From Saprolegnia diclina VS20 (taxonomy: Eukaryota; Oomycota; Saprolegniomycetes; Saprolegniales; Saprolegniaceae), in the NCBI RefSeq assembly GCF_000281045.1, contig NW_008246068.1, positions 806,755 to 870,754 on the forward strand: a stretch of 64,000 nucleotides of DNA, in the 5' to 3' direction. A model generated the notes under the pieces. It searched no databases. It was not told the DNA's origin and saw only the letters and a list, made by a program, of their open reading frames with translations. The position numbers were made by a program, and so were the translations under genes. Below, piece by piece: positions 1 to 64,000 of the stretch (positions are counted from its first letter, which is position 1; each line of letters begins with the position of its first letter).

Positions 1-1951
1 CGTGTCGAGGTACCCCGTGAAGCCATACACAGCCTCGTGGTCGGCGCCGCACGCCAATGGCTTCAAGGCTGCGTCGACCTTGTTTGTGATCTTGGCATTG
101 CAGTCTTCACCGCCCCAGTTGCAGTTTTTGCCGTCGGTCGCCATGCACTCGACGTCGCCGTCGTCGTTGATGCGCATCGGACTTGAGAAACCGGGCACGC
201 ACGTCCAGTCCGTGCCCTTGCCTTCGACAAAGTCCTTCTTCGTATCCGCAAAGAACTGCGTGCACTTGTCGTACAAGTTGACCTTGGCCGTGCCCTCGTC
301 CGGGGAGTCGCCATAGACCGTCTCGCCGTACGCGTGCGTGTTGTATGCGTCTTGCTCGGTCTTGGCAAAGTGGAAGAGCACCGTGCTGATGTCAGTACCG
401 TCTTTCGCGTCCAACTGGTACTCGGGCAGCGTCACGGCGCAGACGTCGACCGACGTCACTTGGTTTGTAAAATCATACTCGGTGTTGACCGTCTCGACGA
501 ACTGCGTCGACTGCTCCATGACGCTGAGGAGGACGTCGGTGATCGCCTTGTCGATGCCACGCTCGTTCGAGACACCGAATCGGTGCTGCATCGACGACAC
601 GACGCTGTTGAACGCCAGCTGGCCATACGTCTTGAGGAACTGCGCAAGGTTCCACCCGTCCGCGGTCTCGAGACCCCACTCGCACTTGCCGTTGTTGAGC
701 GCCTTGTCGAGGCACACGAGGTCGCGCTTGGGTAGCACGGACGACGTCGCACACCCGTCGAGGTAGCTCAGGAACCCCTTGATGACGCAGTCGGCGTGGT
801 TGCGCGTGCTCGCGAGCGCCAGTTTGATGGTCGTGAACGACCACTGGTCAAACTGAGGGGTGACGTCCAGCGCCGTGTTGACGTCGCGGAGCAGCTTGTT
901 GTACACGAGGAGCGAGTCGGCCAGCGCCGCGTCCGTGCACGTGTCCGCCGAGCACTTGACGTAGCCGTTGTCGTACGACTTGGTCGTTGTCGTCTCCAAG
1001 TCGGAGCAGAGACCCGTGATGAACGACGACGTGCACTGCTTGATGCGCGCCGCACTCATGCAGTCGGCGCGCGACGCCGACGAGATGATGCAGCTCTCGA
1101 GCGCGTTCTCGGCCTTGCAGATCTTGAGGTTGTCGTAGAACCGGTGGAAGCGGTCTTCGTCCGAGATCGGCGCCAGGTCGTAGTCGCCATAGCCGTTGTT
1201 GTTGCCGTAGCCGTTGTTGTTGCCATAGCCGTTGTCCTTGCCGTAACCAGTGCTCGGCTGCTTGTTATAACCTTGGCTAGGCTGCTTGTAGCGGTTGTCA
1301 TAGCCGTAGCCAGCGTCGGGCTGCTTCTTGTATCCAGTAGCGGGCTTGTTGTAGGCGCCGTTGTAGCCGCCGTCGTAGCCGCCGTCGTAGCCGCCGTCGT
1401 AGCCGTCGTTATCGCCGTAGCTGGGCTTTGCGTAGCCGCCTTTGTTCCCGTAGCTGGGCTGCTTGCCGTATCCAGCTTGGTTGTTGGCGGGCTGATTCTT
1501 GTACGCAGGCTCCGATGGAGGCTGGTACTGACCGTAAGTGGCGTCTTCTTCAGCGGAGAGCAGCGTGGCTGCAACGATGACTGCCGTATCTACAGAAGTC
1601 TCGCTGACCTGGGGCTCAGACGCGCCAACCGCCTTGTAGTCAGCCGGAGCGTCGTCGGGCTTCACAACCGGGGCGCTGTAGGACTCGTCCTTGGCCGGCG
1701 CACCAGCATTCGGCTTCGGCTCGGCCGGGGCACCATAGGACTCGACCTTGGCCGGAGCATAAGCATCTGGCTTTTGCTCGGCCGGCTTGGGCTCGGCTGG
1801 CTTGTACTTGGGCTCAGCTGGCTTGGGCTTGTGCTCAGCCGGCTTGTACTTGGGTTCAGCTGGCTTCGGCTTGTGCTCGGCCGGCTTGTACTTGGGCTCG
1901 GCTGGCTTTTGCTCGTGCTCGGCTGGCTTGTGCTCGTGCTCGGCTGGCTCA

Positions 1952-2002
<51 letters not shown>

Positions 2003-2241
2003 GGCTTCGGCTTGTCGGCGTATCCTTTTGGCTTGATGTCTTTTTGCTTGGGCTTCGTCGTCGCCGCGTAGCCGCCCGAGACCTTTGGCGCCTCGTCGTG
2101 CGCGACGTTTGAGTAGGTTCCACTGGTGGCGGGCTTGGTGTCTTCCTGGGGCTTGTTGTAGACACCAGCGGCGACCGCGGGGGCTGTCTCCAGCTGCTCA
2201 GCAGCAGCCAAGGCAGCCAAGAAGAGTAGAGCGACCTTCAT
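1..2241 (-). CDS. Secreted His-Glu and Lys-Pro repeat protein (partial)
   Basis: One open frame of 747 codons runs from the ATG at 2241 to the window edge, so the C-terminus and stop lie outside. Residues 1-16 (MKVALLFLAALAAAEQ) look like a signal peptide, so the protein should be secreted or wall-bound. About residues 80-97 are alternating His-Glu pairs. A Lys-Pro-Ala-Glu repeat (KPAE, EPKYKPAEHKPK variants) follows to about 170. A Gly-Tyr-Asn-Lys-Gln low-complexity region fills about 240-360. From about 360 on there is a globular-looking domain with many cysteines, which suggests disulfides outside the cell. No family was recognised for that domain. The His-Glu stretch could bind metal ions (inference). 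Two CCAATCAC boxes lie about 80-120 bp upstream. Confidence 0.75.
1951..1999. repeat. GTGCTC hexanucleotide repeat encoding His-Glu
   Basis: About eight near-perfect GTGCTC units lie inside the secreted-protein gene and encode an alternating His-Glu stretch on the minus strand. Pure hexamer tracts are prone to copy-number change, so the length probably varies between strains. Confidence 0.8.
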
Positions 2242-2751
2242 CGAGTGGAAGGGCCAATTGAGAACTGAGATCCTTCCCGCGCTCCAAAACTGAAAAGTCG
2301 CGGCGGTTTCACAAACTTTCGCAGCCAATCACACGGCAGATGGAAAAACTTTGTAGCCAATCACCGCCGAGTTGGTTTCGCCGAAGATTAGCTCAACGGT
2401 CGCAGGTTTCCGTCTCGCCCAACGAATTGCTCCGTGAGGTGTCGTATTGCTTGAGCCAAGAGTCGTTTATTAAGATGCTTGCTTCAACGAGGAAGAGCAC
2501 CAACAAGTACTAGGACGCGGTTAAGTGCAGTGGCCACCTCACCAGTCGAAGCGTCGTGTTTCAAACATGTTTTATACATGTTTTAAACACCGGTTTCCTG
2601 CGGTTGTGACCGATTTGGAGGGTCCGGGTACCTTATTTTAACGAGCCCTTGATATTCTACTTGTTTTATGTATAGTGAGGTCGTGCAATAAAATAGAGGG
2701 ACCCCCGCTACGCGTGAACGCCATGGAAGGTGCAGTCCTGTAGCAACGAAA
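2242..2751. promoter_or_regulatory. Divergent intergenic promoter region with paired CCAAT boxes
   Basis: This 510-bp gap separates the start codons of the secreted protein (minus) and the ABC transporter (plus). GCCAATCAC occurs twice, near 2322 and 2353, close to the minus-strand start. An AT-rich patch with two ATGTTTTA-type words lies near 2567-2590. I see no coding sequence. Confidence 0.4.
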
Positions 2752-4619
2752 ATGGTGTGGAGGTCGTCGTACCTGCTAGAGCGGGCCAAGGCGCCGGCAC
2801 CCACCGACGTCGGCGCGGGTCCGTCCAAGGCGACGCCGAGCAACGTGCGCAAGCTGCTGCGGCTGCTCTGGCAGGAGTGGCCGACGCTCTGTGCGGGTAT
2901 CGCGGGCTTGTCGGTCTCGTCGCTGACCAATCTGCTCTTCCCCAAGGTGCTGGGCACGGCGCTGGACGTGGCGTGCGGTCGTCCAGCCCCGCGCAACATG
3001 TCGACCAAGGCCTTTCTCCTCAGCGTGCTCTCGATCTTCCTCACGGGCGCGTCGGCGTCGTTCGTGCGTGTCTACTGCCTCGGGTCGGTCGCCGAGACCA
3101 CGACCAAGCGGCTCCGCGATCGCTTGTACAAAGCGCTCCTGCGCCAAGACCTCCTCTTCTTCTCGAGCGCCGAGCGCACCGAGCTCGTGCACCGCCTGAC
3201 AAAGGAGTGCCAGGTCGCGGCCGACTCGGCGGTCTCGCTCCTCGCCGAAGGCTACCGGTCGCTCAACTCGTCCATTGGCGCATCGGTCATGCTCTTCCGC
3301 CTCTCGCCCAAGCTCACGCTTGTCGCTCTCGCGACGTTGCCGTGCCTCGGTATCTCGGCCATGAGCTTCAAGCTCTTTATGAACCGCCTCAGCAAGCAGT
3401 ACGAGGCGGCCCTCGCGTCGCTGCGCGCGTCGACAGACGAGAAGCTCGCCGGCATTGCAGCCGTCAAGCTCTCCACGCAAGAAGACGCCGAGCGCACCCG
3501 CTTCGAGGCCGAGACAGCGCTCGTTGCGGCCACCGCGCGCAAGTACCACGCCGCTGAAGGCTTCTTCATGGGTGGCCTCTCACTCTCGGTGAACGCGTCG
3601 CTCTCGAGCGTGCTCTGGGTCGGCGGCTCGATCGTCGCCGCCGGCGACCTCACGACCGGCGGGCTCACGTCCTTCCTTCTCTACTCTGGCTTTATGTGCC
3701 TCGGGTTTTCCCAGCTCTCGACGCTAATGACCAAGGTGCGGACAACCAACGAGTCGACAGCCGCGCTCTTCGACCTCATTGATACTGACGGTGTCGCTGT
3801 CACTGCCGCTCGCAAGATGCCGCTTCTCGGCGGCCCGATCGTCTTTGACCACGTCTCGTTCCAGTACCCGTCGCGGCCCGAGGCGCCGGTGTTGACGAGC
3901 TGCAGCTGGACGATTCCGCACGGGTCGATGGTCGCGCTTGTCGGTGCGAGCGGCGTCGGCAAGTCGACGATCGCCGGGCTCCTCACCAAGCTCCTCACGC
4001 CAACGTCCGGTGTCCTCTCGATCAACGGCGTCGCGCTCGCCGAGATCGACACGACGTACTTGCGCCAGCGCATCGGCATGGTCCGCCAGGTCGTCGACAA
4101 TGTTTCCATCCTGTGCTCCTCATGCTGATGGGATACTTGTTGTAGGAACCGGCTCTGTTTTCGATGACGATCCGTCAAAACATCCAGTTTGGCTCTGCTG
4201 CGGCAACGTTTGCCGATGTTGTGAGCGCAGCGCAAGCCGCCCACGCCCACGACTTTATCGTCGCGCTGCCGGACGGCTACGACACGATGGTGACGCCGAC
4301 GTCGCTCTCGGGCGGCCAGAAGCAGCGCCTCGCCCTCGCCCGCGCCTTGGTCAAGCGGCCGCAGCTGCTCGTGCTCGACGAAGCCACGGCGGCGCTCGAC
4401 GGCCACAGCGAACACGCCGTCCAGTCGACGCTCCGCAAGCTCGACAACATCACGGTCATTGTGATTGCGCACCGCCTCTCGACGATCCAGACGTGCGACT
4501 CGATCGCGGTGCTTGAAGGGGGCGCCATTGTCGAGACGGGCACGTTCACCGAGCTCCAGCGCGACGGCACGGCCTTCAGCGCCCTCGTGGCGTCGCAAGC
4601 GATCCAAGACTCGGCGTAA
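2752..4619 (+). CDS. ABC half transporter, ABCB/TAP type
   Basis: Two exons, 2752-4089 and 4146-4619, with a 56-nt intron in phase 0 give 603 residues, the usual size of a half transporter. The N-terminal half holds hydrophobic segments of an ABC transmembrane domain. The ATPase domain is complete: Walker A GASGVGKS at residues 398-405, signature LSGGQ at 500-504, Walker B LLVLDE ending at D524-E525, then the H-loop (VIVIAHRLST). It should homodimerise or pair with another half to export peptides, lipids or small molecules using ATP. The N-terminus (MVWRSSYLLERAK) could be a weak organelle signal, so an ABCB10-like mitochondrial role cannot be excluded. The intron splits the Q-loop region between VRQ and EPALFSMTIRQN, which match the family across the junction. 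Confidence 0.92.
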
Positions 4620-4808
4620 TTTGGCCAAGTCGAAGCCGTATTTTGGCTTGAATTCTAGTGTTGGCCTATGCTGGAACGATAACCCTAGTCCCCATTTGGC
4701 GACTTGAGAGTACAAGACAATATTGTATACAGCAACAGACTCAACCCTAAACCTTGGCTGCAACGCATCGGCTCTGGGAACGGCGGTGTCGTTCATGATG
4801 CCGGTGTC

Positions 4809-4835
4809 ATCCGGATACATTAAAATCCGGATACG
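4809..4835. promoter_or_regulatory. Paired ATCCGGATAC elements upstream of the PPR gene
   Basis: ATCCGGATAC occurs at 4809-4818 and 4825-4834, 46 and 30 bp upstream of the ATG at 4855. The core ATCCGGAT is its own reverse complement. Similar words precede the ADH and ARP1 start codons in this window. Confidence 0.45.
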
Positions 4836-4854
4836 CACAATAACTGGAAGGACG

Positions 4855-6813
4855 ATGCTGCGCCAAGCCACCACCGCACGCTGGCTGCCTGCCACCGGAA
4901 GCCGCCTGCACCGCGCGTTGCACCGCATGGCGCCGCTACACATTGCGTCCGAGGCTCCAAGTAGCGCGCCGACGGCCAAGCCGCCAGCGTCGCCCGAGAA
5001 CATCCGGGCCACGATCAGCAAGCACGTGGCGACGATCAAGAAACAGGCGGGGCTCACGCCGGCGTTCTGGGGCAACGTGTCGACGACGTTGGCCAAGTGC
5101 CGGACGCCCGAGCAGTTGGCCGCGACGGCGCCGCTCCGGTCGCTGCCGATGGCGTGGCACTCGTCGACACCGGCCGTGCAACACGAGATCGTGCGCATCT
5201 TGCTGGCGACGCAGAACGTAGAGACGGCGATGGCGCTCGTCGAGAGTGCGCCCGAGTACCCGCTGCACAACCGCAACGTCGCGCGCTTGCTCGGCGCGTG
5301 CGTGCGGCACCGCAACCTCGCGTCCGCAGGGTTTGCGCTCTACGAGCGGTTGCTCGCCCAAGGCACCGTGCCCAGCCTTCCCGTCTACCACGCCGTGCTC
5401 CTTCTGGCGTTGAAAGCCAACGACCCGACCCGATTCCACGACGTGCTCACGCACATGGAGACCGTTGGCGTGCCTCTGGATGCCATGTGCCATGGCCTTG
5501 CCGTGCGCATGGACTGCCGCCAACGCCGCTTCGAGTCGGCCCTGGACCGGTACCGGCTCATGCAGCGCGACCAAATGCACCTCAACGTCATCGTGCTCAA
5601 CGAGCTCCTCGACGGGCTCTGCGAAGCAGGTACGTACACTGACGCACTCGAGGTCTTCGAGTCGGCGGTCGCCAAAGTTGCCAAGCGAGGGTGGAACCAA
5701 AAGCCGGATGCGAAAGTGAATTTGAGTCCGGAAGCCAAGGCGAAAGCCGAGCACGACGACAAGCGGCCGGTGAACGAGGTGACGTACAACATCATGATGA
5801 AGCTCTGCGGCCGCCAGCAGCGCCTCGACGAAGTCTTCAAGTGGTACGAAGACATGAAGGCGAAGGGCATTGCGCCATCGACGACGACCATCAACACGCT
5901 CATGCACGCCGTGTACCACGGCAAGTACCGCAGCGTCGACTCGGAGAAAGTGTACGCCGCGCTCGCGACCGTCGGTGTCGTTGGCGCCGGCACGCTCTTC
6001 GTCTCGGACCTCTCGGAGGCGACGGCGTCGGTCGCGATCACGGCCAGCGTCCTCATGTCGCTCGGTCTCGGGATCTACATGAACCCGTTTGGCGTTCAAA
6101 AGTCCATTTACCCGAACGAGACGACGGCCAAGGAGCCCGTGCCGGCTGCGATGCTGCGGCGCCTCGACGAAGAAGAGCACATTGGACGACTTGTCTACCT
6201 CTGGCACGAACTTCTCGGGTACGGCCTCCGTCCCGACGACGCCACGTATGACATTTTTGTCCGCACGAGCGTCCGGAAGCGCCACCCGGACATTGCGGTG
6301 GCGACGCTTCTCGACGCCAACAACCCGAATTCGTTTACGGCCCGGCGGGCGGTCGAGAAGGATGCCTTTGTGCTGCCACTGCCGCTCGAAACAACGATCC
6401 GGCTGCTGCAGTCGCTCGTGAGCCAGAATCTGCTGCCGCAAGTCGACGACGTGATTGCGCTTGCGTACACGTCGCGCGGGTTGACGAGCATCACGTCGAC
6501 GTCGCCGGGCCGGCTCACGCGGTTTCGACTGGTGCCGTTCGGGGCGCCCAAGGTGACGGCGCTCGTGCTGAGCCGCTTGCTGCGACTCTGGCTCGACGAA
6601 CACTACCCAAAGGACAAGCTCCACGCGCGCATTCATGATACCGTGGCATTCGATGTCATCCAGTGCCACACGGTGCTCGACTACCTCGACACGATCGACC
6701 CGGAGATCCGCGCATCCTTTGCGTTTGAAGAAGTCCAAGTCGCCGGCAACGGCAACGGCGTCCTCCACTTCAACCGCGCGCGTCTGCAAAAATACATTGT
6801 CAATTTGGCCTAA
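4855..6813 (+). CDS. Pentatricopeptide repeat protein, probably mitochondrial
   Basis: A single exon encodes 652 residues if translation starts at 4855. That ATG was chosen because it begins an arginine-rich, acid-free leader (MLRQATTARWLPATG) typical of mitochondrial import; the frame stays open to 4723 but that extension looks non-coding. Helical-pair repeats of PPR type are visible, for example VTYNIMMKLCGRQQRLDEVF with the typical 'G-I-A-P-S-T-T-T-I-N-T-L' continuation, and HLNVIVLNELLDGLCEAG. PPR proteins bind organellar RNA in a sequence-specific way and act in processing, stability or translation. About residues 372-410 form a hydrophobic glycine-rich stretch (VGVVGAGTLF ... LMSLGLGIYM), unusual in a PPR protein and possibly a membrane anchor. 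The RNA target cannot be told from the sequence. Confidence 0.85.
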   Translation: MLRQATTARWLPATGSRLHRALHRMAPLHIASEAPSSAPTAKPPASPENIRATISKHVATIKKQAGLTPAFWGNVSTTLAKCRTPEQLAATAPLRSLPMAWHSSTPAVQHEIVRILLATQNVETAMALVESAPEYPLHNRNVARLLGACVRHRNLASAGFALYERLLAQGTVPSLPVYHAVLLLALKANDPTRFHDVLTHMETVGVPLDAMCHGLAVRMDCRQRRFESALDRYRLMQRDQMHLNVIVLNELLDGLCEAGTYTDALEVFESAVAKVAKRGWNQKPDAKVNLSPEAKAKAEHDDKRPVNEVTYNIMMKLCGRQQRLDEVFKWYEDMKAKGIAPSTTTINTLMHAVYHGKYRSVDSEKVYAALATVGVVGAGTLFVSDLSEATASVAITASVLMSLGLGIYMNPFGVQKSIYPNETTAKEPVPAAMLRRLDEEEHIGRLVYLWHELLGYGLRPDDATYDIFVRTSVRKRHPDIAVATLLDANNPNSFTARRAVEKDAFVLPLPLETTIRLLQSLVSQNLLPQVDDVIALAYTSRGLTSITSTSPGRLTRFRLVPFGAPKVTALVLSRLLRLWLDEHYPKDKLHARIHDTVAFDVIQCHTVLDYLDTIDPEIRASFAFEEVQVAGNGNGVLHFNRARLQKYIVNLA

Positions 6814-6995
6814 GACACAGGTCTACATACAAGTATATCATGTATAGATCAGACGAGTTGTCCACACGTTTGCATAAGCTTGTGTATAGGACAGCGTCGA
6901 TGCTCGCATGTCGTGCCATGGTGGCTGCTTAAGGTTTGGCACAGGTGAGCCAATACTGCGGGGGGGCGGGGGGGTGAAACCGTCATTCAGGGAGC
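6814..6995. other. Short intergenic spacer with G-run
   Basis: This spacer between the PPR stop and the kinesin start holds a GACGAGTTGTCC word near 6852, close to the intron dyad described elsewhere, and a G-rich tract at about 6959-6974. No gene is visible. Confidence 0.4.
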
Positions 6996-9727
6996 ATGCA
7001 AGGGGGGGCGCAAACCGTCCAAGTGAGTTGTCGCTTCCGCGGTGGCAACGACGATGCAAGTGCCGTCGGCCTCGAGTTTCCCGGCCCGACCACAGTTGTG
7101 CTCCCGAGTATGAAGGGCACGCAGTTCTCCTTTGACCGCGTCTTTCCTCCCGAGACGACTCAAGACACCATTTTTGAACACATTGGCGCCCCCGTGATCG
7201 ACGAGCTCTTGAGCGGCTACAATTGCACGATCCTCGCCTATGGCCAGACAGGTCTTACTGGAGAATATGATGACGGTGCCGCGTCACTACACACTGCGCT
7301 AGGAAGCGGCAAGACGCACACGATCCTCGGGTCCAAGACTGAAAAAGGCATCCTTCCGCGCCTCGTCCAGCGAACGTTTGAGGCAATCGCCGCGCGGCCA
7401 AATGGTTGGTTCTAATGCACGCGGGGTTCGTGAGACGTAGTTGTCTAGACGCCACGACAGAGGTGTCGACCGGTCTCTTTGAAGTGTACCAAGAAAAAAT
7501 TCAGGACCTTCTCAACCCGTCCAACGCCCACCTGCGCATCCGCGAAGACAAGTTGTCCATTTAAAAAAATACGATTAATGGGTGTGCTGTAGAGAGCGAG
7601 GCATTTGGGTGCAAGGCGCGGCCGACATCGTGGTCTCCGACCCGCCGTCGGCGCTTCGACTCGTTCAAAAAGGGCTTGCGGGCCGCTCGATGGGGGCACA
7701 CTTGATGAACGCCGAGTCGAGTCGCAGCCACTGCATCTTTATGCTCACCGTCACCCAACGCTTTTCATCCGGTCTCAAGCAAACAGGTACCAGAGCTCTC
7801 CTCTCAACATCGTGGAATGGACGCTGTAGGCAAGCTCTATCTCGTGGACCTTGCGGGCTCCGAGATGGTGCGCAAGACCGCTGCATCAGGCAAGCGCCTC
7901 GACGAAGCCAAGCACATCAACAAGGTTATACAATTGCAAGTGGTATCTGGTGTGAACAGAGACTTGCGTAGTCGCTCACTGCGCTTGGGCTCGTCATCAA
8001 CGCCCTTACGGACGGACGGTCCAAGCACATTCCATACCGGGATAGCAAACTCACGCGGCTACTTCAGGTATATCCAACTTGTCATAACGCTAGGAATAGT
8101 GTACAGACACCTGCGTAGAACTCGCTCGGGGGCAATGCAAAGACACACTTAATCCTAACCTGTTCGAGTAGTGCGACAAATTTGGTGTGTCTCTTATATA
8201 GAGGAAGGACTATATATGTAAACTAGGAAGAGACGCTCTCGACGATTCGATTTGGCGCGCGGGCGCAGCACGTGACCAACTCGCCACAAGTCAATACCGA
8301 GCGAACCATCTCCGAGTATAAGCAATTGCTACAAACCCTCGAACTCAAAGTGTGCGTCTCCAGCTTTCAGTCTATGGAAGAAGAGACAACTTGTCCACTA
8401 GTGCCGCGCTGTCGGTCTACGTTGCCTCACTCGAGAGCAAGACGACTGTGTGTCCGCGCTGCAGCTGCTCCAACTCCGCGACAAACCCGCCGCCAATGGC
8501 GCGCGCCACCAGCGACACCAACCTCCGATCGACGTGCCATGTCTGTGGCAGCAGCGACCCCGAGCTCGTGCTCTGCGACGGCAACTGCGGGCGCTTCTGG
8601 CACCCGTCTTGCCTTCCGTCGGCCAGCAACAACCCACTCGAATGCATCTGCCCCGACTGCGCCGACGACGCATACAGTCTGCAGGACGAGCTCTCGGCGC
8701 TCAAACGGGCGCTGCAGACCATCAAAGCCGATCGCGATGAGCTCGAAGAGCGCGCCAGTGTCCAAAAGCAAGTGCTTGACGTCGCCGACCACCACAATAG
8801 CTCGCTTCACCGGTACACACTCTGTACAAACTGTACCATTTGTCACCAACAGCACTGTATTCGCAGCGCGCTGGAGGAACGCGTCGTCGGCCAAGAGCTC
8901 CGCATTCAAGTGCTTTCCAACCAGCTCGAAGCCGCGAGTTTGCAGTACGCATCTGCCCAGAGAGACATGGATGCGCTGCGTACTTCGGTGACCAAGTCGT
9001 CCGAGGTCCACCAGAGAAATGCCGACGCGGCGCAAGCGGAAATCGACATTGTACGGCGGTCACTGGTCTTGGCGGAGAAGGAAAATGCTGCGCTCAAGGA
9101 CCAAGCCCACGACCTTGCCCTCCGCGCGGCCCGTAGATACCAACACCTTCTCTGTAACAGCAGGACGCCTTCTCATGGAAGGTTTCGTCGTAGAGTCGGA
9201 GAAGCGGGCGCGCGAGTGCCAAGACCAGCTCGACGCCTGTCGACTGCTCTTGGTCCAACGGGACGACGAGGCGGCGCGCCGGCACTCGGTGTCGACGTCG
9301 CCCATCAAGGTCGCGCTCTCGCCCGGCAAAATCCGGCCAGCGACCGCGATCGATATTCTCAACGACGCTCGCCTGTCGCTCCAATCCCGCGGCAACATTC
9401 AGCAGTGGTGGTCCGGCAGCGACGGTCCCCCCGAACACGCCTGGGAGCCCAAAACCAACAACGTAGCAGAAGACAGCGGTACTCTCAATGAAAGCACCCT
9501 TGATGCACGACTCACCGAGCGGCTTAGGCTCGGGCGATGGTCCAGCACGGCCGTTCAAAGCGCGGCTCGTCGGGCTGCTCACGTCGCTCCAAGAAGAGAC
9601 CGATGCGTTCAAGGATCTGGGCGACAAAATTGCCGAGCAGGCCAAGCCCAAGCTTCGAAAAGGGCGACATCGAAGCCGACTACCAGCGATGGACGACCCG
9701 CCCCTCGGCGAGGCCGTGCTGTATTAG
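6996..9727 (+). CDS. Kinesin motor protein with PHD zinc finger
   Basis: Twelve exons: 6996-7251, 7303-7404, 7449-7551, 7593-7786, 7830-7924, 7972-8067, 8119-8184, 8227-8351, 8402-8812, 8867-9132, about 9161-9478, 9528-9727. They join in frame to about 743 residues. The motor domain (about 1-330) has the P-loop GQTGSGKT at 83-90, switch I NAESSRSH, switch II DLAGSE and the closing [14 protein letters not shown]. It should therefore walk on microtubules with ATP. After it comes a PHD finger: C391-x2-C394, C404-x3-C408, H413-x2-C416, C429-x2-C432, preceded by CPRCSC. Coiled-coil follows ([20 protein letters not shown] and later segments), suggesting dimerisation. The 28-31 nt gap at 9133 is shorter than any other intron here and might be a sequencing frameshift. 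The start is the first ATG giving a normal kinesin beta-1 strand; an upstream exon is possible. The kinesin family is not assignable by eye. Confidence 0.88.
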
Positions 9728-9817
9728 CTCCACCGACCGGAATTGGACTTTTTTCTAATTGGAGACCAGCCACGATTCAACGTTGAACAAGGGTACATGA
9801 CTGTACATATATCCTAG

Positions 9818-12800
9818 CTAAAACGCGGCGCGCAAGATACTATGTCGCCGTGGCGTAGCAGGGGCCACGGTCGGCGCAAAGACAACGTGGCGACTGCCGT
9901 CATTGTCCTTTGTCGTAATCATTTTGCGCGGCTTGCCGCAGAGCACGCGCTTCTTCATATCTTCGCGCGCGGCGTTGACGCGGTTCTTGAAGGAGGCACC
10001 AGTCGTGTAGCGCAAGTAGAGGTCCCCCGTGTGCGGAATCCGTCCTTGGACCCAGCTCAGCGGCAGCTCCCAGCCAAATTGGTCGTTGAAGCGCTCGTCG
10101 ACCCAGTTTTCGCCCGGCTCAATGTCGCCGAGCTGCGCCAGCATCGATGTGACTTGATATTCTTCCCAGACGCTCAAGTTCAAGTGGTATTCCTACAGTT
10201 GTGCGGGTTTGTATCAATGTATCAACTACATATGTGCGTACCATTTCGGCAAACATGGGGTTCCACAAGTTGAGCCAGCCAATGCGGTGAATCGCCTCGC
10301 CGACATTCTCGCGTGTCCAGTCGGCCGCCAATGCAACGAGCAAGTCGTCGAGATCGAGCACGCGGTTGAGGAGCATGGCCACAATCTCGACTTGTCCGAA
10401 CGCCACGTCATGAAAGCAATGGGCGAGGCGCACCAACTGGGCCGAATGAATGCCAAACGCAGCGTCGGAAAACGTTTGTCGAACCGCTAAAAGACCATCA
10501 TTCCGTCTTGAAACATTGAAACATTGCAAGTACCGAGCTTGCGGTGCTCAAAGCCCGTGTCGGTATGGGGCGCGTGGACCACGGGCGCCACGGAGGTCGG
10601 TCTGGCTACGATCACCGCCTTCTTGCCATGTCGCTTGAGAGGAGCCGGTGGCTTCTCGACGGCGACCGGAGTCGATGCGAGTGCCGTGACGCTGACACAG
10701 AGTTGATCCAGCATCTACATTCTGTTCATTCCACTGGATGCGACCACCAAGGGACACTACGTCATCGGGAATTGCGTCGCTGCCACGTGGGATCCGCGTC
10801 GTGAGCACAAAATCAAATGCAAACGTGCCACTCGACGGCAGGCCATGGGCGCGGGAAACACTGTACGGGGCGCCATCCAGCGTTTCATTGCGAAAACATT
10901 CCCAGTTGCCTAGTCCCATAAAAATATAACTCGTAAAGTAGTTGGTGGTGGCATCGACTGCGTACCGTTCTGGCTCGTGTTGAGGCTGGCGGTCTTCTTG
11001 TTCTCGAGGCGGTCGTCGGCCGAGAGACGCACGAGCGTCGACGCCAAGCGCTTGTCGACGGGCGCGGCCAAGTCGAGCGCGTAGCGTCCATTGGGAAGCC
11101 GCGAGTCGAAGAAGAGAAGTTTCCCAGCCCGTTCCTTCAGCACTGACTGGTGCCGAAGCCGTCGCGTGCGGTTGAAAAGGACTGCGGTGTCGGCGACCCG
11201 CTGCAATAGTCTAACATGCTTATCATCCATGCGTCTACAATACAAAACTCGAGGCGTACAGGGGGGCGACGTGGGCGTGGGCCGCCTCGGCCGTCATGGA
11301 CCCGAGGAGGTACTGCGCTTGGGACGCTGTGATGTAGTGGTCGTGTAAGAAATGCTGGATGTACTTGGCACGGTCCGAGTCAAACTCGAGCTCTGAGAAG
11401 GCTTGCCAAAACACGCTGACCGCATCTGCGTAAACCACTGTCGACTACAAATCGAACGCATTGGCAATAATGTACCGGGGGCAATCTCGGTCACATGCGG
11501 CACCTGCGGCTTGTACGTAAACTCAAACCGCAGCCGGCCGTGCAGAGGGAGACGCCACGGCGTCCGTGTGCCGTCCAGCGCCAGCAGCTTCTGGACCGTC
11601 TCGGTGCCGTAGCTGCTACTGGTTGCTCGCTCAGCGCGGCCAAATACGAGCTTGGTGCTGCCCGATGTGGTGTAGGGCGGTAGTTGGTACTGCACATCGC
11701 GCCACGACGCCGCCGACGGGTATAAATTCAAGAGCCAGAGGTACTCGAACCCGCGCCAGAACGAGTCGGCATCGTCCAGATCCACCTCGACGTGGCCTAT
11801 ATGGACAAGAATCGTCCACAGTATAGCAGCCAACCATCCAAGCTACATTGTACCCAGCTGCACGGGCGCGAAGCGCGCCGGCTCAGTATGCAGGCCGCAG
11901 TCGTCGTACTGCACAGTGCGGCCTTGGGTCATCGAGAGCGGGTCGCTGTACGCGCGAAAGATGGCGCGAAGGCCTTCCGTACCAATCGGGTTTTGCGCAA
12001 TGCAGAGAATCTCGAGCGTCGTCGAGTCGGCCCACGCGCGGACAAGACTTAACGCACTCAGTGCGCCCAGCGAGTTGCCCGTGAGGTCCAGCGTGTGCAG
12101 CGTCTTGTTGTGACGCAGCGAGAGCGCGATCGCACTGGCCCCGCCGCCGCTGCCAAAGCCGTTCCACGCCGCTCGCAGGGTTTGCAGCGTCGTGTTGACC
12201 GCGAGGGCGTGGGCGAGCGCCGTGCCCGTCTTGGCGCGAAGGCAGTTCCACGACAGGTCAAGCAGCGTTAGGTGGCCGTTCGCACAGAGCATGGCCCGCA
12301 GTGCGTCGCCGCACGCATCGTCGAGCTTGTTTTTGCTCACATCTACCGCCGTGAGGCTGCGACTGCGCCCGAGGACGGCGCCAAGCGTCGTTAGCCCTTC
12401 GATCGAGAGCCTACACATCGCATTCACCATATTGTGAGAAAAATGAGAGATAATGAGAGATGATAAAAGACATCAAGACGACAGATTACCCGCAATCGGA
12501 GAGGACGAGCGTTTGGAGAACGTGATGGGCGTCGAGGAAGTCACTCAGCGCCGCCACCGTCGCCTGCTTGACTTCGTTGTTGGACAAGTTGAGCGTCAAG
12601 AGGCGTGTAAAGTCCGAGCTCTTCACCACGTTGGCGACGGCGACATCCGTGAGACGGTTCTCACGGACGACTAGCGTCTGGAGCTTGGGAATCGACGCGA
12701 GGCTAGACCCGGCATTTTTAAATATGATTAACGTTAGATAATCATTTTGGAGTCGTACCAGCTCGAGAGGGCTTCGATTGGTCGGTTACCAGCGCCGTAG

Positions 12801-13746
12801 TACGACAAGTCGATCGCGCACGCCTCGCGCTTTGGGATGATGAACGGCTCCGGCACCAAGTGCTTCTGCAGGCACGTGCGAATGTAGTCGTCCGCGCACT
12901 TGATATTGTCGTCCGTGATGTGTTCCTAGTTGTCATCGTGACATAGTGTACATTGTACGAGCCGCCTACCGAATCAGCGTCGACTTTGGTCGTACTTGCG
13001 GTGCGCGGCGCGGCGGGAGCTGTAGAGGACATGTTGACCTTGCGCAGGCGCGCCATAAAGTGCTGCTTGCCGCCCTACAACACGTTATGCGAGAGGCGAT
13101 GCAAGCAATATTGTACCCAGCCGTAGTTGTGCTGCACATCCTTGATGCTCCAGCCGGTGGTGGATGAGTTGTCTACGAGCCGAGGATCCTCATGCTGGAT
13201 ACAGTGTAGCGCAAGATAACTACGGTCCGACGCCTTGGGGGGCACGAACGAGGCGACGGTGGCCAACTTCTTCTCGTCGTCGGCCCGAGGCGTACTCGGT
13301 CGGCCTTCCAAATCCAATGGCGGATCCACAAACAAATGTTGAAAGGCCTAGAGACTTTCAGAAGAATACACCGAAGTGCGCTCTACCATGATAGCCAACT
13401 CGGTCTCGGTGCGCGGCAGCGTGCGTGTGATCATGTTCTTCTTGGACGATGCCTGATGGACCAATGGGGGGCGCGATGGCTGCCGCGGTGTCGTGGGCTG
13501 CCGAGGCGTCCTACGCACTCTTAGTTCAAGATTTACTTTCTATGTGTACCCGCGCGGTGTTGCGGGGGCTGTCGTCGCGCGCACGGCGGGAACTCTGCTC
13601 TTCAGGTGCACGTCAACTTCGGCAAGAACGCTCGTTACTGTGAGCGTCGGTAAGGCCGGGTCGAACGGCTGCGAGCGTCGCTTCACGCGGGTGGCGTGAA
13701 GAACCACCGAGGGACTCGTCGCCTTGCGGTGCGACGGCCGCGCCAT
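9818..13746 (-). CDS. Large leucine-rich repeat protein, 14 exons
   Basis: Exons, 5' to 3' on the minus strand: 13550-13746, 13387-13510, 13117-13347, 12970-13074, 12759-12925, 12490-12702, 11854-12410, 11476-11796, 11244-11437, 10966-11200, 10761-10909, 10534-10714, 10242-10486, 9818-10192. They close to 1,097 residues. A basic Pro-Thr-Ser N-terminus (TPRQPTTPRQPSRPP) leads to ribonuclease-inhibitor-type LRRs at about 255-530 (TRLLTLNLSNNEV, LTLLDLSWNCL, LHTLDLTGNSLG). The rest has repeated tryptophan-rich helical units (SVFWQAFSELEFDSDRAKY, EYQVTSMLAQLGDIEPGENW) that I cannot assign. Such LRRs form protein-binding scaffolds. The C-terminal units may be calpain-III-like or DUF4476-like, but that is a guess. 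The 10715-10760 intron has an alternative (43 nt, donor GTGGAA) that also keeps frame. Its tail lies 90 bp from the kinesin stop. Confidence 0.82.
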
Positions 13747-13818
13747 GGTTGGATTCGCAAGCTGTTCGTGTCACTGTCTATTTTAGGGCTATAGACAGGC
13801 ATCACGGGCACCAGCTTG

Positions 13819-13907
<89 letters not shown>

Positions 13908-14079
13908 TAGGGGTAGGGCATGTAAGTGTCGAGGGGGCGACGCTACGCGAATACTAGCCTGCACCGCTATGCTAGACATTCCTTTGATCCAACGACAATG
14001 GTATTGTTCTATCGAGTATCGTAGTATTTGAAATGTACAATAGCTTACACAGACGACTGGACCAGAACGACGTTCTTGT
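13747..14079. repeat. Intergenic spacer with (GATA)n microsatellite
   Basis: The gap between the LRR gene start and the next minus-strand stop contains about 22 uninterrupted GATA units at about 13819-13907. The minus strand reads as an artefactual Leu-Ser-Ile-Tyr repeat. Nothing else is recognisable apart from AT-rich flanks. Confidence 0.9.
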
Positions 14080-16303
14080 CTACAAAAGCGAGGTTGTCGA
14101 TGGCCGCGGGGCGGGTCGTCGAGGATGGGGGCCGATGTGGGGGTGCTGGTGGTTGTTGCGCTCTGGCTCCAAGACGTACGCTGTCGTGTGCGTCACATCG
14201 TACGGCTCGCCGGGCCCGAGGATGCCGTCGTCGACGAACTCGTGGCTCGACGCGCGCCCAAACGTAGTACGGAACGGGCCCCCCACCCACTTGAGTTTGC
14301 TTTTCTGCATATGACAATAAGAACTTAGTGTATCCACGATCGAACGCACCTCGTCGTCAATGACTTGCTGCTCGTACGAGCCGCGGTACGGTCCGTCGTT
14401 GACCACCGAGTAGAAGCCGCCTTGGGTTGCATCGCGAAGCCGCAATTTTTCAAACTTGGCGTGGGCGCAGTATGGTTTTTTGGCTTCTTGATCGACGAGC
14501 CGACGCACCGGCAGCGTGAACGTGGGGGCTTGCGTCGCACCGGTTTTGGGGGGTGACTAGTCATTAACAAAAACAAGAATTGACGACAAACACAAGAGAT
14601 GTATGTACGCACTTGGTTGGACGGTCGTTGCGGCGCCGCATGGGTGTGGGATAGCGCCGAGCGCAGACGTCGAGCGTAAACAGGTCTACGCAGGGCGAAG
14701 GTTTGCAGAAGCCCTGCACCGTGAGACGCACGGTTGAGTCGTCGGGGCCGCCGAGCGTGGCCGTAGCTTGGCCGTCGAGACAGCCACGGACTTGCATTTC
14801 TTGGGCGACGTACGACCTTTTGCGGTCTGATCCAGACTCATGGCAGGCAGCACTACACGTCGGTACATGTATGCTCCACACGGTGTCGAAGCGCGTACCG
14901 CTCGTGCTCTTGAACGGGCCCGTGGGCATGTTGGCGTCGGTCGGTACAGCGCCTGTGATCGATGCGACATACGTGCGGTCCACATGTTCGTGGACGCGGA
15001 TCATGTCGAACTTTGCTTTGACATAATTCGCCAAAATCGTGCTACACATCGAGATACGCGATATACAAAACTGTAAAATGTCGTACCACGTAGCAGGGTA
15101 CGCTTTGGCGACTGTAAAGTGAGCGCAGAGCGCATTGCCAAACTCGATGAGGAGTGGGCCCCGCTGGCTGTCGAGAAACACCTTGTAGCTAAGGAGATCG
15201 CATGTCAACTCCGACCAGACACTTGTTGATGGACCGGTTGCCGCTGGTGTGCGTGATTGTCTCATCGAGATCCCACTTGCTCGGACAATTGACGACGAAT
15301 TGCGCCAGCTCGAGACCCTGGAGGTACACGTGGGCGCGCTGTTCGATGCGGCCGCAGCATTGCACGTCGGCGAGTTTCGAGACCAGCGCCTACATCGCAA
15401 GTTGATAAGACAACTTGTGTGCTCTCCACGAAAAAGAGAAGCGTGTCGTACAGAGCTTGCATGGTTGTTGGGCTTGCGGGTGCCCGCACGGGCAGAGCTC
15501 GGCCGCGCGCCGTACGGGCGGTCCCGATCGCTCGTGTGCATGACAAGCCCCGTGTTGCCTGTTCATATTCCATTCCGAGAGCTCTAAGCTTGTTCAACCG
15601 TACCCTTGGGCTCCCACGTATTGTGACGGACGTTGTAGCTAAAGTAATCGCCCGTCTCGCTGTCGAGCAGCACAATGTGCGAGTTGATGTCTACCCCATG
15701 CACTCAATTGTCTAAAGTGTAGAGAGATCAATGTTTGGTACCGTTTTTGGGGGGCGGCGCGCTCGGCACGGCCCGGAGGGGGCAGCCGCGGCCGTGTCCG
15801 TTCACCGCTTGCAAGAGCTCGCCGCCCGTCGAGCAAAGGTACGCGAGGATCGCGGCGCTAAAGCCCGCACCAAAGAAGCACTTGCCCGTCATCATGCACA
15901 TCTTGAGCAGCGTGCAGAGCTACTCCCACCAGAGGTTAGTGTTCAATATTGTCCTAAAATTCGATCGCCAACTACCTTGCGCAACGGCGGGGCCCACGGC
16001 GGCATGGTCACGTCGCCATCAACAAACACAAAGTCGAGCTGGTCAAAGCGTGTGATGGATTCCGGATCCGCAGTCACCGAGTGCACTTCGTAAACGAACG
16101 CATCGAGCTCACTCCGGTGTCTCTCCTAGCTCACACACGTCTTATTGACTAAGAAATCCAAGCACACGTACGAGAATGAGCGGCGCGATCACGTCGTGCA
16201 CGTGCAGTGTGGTCAACGCCGCCTCGACGGCCGCTTTGAACTGGACGTACTTGGCGGGCGGGTCGTCTCGGGATGCGTATCCGTTCACGAGCAGCACCCG
16301 CAT
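14080..16303 (-). CDS. Conserved-looking protein of unknown function, 10 exons
   Basis: Exons, 5' to 3': 16172-16303, 15976-16125, 15742-15919, 15604-15702, 15452-15558, about 15223-15389, 15087-15188, 14609-15041, 14350-14556, 14080-14304, closing to about 599 residues. The N-terminal 120 residues alternate strands and helices (MRVLLVNGYASRDDPP, FDQLDFVFVDGDV, CMMTGKCFFGAGFSAA) in a way that recalls a glutamine-amidotransferase-like flavodoxin fold; this is inference and no catalytic triad was confirmed. The C-terminal half has two related phrases, GPFKSTSGTRFDTVW and GPFRTTFGRASSHEF, suggesting an internal repeat. The exon 6 donor is ambiguous (15222 or 15234). The 15390-15451 intron contains the GACAACTTGT dyad half-site. 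The gene shares a 58-bp divergent promoter with the IQ-WW gene. Function unknown. Confidence 0.7.
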
Positions 16304-16361
16304 CGAGGCTCGATTAGACTATAATTAGCAAGAAATAATGTTTCCCTTGATTATTCGCATA
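16304..16361. promoter_or_regulatory. 58-bp divergent promoter
   Basis: The start codons at 16303 (minus) and 16362 (plus) are separated by only 58 bp, which is AT-rich (CTATAATTAGCAAGAAATAA). Both genes must share core promoter DNA, so they are likely co-expressed (inference). Confidence 0.5.
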
Positions 16362-18179
16362 ATGGCGGCGTACCCGTCGTGGCCCGAGGACCTCTTTGGT
16401 ACGCCCGTCGATTGCACTGCGCCGCTGCAAAGCGTCGGCAAGCAGCGACCGCCGCCGCCAACGCTCCGGCCTGTCGTGCAAGACGTTGGCGACCAGCGCC
16501 GGCTATGGCAAGGGCAGCCGCACCTGAGCGACAGCCAGCGCGAAATTCTGGTACGATGGACAATACGACAATGTGTGCATCTGTGCACCATGCGTAGACG
16601 CAACCGCGCACCTGCGCATTTCAAATCGTGTGCAAGCAAGCCAAGGCGACGCGCAAGTGCTACCACTGCACCAAGTCGACTTGATGTTTATCGTAATGGC
16701 TTAAACGATCCCGACTAGGTTTGACCCGACCAAGACCGGGCTCTACTGCGATGCGTGCTTTGACGCCCGTCACCCGCCCGTGCGCATGGACCATTCGTGG
16801 AGCCTGCTTGACGACGATGGTATCTCAGTGATCCGCGAGCAAGAGACATATGACGCTGTAGAGCTAGACGAAGAGAAGCAGTGGCTGGCCCACCTCGCGC
16901 GGTACAATACCTTGGATGAAACCTGCCATATGCAAATCGTAGGCACAAGATGGCACAGGACTACAAGGAGCTCGAGCTGCTGCTTGGCCACACCACGTCC
17001 TTCCTCGCATCGTCGACGCAACAAACCCGCAACAACAACCGCGACGAACACGTCGAGAGAGCGTTCAAGGACATGAAGGCGATCGACCACAACATTCGGT
17101 ACAGCTATACCAAAGGCGACGCCGAGCCAGCTACTATATTAGGGAACTCATGCACGATGTGGAGACGCAGCTCCGCGTGCGCAACTTGCCACAAGCCATC
17201 GCTGTGCGCAAAATCCAGGATATGTGGAAGGTCCGGAAGGCGCGGAACCGCCTCAAGCTCATGATCCAAAGCATCTACGCCGAGATGGTCGACCCCAGTT
17301 CCGGACAAGTGTACGCCAACGCTACGATCCCACTACGTTCTTATGAACCGTAGATACTACCTCAACAAGCGCACCCACCAAGTCCGGTGGGATAAGCCCA
17401 AAGCGCTGCAAAGCACGAGTGTTCCCAAGCGCAAGCGAAGGCTATGCGAGGCCGACGCCGCTCTGTACATTCAGCGCGCGTTTCGATCGATGCGCGCTCG
17501 AAAGGCCGTGCGGCGGCTCTTGCGCCGCGTCTACGTCAAGCTCCAAGACCCGGCGACCGGTACAGTTCCTTTGTGTCTCATGGTGTGGCAACATGACACA
17601 GGCATCTTTTACTACTACAACAAGCACACCAAGACAACGTCGTGGACGAAACCTAAGCTCTTGGGCAGTGAAGAGTACGACGCGCCGCGCCGCCGGCCCT
17701 TGACGCCAAATGAAGCTGCCGCTATGATTCAGCGCATGCTGCGGTGCGCGGTCGCTCGGCGCCACCTGCGACGGCTCCTCTCGCGCGTCTACCAAAAGAT
17801 TTACGAGCCAAGTCTCGGACGACACTACTACTTCAACGTCAAGACCAAGCTCGTCACGTGGACAAAGCCGCGGTGCATCGACGACGCCGAGCTCCTCACG
17901 CCCCGGTCGTTTGCGCAGCTCGCGGCCGACGAAGACGCGGCGGCGCGCCTCCAGCGACTGACGCGCATACGGGCCTTCTCGCTCGAGGATGCGGCGTCGT
18001 ACGTGCAACGCCGGATTCGGGTCCACCAAGCACGTGCCCGCCTGCGCAAGATGGCTCAAGACGCCTACGTTGCCATTTTCGATCCGACTTCGGGCGGCTA
18101 CTTCTACCACAATACGAGGACTGGCGTCGTCTCGTGGAGCCGCCCAGCCATTCTCGGCAGAGACCCTGGTCCTTTTTAA
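16362..18179 (+). CDS. Zinc-binding protein with four tandem IQ-WW modules
   Basis: Exons 16362-16550, 16598-16674, 16719-16901, 16943-17098, 17131-17310, 17354-17559 and 17602-18179 give 522 residues. About residues 64-116 hold a Cys/His cluster (CYHC, CDACFDARH) resembling a B-box or ZZ-type zinc module. From about 225 on, the same unit recurs four times: an IQ-like basic helix (for example YIQRAFRSMRARKAVRRLL, MIQRMLRCAVARRHLRRLL), then DPxxGxxYYxNxxTxxxxWxKP, a one-tryptophan WW-like hairpin (VYYLNKRTHQVRWDKP; FYYYNKHTKTTSWTKP; HYYFNVKTKLVTWTKP; YFYHNTRTGVVSWSRP). IQ motifs bind calmodulin or light chains and WW domains bind proline motifs, so this looks like a Ca-responsive scaffold, plausibly cytoskeletal or axonemal. 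The donor at 16675 (GTCGAC) is atypical but required by frame. Confidence 0.85.
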
Positions 18180-18282
18180 ACTAAACGTATTGTTCAGTTC
18201 TACTTGGATGTTTAGTTTGTCTCTAGTCGCAAGGACATGACGAACCGACTTCCATTTCCGAATTTGCGCAGGTTGCAGTTGA

Positions 18283-19886
<1,604 letters not shown>

Positions 19887-20326
19887 GCGTCGTCTCTGTG
19901 CGAGAAGACAACTTGGTGCGTTTTCGTTTGGCCAACCTTTTAGTCGTCACTCACGGTGCAACTGCAAAGACGTTGATCTGCGCTGCCTGCGGTGGCGGTG
20001 CTAGTATAGTCCTTGCGAACTAAATACGAGCATACCAAGCCAAATAATAATCTCGCAGTCTACGCGTCATCACACATTACATCCCTTATTTAAACTACTA
20101 TAGTAGGTCTAGTAGGTATTATTTGCGTGTACCCAACTACGTACTAGGCGGTTCTGGCTACATGTGAAGCCCTAATCTCCATTGCGCTGTCGCGTGTTGT
20201 CGCAGGACGAGGAAGGTCGAGTTGTTCGTTGCTCACTCGTCAGCCCCCGTGCCTGCAGTGCTCGAATCTCAACGTCAAAAAGTCGGCGCACCAGGGACCA
20301 AAGTCGACACGAATAAAACGTAAGAG
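19887..20326. other. Intergenic spacer between convergent ADH and RPA1
   Basis: The 440-bp gap between two stop codons holds short AT-rich stretches and a near-copy of the dyad half-site (AGACAACTTGG near 19909). Bases at 20095-20125 repeat CTAGTAGGT-like words. No coding sequence is supported. Confidence 0.4.
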
Positions 20327-22417
20327 TTAGTTGTACTTGGCGATCGCGTCGAGGAGCTCGGCCGACTCTTGCACATAGTTGAGCGGCTCGAGGTTGACAA
20401 TCTGCGACTTGACGCGGAGGTCGTCCATGTGCGGCTCGGCCTTGCAGCGCACGCGGAAGAGGTACGTCTTGAAGAGCGCAGCCTTGAAGTGAGCTTCGTA
20501 CAAGCTCACGTTGGCGTCCTTGAGCTCAAAGAGCTCGTCGGCCGTCTTGCCCTGCATGATGATCTTGCCCTGGTCGTTGAACGCCGACGCCCACGTGCTA
20601 CCGGCGCAGTCTTGGAGCACAAGCGAGAGAATGTACCGGTTCTCGCAAGTCGGCAGCGACGCCTGGCACTTTTCGCAGCTGTAGTTGCCCGCCGCGTCTT
20701 GGACGACCTTCTTCTGGCACTTGGGACACGCTTGGTAGCTCACATTCGCATCGTGCTTGATGTAGCTCACGGCGCCCTTGAGCGTAATGTAGTCGGGCTT
20801 TTGGCCGTACCCGAGGCGGCGGTCCTTGATGTCCGTCACCACCGAGCGCTGGTCAAACGTGCCCATGCCCGCGCTGACGCCGCCGCCACCGACGCTGAGC
20901 GACTTGGTCGCAGTCGACGCGCCGCCGCCACGGTACCAGTTGAGAAGGCGCGCCGACTCGGGCAGCGGCGGGTTGAGCACAAAGCCCGTGCTGCTAAAGG
21001 TGCCAATCGACCGGCCGTTGAACTCGGAGACGCGGCAGCCCTTGATCGCGAGCACTTGGTCGACCCACGTGTCGCAGGTCGGGTCCTGCGCGCGCTCGTT
21101 CCAGAGCGTCACCTTGATCTCAGCGAGCGTGTCGTCGACCATGGTAAAGTCGCGCTTCTGCAGCTGCTTGCCCGCCTTGGACGTGAGCTCTGCGCACGGT
21201 GCCACGCTCTTGACGATGCCAATCATATCGATCGTCGACTCGGGCGGGACCGACTCGATCGACGTAATCTAAGGCTCAAAACGTGAGCTTCTTCGAGAAA
21301 CGTCGCTCGTCTCTACCGGCTTGAAGTTGTACTGCACTGACTGGATCGCATGGTCTTCGCCGGCAGGGACAATGTCCGAGGACGCATCGAACGTCACTTC
21401 GTAGTCGTTGTTGATGGCCGAGTACTTGCGGTTGGCCATCTTGATCTTGCCGCCCGAGAAGAAAAAGACGCCGTTGGGCACGAGCCGGTCGTAGAACGCG
21501 TCGACTGCGTCGTTGAAGAGCGTCGCGCGGATCTCGCCGCCCTTGGCATCGAGCAAATCGAAGCTGCAGAGCTTGCCCTGGCCGCGCGCGTTGGTCCAGT
21601 TCTTGATGGGCGCCCGCGCCGTGACGCGCGCCTTGATCGTCCACCGACCGCCCGAGTACGGGTTCAGCGACGCAATGTCTGAGATGCGCATGTTGGGGTC
21701 CTCGCGCACAACCGGCGCCTTGTTCACGGCCGGCGCCGCGTACGGGTTGCGCGTCATCGTCGGTGCCGGCGCCGCTTGCGGCAAGTACGACGGCTGCTGC
21801 ACCGCCGCGGGCGCTTGGTACGTCGGTGCAGCATACGTCGGTGCCGCCGGCGCCGCATACGTGGGTGCAGCATACGTCGGCGCAGCATACGTCGGTGCCG
21901 CCGGCGCCGCATACGTGGGTGCAGCATACGTCGGCGCAGCATACGTCGGTGCCGGGACCGGAGCCGCGCCCGCCTTCTCGATGCTTTCGGGCGAGCCAAT
22001 ACGCTCGTAGCCGGGCTGCACCTCGCCAAGGCCAAGCAAAATCAGAATCCTACGCAGCGGCATGAGCACCATGTGGATTGTGGGGCGTCCACGCACTTGC
22101 GGCCTTGGACCGTGTTGCCGACGTAGTCCTTGAGCTTGACGAAGCAGTTGATGCTCAGCGTGCCATCTTCAGTCACCTAATGCATGCGCCATGAGCTGCA
22201 TGGCCAGAGGCGGCGCGGCTACCATCGAAAGCTGCGACGAGAGCATCCCGCTCATGTAGAACTGGCCGTCCGAGAGCACGAGGCGGTAGCGGTCGCCGCC
22301 CTTGCCCGAGGCCGACGGGATCTTCTTGATGTCGATGAGCTGGAGCCACGGCTCAAAGCCATCCGGGCTCTGCCGCGTGTGGAGCATCTGGACCGCGTTG
22401 GGCGTGAGGGCCACCAT
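20327..22417 (-). CDS. RPA1: Replication protein A large subunit (RPA70)
   Basis: Exons, 5' to 3': 22223-22417, 22097-22176, 21317-22049, 20327-21268, giving 649 residues. RPA1 binds single-stranded DNA in replication, repair and recombination in the nucleus. The N-terminal protein-interaction fold is clear (IDIKKI, GGDRYRLVLSDGQFYMSGML, DGTLSINCFVKLKDYV). A long linker follows with repeated Pro-Thr-Tyr-Ala-Ala-Pro units. DNA-binding domain A starts at ISDIASLNPYSGGRWTIKAR, with domain B after it, and domain C carries the zinc ribbon CPKC...CEKC at about 516-536. The start at 22417 was chosen because MVALTPNAV matches the family N-terminus, although the frame stays open upstream to 22906. The YAAP linker is longer than usual and is encoded by a 54-bp repeat. 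Confidence 0.95.
21831..21953. repeat. 54-bp minisatellite in RPA1 linker
   Basis: Two identical 54-bp units (21831-21884 and 21885-21938) and a 15-bp partial third encode the Tyr-Ala-Ala-Pro-Thr repeats of the RPA1 linker. Identity at silent positions suggests recent duplication. Confidence 0.85.
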
Positions 22418-22833
22418 CTTCGCAGCTCTGTCTTCTGGGGCCAAACGGGAAATGGCCATCCGGTTAACAAAACCGGCCAAACCGTTCGCGCCAAAATTAG
22501 CCGGCCGCCCGAGCGCGGCATGTGCCTCCTTTAGCAATGCCCACACGCTCTCACGCGCGCGCGTCTCTGGGGACATCATCGCACTCGCAAGGACGCATGC
22601 GCTTCTGTCTATCTGCCCACGGACACAATACAGCATCTGGGCAGTCCAAGCAACGATTCCTTTGCCAGGCGCTGGCAAGATGGCATATGCCGAATTTAAG
22701 CACTTGCCCGTTGCCGCCCATTCGCACAAAGTGCGCTCGTTCTTACGCGAATAGAAAGGCCAAGGAGCGTCGCACTTGATCGGAACGGCGCACTTGGTGA
22801 AACGTGCTGCCACGTCAGTTACGGACAGGCGGT
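22418..22833. promoter_or_regulatory. Divergent spacer between RPA1 and LRR gene
   Basis: The 416-bp region separates opposed start codons. The minus strand is open in the RPA1 frame to 22906 but shows no family similarity and no splice pattern, so it is read as 5' UTR and promoter. A GGCCATCCGG word lies near 22456. No clear gene. Confidence 0.4.
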
Positions 22834-25800
22834 ATGCCGCGTCCGCGCGCTGAGTACGTGCCTCCGTTCGAGCGCTCCAAGCTGTGGATATGGAGCACCG
22901 ACACATCCCGTATTGGTATTATGGCTCCGCAACGACCCCAACGACCCCAAACCGCCCGGCCCAGCCGCAGCAACGAGTCGACGACCCCATGTCGCCCGCA
23001 GACGGCACGGCGGACGCGTGCCCCGAGCAGCCCCAAGCTTGGTCGACCACAGACGGCGCGGCGCTGCCGTGAAAACGGTATGCTGAATAGCACGAGGACG
23101 ACCCAGCAAAGTACGGGGCAGGCCGCATCGGCTGCACCACCGCGAGGCAAGGGCCCAACAGGAGAAAGCAAGCAAGGCTCTTTAGCGGAGGCCAACAACG
23201 AAGATACCCCGCCCGTAGTCGTACCGACATCCGTGGAGCCCGTGGCGCTTCCGTATGACATTGCAGTCGCGCCCGAGATGACGGTACAAGTGTCCATGGA
23301 GCTGCCGACCTCCGAGCCGATGGTTGCAACGTGTGCTATGCCCGAGCTCTCGCAGCCAGAGTTGCCGCCCACGCTGCACAATGTTCCGCCCGACAAGCCA
23401 CCGGAGCCGCGACGTCTCTCGGCTGCCGAGCAGGAAGCGTGGACGTTCTACTCGATCTGCCGCGCGAGCGAAGCGTCGGCAACAGCGCGTGCCCATCAGT
23501 CGCAGCGGGCGTACCTCAAGCGGTGTTCACAGGTGCTTACGGTACCCAAGCCATTGTCGCTCGCTGAGGATTTGGATCTGACGGACCGCTGCCACGGCTA
23601 TGCGAATGCCTCTGCTCTCGCGAGTCGACTGGCCAACGGATCGGAGGTCTCCCGCCTCGCACTTTCCAAGAACGGTCTGCGCAGCGATGCGGTCCGTGAT
23701 CTCATGACAGTGCTTCCGACAACGGCGATATCGAGTCTCGATCTGAGCGAAAATGCCATCGGGCCCGTTGGGATTCAAGCAATCGCGACGGAGCTCACGT
23801 CCAACGTGTCCAAGCTCGTGCACCTCAACCTCGCGGGCAACCACTTGATGGACCGCCATGTCCTGCCCCTCGTCTCAAAACTGGATGAAACCTGTCTTAT
23901 GTCGCTCGACTTGAGCTACAACAAGCTGGGGCACGGCGCAATCGTCCCGCTCGGCCGCACGCTCATGCGCACACGGGTGTTAAAGCGCCTCAACTTGCGC
24001 TGGAACAACGTGCACGGTCTTGGCCTCGACAGTCTCGCCGACGGGTTGAAGAGGAACCTGGGGCTCGCGGACTTGGACTTGAGCTGGAACCCACTGGGGT
24101 CGGCGGGCGAGGCCTCGCGGCTCCAAGCCCTCGCCAACTTTAGCTTGATGCTGCGTCGCAACACGGACTTGCACCACTTGGTGCTCGAAGCCAACCACTT
24201 TAGCGTCGAGGACCTCAAGCTCCTCGAGTCGGGCCTTCGACACAATTACACGGTGATTCTGCATCTGCAGTCGGACGTGGCGGTGGTCAACGCCCAGCAG
24301 CACCTTCGGTTCGACCATTTCACGCGCGATGTTGGTGCCAATGTGACCTTGGACAAGGCGACCAACGACATCAACTGCTGGCTCTGCAGTGGCTGGTACG
24401 ACCACGTTTTCCGAACGAGTCTTACATCACGTTACTAGGCGGGAGCATACGTTTACGTGGCGGCCGCTCAATGCACCCAGTGTCGAGGCCGCGTCGCTGT
24501 GCCTGTCGATCGACCAGTTTCAAGGTAGCCTTCGTACCAGACGCGTCTGGTCGGTAATGTGGTGACGTAGGCGACGCGATGAGCAGGGTTGATACGGATC
24601 AGAGTTTTGTACGGCATCGAATGGTACCACCGACACCGATCGAGTACTACTTTACACGCCCTACGACGTCGGTGACGACCCCAAAGGTGACGTTGCACTC
24701 GGGTGCGGCCAGCCTGACGCAGTCGGCGTATCCGCGCTGGAACCCGATCGAGCACGACCCGACGGCGCTCGTCTCGGCGTGGTCGATGCACCAATCGCTC
24801 TTCCTCGCCCGGCAGTCCGACTACCCGTCGAGCGCTATGTTTGACACCGACAGCGTCCTCGCCCGCGCCGTCGCATGCGATTGGGACCGGTCCCGCATCG
24901 GCCGCGTGGTCAAGCGGGAGAAGCAGCAGCTGCAGTTGCGAGCGCTGGCGACGGCCCACTACCGAGAGATTATTGAGATCTACCACTTTTACGCGGCCCA
25001 GACGCTGCCGCGCAGCCTCTCCGAGACGATTCACGGCTTTTCGCTGCACCAGCGCGCGTTCATTCAATTTTGCACGGTTGAGATTGCCTTTTTCTGCAAG
25101 TGCAATCTGAGAATCTGAGTTCTGAGGCTGGGTTGTAGGACTGCCAGGTGTACGATGCGGCCTTTTGTAAGCCCGTCGACGTCGACCGTGTCTTTTACGA
25201 GGTCAACGCGCACCTCTCGGAGCTCGGGTTCGTCGCAACGGGCGTGACCAAGGGCCTCGCCCGCTACGAATTCTTGGAGGCACTCGTGCGCATTGCGCGG
25301 CTGCGGTTTGGCCATGTGCCTGGCCGCCACAAACAAGCTGTCGGCCTTGACATTGGCGAGTCGTTCCAAGCACTGCTGATCCATCACATACTGCCGTTTG
25401 CACAGCGATCGCCCGGCGACAGCTTTCGGGCCAAGATGCTGTATACAAAAGCCACAGAAGACGTCCTCGAGTGTTACCTTCCGACGCTCCGCGCTGTCTT
25501 TGACGCATACGCGACGCCCCGCTCGCTGCCACTCCTCAAGCACCACCACGCAGCGACAAAGACCAAGCCGTTTCTCGACTTTGCGCGGGCCATCGATCTT
25601 ATGCGCGACGGCGGCCTCTTGCCGGAGAAGCCTTCGAAAGACGCACTCCGCACCGCCCAGCGCCTCTACCTCTCGAGCCAGCTCGCCGTGCCCGAGGACT
25701 GCACAGTGGTCTGCGCAGCGTGGCTCACTTTTTACGGGTTTCTCGAGTTTCTCGTGCGGCTCTCGCAGTCACGCACACCGCGGGCGACCGACGCACTTGC

Positions 25801-26002
25801 GTCGCTGCTCGCGACCTTGTTTGCCAATCTTCGGGGCACCAACCCGGCGCTGGCACCACGCTTGCGCGGCGTCGTTCGGTTTCTGGAGGCGTCGGATCCG
25901 GTGCGGCCCGAGTCGCTGCACGCGCGACTCGCTCGCATCTGGGCGGCCCGACGCAGTGCGACGTATATGGCCGAGAGCATTCAAACAAAGGATCTTAGAT
26001 AA
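22834..26002 (+). CDS. Leucine-rich repeat protein with RPQTAR motifs
   Basis: Exons 22834-24395, 24439-24524, 24571-25076 and 25139-26002 join to 1,005 residues. The disordered N-terminus repeats RPQTAR three times (QRPQTARP, CRPQTARR, GRPQTARR). Ribonuclease-inhibitor-type LRRs occupy about residues 250-480 (SSLDLSENAIGPVGIQAIA, MSLDLSYNKLGHGAI, ADLDLSWNPLGS). Then comes NCWLCSGWREHTFTW, spanning the first splice junction, and a long helical region (RSRIGRVVKREKQQLQLRA, EIIEIYHFYAAQTLPRSLSE) with no recognised family. It is likely a scaffold; Pro-rich arginine motifs plus LRRs are common in flagellar proteins, so an axonemal role is plausible but unproven. A shorter reading stopping at 24438 ignores the well-formed intron there. 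Confidence 0.82.
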
Positions 26003-26033
26003 CGTTTGTTAAAAACTCATTAGTGCGTGGGGA

Positions 26034-26858
26034 TTACATGCACACGACAGCACTCAACGGCGTGAGCGAGTCTTCATCGATCGGGCTCTCATCCCCGTAG
26101 CCGACCGGGAGACTCATCGGCTGCGGCGGCGTGTTGGGCGACGCGGCCATGGCCGCGGATTCGTTCTTCTTGCGCGCCACGAGGACGCCGCCGACAACCG
26201 CAAGCGCGGCGGCGCAGCAGCCGACCGCGAGAGCCATCGTGGCCGTCGTGCTCGCCGCACCGTCGTTCGCATTGGTGGCACCGGCCTTGCTGTTGTCGGT
26301 CATGGCTTGGCTTTGGACGCGCGTGCCGTTGAGGGGCAGCGCAGCGTCGGTCGTTGGCTCGGGCGTCGCATCCGACGGCGCGGGCGTGGTCGCATCCGTG
26401 GGTGCGGGCGTGGCGGCATCCTTGGGTGCGGGCGTGGCGGCATCCTTGGGTGCGGGCGTGGTGGCATCCGATGGCGCAGACGTGGCGACATCCGTGGGTG
26501 CGGACGTCGTGATGGCGTTTTGGGTAGCAGGAGCGGCCGTCAGGACCTCCGACGGCGTCGACGGCACCGACGGGTGGCCGAGCGACGCGGCGAGCGCATC
26601 GCACGTGTCGACCGGGGACCGCAGCGGCATGCAGCCCATGACGACGGTCGTTCGCTCCGGCAGCTGCACGCAGCACGAGCCGTAATGCAGGAATTCCTGC
26701 GGGCCGGGGCACATGCCGACGCGGGTCGGGTCGCTGCCCGAGCACGGGGACGTGCCGTGGACTGTAAAGACACGGTCGACGCCGTTGACGCTGACAGTGA
26801 CGTCCGAGGCGGCGGCGAGCGCGGCGAGCGCGAGGAAGGCAAGGGCGGTGGACTTCAT
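26034..26858 (-). CDS. Type I membrane protein with mucin-like stalk
   Basis: A single exon encodes 274 residues. A signal peptide (MKSTALAFLALAALAAAS) precedes a small domain with cysteines (CSGSDPTRVGMCPG, GSCCVQLPE, CDAL). Residues about 105-170 repeat an Ala-Pro-Thr/Lys-Asp-Ala-Thr unit (TPAPKDAA, TPAPTDAT), a likely O-glycosylated stalk. About 205-230 (TMALAVGCCAAALAVVGGVL) is a transmembrane helix followed by RKK and a short cytoplasmic tail. It should be a surface glycoprotein; ligand and function are unknown. Its stop is 31 bp from the stop of the convergent LRR gene. Confidence 0.85.
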   Translation of the reverse strand: MKSTALAFLALAALAAASDVTVSVNGVDRVFTVHGTSPCSGSDPTRVGMCPGPQEFLHYGSCCVQLPERTTVVMGCMPLRSPVDTCDALAASLGHPSVPSTPSEVLTAAPATQNAITTSAPTDVATSAPSDATTPAPKDAATPAPKDAATPAPTDATTPAPSDATPEPTTDAALPLNGTRVQSQAMTDNSKAGATNANDGAASTTATMALAVGCCAAALAVVGGVLVARKKNESAAMAASPNTPPQPMSLPVGYGDESPIDEDSLTPLSAVVCM

Positions 26859-27956
26859 TTGTTAGTCGTAAGTACTAGTACGGGTGTACGTAGTCAGGCG
26901 TGAATTCTCAACTGAGCGCCTGTTACTGCTCCGGCGCGGCCCATTACAGCCGCGAATCTGCATAGTCTCTACCCCAGTTGGCCAGCGGGCGTTTTGCGTC
27001 TACACGGTATTAAATGCAAACGGTCGCATACAAATTATTAGATGCAATAAAACGTTTGAAATAAAATACGACCCGCTCTTCGTGATACACAAGTCCAATC
27101 TCTTGGCGGCAACGTTGCGGCCGGCCCGACGGACGCTGCTCCTCCGCTGATACTCCTACTCCTACTGCTCCTACTACTCCTACGTGTACTCCCACTCGAT
27201 CAACGACCGCGACGGCTATAGCGACGCCGTTAAAAAGACTGCTTACACCCAACCGCGGAAGAAACCAGCGCCGACCAAATGGCAAGCGGCTCCAGAGCAC
27301 AGAGTCGGTGGAAAGCGCTTGTTGTCGCGCGTCAGTGTATATCGAATGCACTTTGGCGTCCCTTTATTTGGTCGGGTCGTCAAGACTGGTTGACCTATCG
27401 CTCGGGAGGAGCGATATATACATGATTCTCAAATGCGTTGGGACAGCTCGATTGGGATGCAACCTAGATTTCGTTGGCTCGTCGTCAGGGACGTCTGCAA
27501 GCGGCTGACGGTGCGTGCGGTGGCGCGTCAAGGCGAGGTGCCTCCCTTTTCGTTTGAAACGTGCGGCGTAGAGGTCGTCTCGGTGGCTCTTGCGGCTAAA
27601 ACAGCACGGTCAACAACGAGCGTGGCCACCTGGCTTGGGCGATTGACACACATTGGCCGCCACAACAAAAGCCACCGTTGGGCGTAGCAGCGGAGGCAGA
27701 ATACCTGTGTCTAATGTATCACCAAAGCTTCAACTTGCTCGACCTTCGTGACGCAGCTCTTTACGGTCGCTGTGTACAAGTTTCTGGCGGTGAGTGTCTG
27801 CAACGATGGACGCTGCGGTCGCTCCGAGATCGTGTGCTAACGGTGCTGCCAGCTGCTGCTGCCACGTTCTTGTCCAATGTGTGTGCGTGGCAGCATCGAA
27901 ATCAGGATCGAAATTCGGACTTTTCGGCGAAATTCGGACGGATCCGAAAGCTAGCG
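26859..27956. other. Intergenic region with CTCCTA-type low-complexity tract
   Basis: About 1.1 kb without a convincing gene. A (TCCTAC)n-like tract lies at about 27150-27195. Several small open frames (for example plus 27433-27687) have no recognisable product. The last 50 bp carry the direct repeat upstream of the TXNL4B-like gene. Confidence 0.45.
27909..27949. promoter_or_regulatory. Direct repeat CGAAATTCGGAC and TTCGGA..TCCGAA dyad
   Basis: CGAAATTCGGAC occurs at 27909-27920 and again at 27928-27939; the second copy runs into an inverted pair (TTCGGA-CGGA-TCCGAA) ending 10-11 bp before the ATG at 27957. The position suggests a promoter element for this gene. Confidence 0.4.
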
Positions 27957-28597
27957 ATGGCCTACTTGCTGGAAGCGCTTCCGACCAAGGCCGCGATCGA
28001 CGATGCGATCCGCGGGACCAAGGACAAGGTGCTGGTCCTGCGCTTCGGTCGCAGCAGCGACGCCGTCTGCCTCCAGATGGACGACATTGTGCGTCATCTC
28101 TACGCGATGAAATGGGCTCACCTGCCATGGCGTAGCTCGCCCGCTGCGAGGTCGAGCTCTCCAAGATGGCGCAAGTGTACACGGTCGACACGGACGTGCA
28201 GGACGTCGAGGTCTACTGCCAGTACTTTGACTTGAGCTTGATTCCGTCGACCATCTTCTTCTTCAACGGCCAGCACATGAAGGTCGACTTTGGGTACGTC
28301 GTCGTCGCCGCTTGCAACTACACCATCGTCATGCGTAGCACGCCCGACCATACCAAGTTTGTCGGCGCCTTTTATACCAAGCAAGACTGTATCGACTTGG
28401 TCGAGGTAACAACTTGTTGCCTTCCTTCCTGCAAGTCTTCCTTCCCAGGTCATTTTCCGTGGCGCGATGCATGGCAAGTACATTGTGATCTCGCCGATCC
28501 CGCACGAGCGCATTCCACAGTACACTACGATCATTCTGTCGATCGAAAATGGTCAACTTGTCATCGTAGGTACGAGCTCTTGTACAAAGATTTCTAA
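27957..28597 (+). CDS. TXNL4B: Thioredoxin-like splicing factor TXNL4B/Dim1 family
   Basis: Five exons (27957-28088, 28136-28293, 28339-28405, 28449-28519, 28570-28597) give 151 residues, matching the roughly 149 of TXNL4B. Family phrases are clear: [56 protein letters not shown] at the C-terminus. Dim1 proteins are thioredoxin folds of the U5/tri-snRNP; TXNL4B binds PRP6 and acts in pre-mRNA splicing in the nucleus. The sequence fits the TXNL4B branch better than the U5 15-kDa TXNL4A branch (inference from VCLQMDD and the length). Final introns 3 and 5 contain CAACTTGT words. The stop lies 6 bp from that of the convergent TPR gene. Confidence 0.93.
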
Positions 28598-28603
28598 AAC
28601 TCT

Positions 28604-30564
28604 TTATGAACGCAGCTCGCGACAATATTCCTCAAAGGTCGTGGACGGCAGTGGCTGGATCCGGTCTTTGGACGGCGAGGCAAGGTCGGGTCGTTGGTTG
28701 AGGAGGGCCTTGTACGCTTTGTCTTTCTGGACGGCGCCGCGCCATGCTCGCTCGACACTTGTCGGCTTGGTCGTTGGCGCCCGTGCGCGGCGTTGGTGCC
28801 GTGGCGCGACGACCCCTTCGCTTGCGCCATACTGCGCATATTGCGATACTTTGACCTAGAAAATGATGTCACGTCGACTGGTTGAGGCGGTGCTTGTACC
28901 TTGGCCTCGGCGTCGTCCGGTGCCAAGCGTGAGGCCACGAGGTAGTCTTGGTACGCCAGCTGGCTCTGGTCCATGTACCGAAAGCAGTCGCCGCGCCGAA
29001 TGAAGAACGCAGGCACCTTGTGGTTGTGTCGGATCGCCGACGAAAACTCAATTTCAGCCTTATCAAACGCGGCGCGGTTGAAGAGCTCGAGCCCAAAGTG
29101 GTACCGAATCATCGCAATTCGCGTGTGGATCTCCGTGTCGGTTGGCTGGAGCTCCCGCGCCGTGTTGTAGTCGGCAAGCGCCGCTTGGAGCTTCCCAAGC
29201 GCGCGGTAGCAGTCGCCGCGGTTGATGTAATACCGGTAGTCGATGGCTTTGCCTTCAAAGCGCGACGACGTTTCAATCTCCGACGCGATCGCCTGTTCCG
29301 AATTATGGACAACTTGTCCTCCGGACGACATCGTACCTGGTTCATGGCCGTAAGACCCGCCTCAAAGTCACCAGCCTGAATGTGCATGATGGCCATGTCT
29401 AGTTGTACATGTAGTCATCGCCACCGATAACAATCGTCCAGTGCGGCGAGGTAGTGTACCGTTGAGGATGAGGTTGCGCTGCCGGCTAATCTCGGGGTGC
29501 TCTTCTGTTGGCAGGACGTGCCGCATGTGCTCGTCAAGCTCGTCGCCAAATTGCTTGCCAAAGAAGGACCGTGATGCCCGCTCGACATCGGTGAGTGCTG
29601 CGCGGTAGTCTCGCTAGCAACATACATATTGTCAGCAACAGTGGACAACTTGTCCTATGTCGTACGAGCTCTCGAAAGACCGATGCGCGCAAAATGAGCA
29701 CTTTGGGGTCTTCCGCATTGAAGTTGATGCACGAATTGAGACAGTCGAGTGCCTTGGCAAAGTCGCGGCCCAAAATGTGGCGGCACGCCAAGTCGTGCAA
29801 GTGCTGGGACTGGTACCACATTTTTCGCTCAAAGTCCAGCACCTAGGGTCCAAGGCGTTGTCGCACTCCGACGGGGTCTATAGTCGGACCTCGGGGTGGT
29901 TGGGGCAGAGCTTGAACGCCCGGGAGATATCCGTGTTGCCTTTATCAATGAGTCCGAGCTTCCAGTGGAGCTTGGCGCGCAGCACGAGAATGTCGGCGTC
30001 GTTGGCGTCAATGCATATTGCGTGGTCAATGTCCTTGAGCGCCTTTGTCCAGAGGGTGAGGCCCAAGTACGCCATGCACCGATGGAGCCAGTAGTTGGCC
30101 TGGAGCGCGTCGAGTGCGACTGCATCTGTCAAGTAGACGATCGCCGTCGAGTACTCCTTGTCGAGAAGAAACGAGTAGCCCTAGAGTCCTCCTGTTGCAT
30201 GCTTGAAACCAATTTGCGACGCTACATGGGCGTTGAAGACAGCTGCGATCTCTTCCTTGATGGCTTGGGGCGGGTTGCTTTGGAGCGAGAGCAGCTTCTT
30301 AAAGTTGCCAATGGCCGACTAGATGTGTTGCGACATCGTCGAGTTCATTTGGCGAGAAGGGCGAACCTTGAAGTCGCAGAGCTTGGCGTACGCCGACCCG
30401 CGCGACGCGTAGAGAGTATAGTCGTCGGGGCTAATAAAACACGCCTTGTTGTAGCAAATGATCGCCTTCTCATAGTCGCCGTGCCGGACGAGGACGTCGC
30501 CCTCCATCTTCTTGGTCATGGCATCTTCATGGAGCAGCGCTTTCGGCGCCTTGACCGTGTCCAT
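28604..30564 (-). CDS. Tetratricopeptide repeat protein
   Basis: Eight exons, 5' to 3': 30367-30564, 30226-30318, 29890-30180, 29666-29842, 29460-29613, 29337-29398, 28900-29292, 28604-28855, giving 539 residues. Start ATG 30564 precedes a normal first TPR (EGDVLVRHGDYEKAIICYNK). Further TPRs are spread along the chain: ANYWLHRCMAYLGLTLWTKA, ILVLRAKLHWKLGLIDKGN, YINRGDCYRALGKLQAALAD, FFIRRGDCFRYMDQSQLAYQ. The layout, with many TPRs and a basic Pro-containing tail, resembles TTC16-type proteins; this is a loose match. TPRs act as protein-protein scaffolds. Two of its introns (29293-29336 and 29614-29665) contain perfect GGACAAGTTGTCC dyads. Confidence 0.87.
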
Positions 30565-33248
30565 CGCAGCGTCTAAACGCACGCAACATACTGGCGGTTT
30601 CTCGTGAACCGACAGCCAATTTTTTGAAACCGCAGTAGCCAAGCCAAGAGCACTCGATGGGTCATATTTTTTTACAGGAACCGAGTGTGCAACTGCTAGG
30701 GTACTCGAGGTTGATGCTCGTCGCTTAGGTGCGTCGCGACGACTCCGTATTATTGGGTTCATGAATGTATACTGGACTTTTGATAACGTGATGAATATTT
30801 TGGGTTTCAAAAACGAGCTTTTGGCGCTCGTTGTCGAAAAGAGCTCGCAATCCGCAGAGCAATGTCGAACATTGAAGAGCAAGAGCATATCAATGTGCAT
30901 GTTTCATGTACGATGCACGACGCCATGGCTCGTCGAGCGATTGCGCTCTGTCGGATCTTTGGCGCGCGACAACCTCTCGAGATACTTCAAGCGACCGACT
31001 GCAGCGACGGGTGATGCCGTCGTTGAGGTGCGAGTCAGCGTATCTAGTAAATCAAAGTACCCGTAGCAATTGCAGGTACCGGTAGACTGCACCGTGAAGA
31101 GTAGCTCGACGCCACGCACTGAACAAGGTAGGACTATCCTGGCCCTCTCTTTATGCGATGCTGGAAACCAGCAGTCTTGCTAATAGGCAAGGCACGTGGA
31201 ACCTTCAAACAGCTCTTCGAACGCAATTGCAGTTGCAAGAAGCTCTGGCTACCGTGCTGGCCTCGACGCCGATCGTTTGGGTGGATGATGTGGTATCCGG
31301 ATAATCCAGATAGTCGTCCCAAAGCGTCCAAGTGTCCTTGGCTCTCTGGCTCCGCGACGCGATGGCTGGTACCGAGGTCGTATGTACTCGTATTCATAGG
31401 GTGCAATTCATAGTACTCGCATGCTAACTCGGCTTGTCGTGTTCCAACCATCCACTAGTCAACGCCGAGCGTGTGTGTTGTCGTGTCGTCGGACGGAGCC
31501 ATCCAATACGCCTCGTCTGCTGGCGCCAGCGGCACAGACTGGTCTGCGGAAGGCCAAGGTCGCGATCACCTTGTTCAGAGTAGGAGCGATCAATGTCGTG
31601 GGTCGGAGGCCCACCTTCGTTCCGCTTCCGCACAGTTCGTCCCATCGAATCTGGGTAGCCAGGCAGCTAATAGCCAGGGCACCCAAACGAGATTTTGAAA
31701 AAATTCACCGCCACGACCGACGCTTGCATATACTTATACTCCACAGTGTGTTGATGATCGACGATGCAGCTGGTGATCGTCGGTGGTAGCTGTCGGTGGT
31801 ATGCACCGCGCAGTGTACCATGCACACTGATTCGCGCGCATAATATTCCGCATATATAAGAGCTGAGCGCAATCATCATCATCAAATAATATTGGCATCG
31901 ACAAAAATCACACGTCTGAACCTACGGCAACGGACAGAACCTCGTTGAAGGAGCGTGCTGTGCGTGTTTATGGCAAGGACCGTGCGCATCGTTCGTCTTC
32001 GCGGCAACTGCGGTCGGTGTCGCGGGTTCTTGAACCTCGTATCTGGCTTGACCGCTCGATCTTTGAGCGTCAACGAACCAAGACGACGACGCACCACGAC
32101 GCTCTGCATCATGTCCTGGCAATCGTAGCCGTCCACGGCACGGCAAAGCGGCTCGTCGCCACCGCAAAGCGGCCAAGGACGCCACATGGATGCAGCGCCC
32201 GCCTCCGCATCTGTCTGCTACGATCACTCGTCGAACGATGCACGGGACGGCGCCACGCGTCCATGGGCCGTCGCCACTCAAACACGCTGCAGCCACTGGA
32301 CGCTGCGAAAAAAGCGATGTACACGACCCAGCCGGGACCTGCTGCATTGTCTCGTCCGGTATCGTACAATACAATTGTACGTTTTTACTCTATGTTTGTA
32401 TGCTATGGATACGTTCCGTACGTACACATGTCGGGCCCGAACGAACTTATCTGGACCTATCAGAGGGCGCGGGCAATATACCAGCGCGATCGCACGTTCA
32501 GTCGTTCGCCGCCAAACGACACACGCTGGCTCCTGCAGCCGCGCATCCAATTACACCGCAGTCGTGCGGCAAGCCTATCAAACCCGACGCCGACCACCCG
32601 CCGGACAACACCCTCGCTTTAGTGACCTCAACTGCAACGCCGCGGCGCCAAACTATGGCATCGCCGCCCTACTGTGTTGGCTCTACACTAGTATGCAGGC
32701 CCACCGCCTATACTACAGGTGGTATACGCTCCCGTCTTCTTCTCTGCTAATGAAATGAACGCGCGTCCCAAACATCCCTCTCCGCCCCACGTTTGCATGA
32801 AGCGTAGGCTGTGTCGACTGGAGACGATCCACCAGCGCCAAGATACAGTACACCGAGAGCAAGTGGTTCCACGTGCCTACTCCAACCCGTTCGACCCGTT
32901 GCTGTGCAGTCGATTGTATCCAGGCTGCGTCGAAGAACGGTACGTTGTTCGCGATGGTGGGGTCGTTCGGCCGAGGGGTTGCGCGATTGAGTGGCAAAGG
33001 GCAAACTCGATTAAGTGCGATTGTCAAGCGCGCATGCTGCGAGCGTCATAATTGCAACGTCTGTTCCAGTGACACATGGCCCATTCGTTGACCGAGCGGG
33101 CGAGTCGCCACAGCACCAGTAGCCTCCTTGCACCCGTGCGGTTTCTCTCGCGCCGCCTCCTCCCTGCCACGTCTGCAGAAGCACGCGCCGGGTACGTGTC
33201 TATGACGACTGCAAAAGACACGAGTCGTTGCACTTTGCTTTACGCATC
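30565..33248. other. Gene-poor intergenic block
   Basis: About 2.7 kb with no recognised gene. Upstream of the TPR gene the sequence is AT-richer. An ATCCGGAT word lies at 31295-31302 with no adjacent start. A TATA-like word (CATATATAAGAG) lies near 31852. Between about 32190 and 32750 two plus frames and an overlapping third (31945-32622) are all long and open, but none shows domain similarity, splice logic or normal codon bias. It could hold a decayed gene, a non-coding RNA or long regulatory DNA. Confidence 0.4.
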
Positions 33249-34241
33249 ATGGCGCTCAACCAACTCCTCCATAGAAAGAGCCGCCTTACCCGCCGGCGCG
33301 CGTCGAGCATCCGCACCATGCGCAACGTCGAGGTGCCTCGCTACGAGGTGCTCCGGTCGTCCAAAACCACCGTGTACATCACGACCGTCGACAACGGCAC
33401 CGACTACTGGGAGCTCCCGATCCGGTACTCCAAGTACCACGACTTCTTCACGACACTCTGCAAGACGGACAAGAAGTGGGTCGCCAAGCTCCCGTTTCCC
33501 GAAAAGTCGTTTGGGTTTGGGAAGGACTCGCCCGACTTTCGCCGGCGCCAGCTCGACCTCTTCATGCGCCAGCTCAACGCGCTCTTCACGTCGCTCTCGG
33601 CCGAGGGCCAAGACGTCGTGATGGACTTTCTCGAAGCCAAGCACCACGTGTACCACTATGAACGCGAAGCCTCGATCTACGACCACTACGACGACGAGAA
33701 GGCGTCGCGCCGCGGCTACAAGTCGTCGGTCGCGTCCGAGACCGACTGCGAAGACAACTCGAGCGAGCACAACATTGACGGTCTCTCGTCGCCGTCGTTC
33801 CCGGATCGGACTTCGTCGCTCCACCACGCTCGGTCGTCGTCCTTGCATTCGTCGTCGCACTGCTCTTCGATCCATGAAGAAGAGGTCAAGCGCCCGCCAG
33901 TTGTCGAGCCCGTGCCCGTCGCACCGACACCAGTGGTCGCACCCACGCCGGTCGTCGCGCCCACGCCGGTCGTTGCACCGACACCGATCGGCGTTGTCGC
34001 AGCACCGGCACCGAAACCCAAGCTCCACACGCTTGTGTCGCAGGTCGAAGGCTACGCGCCGATGGCCCCGTCGGCCGCACCGATCTGGCAGCAGCACGAG
34101 ACGACGCTCTCGACGTACACGCGGCCCGCGCATCTCAACCCCGTTGTCGTCAAGACGTGGGGTGTGCTGTACCCGACGCTGTTCCCGCAGCAGGTCGGCG
34201 GGGCCCCCAAGCCGCTTGCGGCCACCACTGCGTCCGACTAA
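33249..34241 (+). CDS. PX-domain protein with Pro-Val repeat tail
   Basis: A single exon encodes 330 residues from the ATG at 33249. About residues 27-137 form a phox-homology domain: WELPIRYSKYHDFF, then a basic loop with prolines (KLPFPEKSFGFGK), then RRRQLDLFMRQLNALF. PX domains bind phosphoinositides, mainly PI3P, so it should act on endosomal or other membranes. After it come Ser/Asp/His-rich disorder and four VAPTP units at about 223-247, a likely flexible linker. The terminal region (NPVVVKTWGVLYPTLFPQ) is not recognised. The very basic first 25 residues (RKSRLTRRRASS) may add membrane binding. Function beyond lipid binding is unknown. Confidence 0.85.
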   Translation: MALNQLLHRKSRLTRRRASSIRTMRNVEVPRYEVLRSSKTTVYITTVDNGTDYWELPIRYSKYHDFFTTLCKTDKKWVAKLPFPEKSFGFGKDSPDFRRRQLDLFMRQLNALFTSLSAEGQDVVMDFLEAKHHVYHYEREASIYDHYDDEKASRRGYKSSVASETDCEDNSSEHNIDGLSSPSFPDRTSSLHHARSSSLHSSSHCSSIHEEEVKRPPVVEPVPVAPTPVVAPTPVVAPTPVVAPTPIGVVAAPAPKPKLHTLVSQVEGYAPMAPSAAPIWQQHETTLSTYTRPAHLNPVVVKTWGVLYPTLFPQQVGGAPKPLAATTASD

Positions 34242-34862
34242 ACCCGTATGCTCGCAGTACTTCATCCCTTCCGTCCACGAAGCAATCACCCACCACCAGT
34301 TCCTATGTAATGTATATAAGATATGAATCCTCTTCCAACAACGACCGTTGAAATTCGCGTCTCGTCGCCAGCAAGCTCATGCTCATGCTAGCCACACGCG
34401 TCAGCTGCCTGCCACACACTCGGTTACATACGCTGGTGTACGCGGCAATGGTATACTGTAGATGGAGATGTGCAAGTGAGGGTCGAGCCCTTCGTCTCGC
34501 CTCAACTCGCCACGAGCTGACAAGAGCTGACAAGGGTGGACAAGGGTGATGGGTAGCAAAAGGAATGACCAAGCGACGTGGCAAGCGACTTGGGACCCCG
34601 CGGTAAAGACCCGTGGCGCCAAGCTGTGGCGCCACAGCCCGCAACCCGCGATCGCTGCCAAGAGTGCACTGGAGTGCGCTCAGAAATATCAGATCCATAT
34701 CAAGAAGATGGTGCACTGGTCGGGTGTGATGGCACTCGCCCGACTTTCATTGGCAACATGGCGGGCAACCAGCTGGCGCGCGCTGCCATGCATGGACATA
34801 CCGGTACGGCATCTACTGTACCGCGATCGGTGCGACCATTTTTTCGGGCCGCTTGCACAGTG
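34242..34862. other. Intergenic spacer
   Basis: About 620 bp between two plus genes. The frame of the next gene is open back to 34578 with in-frame ATGs, but the N-terminal extension looks random. The phrase 'GAGCTGACAAG' repeats near 34516-34535. Nothing else is recognisable. Confidence 0.35.
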
Positions 34863-37106
34863 ATGAGGCGCGACGATGGATTCTCAGAGGAACCGTATCA
34901 CGGACTACTGCGTTCTACTGCGTTCGCATTCACCGAGTTGCGCGACCCATCGATGACGGCGAGCCTCGATGCCAAGCCCGTGGCACCCACAGGACGCTGG
35001 CCGCCGTCCAAGCGATGTACGCTTATCCTGGTCGCCGTCGTTGTTTGCCTCTCTGCAAGCATCGCCACGGTGGTATGCGCGCTCACGACGCCGCGATACT
35101 ACGCCGTCACCGAGACCGACGTCTCGTACGATGGCCACAATGCGTCCGTGGTCGCGCCCATGACGCTCGACGGTTGCGCCAGCCTCTGCACCCGGCTTGG
35201 CACGGCGTGTCAAGTGTACGTGTGGTGCAATAGTTCCAGCAACGCCACGTGCATCATCAAGGACTCGGTCGGTGTCCGCCGCGCCCTGCCCGGCGCCGTC
35301 GCGACGCGGCGCTGGCCAACGTCGCTGCGGCGATCGCCGCGCGCCATTCTCTTTGGAACGTCCGAGGGACCGTATCCACTGCCGACAGTCGCCTATAGCT
35401 ACGTCCGCGGTGCGCTCTGGCTCGACGAGACGAACGCAGCTACCGACACGTGGCCGCAGCACACGTTCACGCACGTCGAGTCGATCGGGGAGTGCGCGCA
35501 GCTGGCCACGACGGTGGATCAACCGCTCTTCTCGTACATCACAACAACGCGCCTCTGCTCCGTTTTCGAGTACGACGCAGCAAACCAATCGACGCGTCAG
35601 AGCTACATGCGCATGAAGGACGGTCGCGATGTGCTCTTTGAGACCATTCCCGCTGCGTTCCGGATCGCGACGGCGGCGCTGGCGCCGACGCTTTCCGAGT
35701 GCGCTACGGCGTGCGCTACCAACCCGTTTGGGTGCGTCGGGTACCATCTCGAGCGCGACGGTCGCTGCCACTTCGTGGCACCGACGGCGCAGCGAGCCAA
35801 AAGCAGCATCGCCGGCTGGGTACACGCGCCGCTCCGACACCACGTGACAGACGACCACCGCCGCTACGTGACAATGCGCGGGTACCGTTTGAGCGCACCG
35901 CCTGCCGTTGTCGTGCCAGCTGCGTCTCTCGAGGCCTGCGCGGTGGCCACGGCGCGCGCAAATGCCAGCGTCTTTGCCTACACGGCGTCGACGGGATCGT
36001 GTGAAGTTGTGCCGTTGCAGCCAAGCACGGCGATCCTCGCGCTGCGCGACTACCCCAAAGTCCCTGCGCAGTTTCTTGACGCAGGGCTTCCGCTCGACAC
36101 GATCACATCCGTGTCCGTCGACTCGGCGGCGGCGTGCGCAGTCCATGCACTCTGCGTCATCTCGCGCAACGAGTGCGTCGCCACGAGCTTTGAACCGTCG
36201 ACACGCCGTTGTTCACTGCTCAAAGCAACACGCAGCCTCGACCCGGTCACTACGATCGGGTGGCTACCGCCGGTGGCGCTCCCGACAGCGATGAACTCGG
36301 TGACGAAAGCTGCTTTCTTTGTCACGGCCCACCAAGACGACCACGAGCTCTTCATGAGCGGCCCGTTTTTATCGAGCCTCGGCGAACGCAGTACGAAGAC
36401 GGTTTCTGTGTATTTGACCGCGGGCGATCTCTACACAATGCTCAAGTGGCCGGCGCGGGAACGCGCGACCTTGATGGGGACACAAGCCGCTGTCGAGTAC
36501 CATGGCCTCTACCACCCGGTCGCCGTGACGACCAACGAGACGATCAGGACGCATGTCGTGACCAAAGTCGTCATCGGCAACGGCGTGCACTACTGCTTGC
36601 GCCTGCCCGAGAGTGGTTCCCACCACTTTCTGAACGCGTCGCTGGCAAATACGAGCCGACTATGGCTGTCGCCGGTCGACAAGCAAGACGAGTACTACAG
36701 CTCGTACGCCGACGTGCGGGCAGTGGTGCAAACGATCGTGGAGCGCGAGGCGGCGGGCATGACCGAGCTGGCCTTCCACACGTCGGAGCCGCTTCCGTCC
36801 AAAGCGGCGGTGCCAGACCATACGTTGCACCGCCTCTCGGGCGAGCTCACCTTGGCGATCGTGTCGAGCCATGTCAACTGGTCGACGTGCGCCCACATGC
36901 AGTTTTACTATGGGTACCAGAAATGGGAGGACGCGGCCGATTTGGACCCGACGACAGCGGCGTTCCAGCGACACATGTGGATGCGCGAGTTCGCCGGCGT
37001 CATGAACCTCAAAAACACGACCAATGGCTGGGACTTTCACGTCAAGCAGCTCGGGCGACTGTACATCTCGCGGTCGATTCTGCCGACGACTGCTTCGTGC
37101 ATATAG
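34863..37106 (+). CDS. Membrane-anchored PIG-L-like deacetylase with PAN-like repeats
   Basis: A single exon gives 747 residues from the ATG at 34863 (starts at 34953 or farther upstream are possible). A membrane anchor at about 50-76 (TLILVAVVVCLSASIATVV) follows a basic stretch, suggesting type II topology with an outside or lumenal C-terminus. Five cysteine-rich segments follow, each with the x-E/D-C-A-x-x-C spacing of PAN/apple modules (DGCASLCTRLGTACQVYVW, SECATACATNPFGCVGYH and others). The C-terminal domain from about 480 has the LmbE/PIG-L zinc motif region FFVTAHQDDHELFMSGP (H490, D492, D493) and a later HTSEP/NWSTC region. PIG-L enzymes remove N-acetyl groups from GlcNAc conjugates using zinc; here the substrate may be a surface or wall glycan (inference). 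Several Asn-x-Ser/Thr sites fit a secretory-pathway protein. Confidence 0.8.
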   Translation: MRRDDGFSEEPYHGLLRSTAFAFTELRDPSMTASLDAKPVAPTGRWPPSKRCTLILVAVVVCLSASIATVVCALTTPRYYAVTETDVSYDGHNASVVAPMTLDGCASLCTRLGTACQVYVWCNSSSNATCIIKDSVGVRRALPGAVATRRWPTSLRRSPRAILFGTSEGPYPLPTVAYSYVRGALWLDETNAATDTWPQHTFTHVESIGECAQLATTVDQPLFSYITTTRLCSVFEYDAANQSTRQSYMRMKDGRDVLFETIPAAFRIATAALAPTLSECATACATNPFGCVGYHLERDGRCHFVAPTAQRAKSSIAGWVHAPLRHHVTDDHRRYVTMRGYRLSAPPAVVVPAASLEACAVATARANASVFAYTASTGSCEVVPLQPSTAILALRDYPKVPAQFLDAGLPLDTITSVSVDSAAACAVHALCVISRNECVATSFEPSTRRCSLLKATRSLDPVTTIGWLPPVALPTAMNSVTKAAFFVTAHQDDHELFMSGPFLSSLGERSTKTVSVYLTAGDLYTMLKWPARERATLMGTQAAVEYHGLYHPVAVTTNETIRTHVVTKVVIGNGVHYCLRLPESGSHHFLNASLANTSRLWLSPVDKQDEYYSSYADVRAVVQTIVEREAAGMTELAFHTSEPLPSKAAVPDHTLHRLSGELTLAIVSSHVNWSTCAHMQFYYGYQKWEDAADLDPTTAAFQRHMWMREFAGVMNLKNTTNGWDFHVKQLGRLYISRSILPTTASCI

Positions 37107-38047
37107 CCTACGGGACGTCCATGCAGCTAACGTTTATGTATACCTGTCGTGTGCTTGATGCGTGGTTGCGCTTGCTTGGCGTAGGATGCATGCGTTCCCG
37201 CTGCACTGTGTCACGTACCCAGGGCAAAGTCAACCGACCGCCTCTGCTCGGCCGGCCACGCACGATGAGCCACCATCCTGTCGTCTTGGACGAGTTGTTG
37301 AAGTACTGGTCGCCGTGCCACTGCGTGCCCAGTAGGACCATCCCGGGTGGTGTTGGCCGGCATGGATCGAGCTGGCTCGTTCGCCGTGGTTGAGAGAAGA
37401 CGCTGCTTCGGGTGCTGCGACGCGGACGCGCTTCAACCCGAGGATCGCGGGATCTTTCGAAGCCGAGCGGACCGAGATTGAAGCGTCCCGGCGCTTCCGA
37501 AGCGACAGTCTCGTCCGTCGATCGGGTCGGTCGCACCGTGCTGGGTACTCGTAGTACCCTGGCTGCATGGAGATTCTCATGGAGGAGGATGGGTAGCCCG
37601 TCCAAGCAGCCGAGTTCGCTTGGTATCCTGGTCGAGCGCTGCAGCACGGACCCCACTACGTCTCACATACACGACGTCTACCTACGGTCGTACCTCCATC
37701 TTCTTCGAATCGAAGCCGGGAAGATGCTGATGTTCACAACGAGGAGATGCACCGCCGGCGCGTATTTAATGCTAAATATCAAATCCACCCCATACTATCT
37801 TGAGGTTTGTATGCAGATCGCAAAGATCGCATTCTATTGCCTGATCGGCAATTGTCCAATCAAAGGCGCGGATGTGCGAGTCGAACGGCAGTCTTTATAA
37901 TTTTGGACCCGTTACGACGGGGCTTGTTTATTTTATTATTGAAGGTTTGTATGAATCGGACGATGTTGGGAATTAAATGCGATCCGGTTTTGCACGATGT
38001 CCAATCGGCCGGATTAAAACGACTTCATTTTCGCCCGCGGAAGCAGT
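37107..38047. promoter_or_regulatory. Intergenic region with CCAAT boxes before the kinase gene
   Basis: About 940 bp without a supported gene. Close to the kinase start, GTCCAATC occurs twice (near 37855 and 37999) and GGTTTGTATG occurs twice (near 37804 and 37944), a tandem promoter-like arrangement. The rest has only small chance open frames. Confidence 0.4.
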
Positions 38048-40767
38048 ATGGACGCCGACGGCAAGATGCACCCGACGCGACGAGGACGAGGCGAGAGCAT
38101 GAACTACTACGAGCGCAAGCCTTCGGACGCGCCATGGCTCGGCCGCCGGAAGACCCGGCGCGGCCCGCAGCGGTCTTTGTCGCTGCCCAACATGCACCTC
38201 CAGGTAGATCGCCCTGCGAAGACGCGTCGATCGATGCGTCACACATGTAGGGTGAACACCCCGTCGTGCCCAACATCTTTCCGGACATGGACGTTCGGTC
38301 GCTGCGGCTTGCTGAAGTCAGGAGCTGGCGTTGCCCTTGGATGACCCACGACGTTGCGGGGCCCGCATCCTCGGCGCGGTCGGTCGCGCATGAGCTCGAG
38401 CATGTTATCGAAGAGATGCACAGTACCTTTGAGCACGAAGGAGACGTGAGCAAGCCATTGCCCGTGCTCAAACTGGATCGAAGCCAGTCCGAGAAGACGC
38501 CGTTGACGATCACGGCGGCGACGCCCACATCGAGCGCTGCGACAGAGAGCCCCCACACGCCCCCACCGCTCACGCCCATCAAAGTGCCCGCCAAGCGACC
38601 CGTGCTGCGACTAAAGCTCGACGAGATGCCCACGTCCCAGCAAGCAGAAAATCGCGCCAACCGCGCGGCGAACCAGCTCTTGGCCAAGCGAGACGCGCTC
38701 GAGCGCGAGAGCAGTGCATTCGGTGTGCACGCTAGCAACAACCACAACCCGACGAGCCACATGCAGCGCGCCATGATGGACCTCAAGCTCGGCTCCATTG
38801 GCTCCAACAGTGATAGCGACACTTTGTCGCCGCATGGTCGGACGGCCCATTGACCTTCTTTGTCTTATATCATCGGTGTAGATGGCGAGGGCGGTCGCTT
38901 CAGCCAGGGAAGTGCCTACTCGCCCAATCACGGTATGTTTACCACCAAGTCGGTCTCGGTCTCGGAGGCTGGGATCGCGTCGCCGGACGCAACGCACCTC
39001 CATCTGCAAGAGAACCTTGTGCGGGTGCGTGAAGTGGGCCGCGGTGCGTCGGGGATCGTCTTCAAGGCCGTGCACATTCCGACGCTCAAAGTGGTTGCGA
39101 TCAAGGTACCAGCTTCTTGTGGTCTCCTTGCCCACAATGGTCTAGGACGTGCCCGTCTACGGGAAAGGCCAGCGCCGGCAAATGGTACGGGAGCTCCACG
39201 CGCTGTACGCGAATCTCGTGCCGCTCACAGAGTCCCGCACCGCCCCCGTGCGCATGTCCGCTTTGGTTGCATACATCGTCGGAGGATGCTGAGGACGACT
39301 CTTGTAGGCCGAGTCCGTACATTGTATCGTTCTACGATGCGTTCGTGGACAAGCCCAAGAACTGCATCTGCCTTGTCATGGAATTCATGGGCGTCGGGTC
39401 CCTCCAAGACATGGTCGTCCACGGTGGGTGCAAGTCCGAGGCGATTCTGTGTCGCATTGCGTCCAGCGTCCTTCGCGGTCTCCAGCACATTCACGCCAAC
39501 CGCATGGTCCATCGCGACATCAAGCCCCACAACTTGCTGCTCAACCACGCGGGCGACATCAAGATCTCGGACTTTGGCCTCGCGCGAACACTCAACGAGC
39601 ATGCAATGCACACCAAGACGTTCGTCGGGACCTTGCTCTACATGGCGCCCGAGCGCATCGGCGGCGGCGACTACGGCTGTCCCTGTACCTCCCCACGACT
39701 ACTGCTTGCGCTCATGCTTGCGTGTAGCCGACATTTGGTCGTTTGGCCTCGTCTTACTCTCGGTCGCTCTCGGGCGCTACCCGTTGCCGACGCAAGATGG
39801 CTTTTTCGGTCTCTTTGATTCGGTACGCAGTCTGTCGTAGGAAATGTGGTCACGCAAGGCGGGCGTAGGTGGCCAATGAAGACTACCTCAAGCTGCCGCC
39901 CGACTTGTTTTCGCCGTCGTTTCAAGACTTTCTTGACAAGGTAGATCCAAGACGAAGAGCGTACAGGGATGCAACGCACCGTCTTAGTGTCTCACGGTCG
40001 ACCCGGACGAGCGCTGGACCGCTGACCAACTCCTCACGCACCCGTTTGTACATCAGTTTACACCCGACGCGACGCTCGCCGAGGTACATACTGTCGCTTG
40101 GAAAATGGCGCGAGATCATCTGATATACCGTGCCTTAGTGGAAGACCTTTGTTGCCGGCATTTCCGAACCGGGAGAAAAGGCGCTGCAGGACATTAGCGA
40201 CGCCGTCATGCACCGCGTCTACGACCGTGCGGCCAAGTGTTTTGTTCCCCAGGTACATACATCATCCCGATCGGCTTCCCAACCCTCCATGCCAATATAC
40301 TATGGCTAGTCGGATTATGGCATGTCGATGCTCACGCCGGAAGCTTCGTCCCACAACGTCGTCTTACCGCCCGTGGAGACGAGGTATTGCGCGGTGCTCG
40401 TTGCTGCGATAGCTCATACATGCGTAGCTTACAGCTGGGTCTGGCCAACTATCTGGAGCTGCCACCGGCGACGGTCTTCCGAGTCTTTGAGCAGGTACCT
40501 CGTCGTCTAGTGGTTCGACTGCATCGATGGGACTCGACGTAGAAACGGATCGAGTACGAAGAGAAGCTGCTCGACGATCACTTGTGCCAATCGCCGCAGA
40601 GCTGGGCCAATTCCCCCGGCGACCACCGGCGGCAGTCGCTGTTCGGGTCGTCGACTACGGCCGTCGTCGTCGCCGAGGACGACCCGCGTCCCCACACGCG
40701 CCGGCCGTCGTTTTGGAAGCGACTGCACAACAGCGTCAAGAACCTCGGTCGGCGAAAGGACGTGTAA
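38048..40767 (+). CDS. MAP kinase kinase-like protein kinase
   Basis: Twelve exons: 38048-38203, 38251-38836, 38882-39105, 39146-39247, 39285-39678, 39728-39822, 39869-39940, 39988-40083, 40139-40252, 40310-40383, 40428-40494, 40543-40767, giving 734 residues. The first 280 residues are disordered (Ser, Pro, His rich). The kinase domain has the glycine loop GRGASG at 300-305, the VAIK lysine at 322, HRDIKPHN with D434, DFG at 452 and MAPERIGG. The activation loop (NEHAMHTKTFVGT) and the RELHALYANLVPL segment fit MAP2K enzymes, which phosphorylate MAP kinases on Thr and Tyr. A 140-residue C-terminal extension (KTFVAGISEPGEKALQD...) is not a normal MAP2K part and is unassigned. The 39248-39284 intron is short (37 nt) and its exact borders are uncertain. 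The stop lies 9 bp from that of the convergent ARP1 gene. Confidence 0.87.
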
Positions 40768-40776
40768 TCGATGGCT

Positions 40777-42029
40777 TTAAAGCGTCTTTCGATGCACAAT
40801 GGACGCGCCGTGCTCCTCGTACTCTGCCTTGGTGATCCACATGGTCTTGAACGTCGCGAGCGAGGCGAGGATCGAGCCGCCGATCCACGTCGAGTACTGG
40901 CGCGCGGGCGGCGCCGAGATGCGAATCTTGATGTCCTTGGGCGCCTTCTTGCGGACTTCGGAGAGCAAGCGGTCGCCAAAACCGGGAAAGAGCGTCGAGC
41001 CGCCGCTCAAGACGATCTGCGAAAAGAGCGTCTTGCGCAGATCCATGTCGGAGCGCAGGATTGCATGCACGAGGCAGTCCTGGACGCCTAATGCGGAGAG
41101 CGGTCGTCGGCGATGGCTCAAGAAGACCGTTAAATCGTACCTGTGTACTCGGAGCCGATGAGGTCGGGGCGGAAGAGGATCTCGGGCGCTCGGAATTTCT
41201 CCGGGCCGAGCTAGACACGCCATGAGAGTCCAGCCAAGTATGGACGACGTACGTTGAGGACACTGCCGTCCGGAAGGCGGTACTCGGACGAGGCTTGGGC
41301 GGCCGAGGACGGCGCGTCGCCGGCGGCGTGGGCGAGCTGCTCTTCTTTCGCTGGGTTGAACGCCACGTAGCACAGCTTTTCTTTGATCTCCTTGACAATC
41401 TCGAGCTCGGCCGAGGTCTGAAACACATACCCGGCCCGGCGGCAGAGCAGCTGGAGGTAGTTGGTCACGTCCCGCCCGGCCACGTCCATGCGCGTGATGG
41501 CATGCGGCAAGGTAAAGCTCTCGTAGACGGGCACGACATGCGTGACGCCATCGCCAACGTCGAGGACGACGCCGGTCGTCCGGCCGGACGCATAGAGCGA
41601 GAGGACAGCTTGGGGCGACACAAAGAAGGCGGGCGCGTTGAAGCTCTCAAAGAAGACCTCGGCGGCCTTGACGCGGTTCGCGGCCGGGTTGAGCGGCGCC
41701 TCGGTGAGCAGCACCGGGTGCTCTTCGCTCGTAATGTTGAGCATGTCCTTGGAGTACATGTGCTCCCAGATGCGCTGCATGCGGTCCCAGTCGGTGACGA
41801 TGCCATGCTCCATGGCGTACTTGATGCTGAAGAGCCCGCGGTGCTGCTGCACGCGGCTGCCGACGAACGTGTCGCCGCTCTCGTAGGCGCCGCCCGCCAT
41901 CATGCGCAGGTGCTTGGTCGTGCCCACGTAGCTCGGGAAGACGGCCTGCGGCAGCTCGCCGCCCGCGAAGCCGGCCTTGAGGATGCCACTGCCGTTGTCG
42001 ACGACCACGGGCTGGTTGTACTCGGCCAT
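40777..42029 (-). CDS. ACTR1: Centractin, actin-related protein 1
   Basis: Three exons, 5' to 3': 41253-42029, 41141-41210, 40777-41087, giving 385 residues (376 in animals). ARP1 polymerises into the short filament of dynactin, which adapts dynein to cargo. The match is close throughout: [107 protein letters not shown]. The ATP phosphate loops are intact. A small Ala/Ser-rich insert ([16 protein letters not shown]) lies before the YRLPDGS strand. Two CCGGAC/ATCCGGAC elements sit 29-48 bp upstream of the ATG. Confidence 0.95.
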
Positions 42030-42331
42030 CTCAAAAGCAGGATGCAAAAAGCCCCCGTCCGGACCCGCGTATCCGGACGCACAAGATACGCCAACACTAA
42101 AATAGTGTCGCGATCGCCACAAAACGAACGACAATATTGGTTTGTGTACCAGACAGCAAATAGTGTCATGTCTCGCACCAGTCCCAAGCCAAGCGAGTCG
42201 AGCTATCCTGTACATTCAATCGCATGCACAGAGCTTGTAGAAGCACGACGTGGCGCTTCTGCGAGACCCACCACGCATGCCAAGGACCCACATGGTATCA
42301 TTACGATGAAATAGCACTCGCGAGGACGCGG
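42030..42331. other. Spacer between ARP1 start and PanK stop
   Basis: About 300 bp between two minus-strand genes. Apart from the CCGGA elements near the ARP1 start, nothing is recognised. Confidence 0.4.
42058..42078. promoter_or_regulatory. GTCCGGAC and ATCCGGAC elements upstream of ARP1
   Basis: GTCCGGAC at 42058-42065 and ATCCGGAC at 42071-42078 lie 29-49 bp before the minus-strand ATG at 42029. They resemble the ATCCGGAT words before the PPR and ADH genes. Confidence 0.4.
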
Positions 42332-43788
42332 TTAGAGCGCGAGGAGGTCTTGGTTGTGTGTCAAGAGGGCGCCGAGGGCGCCAAAGAAGCCCTCGTGGTG
42401 GAAGAACTGCGCTTGCATTTGCGATTTGGACCAGTAGTCGATCGCATAGGCCAGCTGGCGCGACGCGATCTACAGCGAATGATGAACGAGGAACATGAAT
42501 AATGTACTGTCGACAGGAGGAGGCAGACCTCGTTTTGGCGAAGAAAGTTGCCGCAAAAGTAAATGCGCTGCGTGTCCGAGCGCTGGGCACTGAGGTACGC
42601 GACCTAATGTTCATCCTAGCGCATGTGGAAGAGAGGGATATGTACTTGGCCAATGTTGGTGGTGATCATGATCAAGAGCGACCTCGCCACATCTTCGTCA
42701 CGGACACCGCTCTTGGGCTCGTACTTTGTGCCCTGAAGTGCCCATATACGATGGCAAGCGCGTCGATGATGGAGAAGAGGTACCATTTTGCCAAAGCTGC
42801 TCGCAAGCGTATTCGCCGAGAGGTTGAACTGGGTATAATTACCGCCGTAAATGTCACCCACCTAGCAGTATATCTCAATGTTTGCTGCTCCGTCGCCAAC
42901 GTGTACCGTCATGTCGACCGTGTTGGAGTCGCCGACGATGCTGGCGTCCATGGCTTCGTCAAAGCTTCTGTACTTGGAGAGGAGCTTGCAGAGACCGAGG
43001 TACGTGCCACCGCCGAGGCTCGTGCCCGACACGCGCGTGTACTCGGTCTCGCTCGTCACCTTGAGGATGCTCACGCCCGACCCAATGTTGACGAGCAGGA
43101 AAGGATACAGCTCCTACAGACTGCTGCACCCTTGTCATATAGGTCGAGACGTACGCTGGTTGGCGTGTGCACGATCGTCTTGGTCGCTTCGCCCATGCCT
43201 TGGTGGTTCATGGCCACGTTCTACTACCGACCATCAACGACGCGACGGCAACAGCATGCGGAGGACCTTGAACGTGTAGCACTCGTCGGGCACATGCCGC
43301 ATGACGAAGCCCAGGCCTTGGATGAGGCACGCGAGCTCGTCACACTTCTCCAGCGTAATGCCCACGTTGTCTTCAAAGAGCTTGCTAAACTTGAAGGCGC
43401 CGCCGCCCGTGCAGGGCATCGTGCGGATGTCGCGATGGAAGCAGCGGTGGCGCACAAACTCGACGACCTTCTCGAGCTTGGTTGTCTCAAAGCGCAGAAA
43501 GTGGATGCGCCCGGACGCTAGCTGCAGCGCCATGCCATCTTCGCGGTTGGCCGACTTGCCATACGTCGTCGACGCCATTATGTACGTGTGCACGTCGCCG
43601 AGCTCGGACGGGTCGCGCTCGAGGTACACGAGCTTCCCGAGCGTCCCGCCGACGTCCATGCCGAAGCGCCGCCCGAGGTCCTTGTCCCGGTGGTAGATGA
43701 TCCGCGCCTGGAGCCGCTGCAGCTTGCGCTTCCGCAGCACGACGAGGCCGACGACGACGACCGTCGCCAGCGCAAACCGGGCGAGCAT
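42332..43788 (-). CDS. PANK: Pantothenate kinase, eukaryotic type II
   Basis: Seven exons, 5' to 3': 43267-43788, 43155-43220, 42907-43113, 42784-42861, 42646-42732, 42529-42603, 42332-42469, giving 390 residues. It phosphorylates pantothenate with ATP, the first and controlling step of coenzyme A synthesis. Family marks: phosphate motif [15 protein letters not shown] starting at G43, [57 protein letters not shown] and [11 protein letters not shown]. Residues 5-18 ([14 protein letters not shown]) followed by RKRK form an N-terminal membrane anchor, so the enzyme probably sits on a membrane, possibly the outer mitochondrial membrane (inference). It lacks the long regulatory N-termini of animal isoforms. 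Confidence 0.95.
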
Positions 43789-44924
43789 CGTGGACTTTCG
43801 AGTTGAATTCGGCACATGTGCCGAAAATACATACCAGCCTCCGGTATTCCTAACCGACTTGACCAATGTGAGCCTCGTGTATGAGCTGCTAGCGCCAACA
43901 CATCTCCGCGCACTGTGCTTTAACCAACACGATCCGATGCTGCGCTTGACGTTCAACGAGAGCCGTGTGCAACGCCCTCGCCAGCGTGTGAGCCTGTTTT
44001 GGACCCCCGTTCGATGCCGAATATACGTCATTGCGTTTTCATACCCGACTCCATCAAGCTGGAAACGCAACCGAGAGCAGGAGGAGCGTCGTCGTGATTC
44101 CGTGCACCGTTACGCTAGATATACAAACTCGTGCGAGCGATAGGCAAGCGAGCTCTGTTCTCTGTACTGGTTGAATATGATAGGGCACTACGTATTTGAT
44201 TAGCCAGATCACACTCGGTTTTTTATGTCATTTATGCAAAGGCGTCGGTAGAGAGCGACGGTTGACGGAATGATGACCAGCACCTGTTACGATCCACCGA
44301 CGAGGGTAATGAAGCAGGCTTAAACGCAGTCGTAGGCGCAAGTTGGAGCCCGGAGAAATGAGCGCTGTTGCGACGTACACAGCCAAATTTTCTGCAGTGC
44401 AGGATACTGTCGCCGAGGTCCACGCAGGACGGCTCATCGAGAGCTATGTCGCCTTGAGGAATCTGGCCTTGACTTCACATCTCTTTCATACTGCTTGGAC
44501 GAGGTGGCCCCAAGCGGCTCGCCCAGCTTGGATGTGCCAAGTTTGCGCGTTGGAAATGGCGAGTCGGTGTGGTAGGAACGCCATTCAGCCATGTACCCGG
44601 GATCGCATACATCTTTGCCGCATATCAGCGCCAGGTGGATGGTGTGTCTTCCAGCGTAAGGCTGTCTTCGACATGCCAGGGTCGTGGCGGTCCGGTCGTC
44701 GTTCCGTCTTGTGACGGCAAGCGGAAGATCCCTTGGCGCCCGAATTCGAATTCGAAGCGACGATGCCACCAAGTACCTGGAGTATCTACCGACTGCCACC
44801 ACGACAAGGATGTAGCCGTGTCGAGGTCGGAGGTGTTCCAGGACTTCAGCGCCTTGCTCACCATATTAGTTGGGTCGGAATGTACAATTATGCATTTCTG
44901 TTAAATAGGTCGCTGGCGGTTTAC
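43789..44924. other. Intergenic region upstream of PanK
   Basis: About 1.1 kb without a supported gene. A plus frame from ATG 44358 to 44714 and a minus frame at 44625-44864 overlap each other and match nothing I know. AATTCGAATTCGAA lies near 44744; a similar TTCGAATTCGAGGCAT word (minus strand) lies near 45325-45340. Confidence 0.35.
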
Positions 44925-45224
44925 TCACGAGAGAAAGTACTCGAGCAGCCATGCGTCGTCGTCGTCCATGAGGTCGTCGTCCGTGATGAGGTCCGTGAGC
45001 TGCCAGATGGGAAAGAGAATCTCGTCGGCGCCCACATCCCGTGGGCTATCTTCCTCGAGATCGCCGATGGTGACCTTGAGCGGCGGCACGGGTTGCAGCT
45101 TGATGCGCTTGGGCGGTGCTTCGACAACATCGTCGGCAGAGTCGGTGAGCGAGACAAGGAGCACGCGCTTCCCGCTCGCGGACGACGTGACGGCAAAGTT
45201 CGAGGTGGCGTGCAGTGTCTCCAT
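44925..45224 (-). CDS. Small acidic protein ending DDxWLLEYFLS
   Basis: A single exon of 99 residues starts at ATG 45224. The centre holds a basic patch PPKRIKLQP that resembles a nuclear localisation signal; the C-terminal third is strongly acidic (LITDDDLMDDDDAWLLEYF) and ends in Leu-Ser. Acidic residues mixed with bulky hydrophobics are typical of transcription activation segments, so a small transcriptional regulator is a reasonable guess. A paralogue with the same ending lies at 46172-46396. The frame is open upstream to 45356, but ATG 45224 gives the cleanest start. No known family was recognised. Confidence 0.55.
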   Translation of the reverse strand: METLHATSNFAVTSSASGKRVLLVSLTDSADDVVEAPPKRIKLQPVPPLKVTIGDLEEDSPRDVGADEILFPIWQLTDLITDDDLMDDDDAWLLEYFLS

Positions 45225-45471
45225 GAGGCGGTGGGGTGGACAGAGTGTTTTTTCAAATGACCGCGAACGTAGGAGACCGCGGCAGAATGGCGTCCCCAAC
45301 AGCCTCTGGGACGACCACTCGATGCCTCGAATTCGAACGGCACGACGACGTGGCACCCCGTTTGTCTCGGTCGTTTCAGAAGCAACCGCGGTGGGACGAC
45401 TAACGTCGAACTAATCTTTGGAACACTGTTCGCGCTATCTTCCACCTGACAGAGCTGCGGAAACCCGCACG

Positions 45472-45622
45472 ATATCCTGTCGCACAAAGCAGAGACTACA
45501 ATGGTTGGCCTATCCTTGTACTGAAATATAGGACCGAACTCAGGACAATATCCTGTCGCACAAAGCAGAGACTACAATGGTAGACCTATCCTTGTACTGG
45601 AACATAGGACCGAACTCAGGAC
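45472..45622. repeat. Tandem duplication, 76-bp unit
   Basis: Two copies (45472-45547 and 45548-45622) starting ATATCCTGTCGCACAAAGCA differ at only a few positions and sit head to tail in the spacer between the small genes. The high identity implies a recent duplication. No coding role is apparent. Confidence 0.85.
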
Positions 45623-45796
45623 GAAGGTGGTTCATAAAAAGGTTGCCAAGAGCGGTAGCAAGTGCAACGTCCCTCGGTGAGAAACCCGCCGATGCGTTGA
45701 GTTGATAGAGATGCCGTTGCGGCCGTGGGACGACGGCCAAGAGGCGACGCGATCACTCGCGGCACGGGAGCTTGATTCGATTGGATAGCACCATGC

Positions 45797-46144
45797 ATGG
45801 TGCCTTTTCTAGATGCGTCGATGGGGCTAATTACAAGGCACGTTGACGAGTTGCGACTTCAGATTGGGACTCATGCCAACGGTGATTTCACCGTCCGGAA
45901 GGACGTGCGGTCGCTCGTTCGTGCAAGAGGCTTCGACGTTGTTTGGGAAGACGACGACGGCAACCTCCGTCCATACGATGGTTTTTCCATTCGATTTTCC
46001 ACCGACTCGCGAGATAGGGATCCTGTCCTGCGGGCGTTTGGCGTTGCATCGACCACCTGTGACGCGGGACGTTGTTTGCGAGGGGTAGGTGGTGCCGATC
46101 CAAAGATATATATACGTGGACGTCGTCTTTTTCTCGGGGATTAA
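45797..46144 (+). CDS. Doubtful small open frame
   Basis: This 115-codon plus-strand frame includes a protein-like stretch (RGFDVVWEDDDGNLRPYDGF) but matches no family I recognise. It could be a small gene, an exon of an unseen gene, or chance. It lies between the two small acidic-protein genes. Confidence 0.25.
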   Translation: MVPFLDASMGLITRHVDELRLQIGTHANGDFTVRKDVRSLVRARGFDVVWEDDDGNLRPYDGFSIRFSTDSRDRDPVLRAFGVASTTCDAGRCLRGVGGADPKIYIRGRRLFLGD

Positions 46145-46171
46145 ATAGAATATCGTGGTGGCGCGTTGTTC

Positions 46172-46396
46172 TTACGACAGAAAATACTGCAAGAGCCATA
46201 AATCGTCCAACAATTGGTCTCTGCTGGGCTCGCCGTCGCTCCAAGGCGGGTACTCGTCGAGCATGGTGGTACTCTCGTGGATGGGCGTTGATTTTGGGTC
46301 GGGGTACACCTGTCGGCGCACGTCCGAGTCGTTTGTTGGTACCAACGACGGCGTCTCGAGCGCCTTCTTGAGCGGTGAAATCGAGCACAGCGCCAT
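46172..46396 (-). CDS. Small protein ending LDDLWLLQYFLS, paralogue
   Basis: A 74-residue single-exon frame starting at ATG 46396. Its last residues, DDLWLLQYFLS, parallel DDAWLLEYFLS of the 44925-45224 protein, and the matching codons differ mostly at third positions, which supports real coding and common descent. The rest (SPLKKALETPSLVPTNDSD) is hydrophilic and Ser/Pro rich, with little basic character compared with its partner. Probably a diverged tandem duplicate; function unknown. Confidence 0.55.
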   Translation of the reverse strand: MALCSISPLKKALETPSLVPTNDSDVRRQVYPDPKSTPIHESTTMLDEYPPWSDGEPSRDQLLDDLWLLQYFLS

Positions 46397-46553
46397 GATC
46401 TAGCAAATTTCGCAATGATCGGTTTGTTCGATGGGATGCGGCGGGTTATTTAAAGCCGTGGGACGAACCCGCGGAAGTGCCACGTTACGCGGCCGATTCT
46501 CTCTCAAAATCCAGTTACAACGGCTGCCGTCGTCGATCGATACACCCGCGAAG

Positions 46554-47138
46554 ATGCGTGCGCTTCGTCCCACGAGTCTTGTCCTGCTCGCGCTCCTCCG
46601 ACGGCTTCTCGCCGACGACCACGCCAGCAACTGGTGTGCGGGGTTTGACGAGGTCGTCTTGACTTTCGACGGTCCGTCGCCCGAGTCCCGCGTCGGGGGG
46701 AGCCGGCTATCGCCCAACATGACCTTTAACAGCAGCGTCCTCGAAGATGCGTATGCCTTCTACCAAGTGTGTATCGCCCGCCATACACACGAGCACGCGA
46801 TCGAGGTCGACGTCGTCGCCGTCACGGGCGACACGACGCTTTTCCTATCGGCCGAGAACCCGCTACCGCAGCGCGGCCACTCGTCGTGGATTGCACAACA
46901 GCGAGGCAACGACCACGTATCGCTGCCAACGTACTTGCCTGAATTTCCCCGTGACGGCCCCCGCATGGCCCTCTATATTGGCGTCCTGGGGGCCGCCCCC
47001 GGGGTGTCCAACTTTACGCTGACCGTGGCGATCAAAGACTTGCCCGAGAACGCCGACGTTCGATCGCGGCAAGAGTACTACGACAAATCGCGCCGGGTGC
47101 TGCTCGAAACACGACGTCTCCGCCGTCGCGGCGCCTAG
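46554..47138 (+). CDS. Small secreted protein, pre-peptidase C-like fold
   Basis: A single exon encodes 194 residues. The ATG at 46554 begins a signal peptide (MRALRPTSLVLLALLRRLLA). The mature part has strands and a DTTLFLSAENPLP ... WIAQQRGNDHVSLP ... RMALYIGVLGAAPGVSNFTL order that resembles bacterial pre-peptidase C-terminal (PPC) beta-sandwich domains, which bind surfaces or carbohydrates outside cells. Two glycosylation sites (NMT, NSS) are near the start and NFT near the end. The C-terminus is basic (RRLRRRGA). The fold assignment is by pattern only. Confidence 0.65.
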   Translation: MRALRPTSLVLLALLRRLLADDHASNWCAGFDEVVLTFDGPSPESRVGGSRLSPNMTFNSSVLEDAYAFYQVCIARHTHEHAIEVDVVAVTGDTTLFLSAENPLPQRGHSSWIAQQRGNDHVSLPTYLPEFPRDGPRMALYIGVLGAAPGVSNFTLTVAIKDLPENADVRSRQEYYDKSRRVLLETRRLRRRGA

Positions 47139-47806
47139 CAGTTTGCATTCCGTAAAAATGTACGTTGCGCTATTTCTCTGATTCGGGCAGAGAGCTCTAT
47201 TGGCGGCTTGTTATCACGGCCAGTCTCGTTGAAGATCTATGCTACTCCGCCTCTTCTATTTCGAGGGCGGAGACGCAAGCGAAAGGCGTTGTGCACCGCT
47301 CTCGTCCCATCGAATGGGCGAGATGGCCTTCGACAAAAATCGCAACTGCATCTTGGCCGAGCGACGGGGCAGCGATGTCCAAATTTTATCTTGTGAACGA
47401 ATTCCGCCGAGAGATCAGCTTTTGGCGATAGATAGATCGGCGGGTCCCGTTCCGCTGAGAACTGAAATAGCAGCATATAGATTACCTAGAATCGACGTTG
47501 TCGTACCGGTAGAAGAAATGGAAGACGTCGAAGTCGAAGCTCGAGCACTCTCACCCTCGTCACGAGACGCGCTTTGAGATCCGCATGGTGCTTCCCAACG
47601 AAATCAACCTCATGAAACGCAAAAGCGCGCCTCGCCGACGACGCGGATTGGCTGCCACGATAAATGCCGGCGTGTGATTGGCGGAGTTCGTATCTGGCTT
47701 GTGATTGGCGGAGCTCGTATCTGGCTTGTGATTGGCGGAGCGCCCGTGGGTCTGGCACCAATGAAATTATCGTTCCGAGTTGGTGCGACTGCGTCAAAGC
47801 GAGAGC
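47139..47806. promoter_or_regulatory. RCL1 promoter with CCAAT-box array and 27-bp repeats
   Basis: The 670-bp gap ends in five CCAAT/ATTGG boxes at 47647, 47677, 47704, 47731 and 47758, spaced 30, 27, 27 and 27 bp. Three sit in tandem copies of a 27-bp unit (47674-47700, 47701-47727, then a partial copy) starting GTGATTGGCGGAG. CCAAT boxes bind the NF-Y complex. The array ends 45 bp before the ATG at 47807. The upstream half has no recognisable feature. Confidence 0.65.
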
Positions 47807-49040
47807 ATGAGCAAGCAGAGCAATCCGGCCAAGCGGGGCGGGTTCGCGTCCTCCTTTGCGACGTCCGGCGGGACGCTCAAGTTCCAGGGCTGCGCCCACT
47901 TTCGCCAGCGTTTGGTGTGTGCGACGCTTAGCGGCCGCCGCATTCTCATCCAAAACATCCGCGCCGAGAGCGACGAGCCGGGCATCACGGAGTTTGAAGC
48001 CAACTTTTTGCGGCTCCTCGACAACCTCACCAACGGCAGCCAGATCGAAATCAACGAAACCGGTACGTCGCTCAAGTACACGCCCGGCTTTATCGTTGGC
48101 GGGACGATCGACCACGACTGTGGCACGAAGCGCGCGATCGGCTGGTTCCTCGAACCGCTTGTCGCGCTCGCGCCCTTTGCCAAGAAGCCGCTCGTTGCGA
48201 CGCTGCGCGGTATCACAAACGACGACGTGGATGTCTCGGTCGACTCGTTCAAGGCGATCACATTGCCGCTGATCAAGGTAGCAAATCTGGGCCGACTCGC
48301 TCGATCTCATCACTTGCTAGCACTTTGGCCTTGACGAAGGCCTCGATTTCAAGGTCAAGAAGCGCGGTGCCCCGCCGCTCGGTGGCGGCGAAGTCATCTT
48401 TCGCTGCCCGATCGTGCGCCAGCTTCGGTCGGTGCACCTCATCGACGACGGCTTTATCAAGCGGATCCGCGGCGTGGCCTACTGCACGCGCGTGTCGCCG
48501 CAGACCGCCAACCGCATCGTCGACACGGGCCGTGGCATCTTCAACAAGCTGCTGCCGGATGTGTACATTTACTCGGACCACTACAAGGGCGCCGAGTCGG
48601 GTCTTTCGCCTGGCTTTGGCCTCTCGCTCGTTGCCGAGACGACGACCGGTATCGTGTTGGGGGCCGAAGCCGCGGCCACGAGTGGCAGTCTCCCCGAAGA
48701 CGTGGCCAAGACCGCGTCGCACTTGCTCTGCGAAGAGATTCAAAAGGGCGGCTGCGTCGACACGACCAACCAGTGCCTCACGCTCCTCCTCATGACGCTG
48801 TCGCCCGAAGACGTATCGAAAGTTCGCTTTGGCAAGCTCACGCCGCACAGGTATCTATTGATTCTTGCCATGTTGTTTGGCGCCGAGATTGAAGCGTCCA
48901 TTTCTAGCATTCAATTCCTGCGTCATTTGCGCGACTTCTTCGGTGTCACGTTCAAGATCAAGGCCGAGAACGAGACCAAGACCGTGCTGCTCTCGTGCCT
49001 GGGCCTGGGCTTCAAAAATTTGTCGAAAAAAGTTACTTAA
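47807..49040 (+). CDS. RCL1: RNA 3'-terminal phosphate cyclase-like protein
   Basis: Three exons (47807-48277, 48321-48850, 48908-49040) give 377 residues, close to the 373 of RCL1. RCL1 works in the nucleolar small-subunit processome with BMS1 for 18S rRNA maturation. Matching blocks: LKFQGCAHFRQRLVCATLSG, EANFLRLLDNLTNGSQIEIN, TPGFIVGGTIDHDCG, RSVHLIDDGFIKRIRGVAYC, VYIYSDHYKGAESGLSPGFG and IQFLRHLRDFFGVTFKIK. The cyclase catalytic histidine region is not obvious, in line with the non-catalytic RCL1 branch rather than RtcA. The 57-nt last intron is a multiple of three without a stop and could be read through. Confidence 0.95.
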
Positions 49041-49344
49041 ACCCACTACAATATATACAACCGACCACACGCACACAATGGAACAAGTCTGCTAAACTAC
49101 GCATTGCGACACGCTACATTATACGCGGGCAACATACACCAATGGTGTCCGCACCACAAAAGGTGGCCATGGAGCCGCCCGAGCCACAAGCACTCCGGAC
49201 CGTCCGTTTGGAATCAGATGCGACTCAGATGCAGGCCGCCAATCCAATGTCGTCGTTACAACATGTGCTTTTCGCACCACAACATGGATGTCCGCTCGTG
49301 GAATTTGGAATTGGAAATACATACATTGAGGAAATTCGCGACTA
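49041..49344. other. Spacer between convergent RCL1 and giant gene
   Basis: About 300 bp between two stop codons, AT-richer than the flanking genes, with AATATATAC near 49051. Shared 3' UTR and polyadenylation DNA is likely. No gene is seen. Confidence 0.4.
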
Positions 49345-52300
49345 TTATTTGCGGCGAGATTTCGCCTTCTCAATGTCCTTGCTCTTGGTCGGTGGCTTCT
49401 TGCGCTTGGGTTTGGGCGCGGCCTCGAGGGGTTGAATCTTCTTCCCGCCCATCTTGGATTTGATCGCAGTGCGCCCGGCCACAAGCCACTTGATAGCGAT
49501 CGCCGTCGAAGCGGCATTGAGGAAGACTGGTTGGTTGGCCCACTTGGCGCCCCGGAGCGCCGCGTCCTCTTCGTCGTCGCTGACGTTGGCGACCGCGCGG
49601 CGCTTGCCGGTTTTGCCAAACACGCGGTCCTGGCCAAGCTTGTACCACTTGAGTAGAATTGCGCGCGACGCCGCGTTGAGGTGGACGCTCCCAAAGCCGA
49701 GGGCGGCTGCGGTCTCGGCGTCGGCCATCGTTTGGTCGTTGGCACCGAGCCCGAGGGGCTGCATGCGTGCCTCTTGCTTCTGCTTGGCGAGGCAGTTGAG
49801 GCAGAGCGTCCGAAACTTCTCGTGCTTGATGAAGAACGCCTTCCACTCGGCCACGTTGAACTCGTCACTCGGGTACACCTTGTCAAACTTGTCGCCCATG
49901 ACTTCGAGCGGAATCATGAGCTCGACTTGGAGCTGGCGGCGACTGAGGCAGCTCTCGCACTCGACCTTGCGCGCGGCGTTGATGATGGGCTGCACCGCTT
50001 CGCGAAGCCGGAGGCGGCGGCGCGCTTTGGCCAGCCAGAGCCGAATGATGTCGCGGGACGGCGCCGTGAGCGAAACGGGCCCGAAATGCGGCCGGCCACC
50101 TAGTTGCAATAATGAACCTCAAGATATTGCATACGATGCAATCGTCATACTGTCGTCGTCATCGTCGTCCGACACTTGGGGGTTGAGACTGCTAATGATC
50201 TTTGAAAACTGCGTGATCAAGTACGGCCGCGCCCGCCGCAGCGTTCGGGGCGTGAGAATGTTGGGCAGCTGCTCGATGATCCACGCGCGGTTGTAGTTGA
50301 GGAACTTGTACCGAAACGTCTCGGACGTCAGACGTTGGTTCATCAAGAACGCTTCGTGCGACGCGCCTTTGAGTCGCTCGAGCTCCTCCCAGTTGGGTAC
50401 GTCCATGTTCTCGTCTTCCGGGTTGGCAATCCACATGGTCGACTCGTGCCGGAGCTTGTACAAGGCGAGCTTCCGGATCAAGTAGAGGCAGATGCGGCGC
50501 ACGCAGTAGCACGTTAGTGCCATGTACGGCACAAGCGCCAGCACCGCGGGGTCGGCAAACATATTGTATTTGTTGCGCACCTAAACAAAAAATATCAATG
50601 TATCAGTGTATCAGTCGTGACATGTCAGGATGACATACCATGATTTCGATCGCGACCACGAGCGCGAGGATCGCGAGGGTTTGGACACCGCACATGAAAT
50701 GGTACTGGGACGAAAAGCAAATCTGGTCGAGGTGCCGAAGGCCTTCTTCAATGCACTCGTCGAGGTTGTGCTCGAGGCCCTTCCAGCGCTTCTCGCGCTG
50801 GATGTAGCGGTACCGGCAGTAGACAAAGTAGTCGTAGAGCTTCCAGCCCTTGAAGAGCTCGAGCGAGTGCAAGATGAAGACGTCCGCGAGCAGGTGGTAC
50901 GAGATGATGACGATGAAAAAGTAACAGTAGTACTCGAGGTCTTGGACGCGGATGCTGTAATTGTCGGCAATGCCCGTCTCGGCCCGAAACACAATCATGA
51001 TGATGACCATGGTCGGCTGGAAGAAGAATGCGAGCGTTTCCATGGCGTACTCCATGGCGAAGTCAATGATCGGCTCGACCGTGTCCGCGTCCTCTTCACT
51101 CGCTTTGTCGCTTGCCGCCTTGTCCGAAAGCGCCTTCTTGGCGTCTTCTTCCTTCTTCTTGTTGGCTTCGTCTTCGTCGTTGTCGATCGGCTTGCCGTCG
51201 GGCCCGAGCTTCTTCGGCTTGCGCTTCTTCTTTTTCCGGACCAGAAAAATCTTGGCCAAGCGCACGACTTCCTTCCCGGCTCTCTGAAGCAGCCGGAAAC
51301 ATGCGCGCAGATGGCCAAAGATCGCGTCCAAAACCACATCAAAGTAGAGCCGATGGAGGAACGCGACGCCAAACAAAATGTAAAACGCAATCATGAACCC
51401 AAGCAAGTCGGGCGCCGCCATTGTGATCGTAGCAAAGACGACGTTGGTCGCACACTTGAGCGGACTGAGAAGGAGTCGGTCGTGCAGCATGGCCTCGCCC
51501 GCCATGTCGATGATAGGCACGAGCAGCTTGGTCATAAAGAGAATGTACCAGAGGTAATTCGGAAAGTCCTTCCAAAACGAAAACTCGACCACGACCGTGA
51601 GGAAGAGCGCTTGGAGCACACTCGCAAAGATGAAGCTCGTCCGGAGCCACGGCGTTGGTTTCCACAGCGAGTCGTCTTCTTCTGGCAAGAGCGCGTCGCT
51701 TGTCTCGGTCTTTTCTTCGGCCGCGCGCTCTGAAATCGAAATGGTCTTGGGCACGAAAATGACGGCCGCTTCGCTCATCAAGTAGCACCCGAGCAGGAGA
51801 AAACAAAAGCCCGTCCGCCCATGACGCATCGTCGTCACGAGCGCCGGGTCGAGCAAAGCAGCGTTGTACTGACTCTTGACGTTGTCGAGGAGCCAGTACG
51901 GGTACGCCCCCGGGTAGTTGTTGGAAATCGAAAACGCAAGGTCGCCGTTGAGCAAGAGGTAGAACGACCCGATGATTGCCGAGAGTGGCAGTGTCGCTAA
52001 AATCGCACCGATCGTTGGCGGCGGCGCAATCAGCGAAAGATAGCTCAAGTAGTAGAGCTTGGGCGGGTCTCGAATGCGCGTCATGAGCCTACAAAGTATC
52101 GCAACATGACAGACTGTCTTGCCCATTTCAGACAGTGTACCGATTGATGATCCACGCCATCGCACAGCCAACCCATGCGACGAGCCCCATGACGTTGAAG
52201 AGCGTGATGTACATGGACGGCTCGAACGCAAAGTTGATGAGGAGCTCGAGGTACCCAAGCGGGTGGTACTCGACGTGCAGTGCATAGTCGGTCCGCGTCG

Positions 52301-55300
52301 TGTCCACATCAAAGTTGTCGAAAATGAGCTTGACAAAAATGAGCCGCTTGAGCTGGAGCGTCACTTGGTAGTATGCAATCTCGAGTGTCATTTTGCGTGG
52401 AAAGCACTGGATCGTGCAGCCGCCTTCGATCACGTCGGCCGCCGATCGGTCGATGAGGACAGGAACAAAGATATCGCTGTTGCCCGCCGCCAGCAGTGTC
52501 CCGTAGAGCGCGCTGCCCGTCGAGTACGCTTGGTACGTGACCGGCTCGTTGACCATTTCGAAAAGCGACGTGAGCGTGCTGGCTTCAAACCAGCGCGGGT
52601 TCACGGCGACCGAGCGCAAGTCTTCTTCGTATTCGCAGGCGACGTCGCGGTAGCAGTAGTCGGCGATCGGGTCTTGCAGAATATCGACCGGCCCCACGAC
52701 GACCACGTCGTCTTGGTTGAGCAGTGGCGGGAGGGTGCGGCGAGACCACGTTGCCGGCTGCTCGGTGAGCGCGGGAAGCTGACAATGCTCGTCGCTCTCG
52801 AGCAAGTCGAAGATCGTCATGTACCGGCCATATCCACGGCAGTGCGAAAAGTATGGCAAGTACGGTAGCATAACCTAGACATCGCCTGAATCCAATACCG
52901 ATGGTCGAGACGACGAACGTACGTTGGTCATGTCGTACGAAGAATTGTCGGAGGCGAGGCCCTGGAACGTCTCGCGGTACTTGGCGACCATATCGATGGT
53001 GGTCGCGAGCGTCGAGAAGGGCGAGCTCCAGTACGCGTCCGTGGTCACCCCCGGCACTGGCGTGTCGAGCAAGTTGAGCTGTGGACTCTTCTCGCTGACC
53101 ACGTTGGTTTGGAGCACTCGACCGCGCTCGAGCTGGCTAAAGCGCGGCGGGAGGTTCATCGGGTACGGTACATTCAAGCCAATCGCGCGTCGATAGACGG
53201 CCAGGAATGCGTAATCCCGCGGCACGAGCTCCTCCTCGAACGAAATAATGGGCGAGAGCGGGCGGCTGTCGGCCACGATGCCAGCTGTGTTGTTGGCGCG
53301 ACTTGGCGACCGAATCTCAACCGACGTGGAGTTCACAAACAGGTCGGCCGCCGACGCAAAGAGACCGTACGTGATGTGAATCTCGGGCTTGATGAGCATG
53401 TCTTCCAGCGCCAAAAGGGTCAGGTTGAGCACATCGTGCTGTTGAAACGCTGTCGACGTCAAGGACGATGGCAGAAGTAGCGGCTGACGACACGGTGACG
53501 TCTCGGTCGCTGCCCCCAACGGCAGCCGCACGCGCTTGGCATTGCACACGGCATTGTTGCAGAGGCTCGGGGCGACGTAGATGGCAATTTTGAAGTGCTC
53601 GTCGTACAGCATGTCGACAGGAATGTGGCGCAGATCGAACGACAAGAGAATCTCCGAGAGCCCACGCAGCGCAAACCACCCGAGCTCCGGCGGCCACGGC
53701 CCTTCTTCCGACGCACGATACCCGCAGGGACTCGCGCTCGGTGGCGACGATGCGTACGTGAGATCCGCGCCGGTCGACGATATATGCACACCGTAGTTGG
53801 ACACGTGCACTTTGGCGGCGACGGACGCCGCGCCGTTGAGCGCCATTGGCGGCGTGCGGCACTGCACACGGCTGCCGTTGACGTACGTGGCGGGGACTGA
53901 CAAGAAGACGATCGAGTCGACGAGCCGGAACTCGCATGTGAGCTCATTCGTATCGAGAAAGTTCCGCCCGATGACAGTGAGCAACTCGCCGCCAGTCGCC
54001 GAGAGCTGAGACGGGCACGCTCGCATGACGTCGATCGTACCGTTGTGCCACCCTAAGGCACTGGCCGACGCGTTCACCGGGAGCACTTTGGTGACAACTT
54101 CGACTTCGCCCGTCGGATTCGACGTCGCCCACGAGTTGAAGATCTTGGTCTCGCCTTGAAACGTATACGTAAACTGCGGGTAGTACGACTTGGCCGGGTC
54201 CTTGTCGCAGACGCTGATTTCCGTAATACTGCAGTCGATCTGTGCGTTCGAGCCCGGGAGCGACGTGGTGCGCGACGGGCACTGGCACTCTTTCGCAGTG
54301 CCGTCGGCCGTACCTAGAGGGCAAAATGCACCGACAGGGCACATGTACCGCGTCCGCTCCGTGTCTTTGGTGCCCCGGAGACACGTGCTGCCCGGCGGAC
54401 ACAGATTGTCAAATGCTGTGGCGAGCGTCGTCTCGGCACCGCAAAAGTACCCCGCGGGGCACTCGTGCATGTATTGCATATCGAGCGTCGTGGCTTCGCC
54501 GCACACGTACCCGGACGGACAAATGATGCTCTGCGTCAGGTTGTTCATGCCTAGTTGCATACATGCCATTAGACAACTTGTCCATCAATCGCGTTGTACC
54601 TTGGACGCCGCAGACGCGCCCGGCGGGGCACGGTTCACAGTACGAAATATCGGCGACGCCAGAGTTGGGCGACCACGTGCCGGCGGGGCACAGGCGGCAC
54701 GTGATCGAGTCGGCGATCGACCGGTACGACCCTGGTGGGCAAATCTTTGGAATGTAGTTCCCGTACCCCGGGCACGTGTACCCCGCGGGGCACACTTGGC
54801 AGTTGGTGCTCGATGCAAAGACGGCAAACGTGCCGGGAAAACACAGCATTGGCGCGATCGCACCGTCCTCCCCCGAGAAAGTACCCGGGGGGGTGATGAC
54901 GGGAAACGTCGTCCCTGGTGGACAGTAGTGCCCTGGATAGCACAACGTCGCTTCCGTGGTGCCCTCGAGGCAGAACGCGCCTTCGGTGCACGTTTGACGC
55001 GACGTCGCCCCCGCTGGGACATTGGGCAGCCAATCGATCGTGAGCGGCGCTTCGATCCCCGCAAGGCAAAACGTGCCTGTCGCGCACGGGTACGGGCGGA
55101 GGGGCGAGAGCTCGGACGGGTCGAGCGTCCACGTGCCTTCGTTGCAGTAAAAGCCGGCGGGGCACAGCTGCACCGGGTGGGACAAGCCGACGGCCGAGCA
55201 CACAAAGCCGGCCGGACACAGCGTTGGCGCGGTGTTGTTCCAGCCAGGACAAATCGAGCCAATCGGACAGAGCACGCACGTGGGCTGGCCCGTCGCCGGT

Positions 55301-58300
55301 TGATATGTGCCTGGGTAACACGCTATCGGCTTGGTGTTGCCGACGCCCGGGCAGTACATGCCACAAGGGCAGAGCAGCGCGTCTGTCGGGTTGGGGCAGA
55401 AGTAGCCTGTCGGGCACGGCCCCGTGCCTTCGGGCGTAAAGCTGCCGCGCGGACAGAAGAAGCCAGCATAGCAGGTCTGCGGTGTGCTAAAGTTGTTGGC
55501 CATTGGCGACAGTGTCGTCGCGCCCTTGAAACAGTACATGCCAAGGGGGCACACGTAGGGCTTTTCGGGCACAAGGACGCTGCTGCCGATGACGCAGTTG
55601 CGCACGAGACATCCCGGGTCCTCCAACACCGGTGGATGGTTCAGTCGCCGCGCGCCGGTTGCCGGGAGCACGCGCGCCACGATCGGCCACGTCATGGAGC
55701 TGTCGTTGAAGACAAGGAGGCCCGTCTCGTTGTTCCACAAATAGTTGTTGCTGGCCTCCCACTCGTGAACGTTCATCGTCTTGGTCCCACGACTGCAGTA
55801 GTGTCCTTGGTTGCACAATATTGTCGGCGTCGAGAGCGCTTGGCGGTCGCAAATGTAGCCGGCAGGACACAGCACGGGGTGCGAGAGACCAAAATCCGGG
55901 CAGAAATAACCTACGGGGCACGGAAGGCAGGCAGTTTGGCCGGCGCGCGGCTGGAACGTGCCAGGCGTGCAAAGCGTAAAGTTCTGTGCATCCGCGCCGA
56001 TGTACGTGCCATTGGGCGACGCAGAGACGTCGTGGCCCCAGCAGTACGCCCCGCGCGGACATGAACTGCGGTACTCAAAGGGCACGCCGCTAGTGGAGAA
56101 GGCAATACCGTCGACTGTCACTTCGATCGTCACAGTGGTGGCAGGCGCCACAAGGTTGCCGACACGGGACGGTGCCACGCAGAGCAGCAGCTCCGGTGAG
56201 AGATACGTGGCTTGAGCAAACCGCTCGCCAAAGCGGCACCCGAGCGTCGAGATGTTTTGAAAATGTCGGCCCTGCACAAAGACCGGTGTTTGGCCTGGTA
56301 GAAGCGTAAACGTCGGTCGGACCCGGGCGACGCGAACATCCGGCACGAACGAAAATGCCACTGGCGAGGCAAACTCGATGCCATTGGTCGTCACACTGAG
56401 GGCGACGCGCCCAATGGGATGCGGCGGCAACAAACATTGCACAGTCGTCGAGTTGACGTAGATCGCCGGTACGAGTGTCGTATCCACTTGACAGCTGAGC
56501 TCGATCGTCGAGCGAAAGCTCGTGCCGTACACATGTACGAGCGTCGTATTGGCCAAAGACGGTGCGGACGCCGGCGCGACACCGACGAGCGTCACCGCTG
56601 CTGCGAACGTTACGGTCGTCGTCGGCGGGGATGGATCGAGACCGTTCAAGATGCTAAGTTGCAGCGTCGCCTGTCCGACGGCTAGCGACGGCGGTACGGC
56701 GCACTGCAGCAGCGTACTCGAGTGCACGGTCGCCGGCACCACCACGAGCCGGTTCCATACACACGACACCGGGTAGGGTCGAAAGTGGTAGCCTCGCACC
56801 GTGACCGACCCCGTGCCAACCTGCGACACGATGGGTGGCCACGATGACGTCACGAGTGGTGTCGGCGCGTATGTGAAGAAGCTGCCGTGGGACGTGAACG
56901 ATGCATTGTTGTTGGACGTGTGGACGACGACGACGTCACGTCCGTTGCTCAGCGAGACAGTGGTCGGGTCGGGAGCGACGCAAGTCACTTCGGTTCGCGA
57001 CACAAACGTGGCGGACACCACCGCGAGGCCAAACCGGCATACGAGCAGAGGCGACTGGCTAAAATGGTTGCCAAATACCCGCACCCGCGTGCCAACGTTG
57101 CCAAACTCGGGCGAGATCGCGCGCTGCACGGCGTCGTTGGCGACCATTACATGTCGTGCCGATATGGAAGCGAGAATGCCGTCGTTCGACACCTCGACCA
57201 GCAGTTGCATCGGAACGTGCCGGGGAGATACGCACACAAGCGACGTCGGTGACCGGTACGACGCCGGCACAACAACCGTGCCAAACATACACTGCAACGT
57301 CGGGATGTTTTGAAACAAAGACCCGATGACGGTGACCACGGTGCCGCCGCTGGACGACACGGTTGGTGGAAAGAGCGATGTAATCGTGGGTCGATCGGTG
57401 CGCACCGTCGACTCGACAAACGCGGGGACCGGCGGTGGTACCGGTATCGGTACATACGTCACATTCCACGGTGTCGCCAGTGTCGCAAAATACGACTGCA
57501 GCGACACGACGTAGGTACCTGGCGACGGTTGCGGCGGGGTGACACAGCGCAGTCGCGTGGACGTAGCGTAGGCGGGCACAACAGCACTGCCGATGCGGCA
57601 ATGCGACACCGACTCCAAGTGATTGCCATAGAGCGTCACGTCGCTGCCGCCGTCGACAAATGCCGTCACCACCGGCATGGCCGTCACCACTGGCGTCGGT
57701 AGAATCTCAAACGAAAACGGGTCCACAGAAGCCGGCGCAGATGCCGTTGACGAGACTGCGAACGCCAACGACGTCGGCGACGCCTGCGGACTTGCGCACA
57801 CCATCGTCGAGGCCGTCACTTTGGAGGCTTGGACGGCGGTCGCGCCAAACCAGCACGTCGCGTTCGAAGAGACGCGGACGTTTTGCGTCGCCACGGTAAC
57901 AACGGTACCACCGATGCTCCACGCTCGCCCCGGTGTCACCGACAGAATGCGCTCCAACGCCACGTAAGTGAAGGCAACGACGGCTTTTGGCGCTTGGTTG
58001 ACCAGACCGACGGCGAAACGCACGGTGCGCGACGTATAGTTGTCGGTTGTTGCTGGCGCCACGCACATGGCAGCCGTTGGGGACACAAACGTGGCCAACA
58101 CAGTGGTTGTGTCAAACGTGCATTCGAGTTGCATCGCCGGAAAGAAGCTGGCGCCTGAAATGCGCACCGTCGTCGACCCGGTGGTTACGCCCGTTGTCGG
58201 CGCCACGGACGCCACGTACACTGGTGCACGAAAGGTAAAGTTGCCGTGCCACACGACATCGAAGCCGTTGTTGGTGAGCCCGATAGCTACGGTGCCAGGC

Positions 58301-61300
58301 ACATGCACCGGTGTCCGGCAGGTAGCAAACGAAGCGTTCTCGAATGCTGCGGGGACGCGGGATGCGTTAAAGACGCAAGCCAGCGCACTTGACGGGTAAA
58401 ACTTGGCGCCACGGAATGCTACAATGGTACTGCCGCTGTTGTCCGCTTCACGCGGCTCCACAACTTGAAGTTGAAGCGGTGGCAGCGCTGTAAAGACACC
58501 AGAAAGCTGCGTCACCGGGGTGCCAAAATGATACACATCGACGCGCAGCGACGTGGGCGACGAGACATGCGGGACCTGCGGCGAGACGCACGACGCCTCG
58601 GACGGCGAGACAAAGATGGCAGGTGTCGTCTGGCGCCACCCGCTGTCGTCGCTAAACACGCACTCTAGTGCCCTCGACTGATTGAAGCCCGTGCCGTGAA
58701 GACGCAGATGTCCACCGCCATCGCTCGAACCGAACGGCGGAACGATGGACCACACTTCGGTCGGGGCCAGGTACGGTAGCGAGAGCACGTTGGACCGTCC
58801 ACTGAGCGCGTCAACAAACAGCGTCGCGACACTTGCAGTGGCACGGGGCGGCACGACGCACGTCACTGTCGTCGACGATAGAACCATGCCTGGGCCAGAC
58901 GCTCGCCCGTCGTCAAAAATGCAGGTGACCGGCCCCTCGAAGGATGTACCGACAATCGCTACGACATCACCACCGAGCGGACTGACCGCGGTGCGATTCG
59001 AAAGAGCACTCAGCACCGGTAACGCACGGTAGGCAAACACGACTGACGACGGAGACACCTCGAGGCCACCGTTGCTCAACGTGACGTCGACGGTACCGGC
59101 AGCGTGCGCCGGCGCCACGCACGAGACACATGACGCGTTGATGTACACGGCAGGCACCGTTGTTGCGTTGAATCGGCACGCCAGCGTCGTTGAAAAACCA
59201 ATGTGGCGGCCAAGGACCGAAACGATGGTACCACCGGTGGTCGCGCCAGCCGACGGCACGATCGTATCGAGAAGCGTCGCGTATGTGAATTCAAAGGTCA
59301 AAGTGGCTGGCAACGCCGTGAGGGCGTCCGATTCATCGAGGAGGCCAACTGGAACGACGCCCGTCGTGTGAGCAAGCGTGACGCACTGCAGCTCGGTTGG
59401 CGACACATACACGGCCGGCACCACAGCAGAGCCAAACGTGCACGCAAGTTGTTTGGCTTGGTGAAAGCCATGGCCCAAGAGGCGGACACGGGTGCCCCCA
59501 AGCGCCGATCCGGTGCGTGGTCGCAGCGATCGCACGTGATAGGCATCCAGCACCTCGAACGTCACGCCGTTCGCCGAGTAGTCGACACCGTTGTTGAGGG
59601 ACACTTCGACTTGCAATGCTCGCTGCAAACGCCCGTCGACGATCGTCAAAGGCACATCGGGTACAACACACTCGAGTCGCGTAGTCGAGCTCACGTGGGC
59701 GAGTACAAGTGCGCGTTTTCCGAAGCGACAGTAGACGTTACCGCGGTCGACAAACCCCGACCCCAGAACGACGATTCGGGACGCCACTTGACCGCGCGGT
59801 GGCTCGACGGCCACCACCGACGGCACCACGAGGTACTCGTAGCTCACGCTGGCCAGGACGTAGCCAGCGGCATTGCTTGAAAGTTCGACGGTGACGACAC
59901 CGCGCGAATGCGGCGGCGCGATGCATGCCACCATTGTCGCGTTGATCTTGCGGGTGGGCACGATGACGCGATCGATGCGGCAGTGCGAAGCCTGGCCGAC
60001 GTTGGCGCCTTGGAGGTATAGAGTCGTGCCACCCGAGATAGGACCGTTGTTTGGCGAGATCATCGTTGCGTTCAAGGGTGGATCCACCGGCAAAATAGTC
60101 GCCAGAACGAAGTCGAGGCCGTTGTTGGCGACCTCAAGAACGACGATCGACGTCGACGCCAGCGCCGGGACTGCACAGCGCGCATGGCTCTCCGACATGA
60201 AAAACGCCGGTGCCGTCGTCGCCTGGTTGATGCGGCAGACGATGGACGGACGCAAAAAGACGCCATGCACATCGACCAGCATCGCGACACCCGCGATACC
60301 GCGAGCCGGAAACGTCGAAAGCACTTGCATTGGGGGCACATAGGCGTAGCTCATTGGGAACGACGCCAGTCGCACGCCATCGGCGCTTGTGTAGAGTGAG
60401 ATCGTGACGGTCTCGGGCCAAGCCGCCGGCGGCGCGGCACACGACACGGTGTGGTGCGCTGCATCGAACGTCGCCGGCACCAACGCGTCACCGGTGCCGA
60501 GCTCAAACGCACATTGCAGGTGCCACGACGCGCGAAGCCCAGTGGCCGAGAGAACGACCGGCGTGTGTCCGCCAAGCGGTCCATTCGGCGGCGTAACATC
60601 TAGAATGCGGACGTCGTCGACGTACTCGATCGACATATTGAGCCAGTTGACGAGTGCACCGGAATAGACAATACCGAGAGATACATTTGTCGGCAAGGGC
60701 GATGGCGGCGCCGTGCATTCGACTTGATGTACCGATACAAAGCGTGCCGGCGTGGACTGCGTTGCACCAAACTGACACGCGAGATCCGGCGTCGCGAGAA
60801 ATCGACGACCGTAGAGGCGCACGACAGCGCCACCGTTGAGAAGCGACACAGCCGGCTGCATGCCGACGCCTTCGGGTGGCAAGTAGACGGCAAGCACGAG
60901 TCGATTGTCCGTGTACGTCTGCCCGTGGAGCTCCAGCCAAATGTCGAGAACACTTGCGACCGTCACGTGCGGCGTGAGGCAGTCGAACGCGCGGGGGGCC
61001 ACTGTCCGCGCGGGGGCTTGCCACGTCCGGTTGGTCGCCGCTTGGTAAAAGACGCAAGAGAGCTCGACGTCAAGCGCATCATAGTGTAAGTGCATCGTGA
61101 TTGGGACACGTGCATTTGTTGGCACGTACGACGGCAGGACGGAGCGTAGCGTGTTGCCATCGATGACGTCCATGGACCACCCCGTCCAGATGTCGTGTTG
61201 GTCGTTGAGTACCAAGTCGACCGTGGCGACACCGGCGACCATCTGTGTCGGTACAGAGCAGGTGATCGTCAGTGTCGTCGACGTCATCGCTACAACGAGC

Positions 61301-64000
61301 CCCTTGGAGGCAACCTCGCGGTCAAAGAGGCAGTCCATCGCTTGCTCTTGAAACGTCGTCGGCACTGACGACGTCAGCGTGAGCGACACGGAGGCATTTG
61401 GGTGCATGGCAACCATCGATGGCCACAGCGCCGTGACCAAAGGCGCCTCGAGGTACTTGAACGTGAGCTGCGGGGCCGACACAAAGTTGGGCTGGAGCTC
61501 GGTCGTGATGACGATCGTTACCGTCGCCGGCGGTGCGCCTTGCGGGGGTAGAGTACACACAAGATAAGTCGCGTTCAGCACCATGGCAGGCAAAAACACT
61601 CGAGCGTCGAGCCAGCACCCAAGCGCGGGGTAGAACCCGAGACCCGACACCGACACGATGGTCCCGCCCGTGGCCAAGCCTGCCGTCGGCGCGGCCGCTG
61701 CAACCGCAACGTCGCCGGCAACGTGCATCGTTCGACTGGATCGTGTCAGCGGAATGTACTCGGAACCGTTGGCGCTGAGTGAGAACGGTACGGCTGCCAG
61801 TAGCGCCGGGATCGGGCAGTGCACACGCACGGAAGAAACGTATGTGACCTTGGTCGCTTCTGCGCCAAAGACACAGACGCAATCAACACCTTGAAGCATC
61901 GGATCGCAGATACCGAGCCCGGCGCCGTGCACCGACGCCGTGAGCGCGGGTGCATTCATCGGGACAAACGCCGGCTCGACAAAGTCCACAAACACAGCTT
62001 GCAACACGGCCGCGATGTCCAGCATTAGGGCACTCGGCTCAAAGTCCACGCCATTCACCGAGACAAAGAGGCGGGCAGTCGGCGTGGACGGCGTCGGTGC
62101 TCCAAGAACACAACCAAATGTTTGGGTGCCCGACAAGACGGCCAGGCATTGCATATCCGGTGTCTTCAGCCAGAGACGCTGGGCGCTCGTAGGCGACGTC
62201 GTCACGACTACATGCCACTGCTCCGTAGCATCGAGGCTTTGCTGCACCGAGAGCAGCGTCGGCACTGCCAAGTACGCATACGTCAAGTTCGTCGCGAACG
62301 TCTGGTGGTTCACCACGAGCGCTACGGACACGACACCCGAGGTCGCCTGCGGTGGCGCCTTGCAGAGAACGTGGCGCGTCACGTGGTCGTAGCTGCCAGC
62401 GTGCCACTGTGATCCAAAAATGCATGTGATGTTGCGCGCTTGCGCCAGCCCACGGGTCTGCACGCGGACAACGGTGCCACCCGCACTCGGTCCCTCGCTG
62501 GGGACCAACGACGGGAACGCGAGCGGTGGCAGAGTCGAAAACACCAGTTGCGGGCCAGGAATCACGTTGGCGCTGTCCCAGAGCACAGCGATTGGTGTTG
62601 AGCCCAGTGGCAGCACCGGAATACCACACGTGAGCTCAGAAGTCGATACAAGCGACGCAACTGTCGTGGTAGATACGCCGAATCGGCACTGGTACGACGT
62701 GATTGCTGAGCTGAAGTTGCCGTACAACGACAGCGTGCTGGAGCGATCGACGATGGCAAGGGCTGTCGGGTGGATGGAAGATATTGTCATCGACGCAACA
62801 TACTGAAAGTGCCATGGTACACTCGGTACCGGCTCGTCTCCCACCAATAACGTTACGTTGACCGTGCCAGAGCCCGGTGGCGCCGCGCAAGAGACGTTGT
62901 AGGCCGAGCTAATGGCGGGCACCAACGCGGTACCAACGCGGCAGCTCGTCACAGATGTCAAATGCACGCCTTCCACGATGAGGTTCGCACCGCGCCAGCC
63001 AAATAGAGTGCGTGGGGCAGCAAGCGCCGGCGCCGGCGCCACCACGATGATCGTTTCGTAGTAAATGCGGTCGTGGCCGAGGACCCGCAGCGTGAGGTTG
63101 CCTGCGACCAGTGCCGGCGCCTGACATGCGAGGCGCTGGGGCGAGAGATGGACGGCTGCGACACGATCAGTCCCGAAGATGCACTCCCAGCGCTGTGCAA
63201 AGTTGAGCGCTGCACCGTGCACTTGCGCCCACATCTGAAACGAGGCGACCCAGGCCAAGCTTGGCTGGACTGTGAACACCACCGGAGGCGTCGTGAACGT
63301 AAAAACGAGTGCAGTCTTGACAACTGCGGGGCCAAAGACAAGGGAGAGCGGCACCATGGGCTGCACAGTTGTACGTGGTACCTGGCATAGCACGCGCTCT
63401 GGCGACACGACTATACCCGGAACGATGGCCGTGCCAAACATGCATTGCACCGAGATGCCGGCGGGAAAGCCGCGGCCACGGATGGCCACCGTGTAGTTGC
63501 CCCCGAGGGGTCCCGTCGCGGGCTCGAGCTGCCACTGCGTCGTGTTCCACTCTGGCAGCACTGTGATTGGCACCACATTAGAGTAGACAACCCCGTCAAT
63601 GGCGACACCTAGATGAACCGTCGAGACGAATGGCAGCGGAGGCAACGCACAGAGGACACGGCGACTCGTGACGTTGGTGGCAGCTACGGTAGTGACGACC
63701 TTGTCGACCACTTGAATCACGCACATGAGCGGGACGGATTCGTTTGGAAAGGCCCAGCCGGAGACGACGACAGTACTTGGTGTCGACGATGCGATAACAA
63801 CTGGCTCGACATGAACGATCGCGGGCTCTTGAATGTACTGTATAGAAAAGGGACCATCGTGCGAGACGGGAACGTCGACGTCGAGGTACAATGCCGCCGG
63901 AAGGCTGCCCGAGGGCTGCGCAGGCGCCATGCAAAACACGCAGGACGCATTGGCTACTGAGACAGCAGCGGTGGCCGCACCAAAGAGACAGTGCATTCGA
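49345..64000 (-). CDS. Giant IPT/TIG and GCC2/GCC3 multi-span membrane protein (partial)
   Basis: The gene enters from beyond 64000. Exons, 5' to 3': over 63999-54600, 54550-52923, 52874-52141, 52088-50639, 50580-50151, 50099-49345, at least 4,797 codons. The first roughly 2,640 residues are about 30 IPT/TIG immunoglobulin-like repeats, each with 'GGTxVxVxGxxF ... C.FG...VPAxxVS...C.xPP'. Next come cysteine-rich GCC2/GCC3-like repeats (CPAGYxCPG, CPPGSYR, CLEGTTEATLCYPGHYCPPG). After a further ectodomain the chain has about ten hydrophobic spans (for example MYITLFNVMGLVAWVGCAMA, IGAILATLPLSAIIGSFYLL, YCYFFIVIISYHLLADVFIL), an Asp/Lys-rich loop, and a cytoplasmic tail with CESC/CLNC pairs and a Lys-rich end. 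It is likely a giant surface adhesin or receptor, possibly flagellar or cell-contact related (inference). The intron at 54551-54599 holds the GACAACTTGTCC dyad. Confidence 0.85.

Follow-up and report, generated by a model that had tools for sequence, protein, structure and literature searches.

Symmetric words and their host genes in the window

The window, i.e., the whole 64,000-nucleotide stretch of Saprolegnia diclina VS20 DNA analysed here (C1:806755-870754), contains a kinesin gene (6996-8700), a TPR gene (28604-30564), a further gene upstream of the TPR gene and a giant gene. An excess of a 13-bp dyad, GGACAASTTGTCC, had been reported for this window by the initial annotation and was borne out: 11 matches with at most two mismatches were found, when 100 shuffles gave a mean of 1.33 and a maximum of 4. 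The dyads are given below without strand.

Both exact copies that had been annotated, GGACAACTTGTCC at 29307-29319 and GGACAACTTGTCC at 29643-29655, were present and belonged to the TPR gene. The former lay in a 44-base intron (29293-29336, minus strand) and the latter in a 52-base intron (29614-29665, minus strand), each called by the gene model and confirmed by the spliced protein. This protein was 77% identical to that of Achlya hypogyna and 73% identical to that of Thraustotheca clavata, in both cases over 98% of its length, and 76% of it matched a protein of Saprolegnia diclina VS20 with 100% identity. The kinesin gene was spliced by eye and gave an unbroken alignment to the kinesin motor over residues 2-340 and seven junctions. 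Hence, the introns proposed earlier for the kinesin and TPR genes agreed with the spliced proteins.

The earlier near-matches at 7546-7558, 8384-8396 and 54571-54583 each differed from the dyad by one mismatch. The first of them, AGACAAGTTGTCC, was located at a kinesin donor, as the word "donor" in the annotation had implied: it straddled this donor rather than lying inside the intron, since the 41-base intron (7552-7592, plus strand, obtained by splicing by eye and alignment) starts within the dyad. The copy of AGACAACTTGTCC at 8384-8396 was found near the acceptor of kinesin intron 8352-8401, which was placed by reading frame and forms the eighth junction, past the stretch aligned to the kinesin motor. 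The other copy of AGACAACTTGTCC, at 54571-54583, lay in an intron of the giant gene (54551-54599, minus strand) called by the gene model only. Eight introns interrupted the kinesin gene within about 1.4 kb, several of them with unusual donors (GTCTTA, GTTGGT, GTTGTC and GTTATA), and the gene apparently continues into a cysteine region, which we take to be PHD-finger-like.

Two mismatches were present in each of the matches at 6851-6863 and 28551-28563. The gene situated upstream of the TPR gene carried the latter, GGTCAACTTGTCA, in its intron 28520-28569. Removal of this intron gave the C-terminus YELLYKDF, presumably as expected for a TXNL4B-like protein. A 17-base word, AAAATGGTCAACTTGTC, at 28546-28562 recurred on the sense strand of one other sampled intron. 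At 28408-28418, within intron 28406-28448, a dyad was indeed present, but it was AACAACTTGTT, in which the CAA-C-TTG core was kept and the arms differed from those of the 13-mer. The match claimed at 15409-15419 was a weaker one, only 4 bases being paired at 15411, and no sequence within two mismatches of GGACAASTTGTCC occurred at 19909.

A second word family was also represented in the window. The direct repeat TTGATACATTGATA was located at 10212-10225 (C1:816966-816979, minus strand) in intron 10193-10241 (minus strand), and the run TGATACACTGATACATTGATAT was located in an intron called by the gene model at 50581-50638 (minus strand).

Recurrence and spacing of the words in the genome

The genome (54,150,662 bases in 169 contigs) was scanned for these words, and the reversed motif served as the control for each count. 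The exact GGACAASTTGTCC occurred 26 times, against 1 for the control and about 1.5 predicted by base composition. Its 11-base core, GACAASTTGTC, was found at 292 sites, when the control gave 2 and composition predicted 17. Further, 104 sites of AGACAASTTGTCC (72+84 minus 2x26) and 35 sites of AGACAASTTGTCT (control 0) were recorded. The outermost pair around GACAASTTGTC was therefore G..C in 26 cases, mixed in 104 and A..T in 35, compared with 37, 82 and 46 under independence, so that mixed pairs were in excess (P 0.0007). Clustering of the dyads was seen along C1, where 5 of the 21 gaps between 22 sites were shorter than 4 kb and 1.0 was expected. Additionally, a third, even-centred dyad that shares the GACAA/TTGTC arms, GACAATATTGTC, was observed at 77 genome sites (control 2).

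Words enriched in introns led to different arms around an identical CAA-S-TTG centre. The resulting dyad, TATCAASTTGATA, was the commoner one, with 250 exact sites in the genome (control 0) and 166 more at one mismatch, making 416 in total (control 6); its inner part, ATCAASTTGAT, was counted 325 times (control 5). Thus, the dyad described initially was real, but the wider set of words, including the commoner TATCAASTTGATA, had been missed. Recurrence of the symmetric words far beyond chance was confirmed.

The spacing of the half-sites was strict in the second family. Inverted TATCAA/TTGATA pairs with spacers of 0-12 bases amounted to 297 (control 0), and 250 of them had a single S as the spacer; among the 50 such matches listed, a one-base spacer was present in 44, and it was C or G in all 44. 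Head-to-head GGACAA/TTGTCC pairs were found at 85 sites (control 2), with spacers of 1, 2 and 3 bases in 19, 9 and 7 of the 50 listed. The dyad centre was therefore fixed for TATCAASTTGATA and looser for GGACAA, where spacers ranged from 1 to 3. The TTGATA half-site was also arranged in direct repeats, which gave 341+342 matches for spacers of 0-12 bases (controls 9+14). Among the first 100 direct repeats listed, 68 had a 2-base spacer and 16 a 5-base spacer, and the 2-base spacer took 13 different forms in those 68.

The half-sites of the two families were seldom combined. The mixed dyad GACAASTTGAT was found at 55 genome sites (control 7; composition 23.5), when about 616 would be expected if the halves were freely interchangeable, given 292 and 325 symmetric forms. 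No base-pair covariation was detected beyond the dyad core, the first pair being limited by the choice of the sites by sequence. The flanks of the cores were unrelated, and only a core of 13-15 bases was shared.

Location of the words in introns

Introns were called by a home-made hidden Markov gene model self-trained on about 319 kb of sampled DNA, which yielded about 300 introns with a median length of 47 bases. The model was insensitive and missed the kinesin gene at 6996-8700; because intron-rich genes of this kind were missed, its intergenic class includes hidden introns. Several further sites had good candidate introns that escaped the model, and these were left out of the counts. The comparisons of word enrichment, orientation, shared words, stem excess and whole introns covered introns of 36-90 bases.

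With the motif masked, intronic scores were obtained at 23 of 52 dyad sites, compared with 21 of 312 places at a distance of 100-380 bases and 8 of 300 places taken at random; the 52 were the 53 sampled sites within one mismatch minus L006:3884. This result, together with the genome counts of GGACAASTTGTCC and GACAASTTGTC, upheld the earlier view that chance does not explain the clustering in introns. According to the gene model, GACAASTTGTC fell into coding DNA in 10 of 47 cases in the selected loci and in 1 of 7 cases in unselected DNA. The distance of the dyad from the donor varied from 2 to 42 bases. The words were independent of the gene strand, as the two orientations were about equally frequent. 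A shared function of the host genes (flagella) was considered and rejected, as inspection by eye of the proteins predicted for loci L005 to L028 revealed no common theme.

The second family was likewise intronic. When the selected GACAASTTGTC cores were masked, TTGATAC was counted 9 times in sense and 6 times in antisense in 11.1 kb of introns, i.e., 13.5 per 10 kb, compared with 1.0 per 10 kb in predicted intergenic DNA and 0.27 per 10 kb in coding DNA. In a larger intron sample, 20 copies were present in 16.0 kb (1.25/kb), whereas coding DNA contained 0.03/kb. Within 400 bases upstream of the predicted starts, 9 copies occurred in 43.2 kb (0.21/kb), and none was found in 25.5 kb at 400-1000 bases upstream. 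The upstream concentration typical of a promoter site was thus not observed for TTGATAC (1.25/kb in introns vs 0.21/kb upstream). Since the words were concentrated in introns but not confined to them, a regulatory DNA site fits better than a splicing signal.

A TTGATA word was carried by 20 of 308 introns, and 10 of these 20 had more than one; the introns with a single word showed it in sense in 5 cases and in antisense in 5. In the sampled DNA, 11 of 13 paired TTGATA elements were situated in called introns, some of them in the same intron, and the other 2 were possibly intronic. Of eight TATCAASTTGATA sites, 5 were intron-like at a score that no more than 5% of the 1,438 non-intron places attained, 2 were middling (27% of non-intron places reach this score) and 1 was not intron-like; taken together, they were distinct from non-introns (P 0.0003) but showed no difference from introns (P 0.28). 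Among five tandem TTGATA arrays, L073 and L077 looked intronic, L076 was a possible case, and L074 and L075 were not intronic. The array L074 (C1:1599624-1599744) consists of three TTGATA(C) copies with a period of 8 directly before an ATG, with no good intron. Additionally, TCAGATCTGA recurred in introns, once in the form of TATCAGATCTGATA, which points to yet another way of combining these words.

Possible meaning of the intron words

The initial annotation had offered three meanings for the dyad: a dimer-binding DNA site, an intronic RNA hairpin and the trace of an introner-like element. The putative dimer-binding site was the best supported of them, by fixed spacing, occurrence in both orientations, direct repeats and the lack of covariation beyond the core. 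We proposed that the dyads are recognition sites in double-stranded DNA for putative protein dimers and arrays, a reading to which we give slightly less than an even chance. Double-stranded DNA was preferred because the antisense strand of the introns folded as well as the sense strand, other loop lengths were rare, direct repeats existed and covariation was lacking. As shown above, the half-sites TTGATA(C) and TTGTC(C/T) meet head to head at a single S base, TTGATA also forms direct repeats in which spacers of 2 or 5 bases prevail, and the words occupy, in both orientations and amid unrelated DNA, chiefly introns of some 47 bases. From this geometry we infer protein dimers and arrays as the readers of the words: two or more proteins that bind DNA sequence-specifically may be involved, or else paralogues that share a dimer geometry and have two specificities. 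Homodimers and arrays assembled on the intron words would mark or regulate gene bodies, possibly with a lesser action from directly upstream of genes. The candidate protein-binding sequences are TATCAASTTGATA, TTGATANNTTGATA and GACAASTTGTC. Several observations speak against this reading. An ordinary transcription factor site should not prefer introns over promoters, 2 of the 5 TTGATA arrays were without a good intron, and some GACAASTTGTC sites were in coding DNA. Moreover, the mixed dyads exceeded composition (55 vs 23.5), and the GGACAA dyad accepted spacers of 2 and 3 bases. The dyad could also fold as RNA in 19 of 29 motif introns, whose folds were more stable than those of shuffles on both strands, and the gene model behind the intron calls was home-made.

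The reading of a single window may mislead, and chance or base composition was weighed as the source of the dyads; with genome counts 17 to 770 times above composition and reversed controls near zero, its probability is negligible. An intronic RNA stem-loop that aids splicing, e.g., by shortening the path from the donor to the branch site, would explain why symmetric dyads greatly outnumber the mixed ones, as pairing demands, and the dyad was indeed folded in the minimum-energy structure of 19 of 29 motif introns. These introns folded more stably than shuffles, but they did so on both strands, with no difference between sense (z -0.79) and antisense (z -0.97, n=29). Stems of at least 5 pairs were in excess in 123 introns (10 vs 3.0 for loop 1 and 11 vs 3.2 for loop 3); this excess was weak in the 281 introns lacking the GACAA dyad (12 vs 9.4 and 13 vs 7.6, respectively), and a general enrichment of introns in hairpins was rejected for this reason. 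Furthermore, the inverted TTGATA pairs avoided alternative loop lengths (250 of 297 had one spacing), TTGATA direct repeats were at least equally common, and compensatory pairing was seen neither in the outermost pair, where mixed pairs were in excess, nor beyond the core. Despite the 19 foldable introns, the RNA hairpin suggested initially was rejected as the main reading on the basis of spacing, strand-equal folding and missing covariation, and it appears improbable to us.

The words may be remnants of introner-like DNA transposons, i.e., transposase half-sites of elements that turned into introns, left after the rest of the element decayed. The direct and inverted half-sites resemble subterminal transposase sites, and the concentration of the words in introns also agrees with this origin. 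In 284 introns, 11-base words were common to 27 sense and 21 antisense intron pairs, compared with 10.6 and 6.3 after shuffling. However, the comparison of all 47,278 pairs of 308 introns revealed no whole-length similarity, the best local score being 22 and centred on the motif. Motif introns were also not longer than the others (median 47 vs 47, 29 vs 279 introns, P 0.94), and the donor offsets varied from 2 to 42 bases. Whole-intron copies were rejected accordingly, and the introner trace named in the initial annotation fits badly. Neutral decay of a longer element is disfavoured because the cores remained exact, 250 of them in the case of TATCAASTTGATA, while their flanks did not match; we consider such remnants unlikely. 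Template switching, slippage or another mutational process that turns words common in introns into palindromes and tandems would account for both arrangements of the same words side by side and could act on the TTGATA words frequent in introns (20 of 308). Such a process seems still less probable than the RNA stem-loop: the array spacers varied while the hexamers were exact, unlike slippage products, and neither the preference for introns over intergenic DNA nor the central S (44 of 44 single-spacer TATCAA pairs listed) is explained.

Returning to the recognition of double-stranded DNA, dimeric transcription factors, such as nuclear receptors, auxin response factors and HNF1, bind inverted- and direct-repeat sites. 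The intron words resemble these sites in that a half-site is placed head to head about a centre fixed at one base and is also repeated directly at set spacings; they differ in being concentrated in introns rather than promoters, and their factor is putative. The periodic An/Tn clusters of C. elegans are located in introns. They offer an analogy of action, being a non-coding signal in the DNA of gene bodies (PMC7725773), whereas the words described here occupy introns of some 47 bases and take the form of hexamers 2 or 5 bases apart and of a one-base dyad. Introners (Gozashti et al. 2022, PMC9860276) are also alike in being sequences shared by introns of unrelated genes in an aquatic organism, but the sharing in S. 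diclina ended at the core of 13-15 bases, with variable intron position and no extra length. The internally symmetrical introns of Hypoxylaceae have inverted symmetry within spliceosomal introns as well; there, however, the inverted repeats span 45-55 bases and the similarity extends to whole introns (PMC8469720), when the symmetry observed here spans 13 bases. TTGATA, TATCAA, TTGTC and GACAA were absent from the main text of a paper on Phytophthora promoter motifs (PMC3597505). A GACAASTTGTC string in PMC11641770 was rejected as a precedent, as it lies in an unrelated sequence labelled KSHV. In the portions of text available, none of the nearest known works (introners, Hypoxylaceae introns, An/Tn clusters and Phytophthora motifs) describes these words, and no description of such intron words was found in the open-licence literature of PubMed Central.

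A more far-reaching idea, which we put forward as speculative and rather doubtful, is that introns of this oomycete carry a code in double-stranded DNA. Its small vocabulary would comprise TTGATAC, TTGTCY and possibly further half-sites, with a fixed head-to-head and head-to-tail grammar and putative protein readers acting within gene bodies across the genome, so that introns would act as addresses at which genes are licensed or regulated as DNA, apart from splicing. If true, very small introns would be kept at least partly for signals at the DNA level, which bears on the retention of introns in compact genomes. The words form a concrete and countable vocabulary with exact spacing rules, and gene control in oomycetes is little understood.

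A word of another kind, CTCATG, was enriched on the sense strand of introns, with 27 sense copies and 1 antisense copy in 11.1 kb. It was usually placed about 10-17 bases before the acceptor and probably serves as the branch-point sequence in this species.
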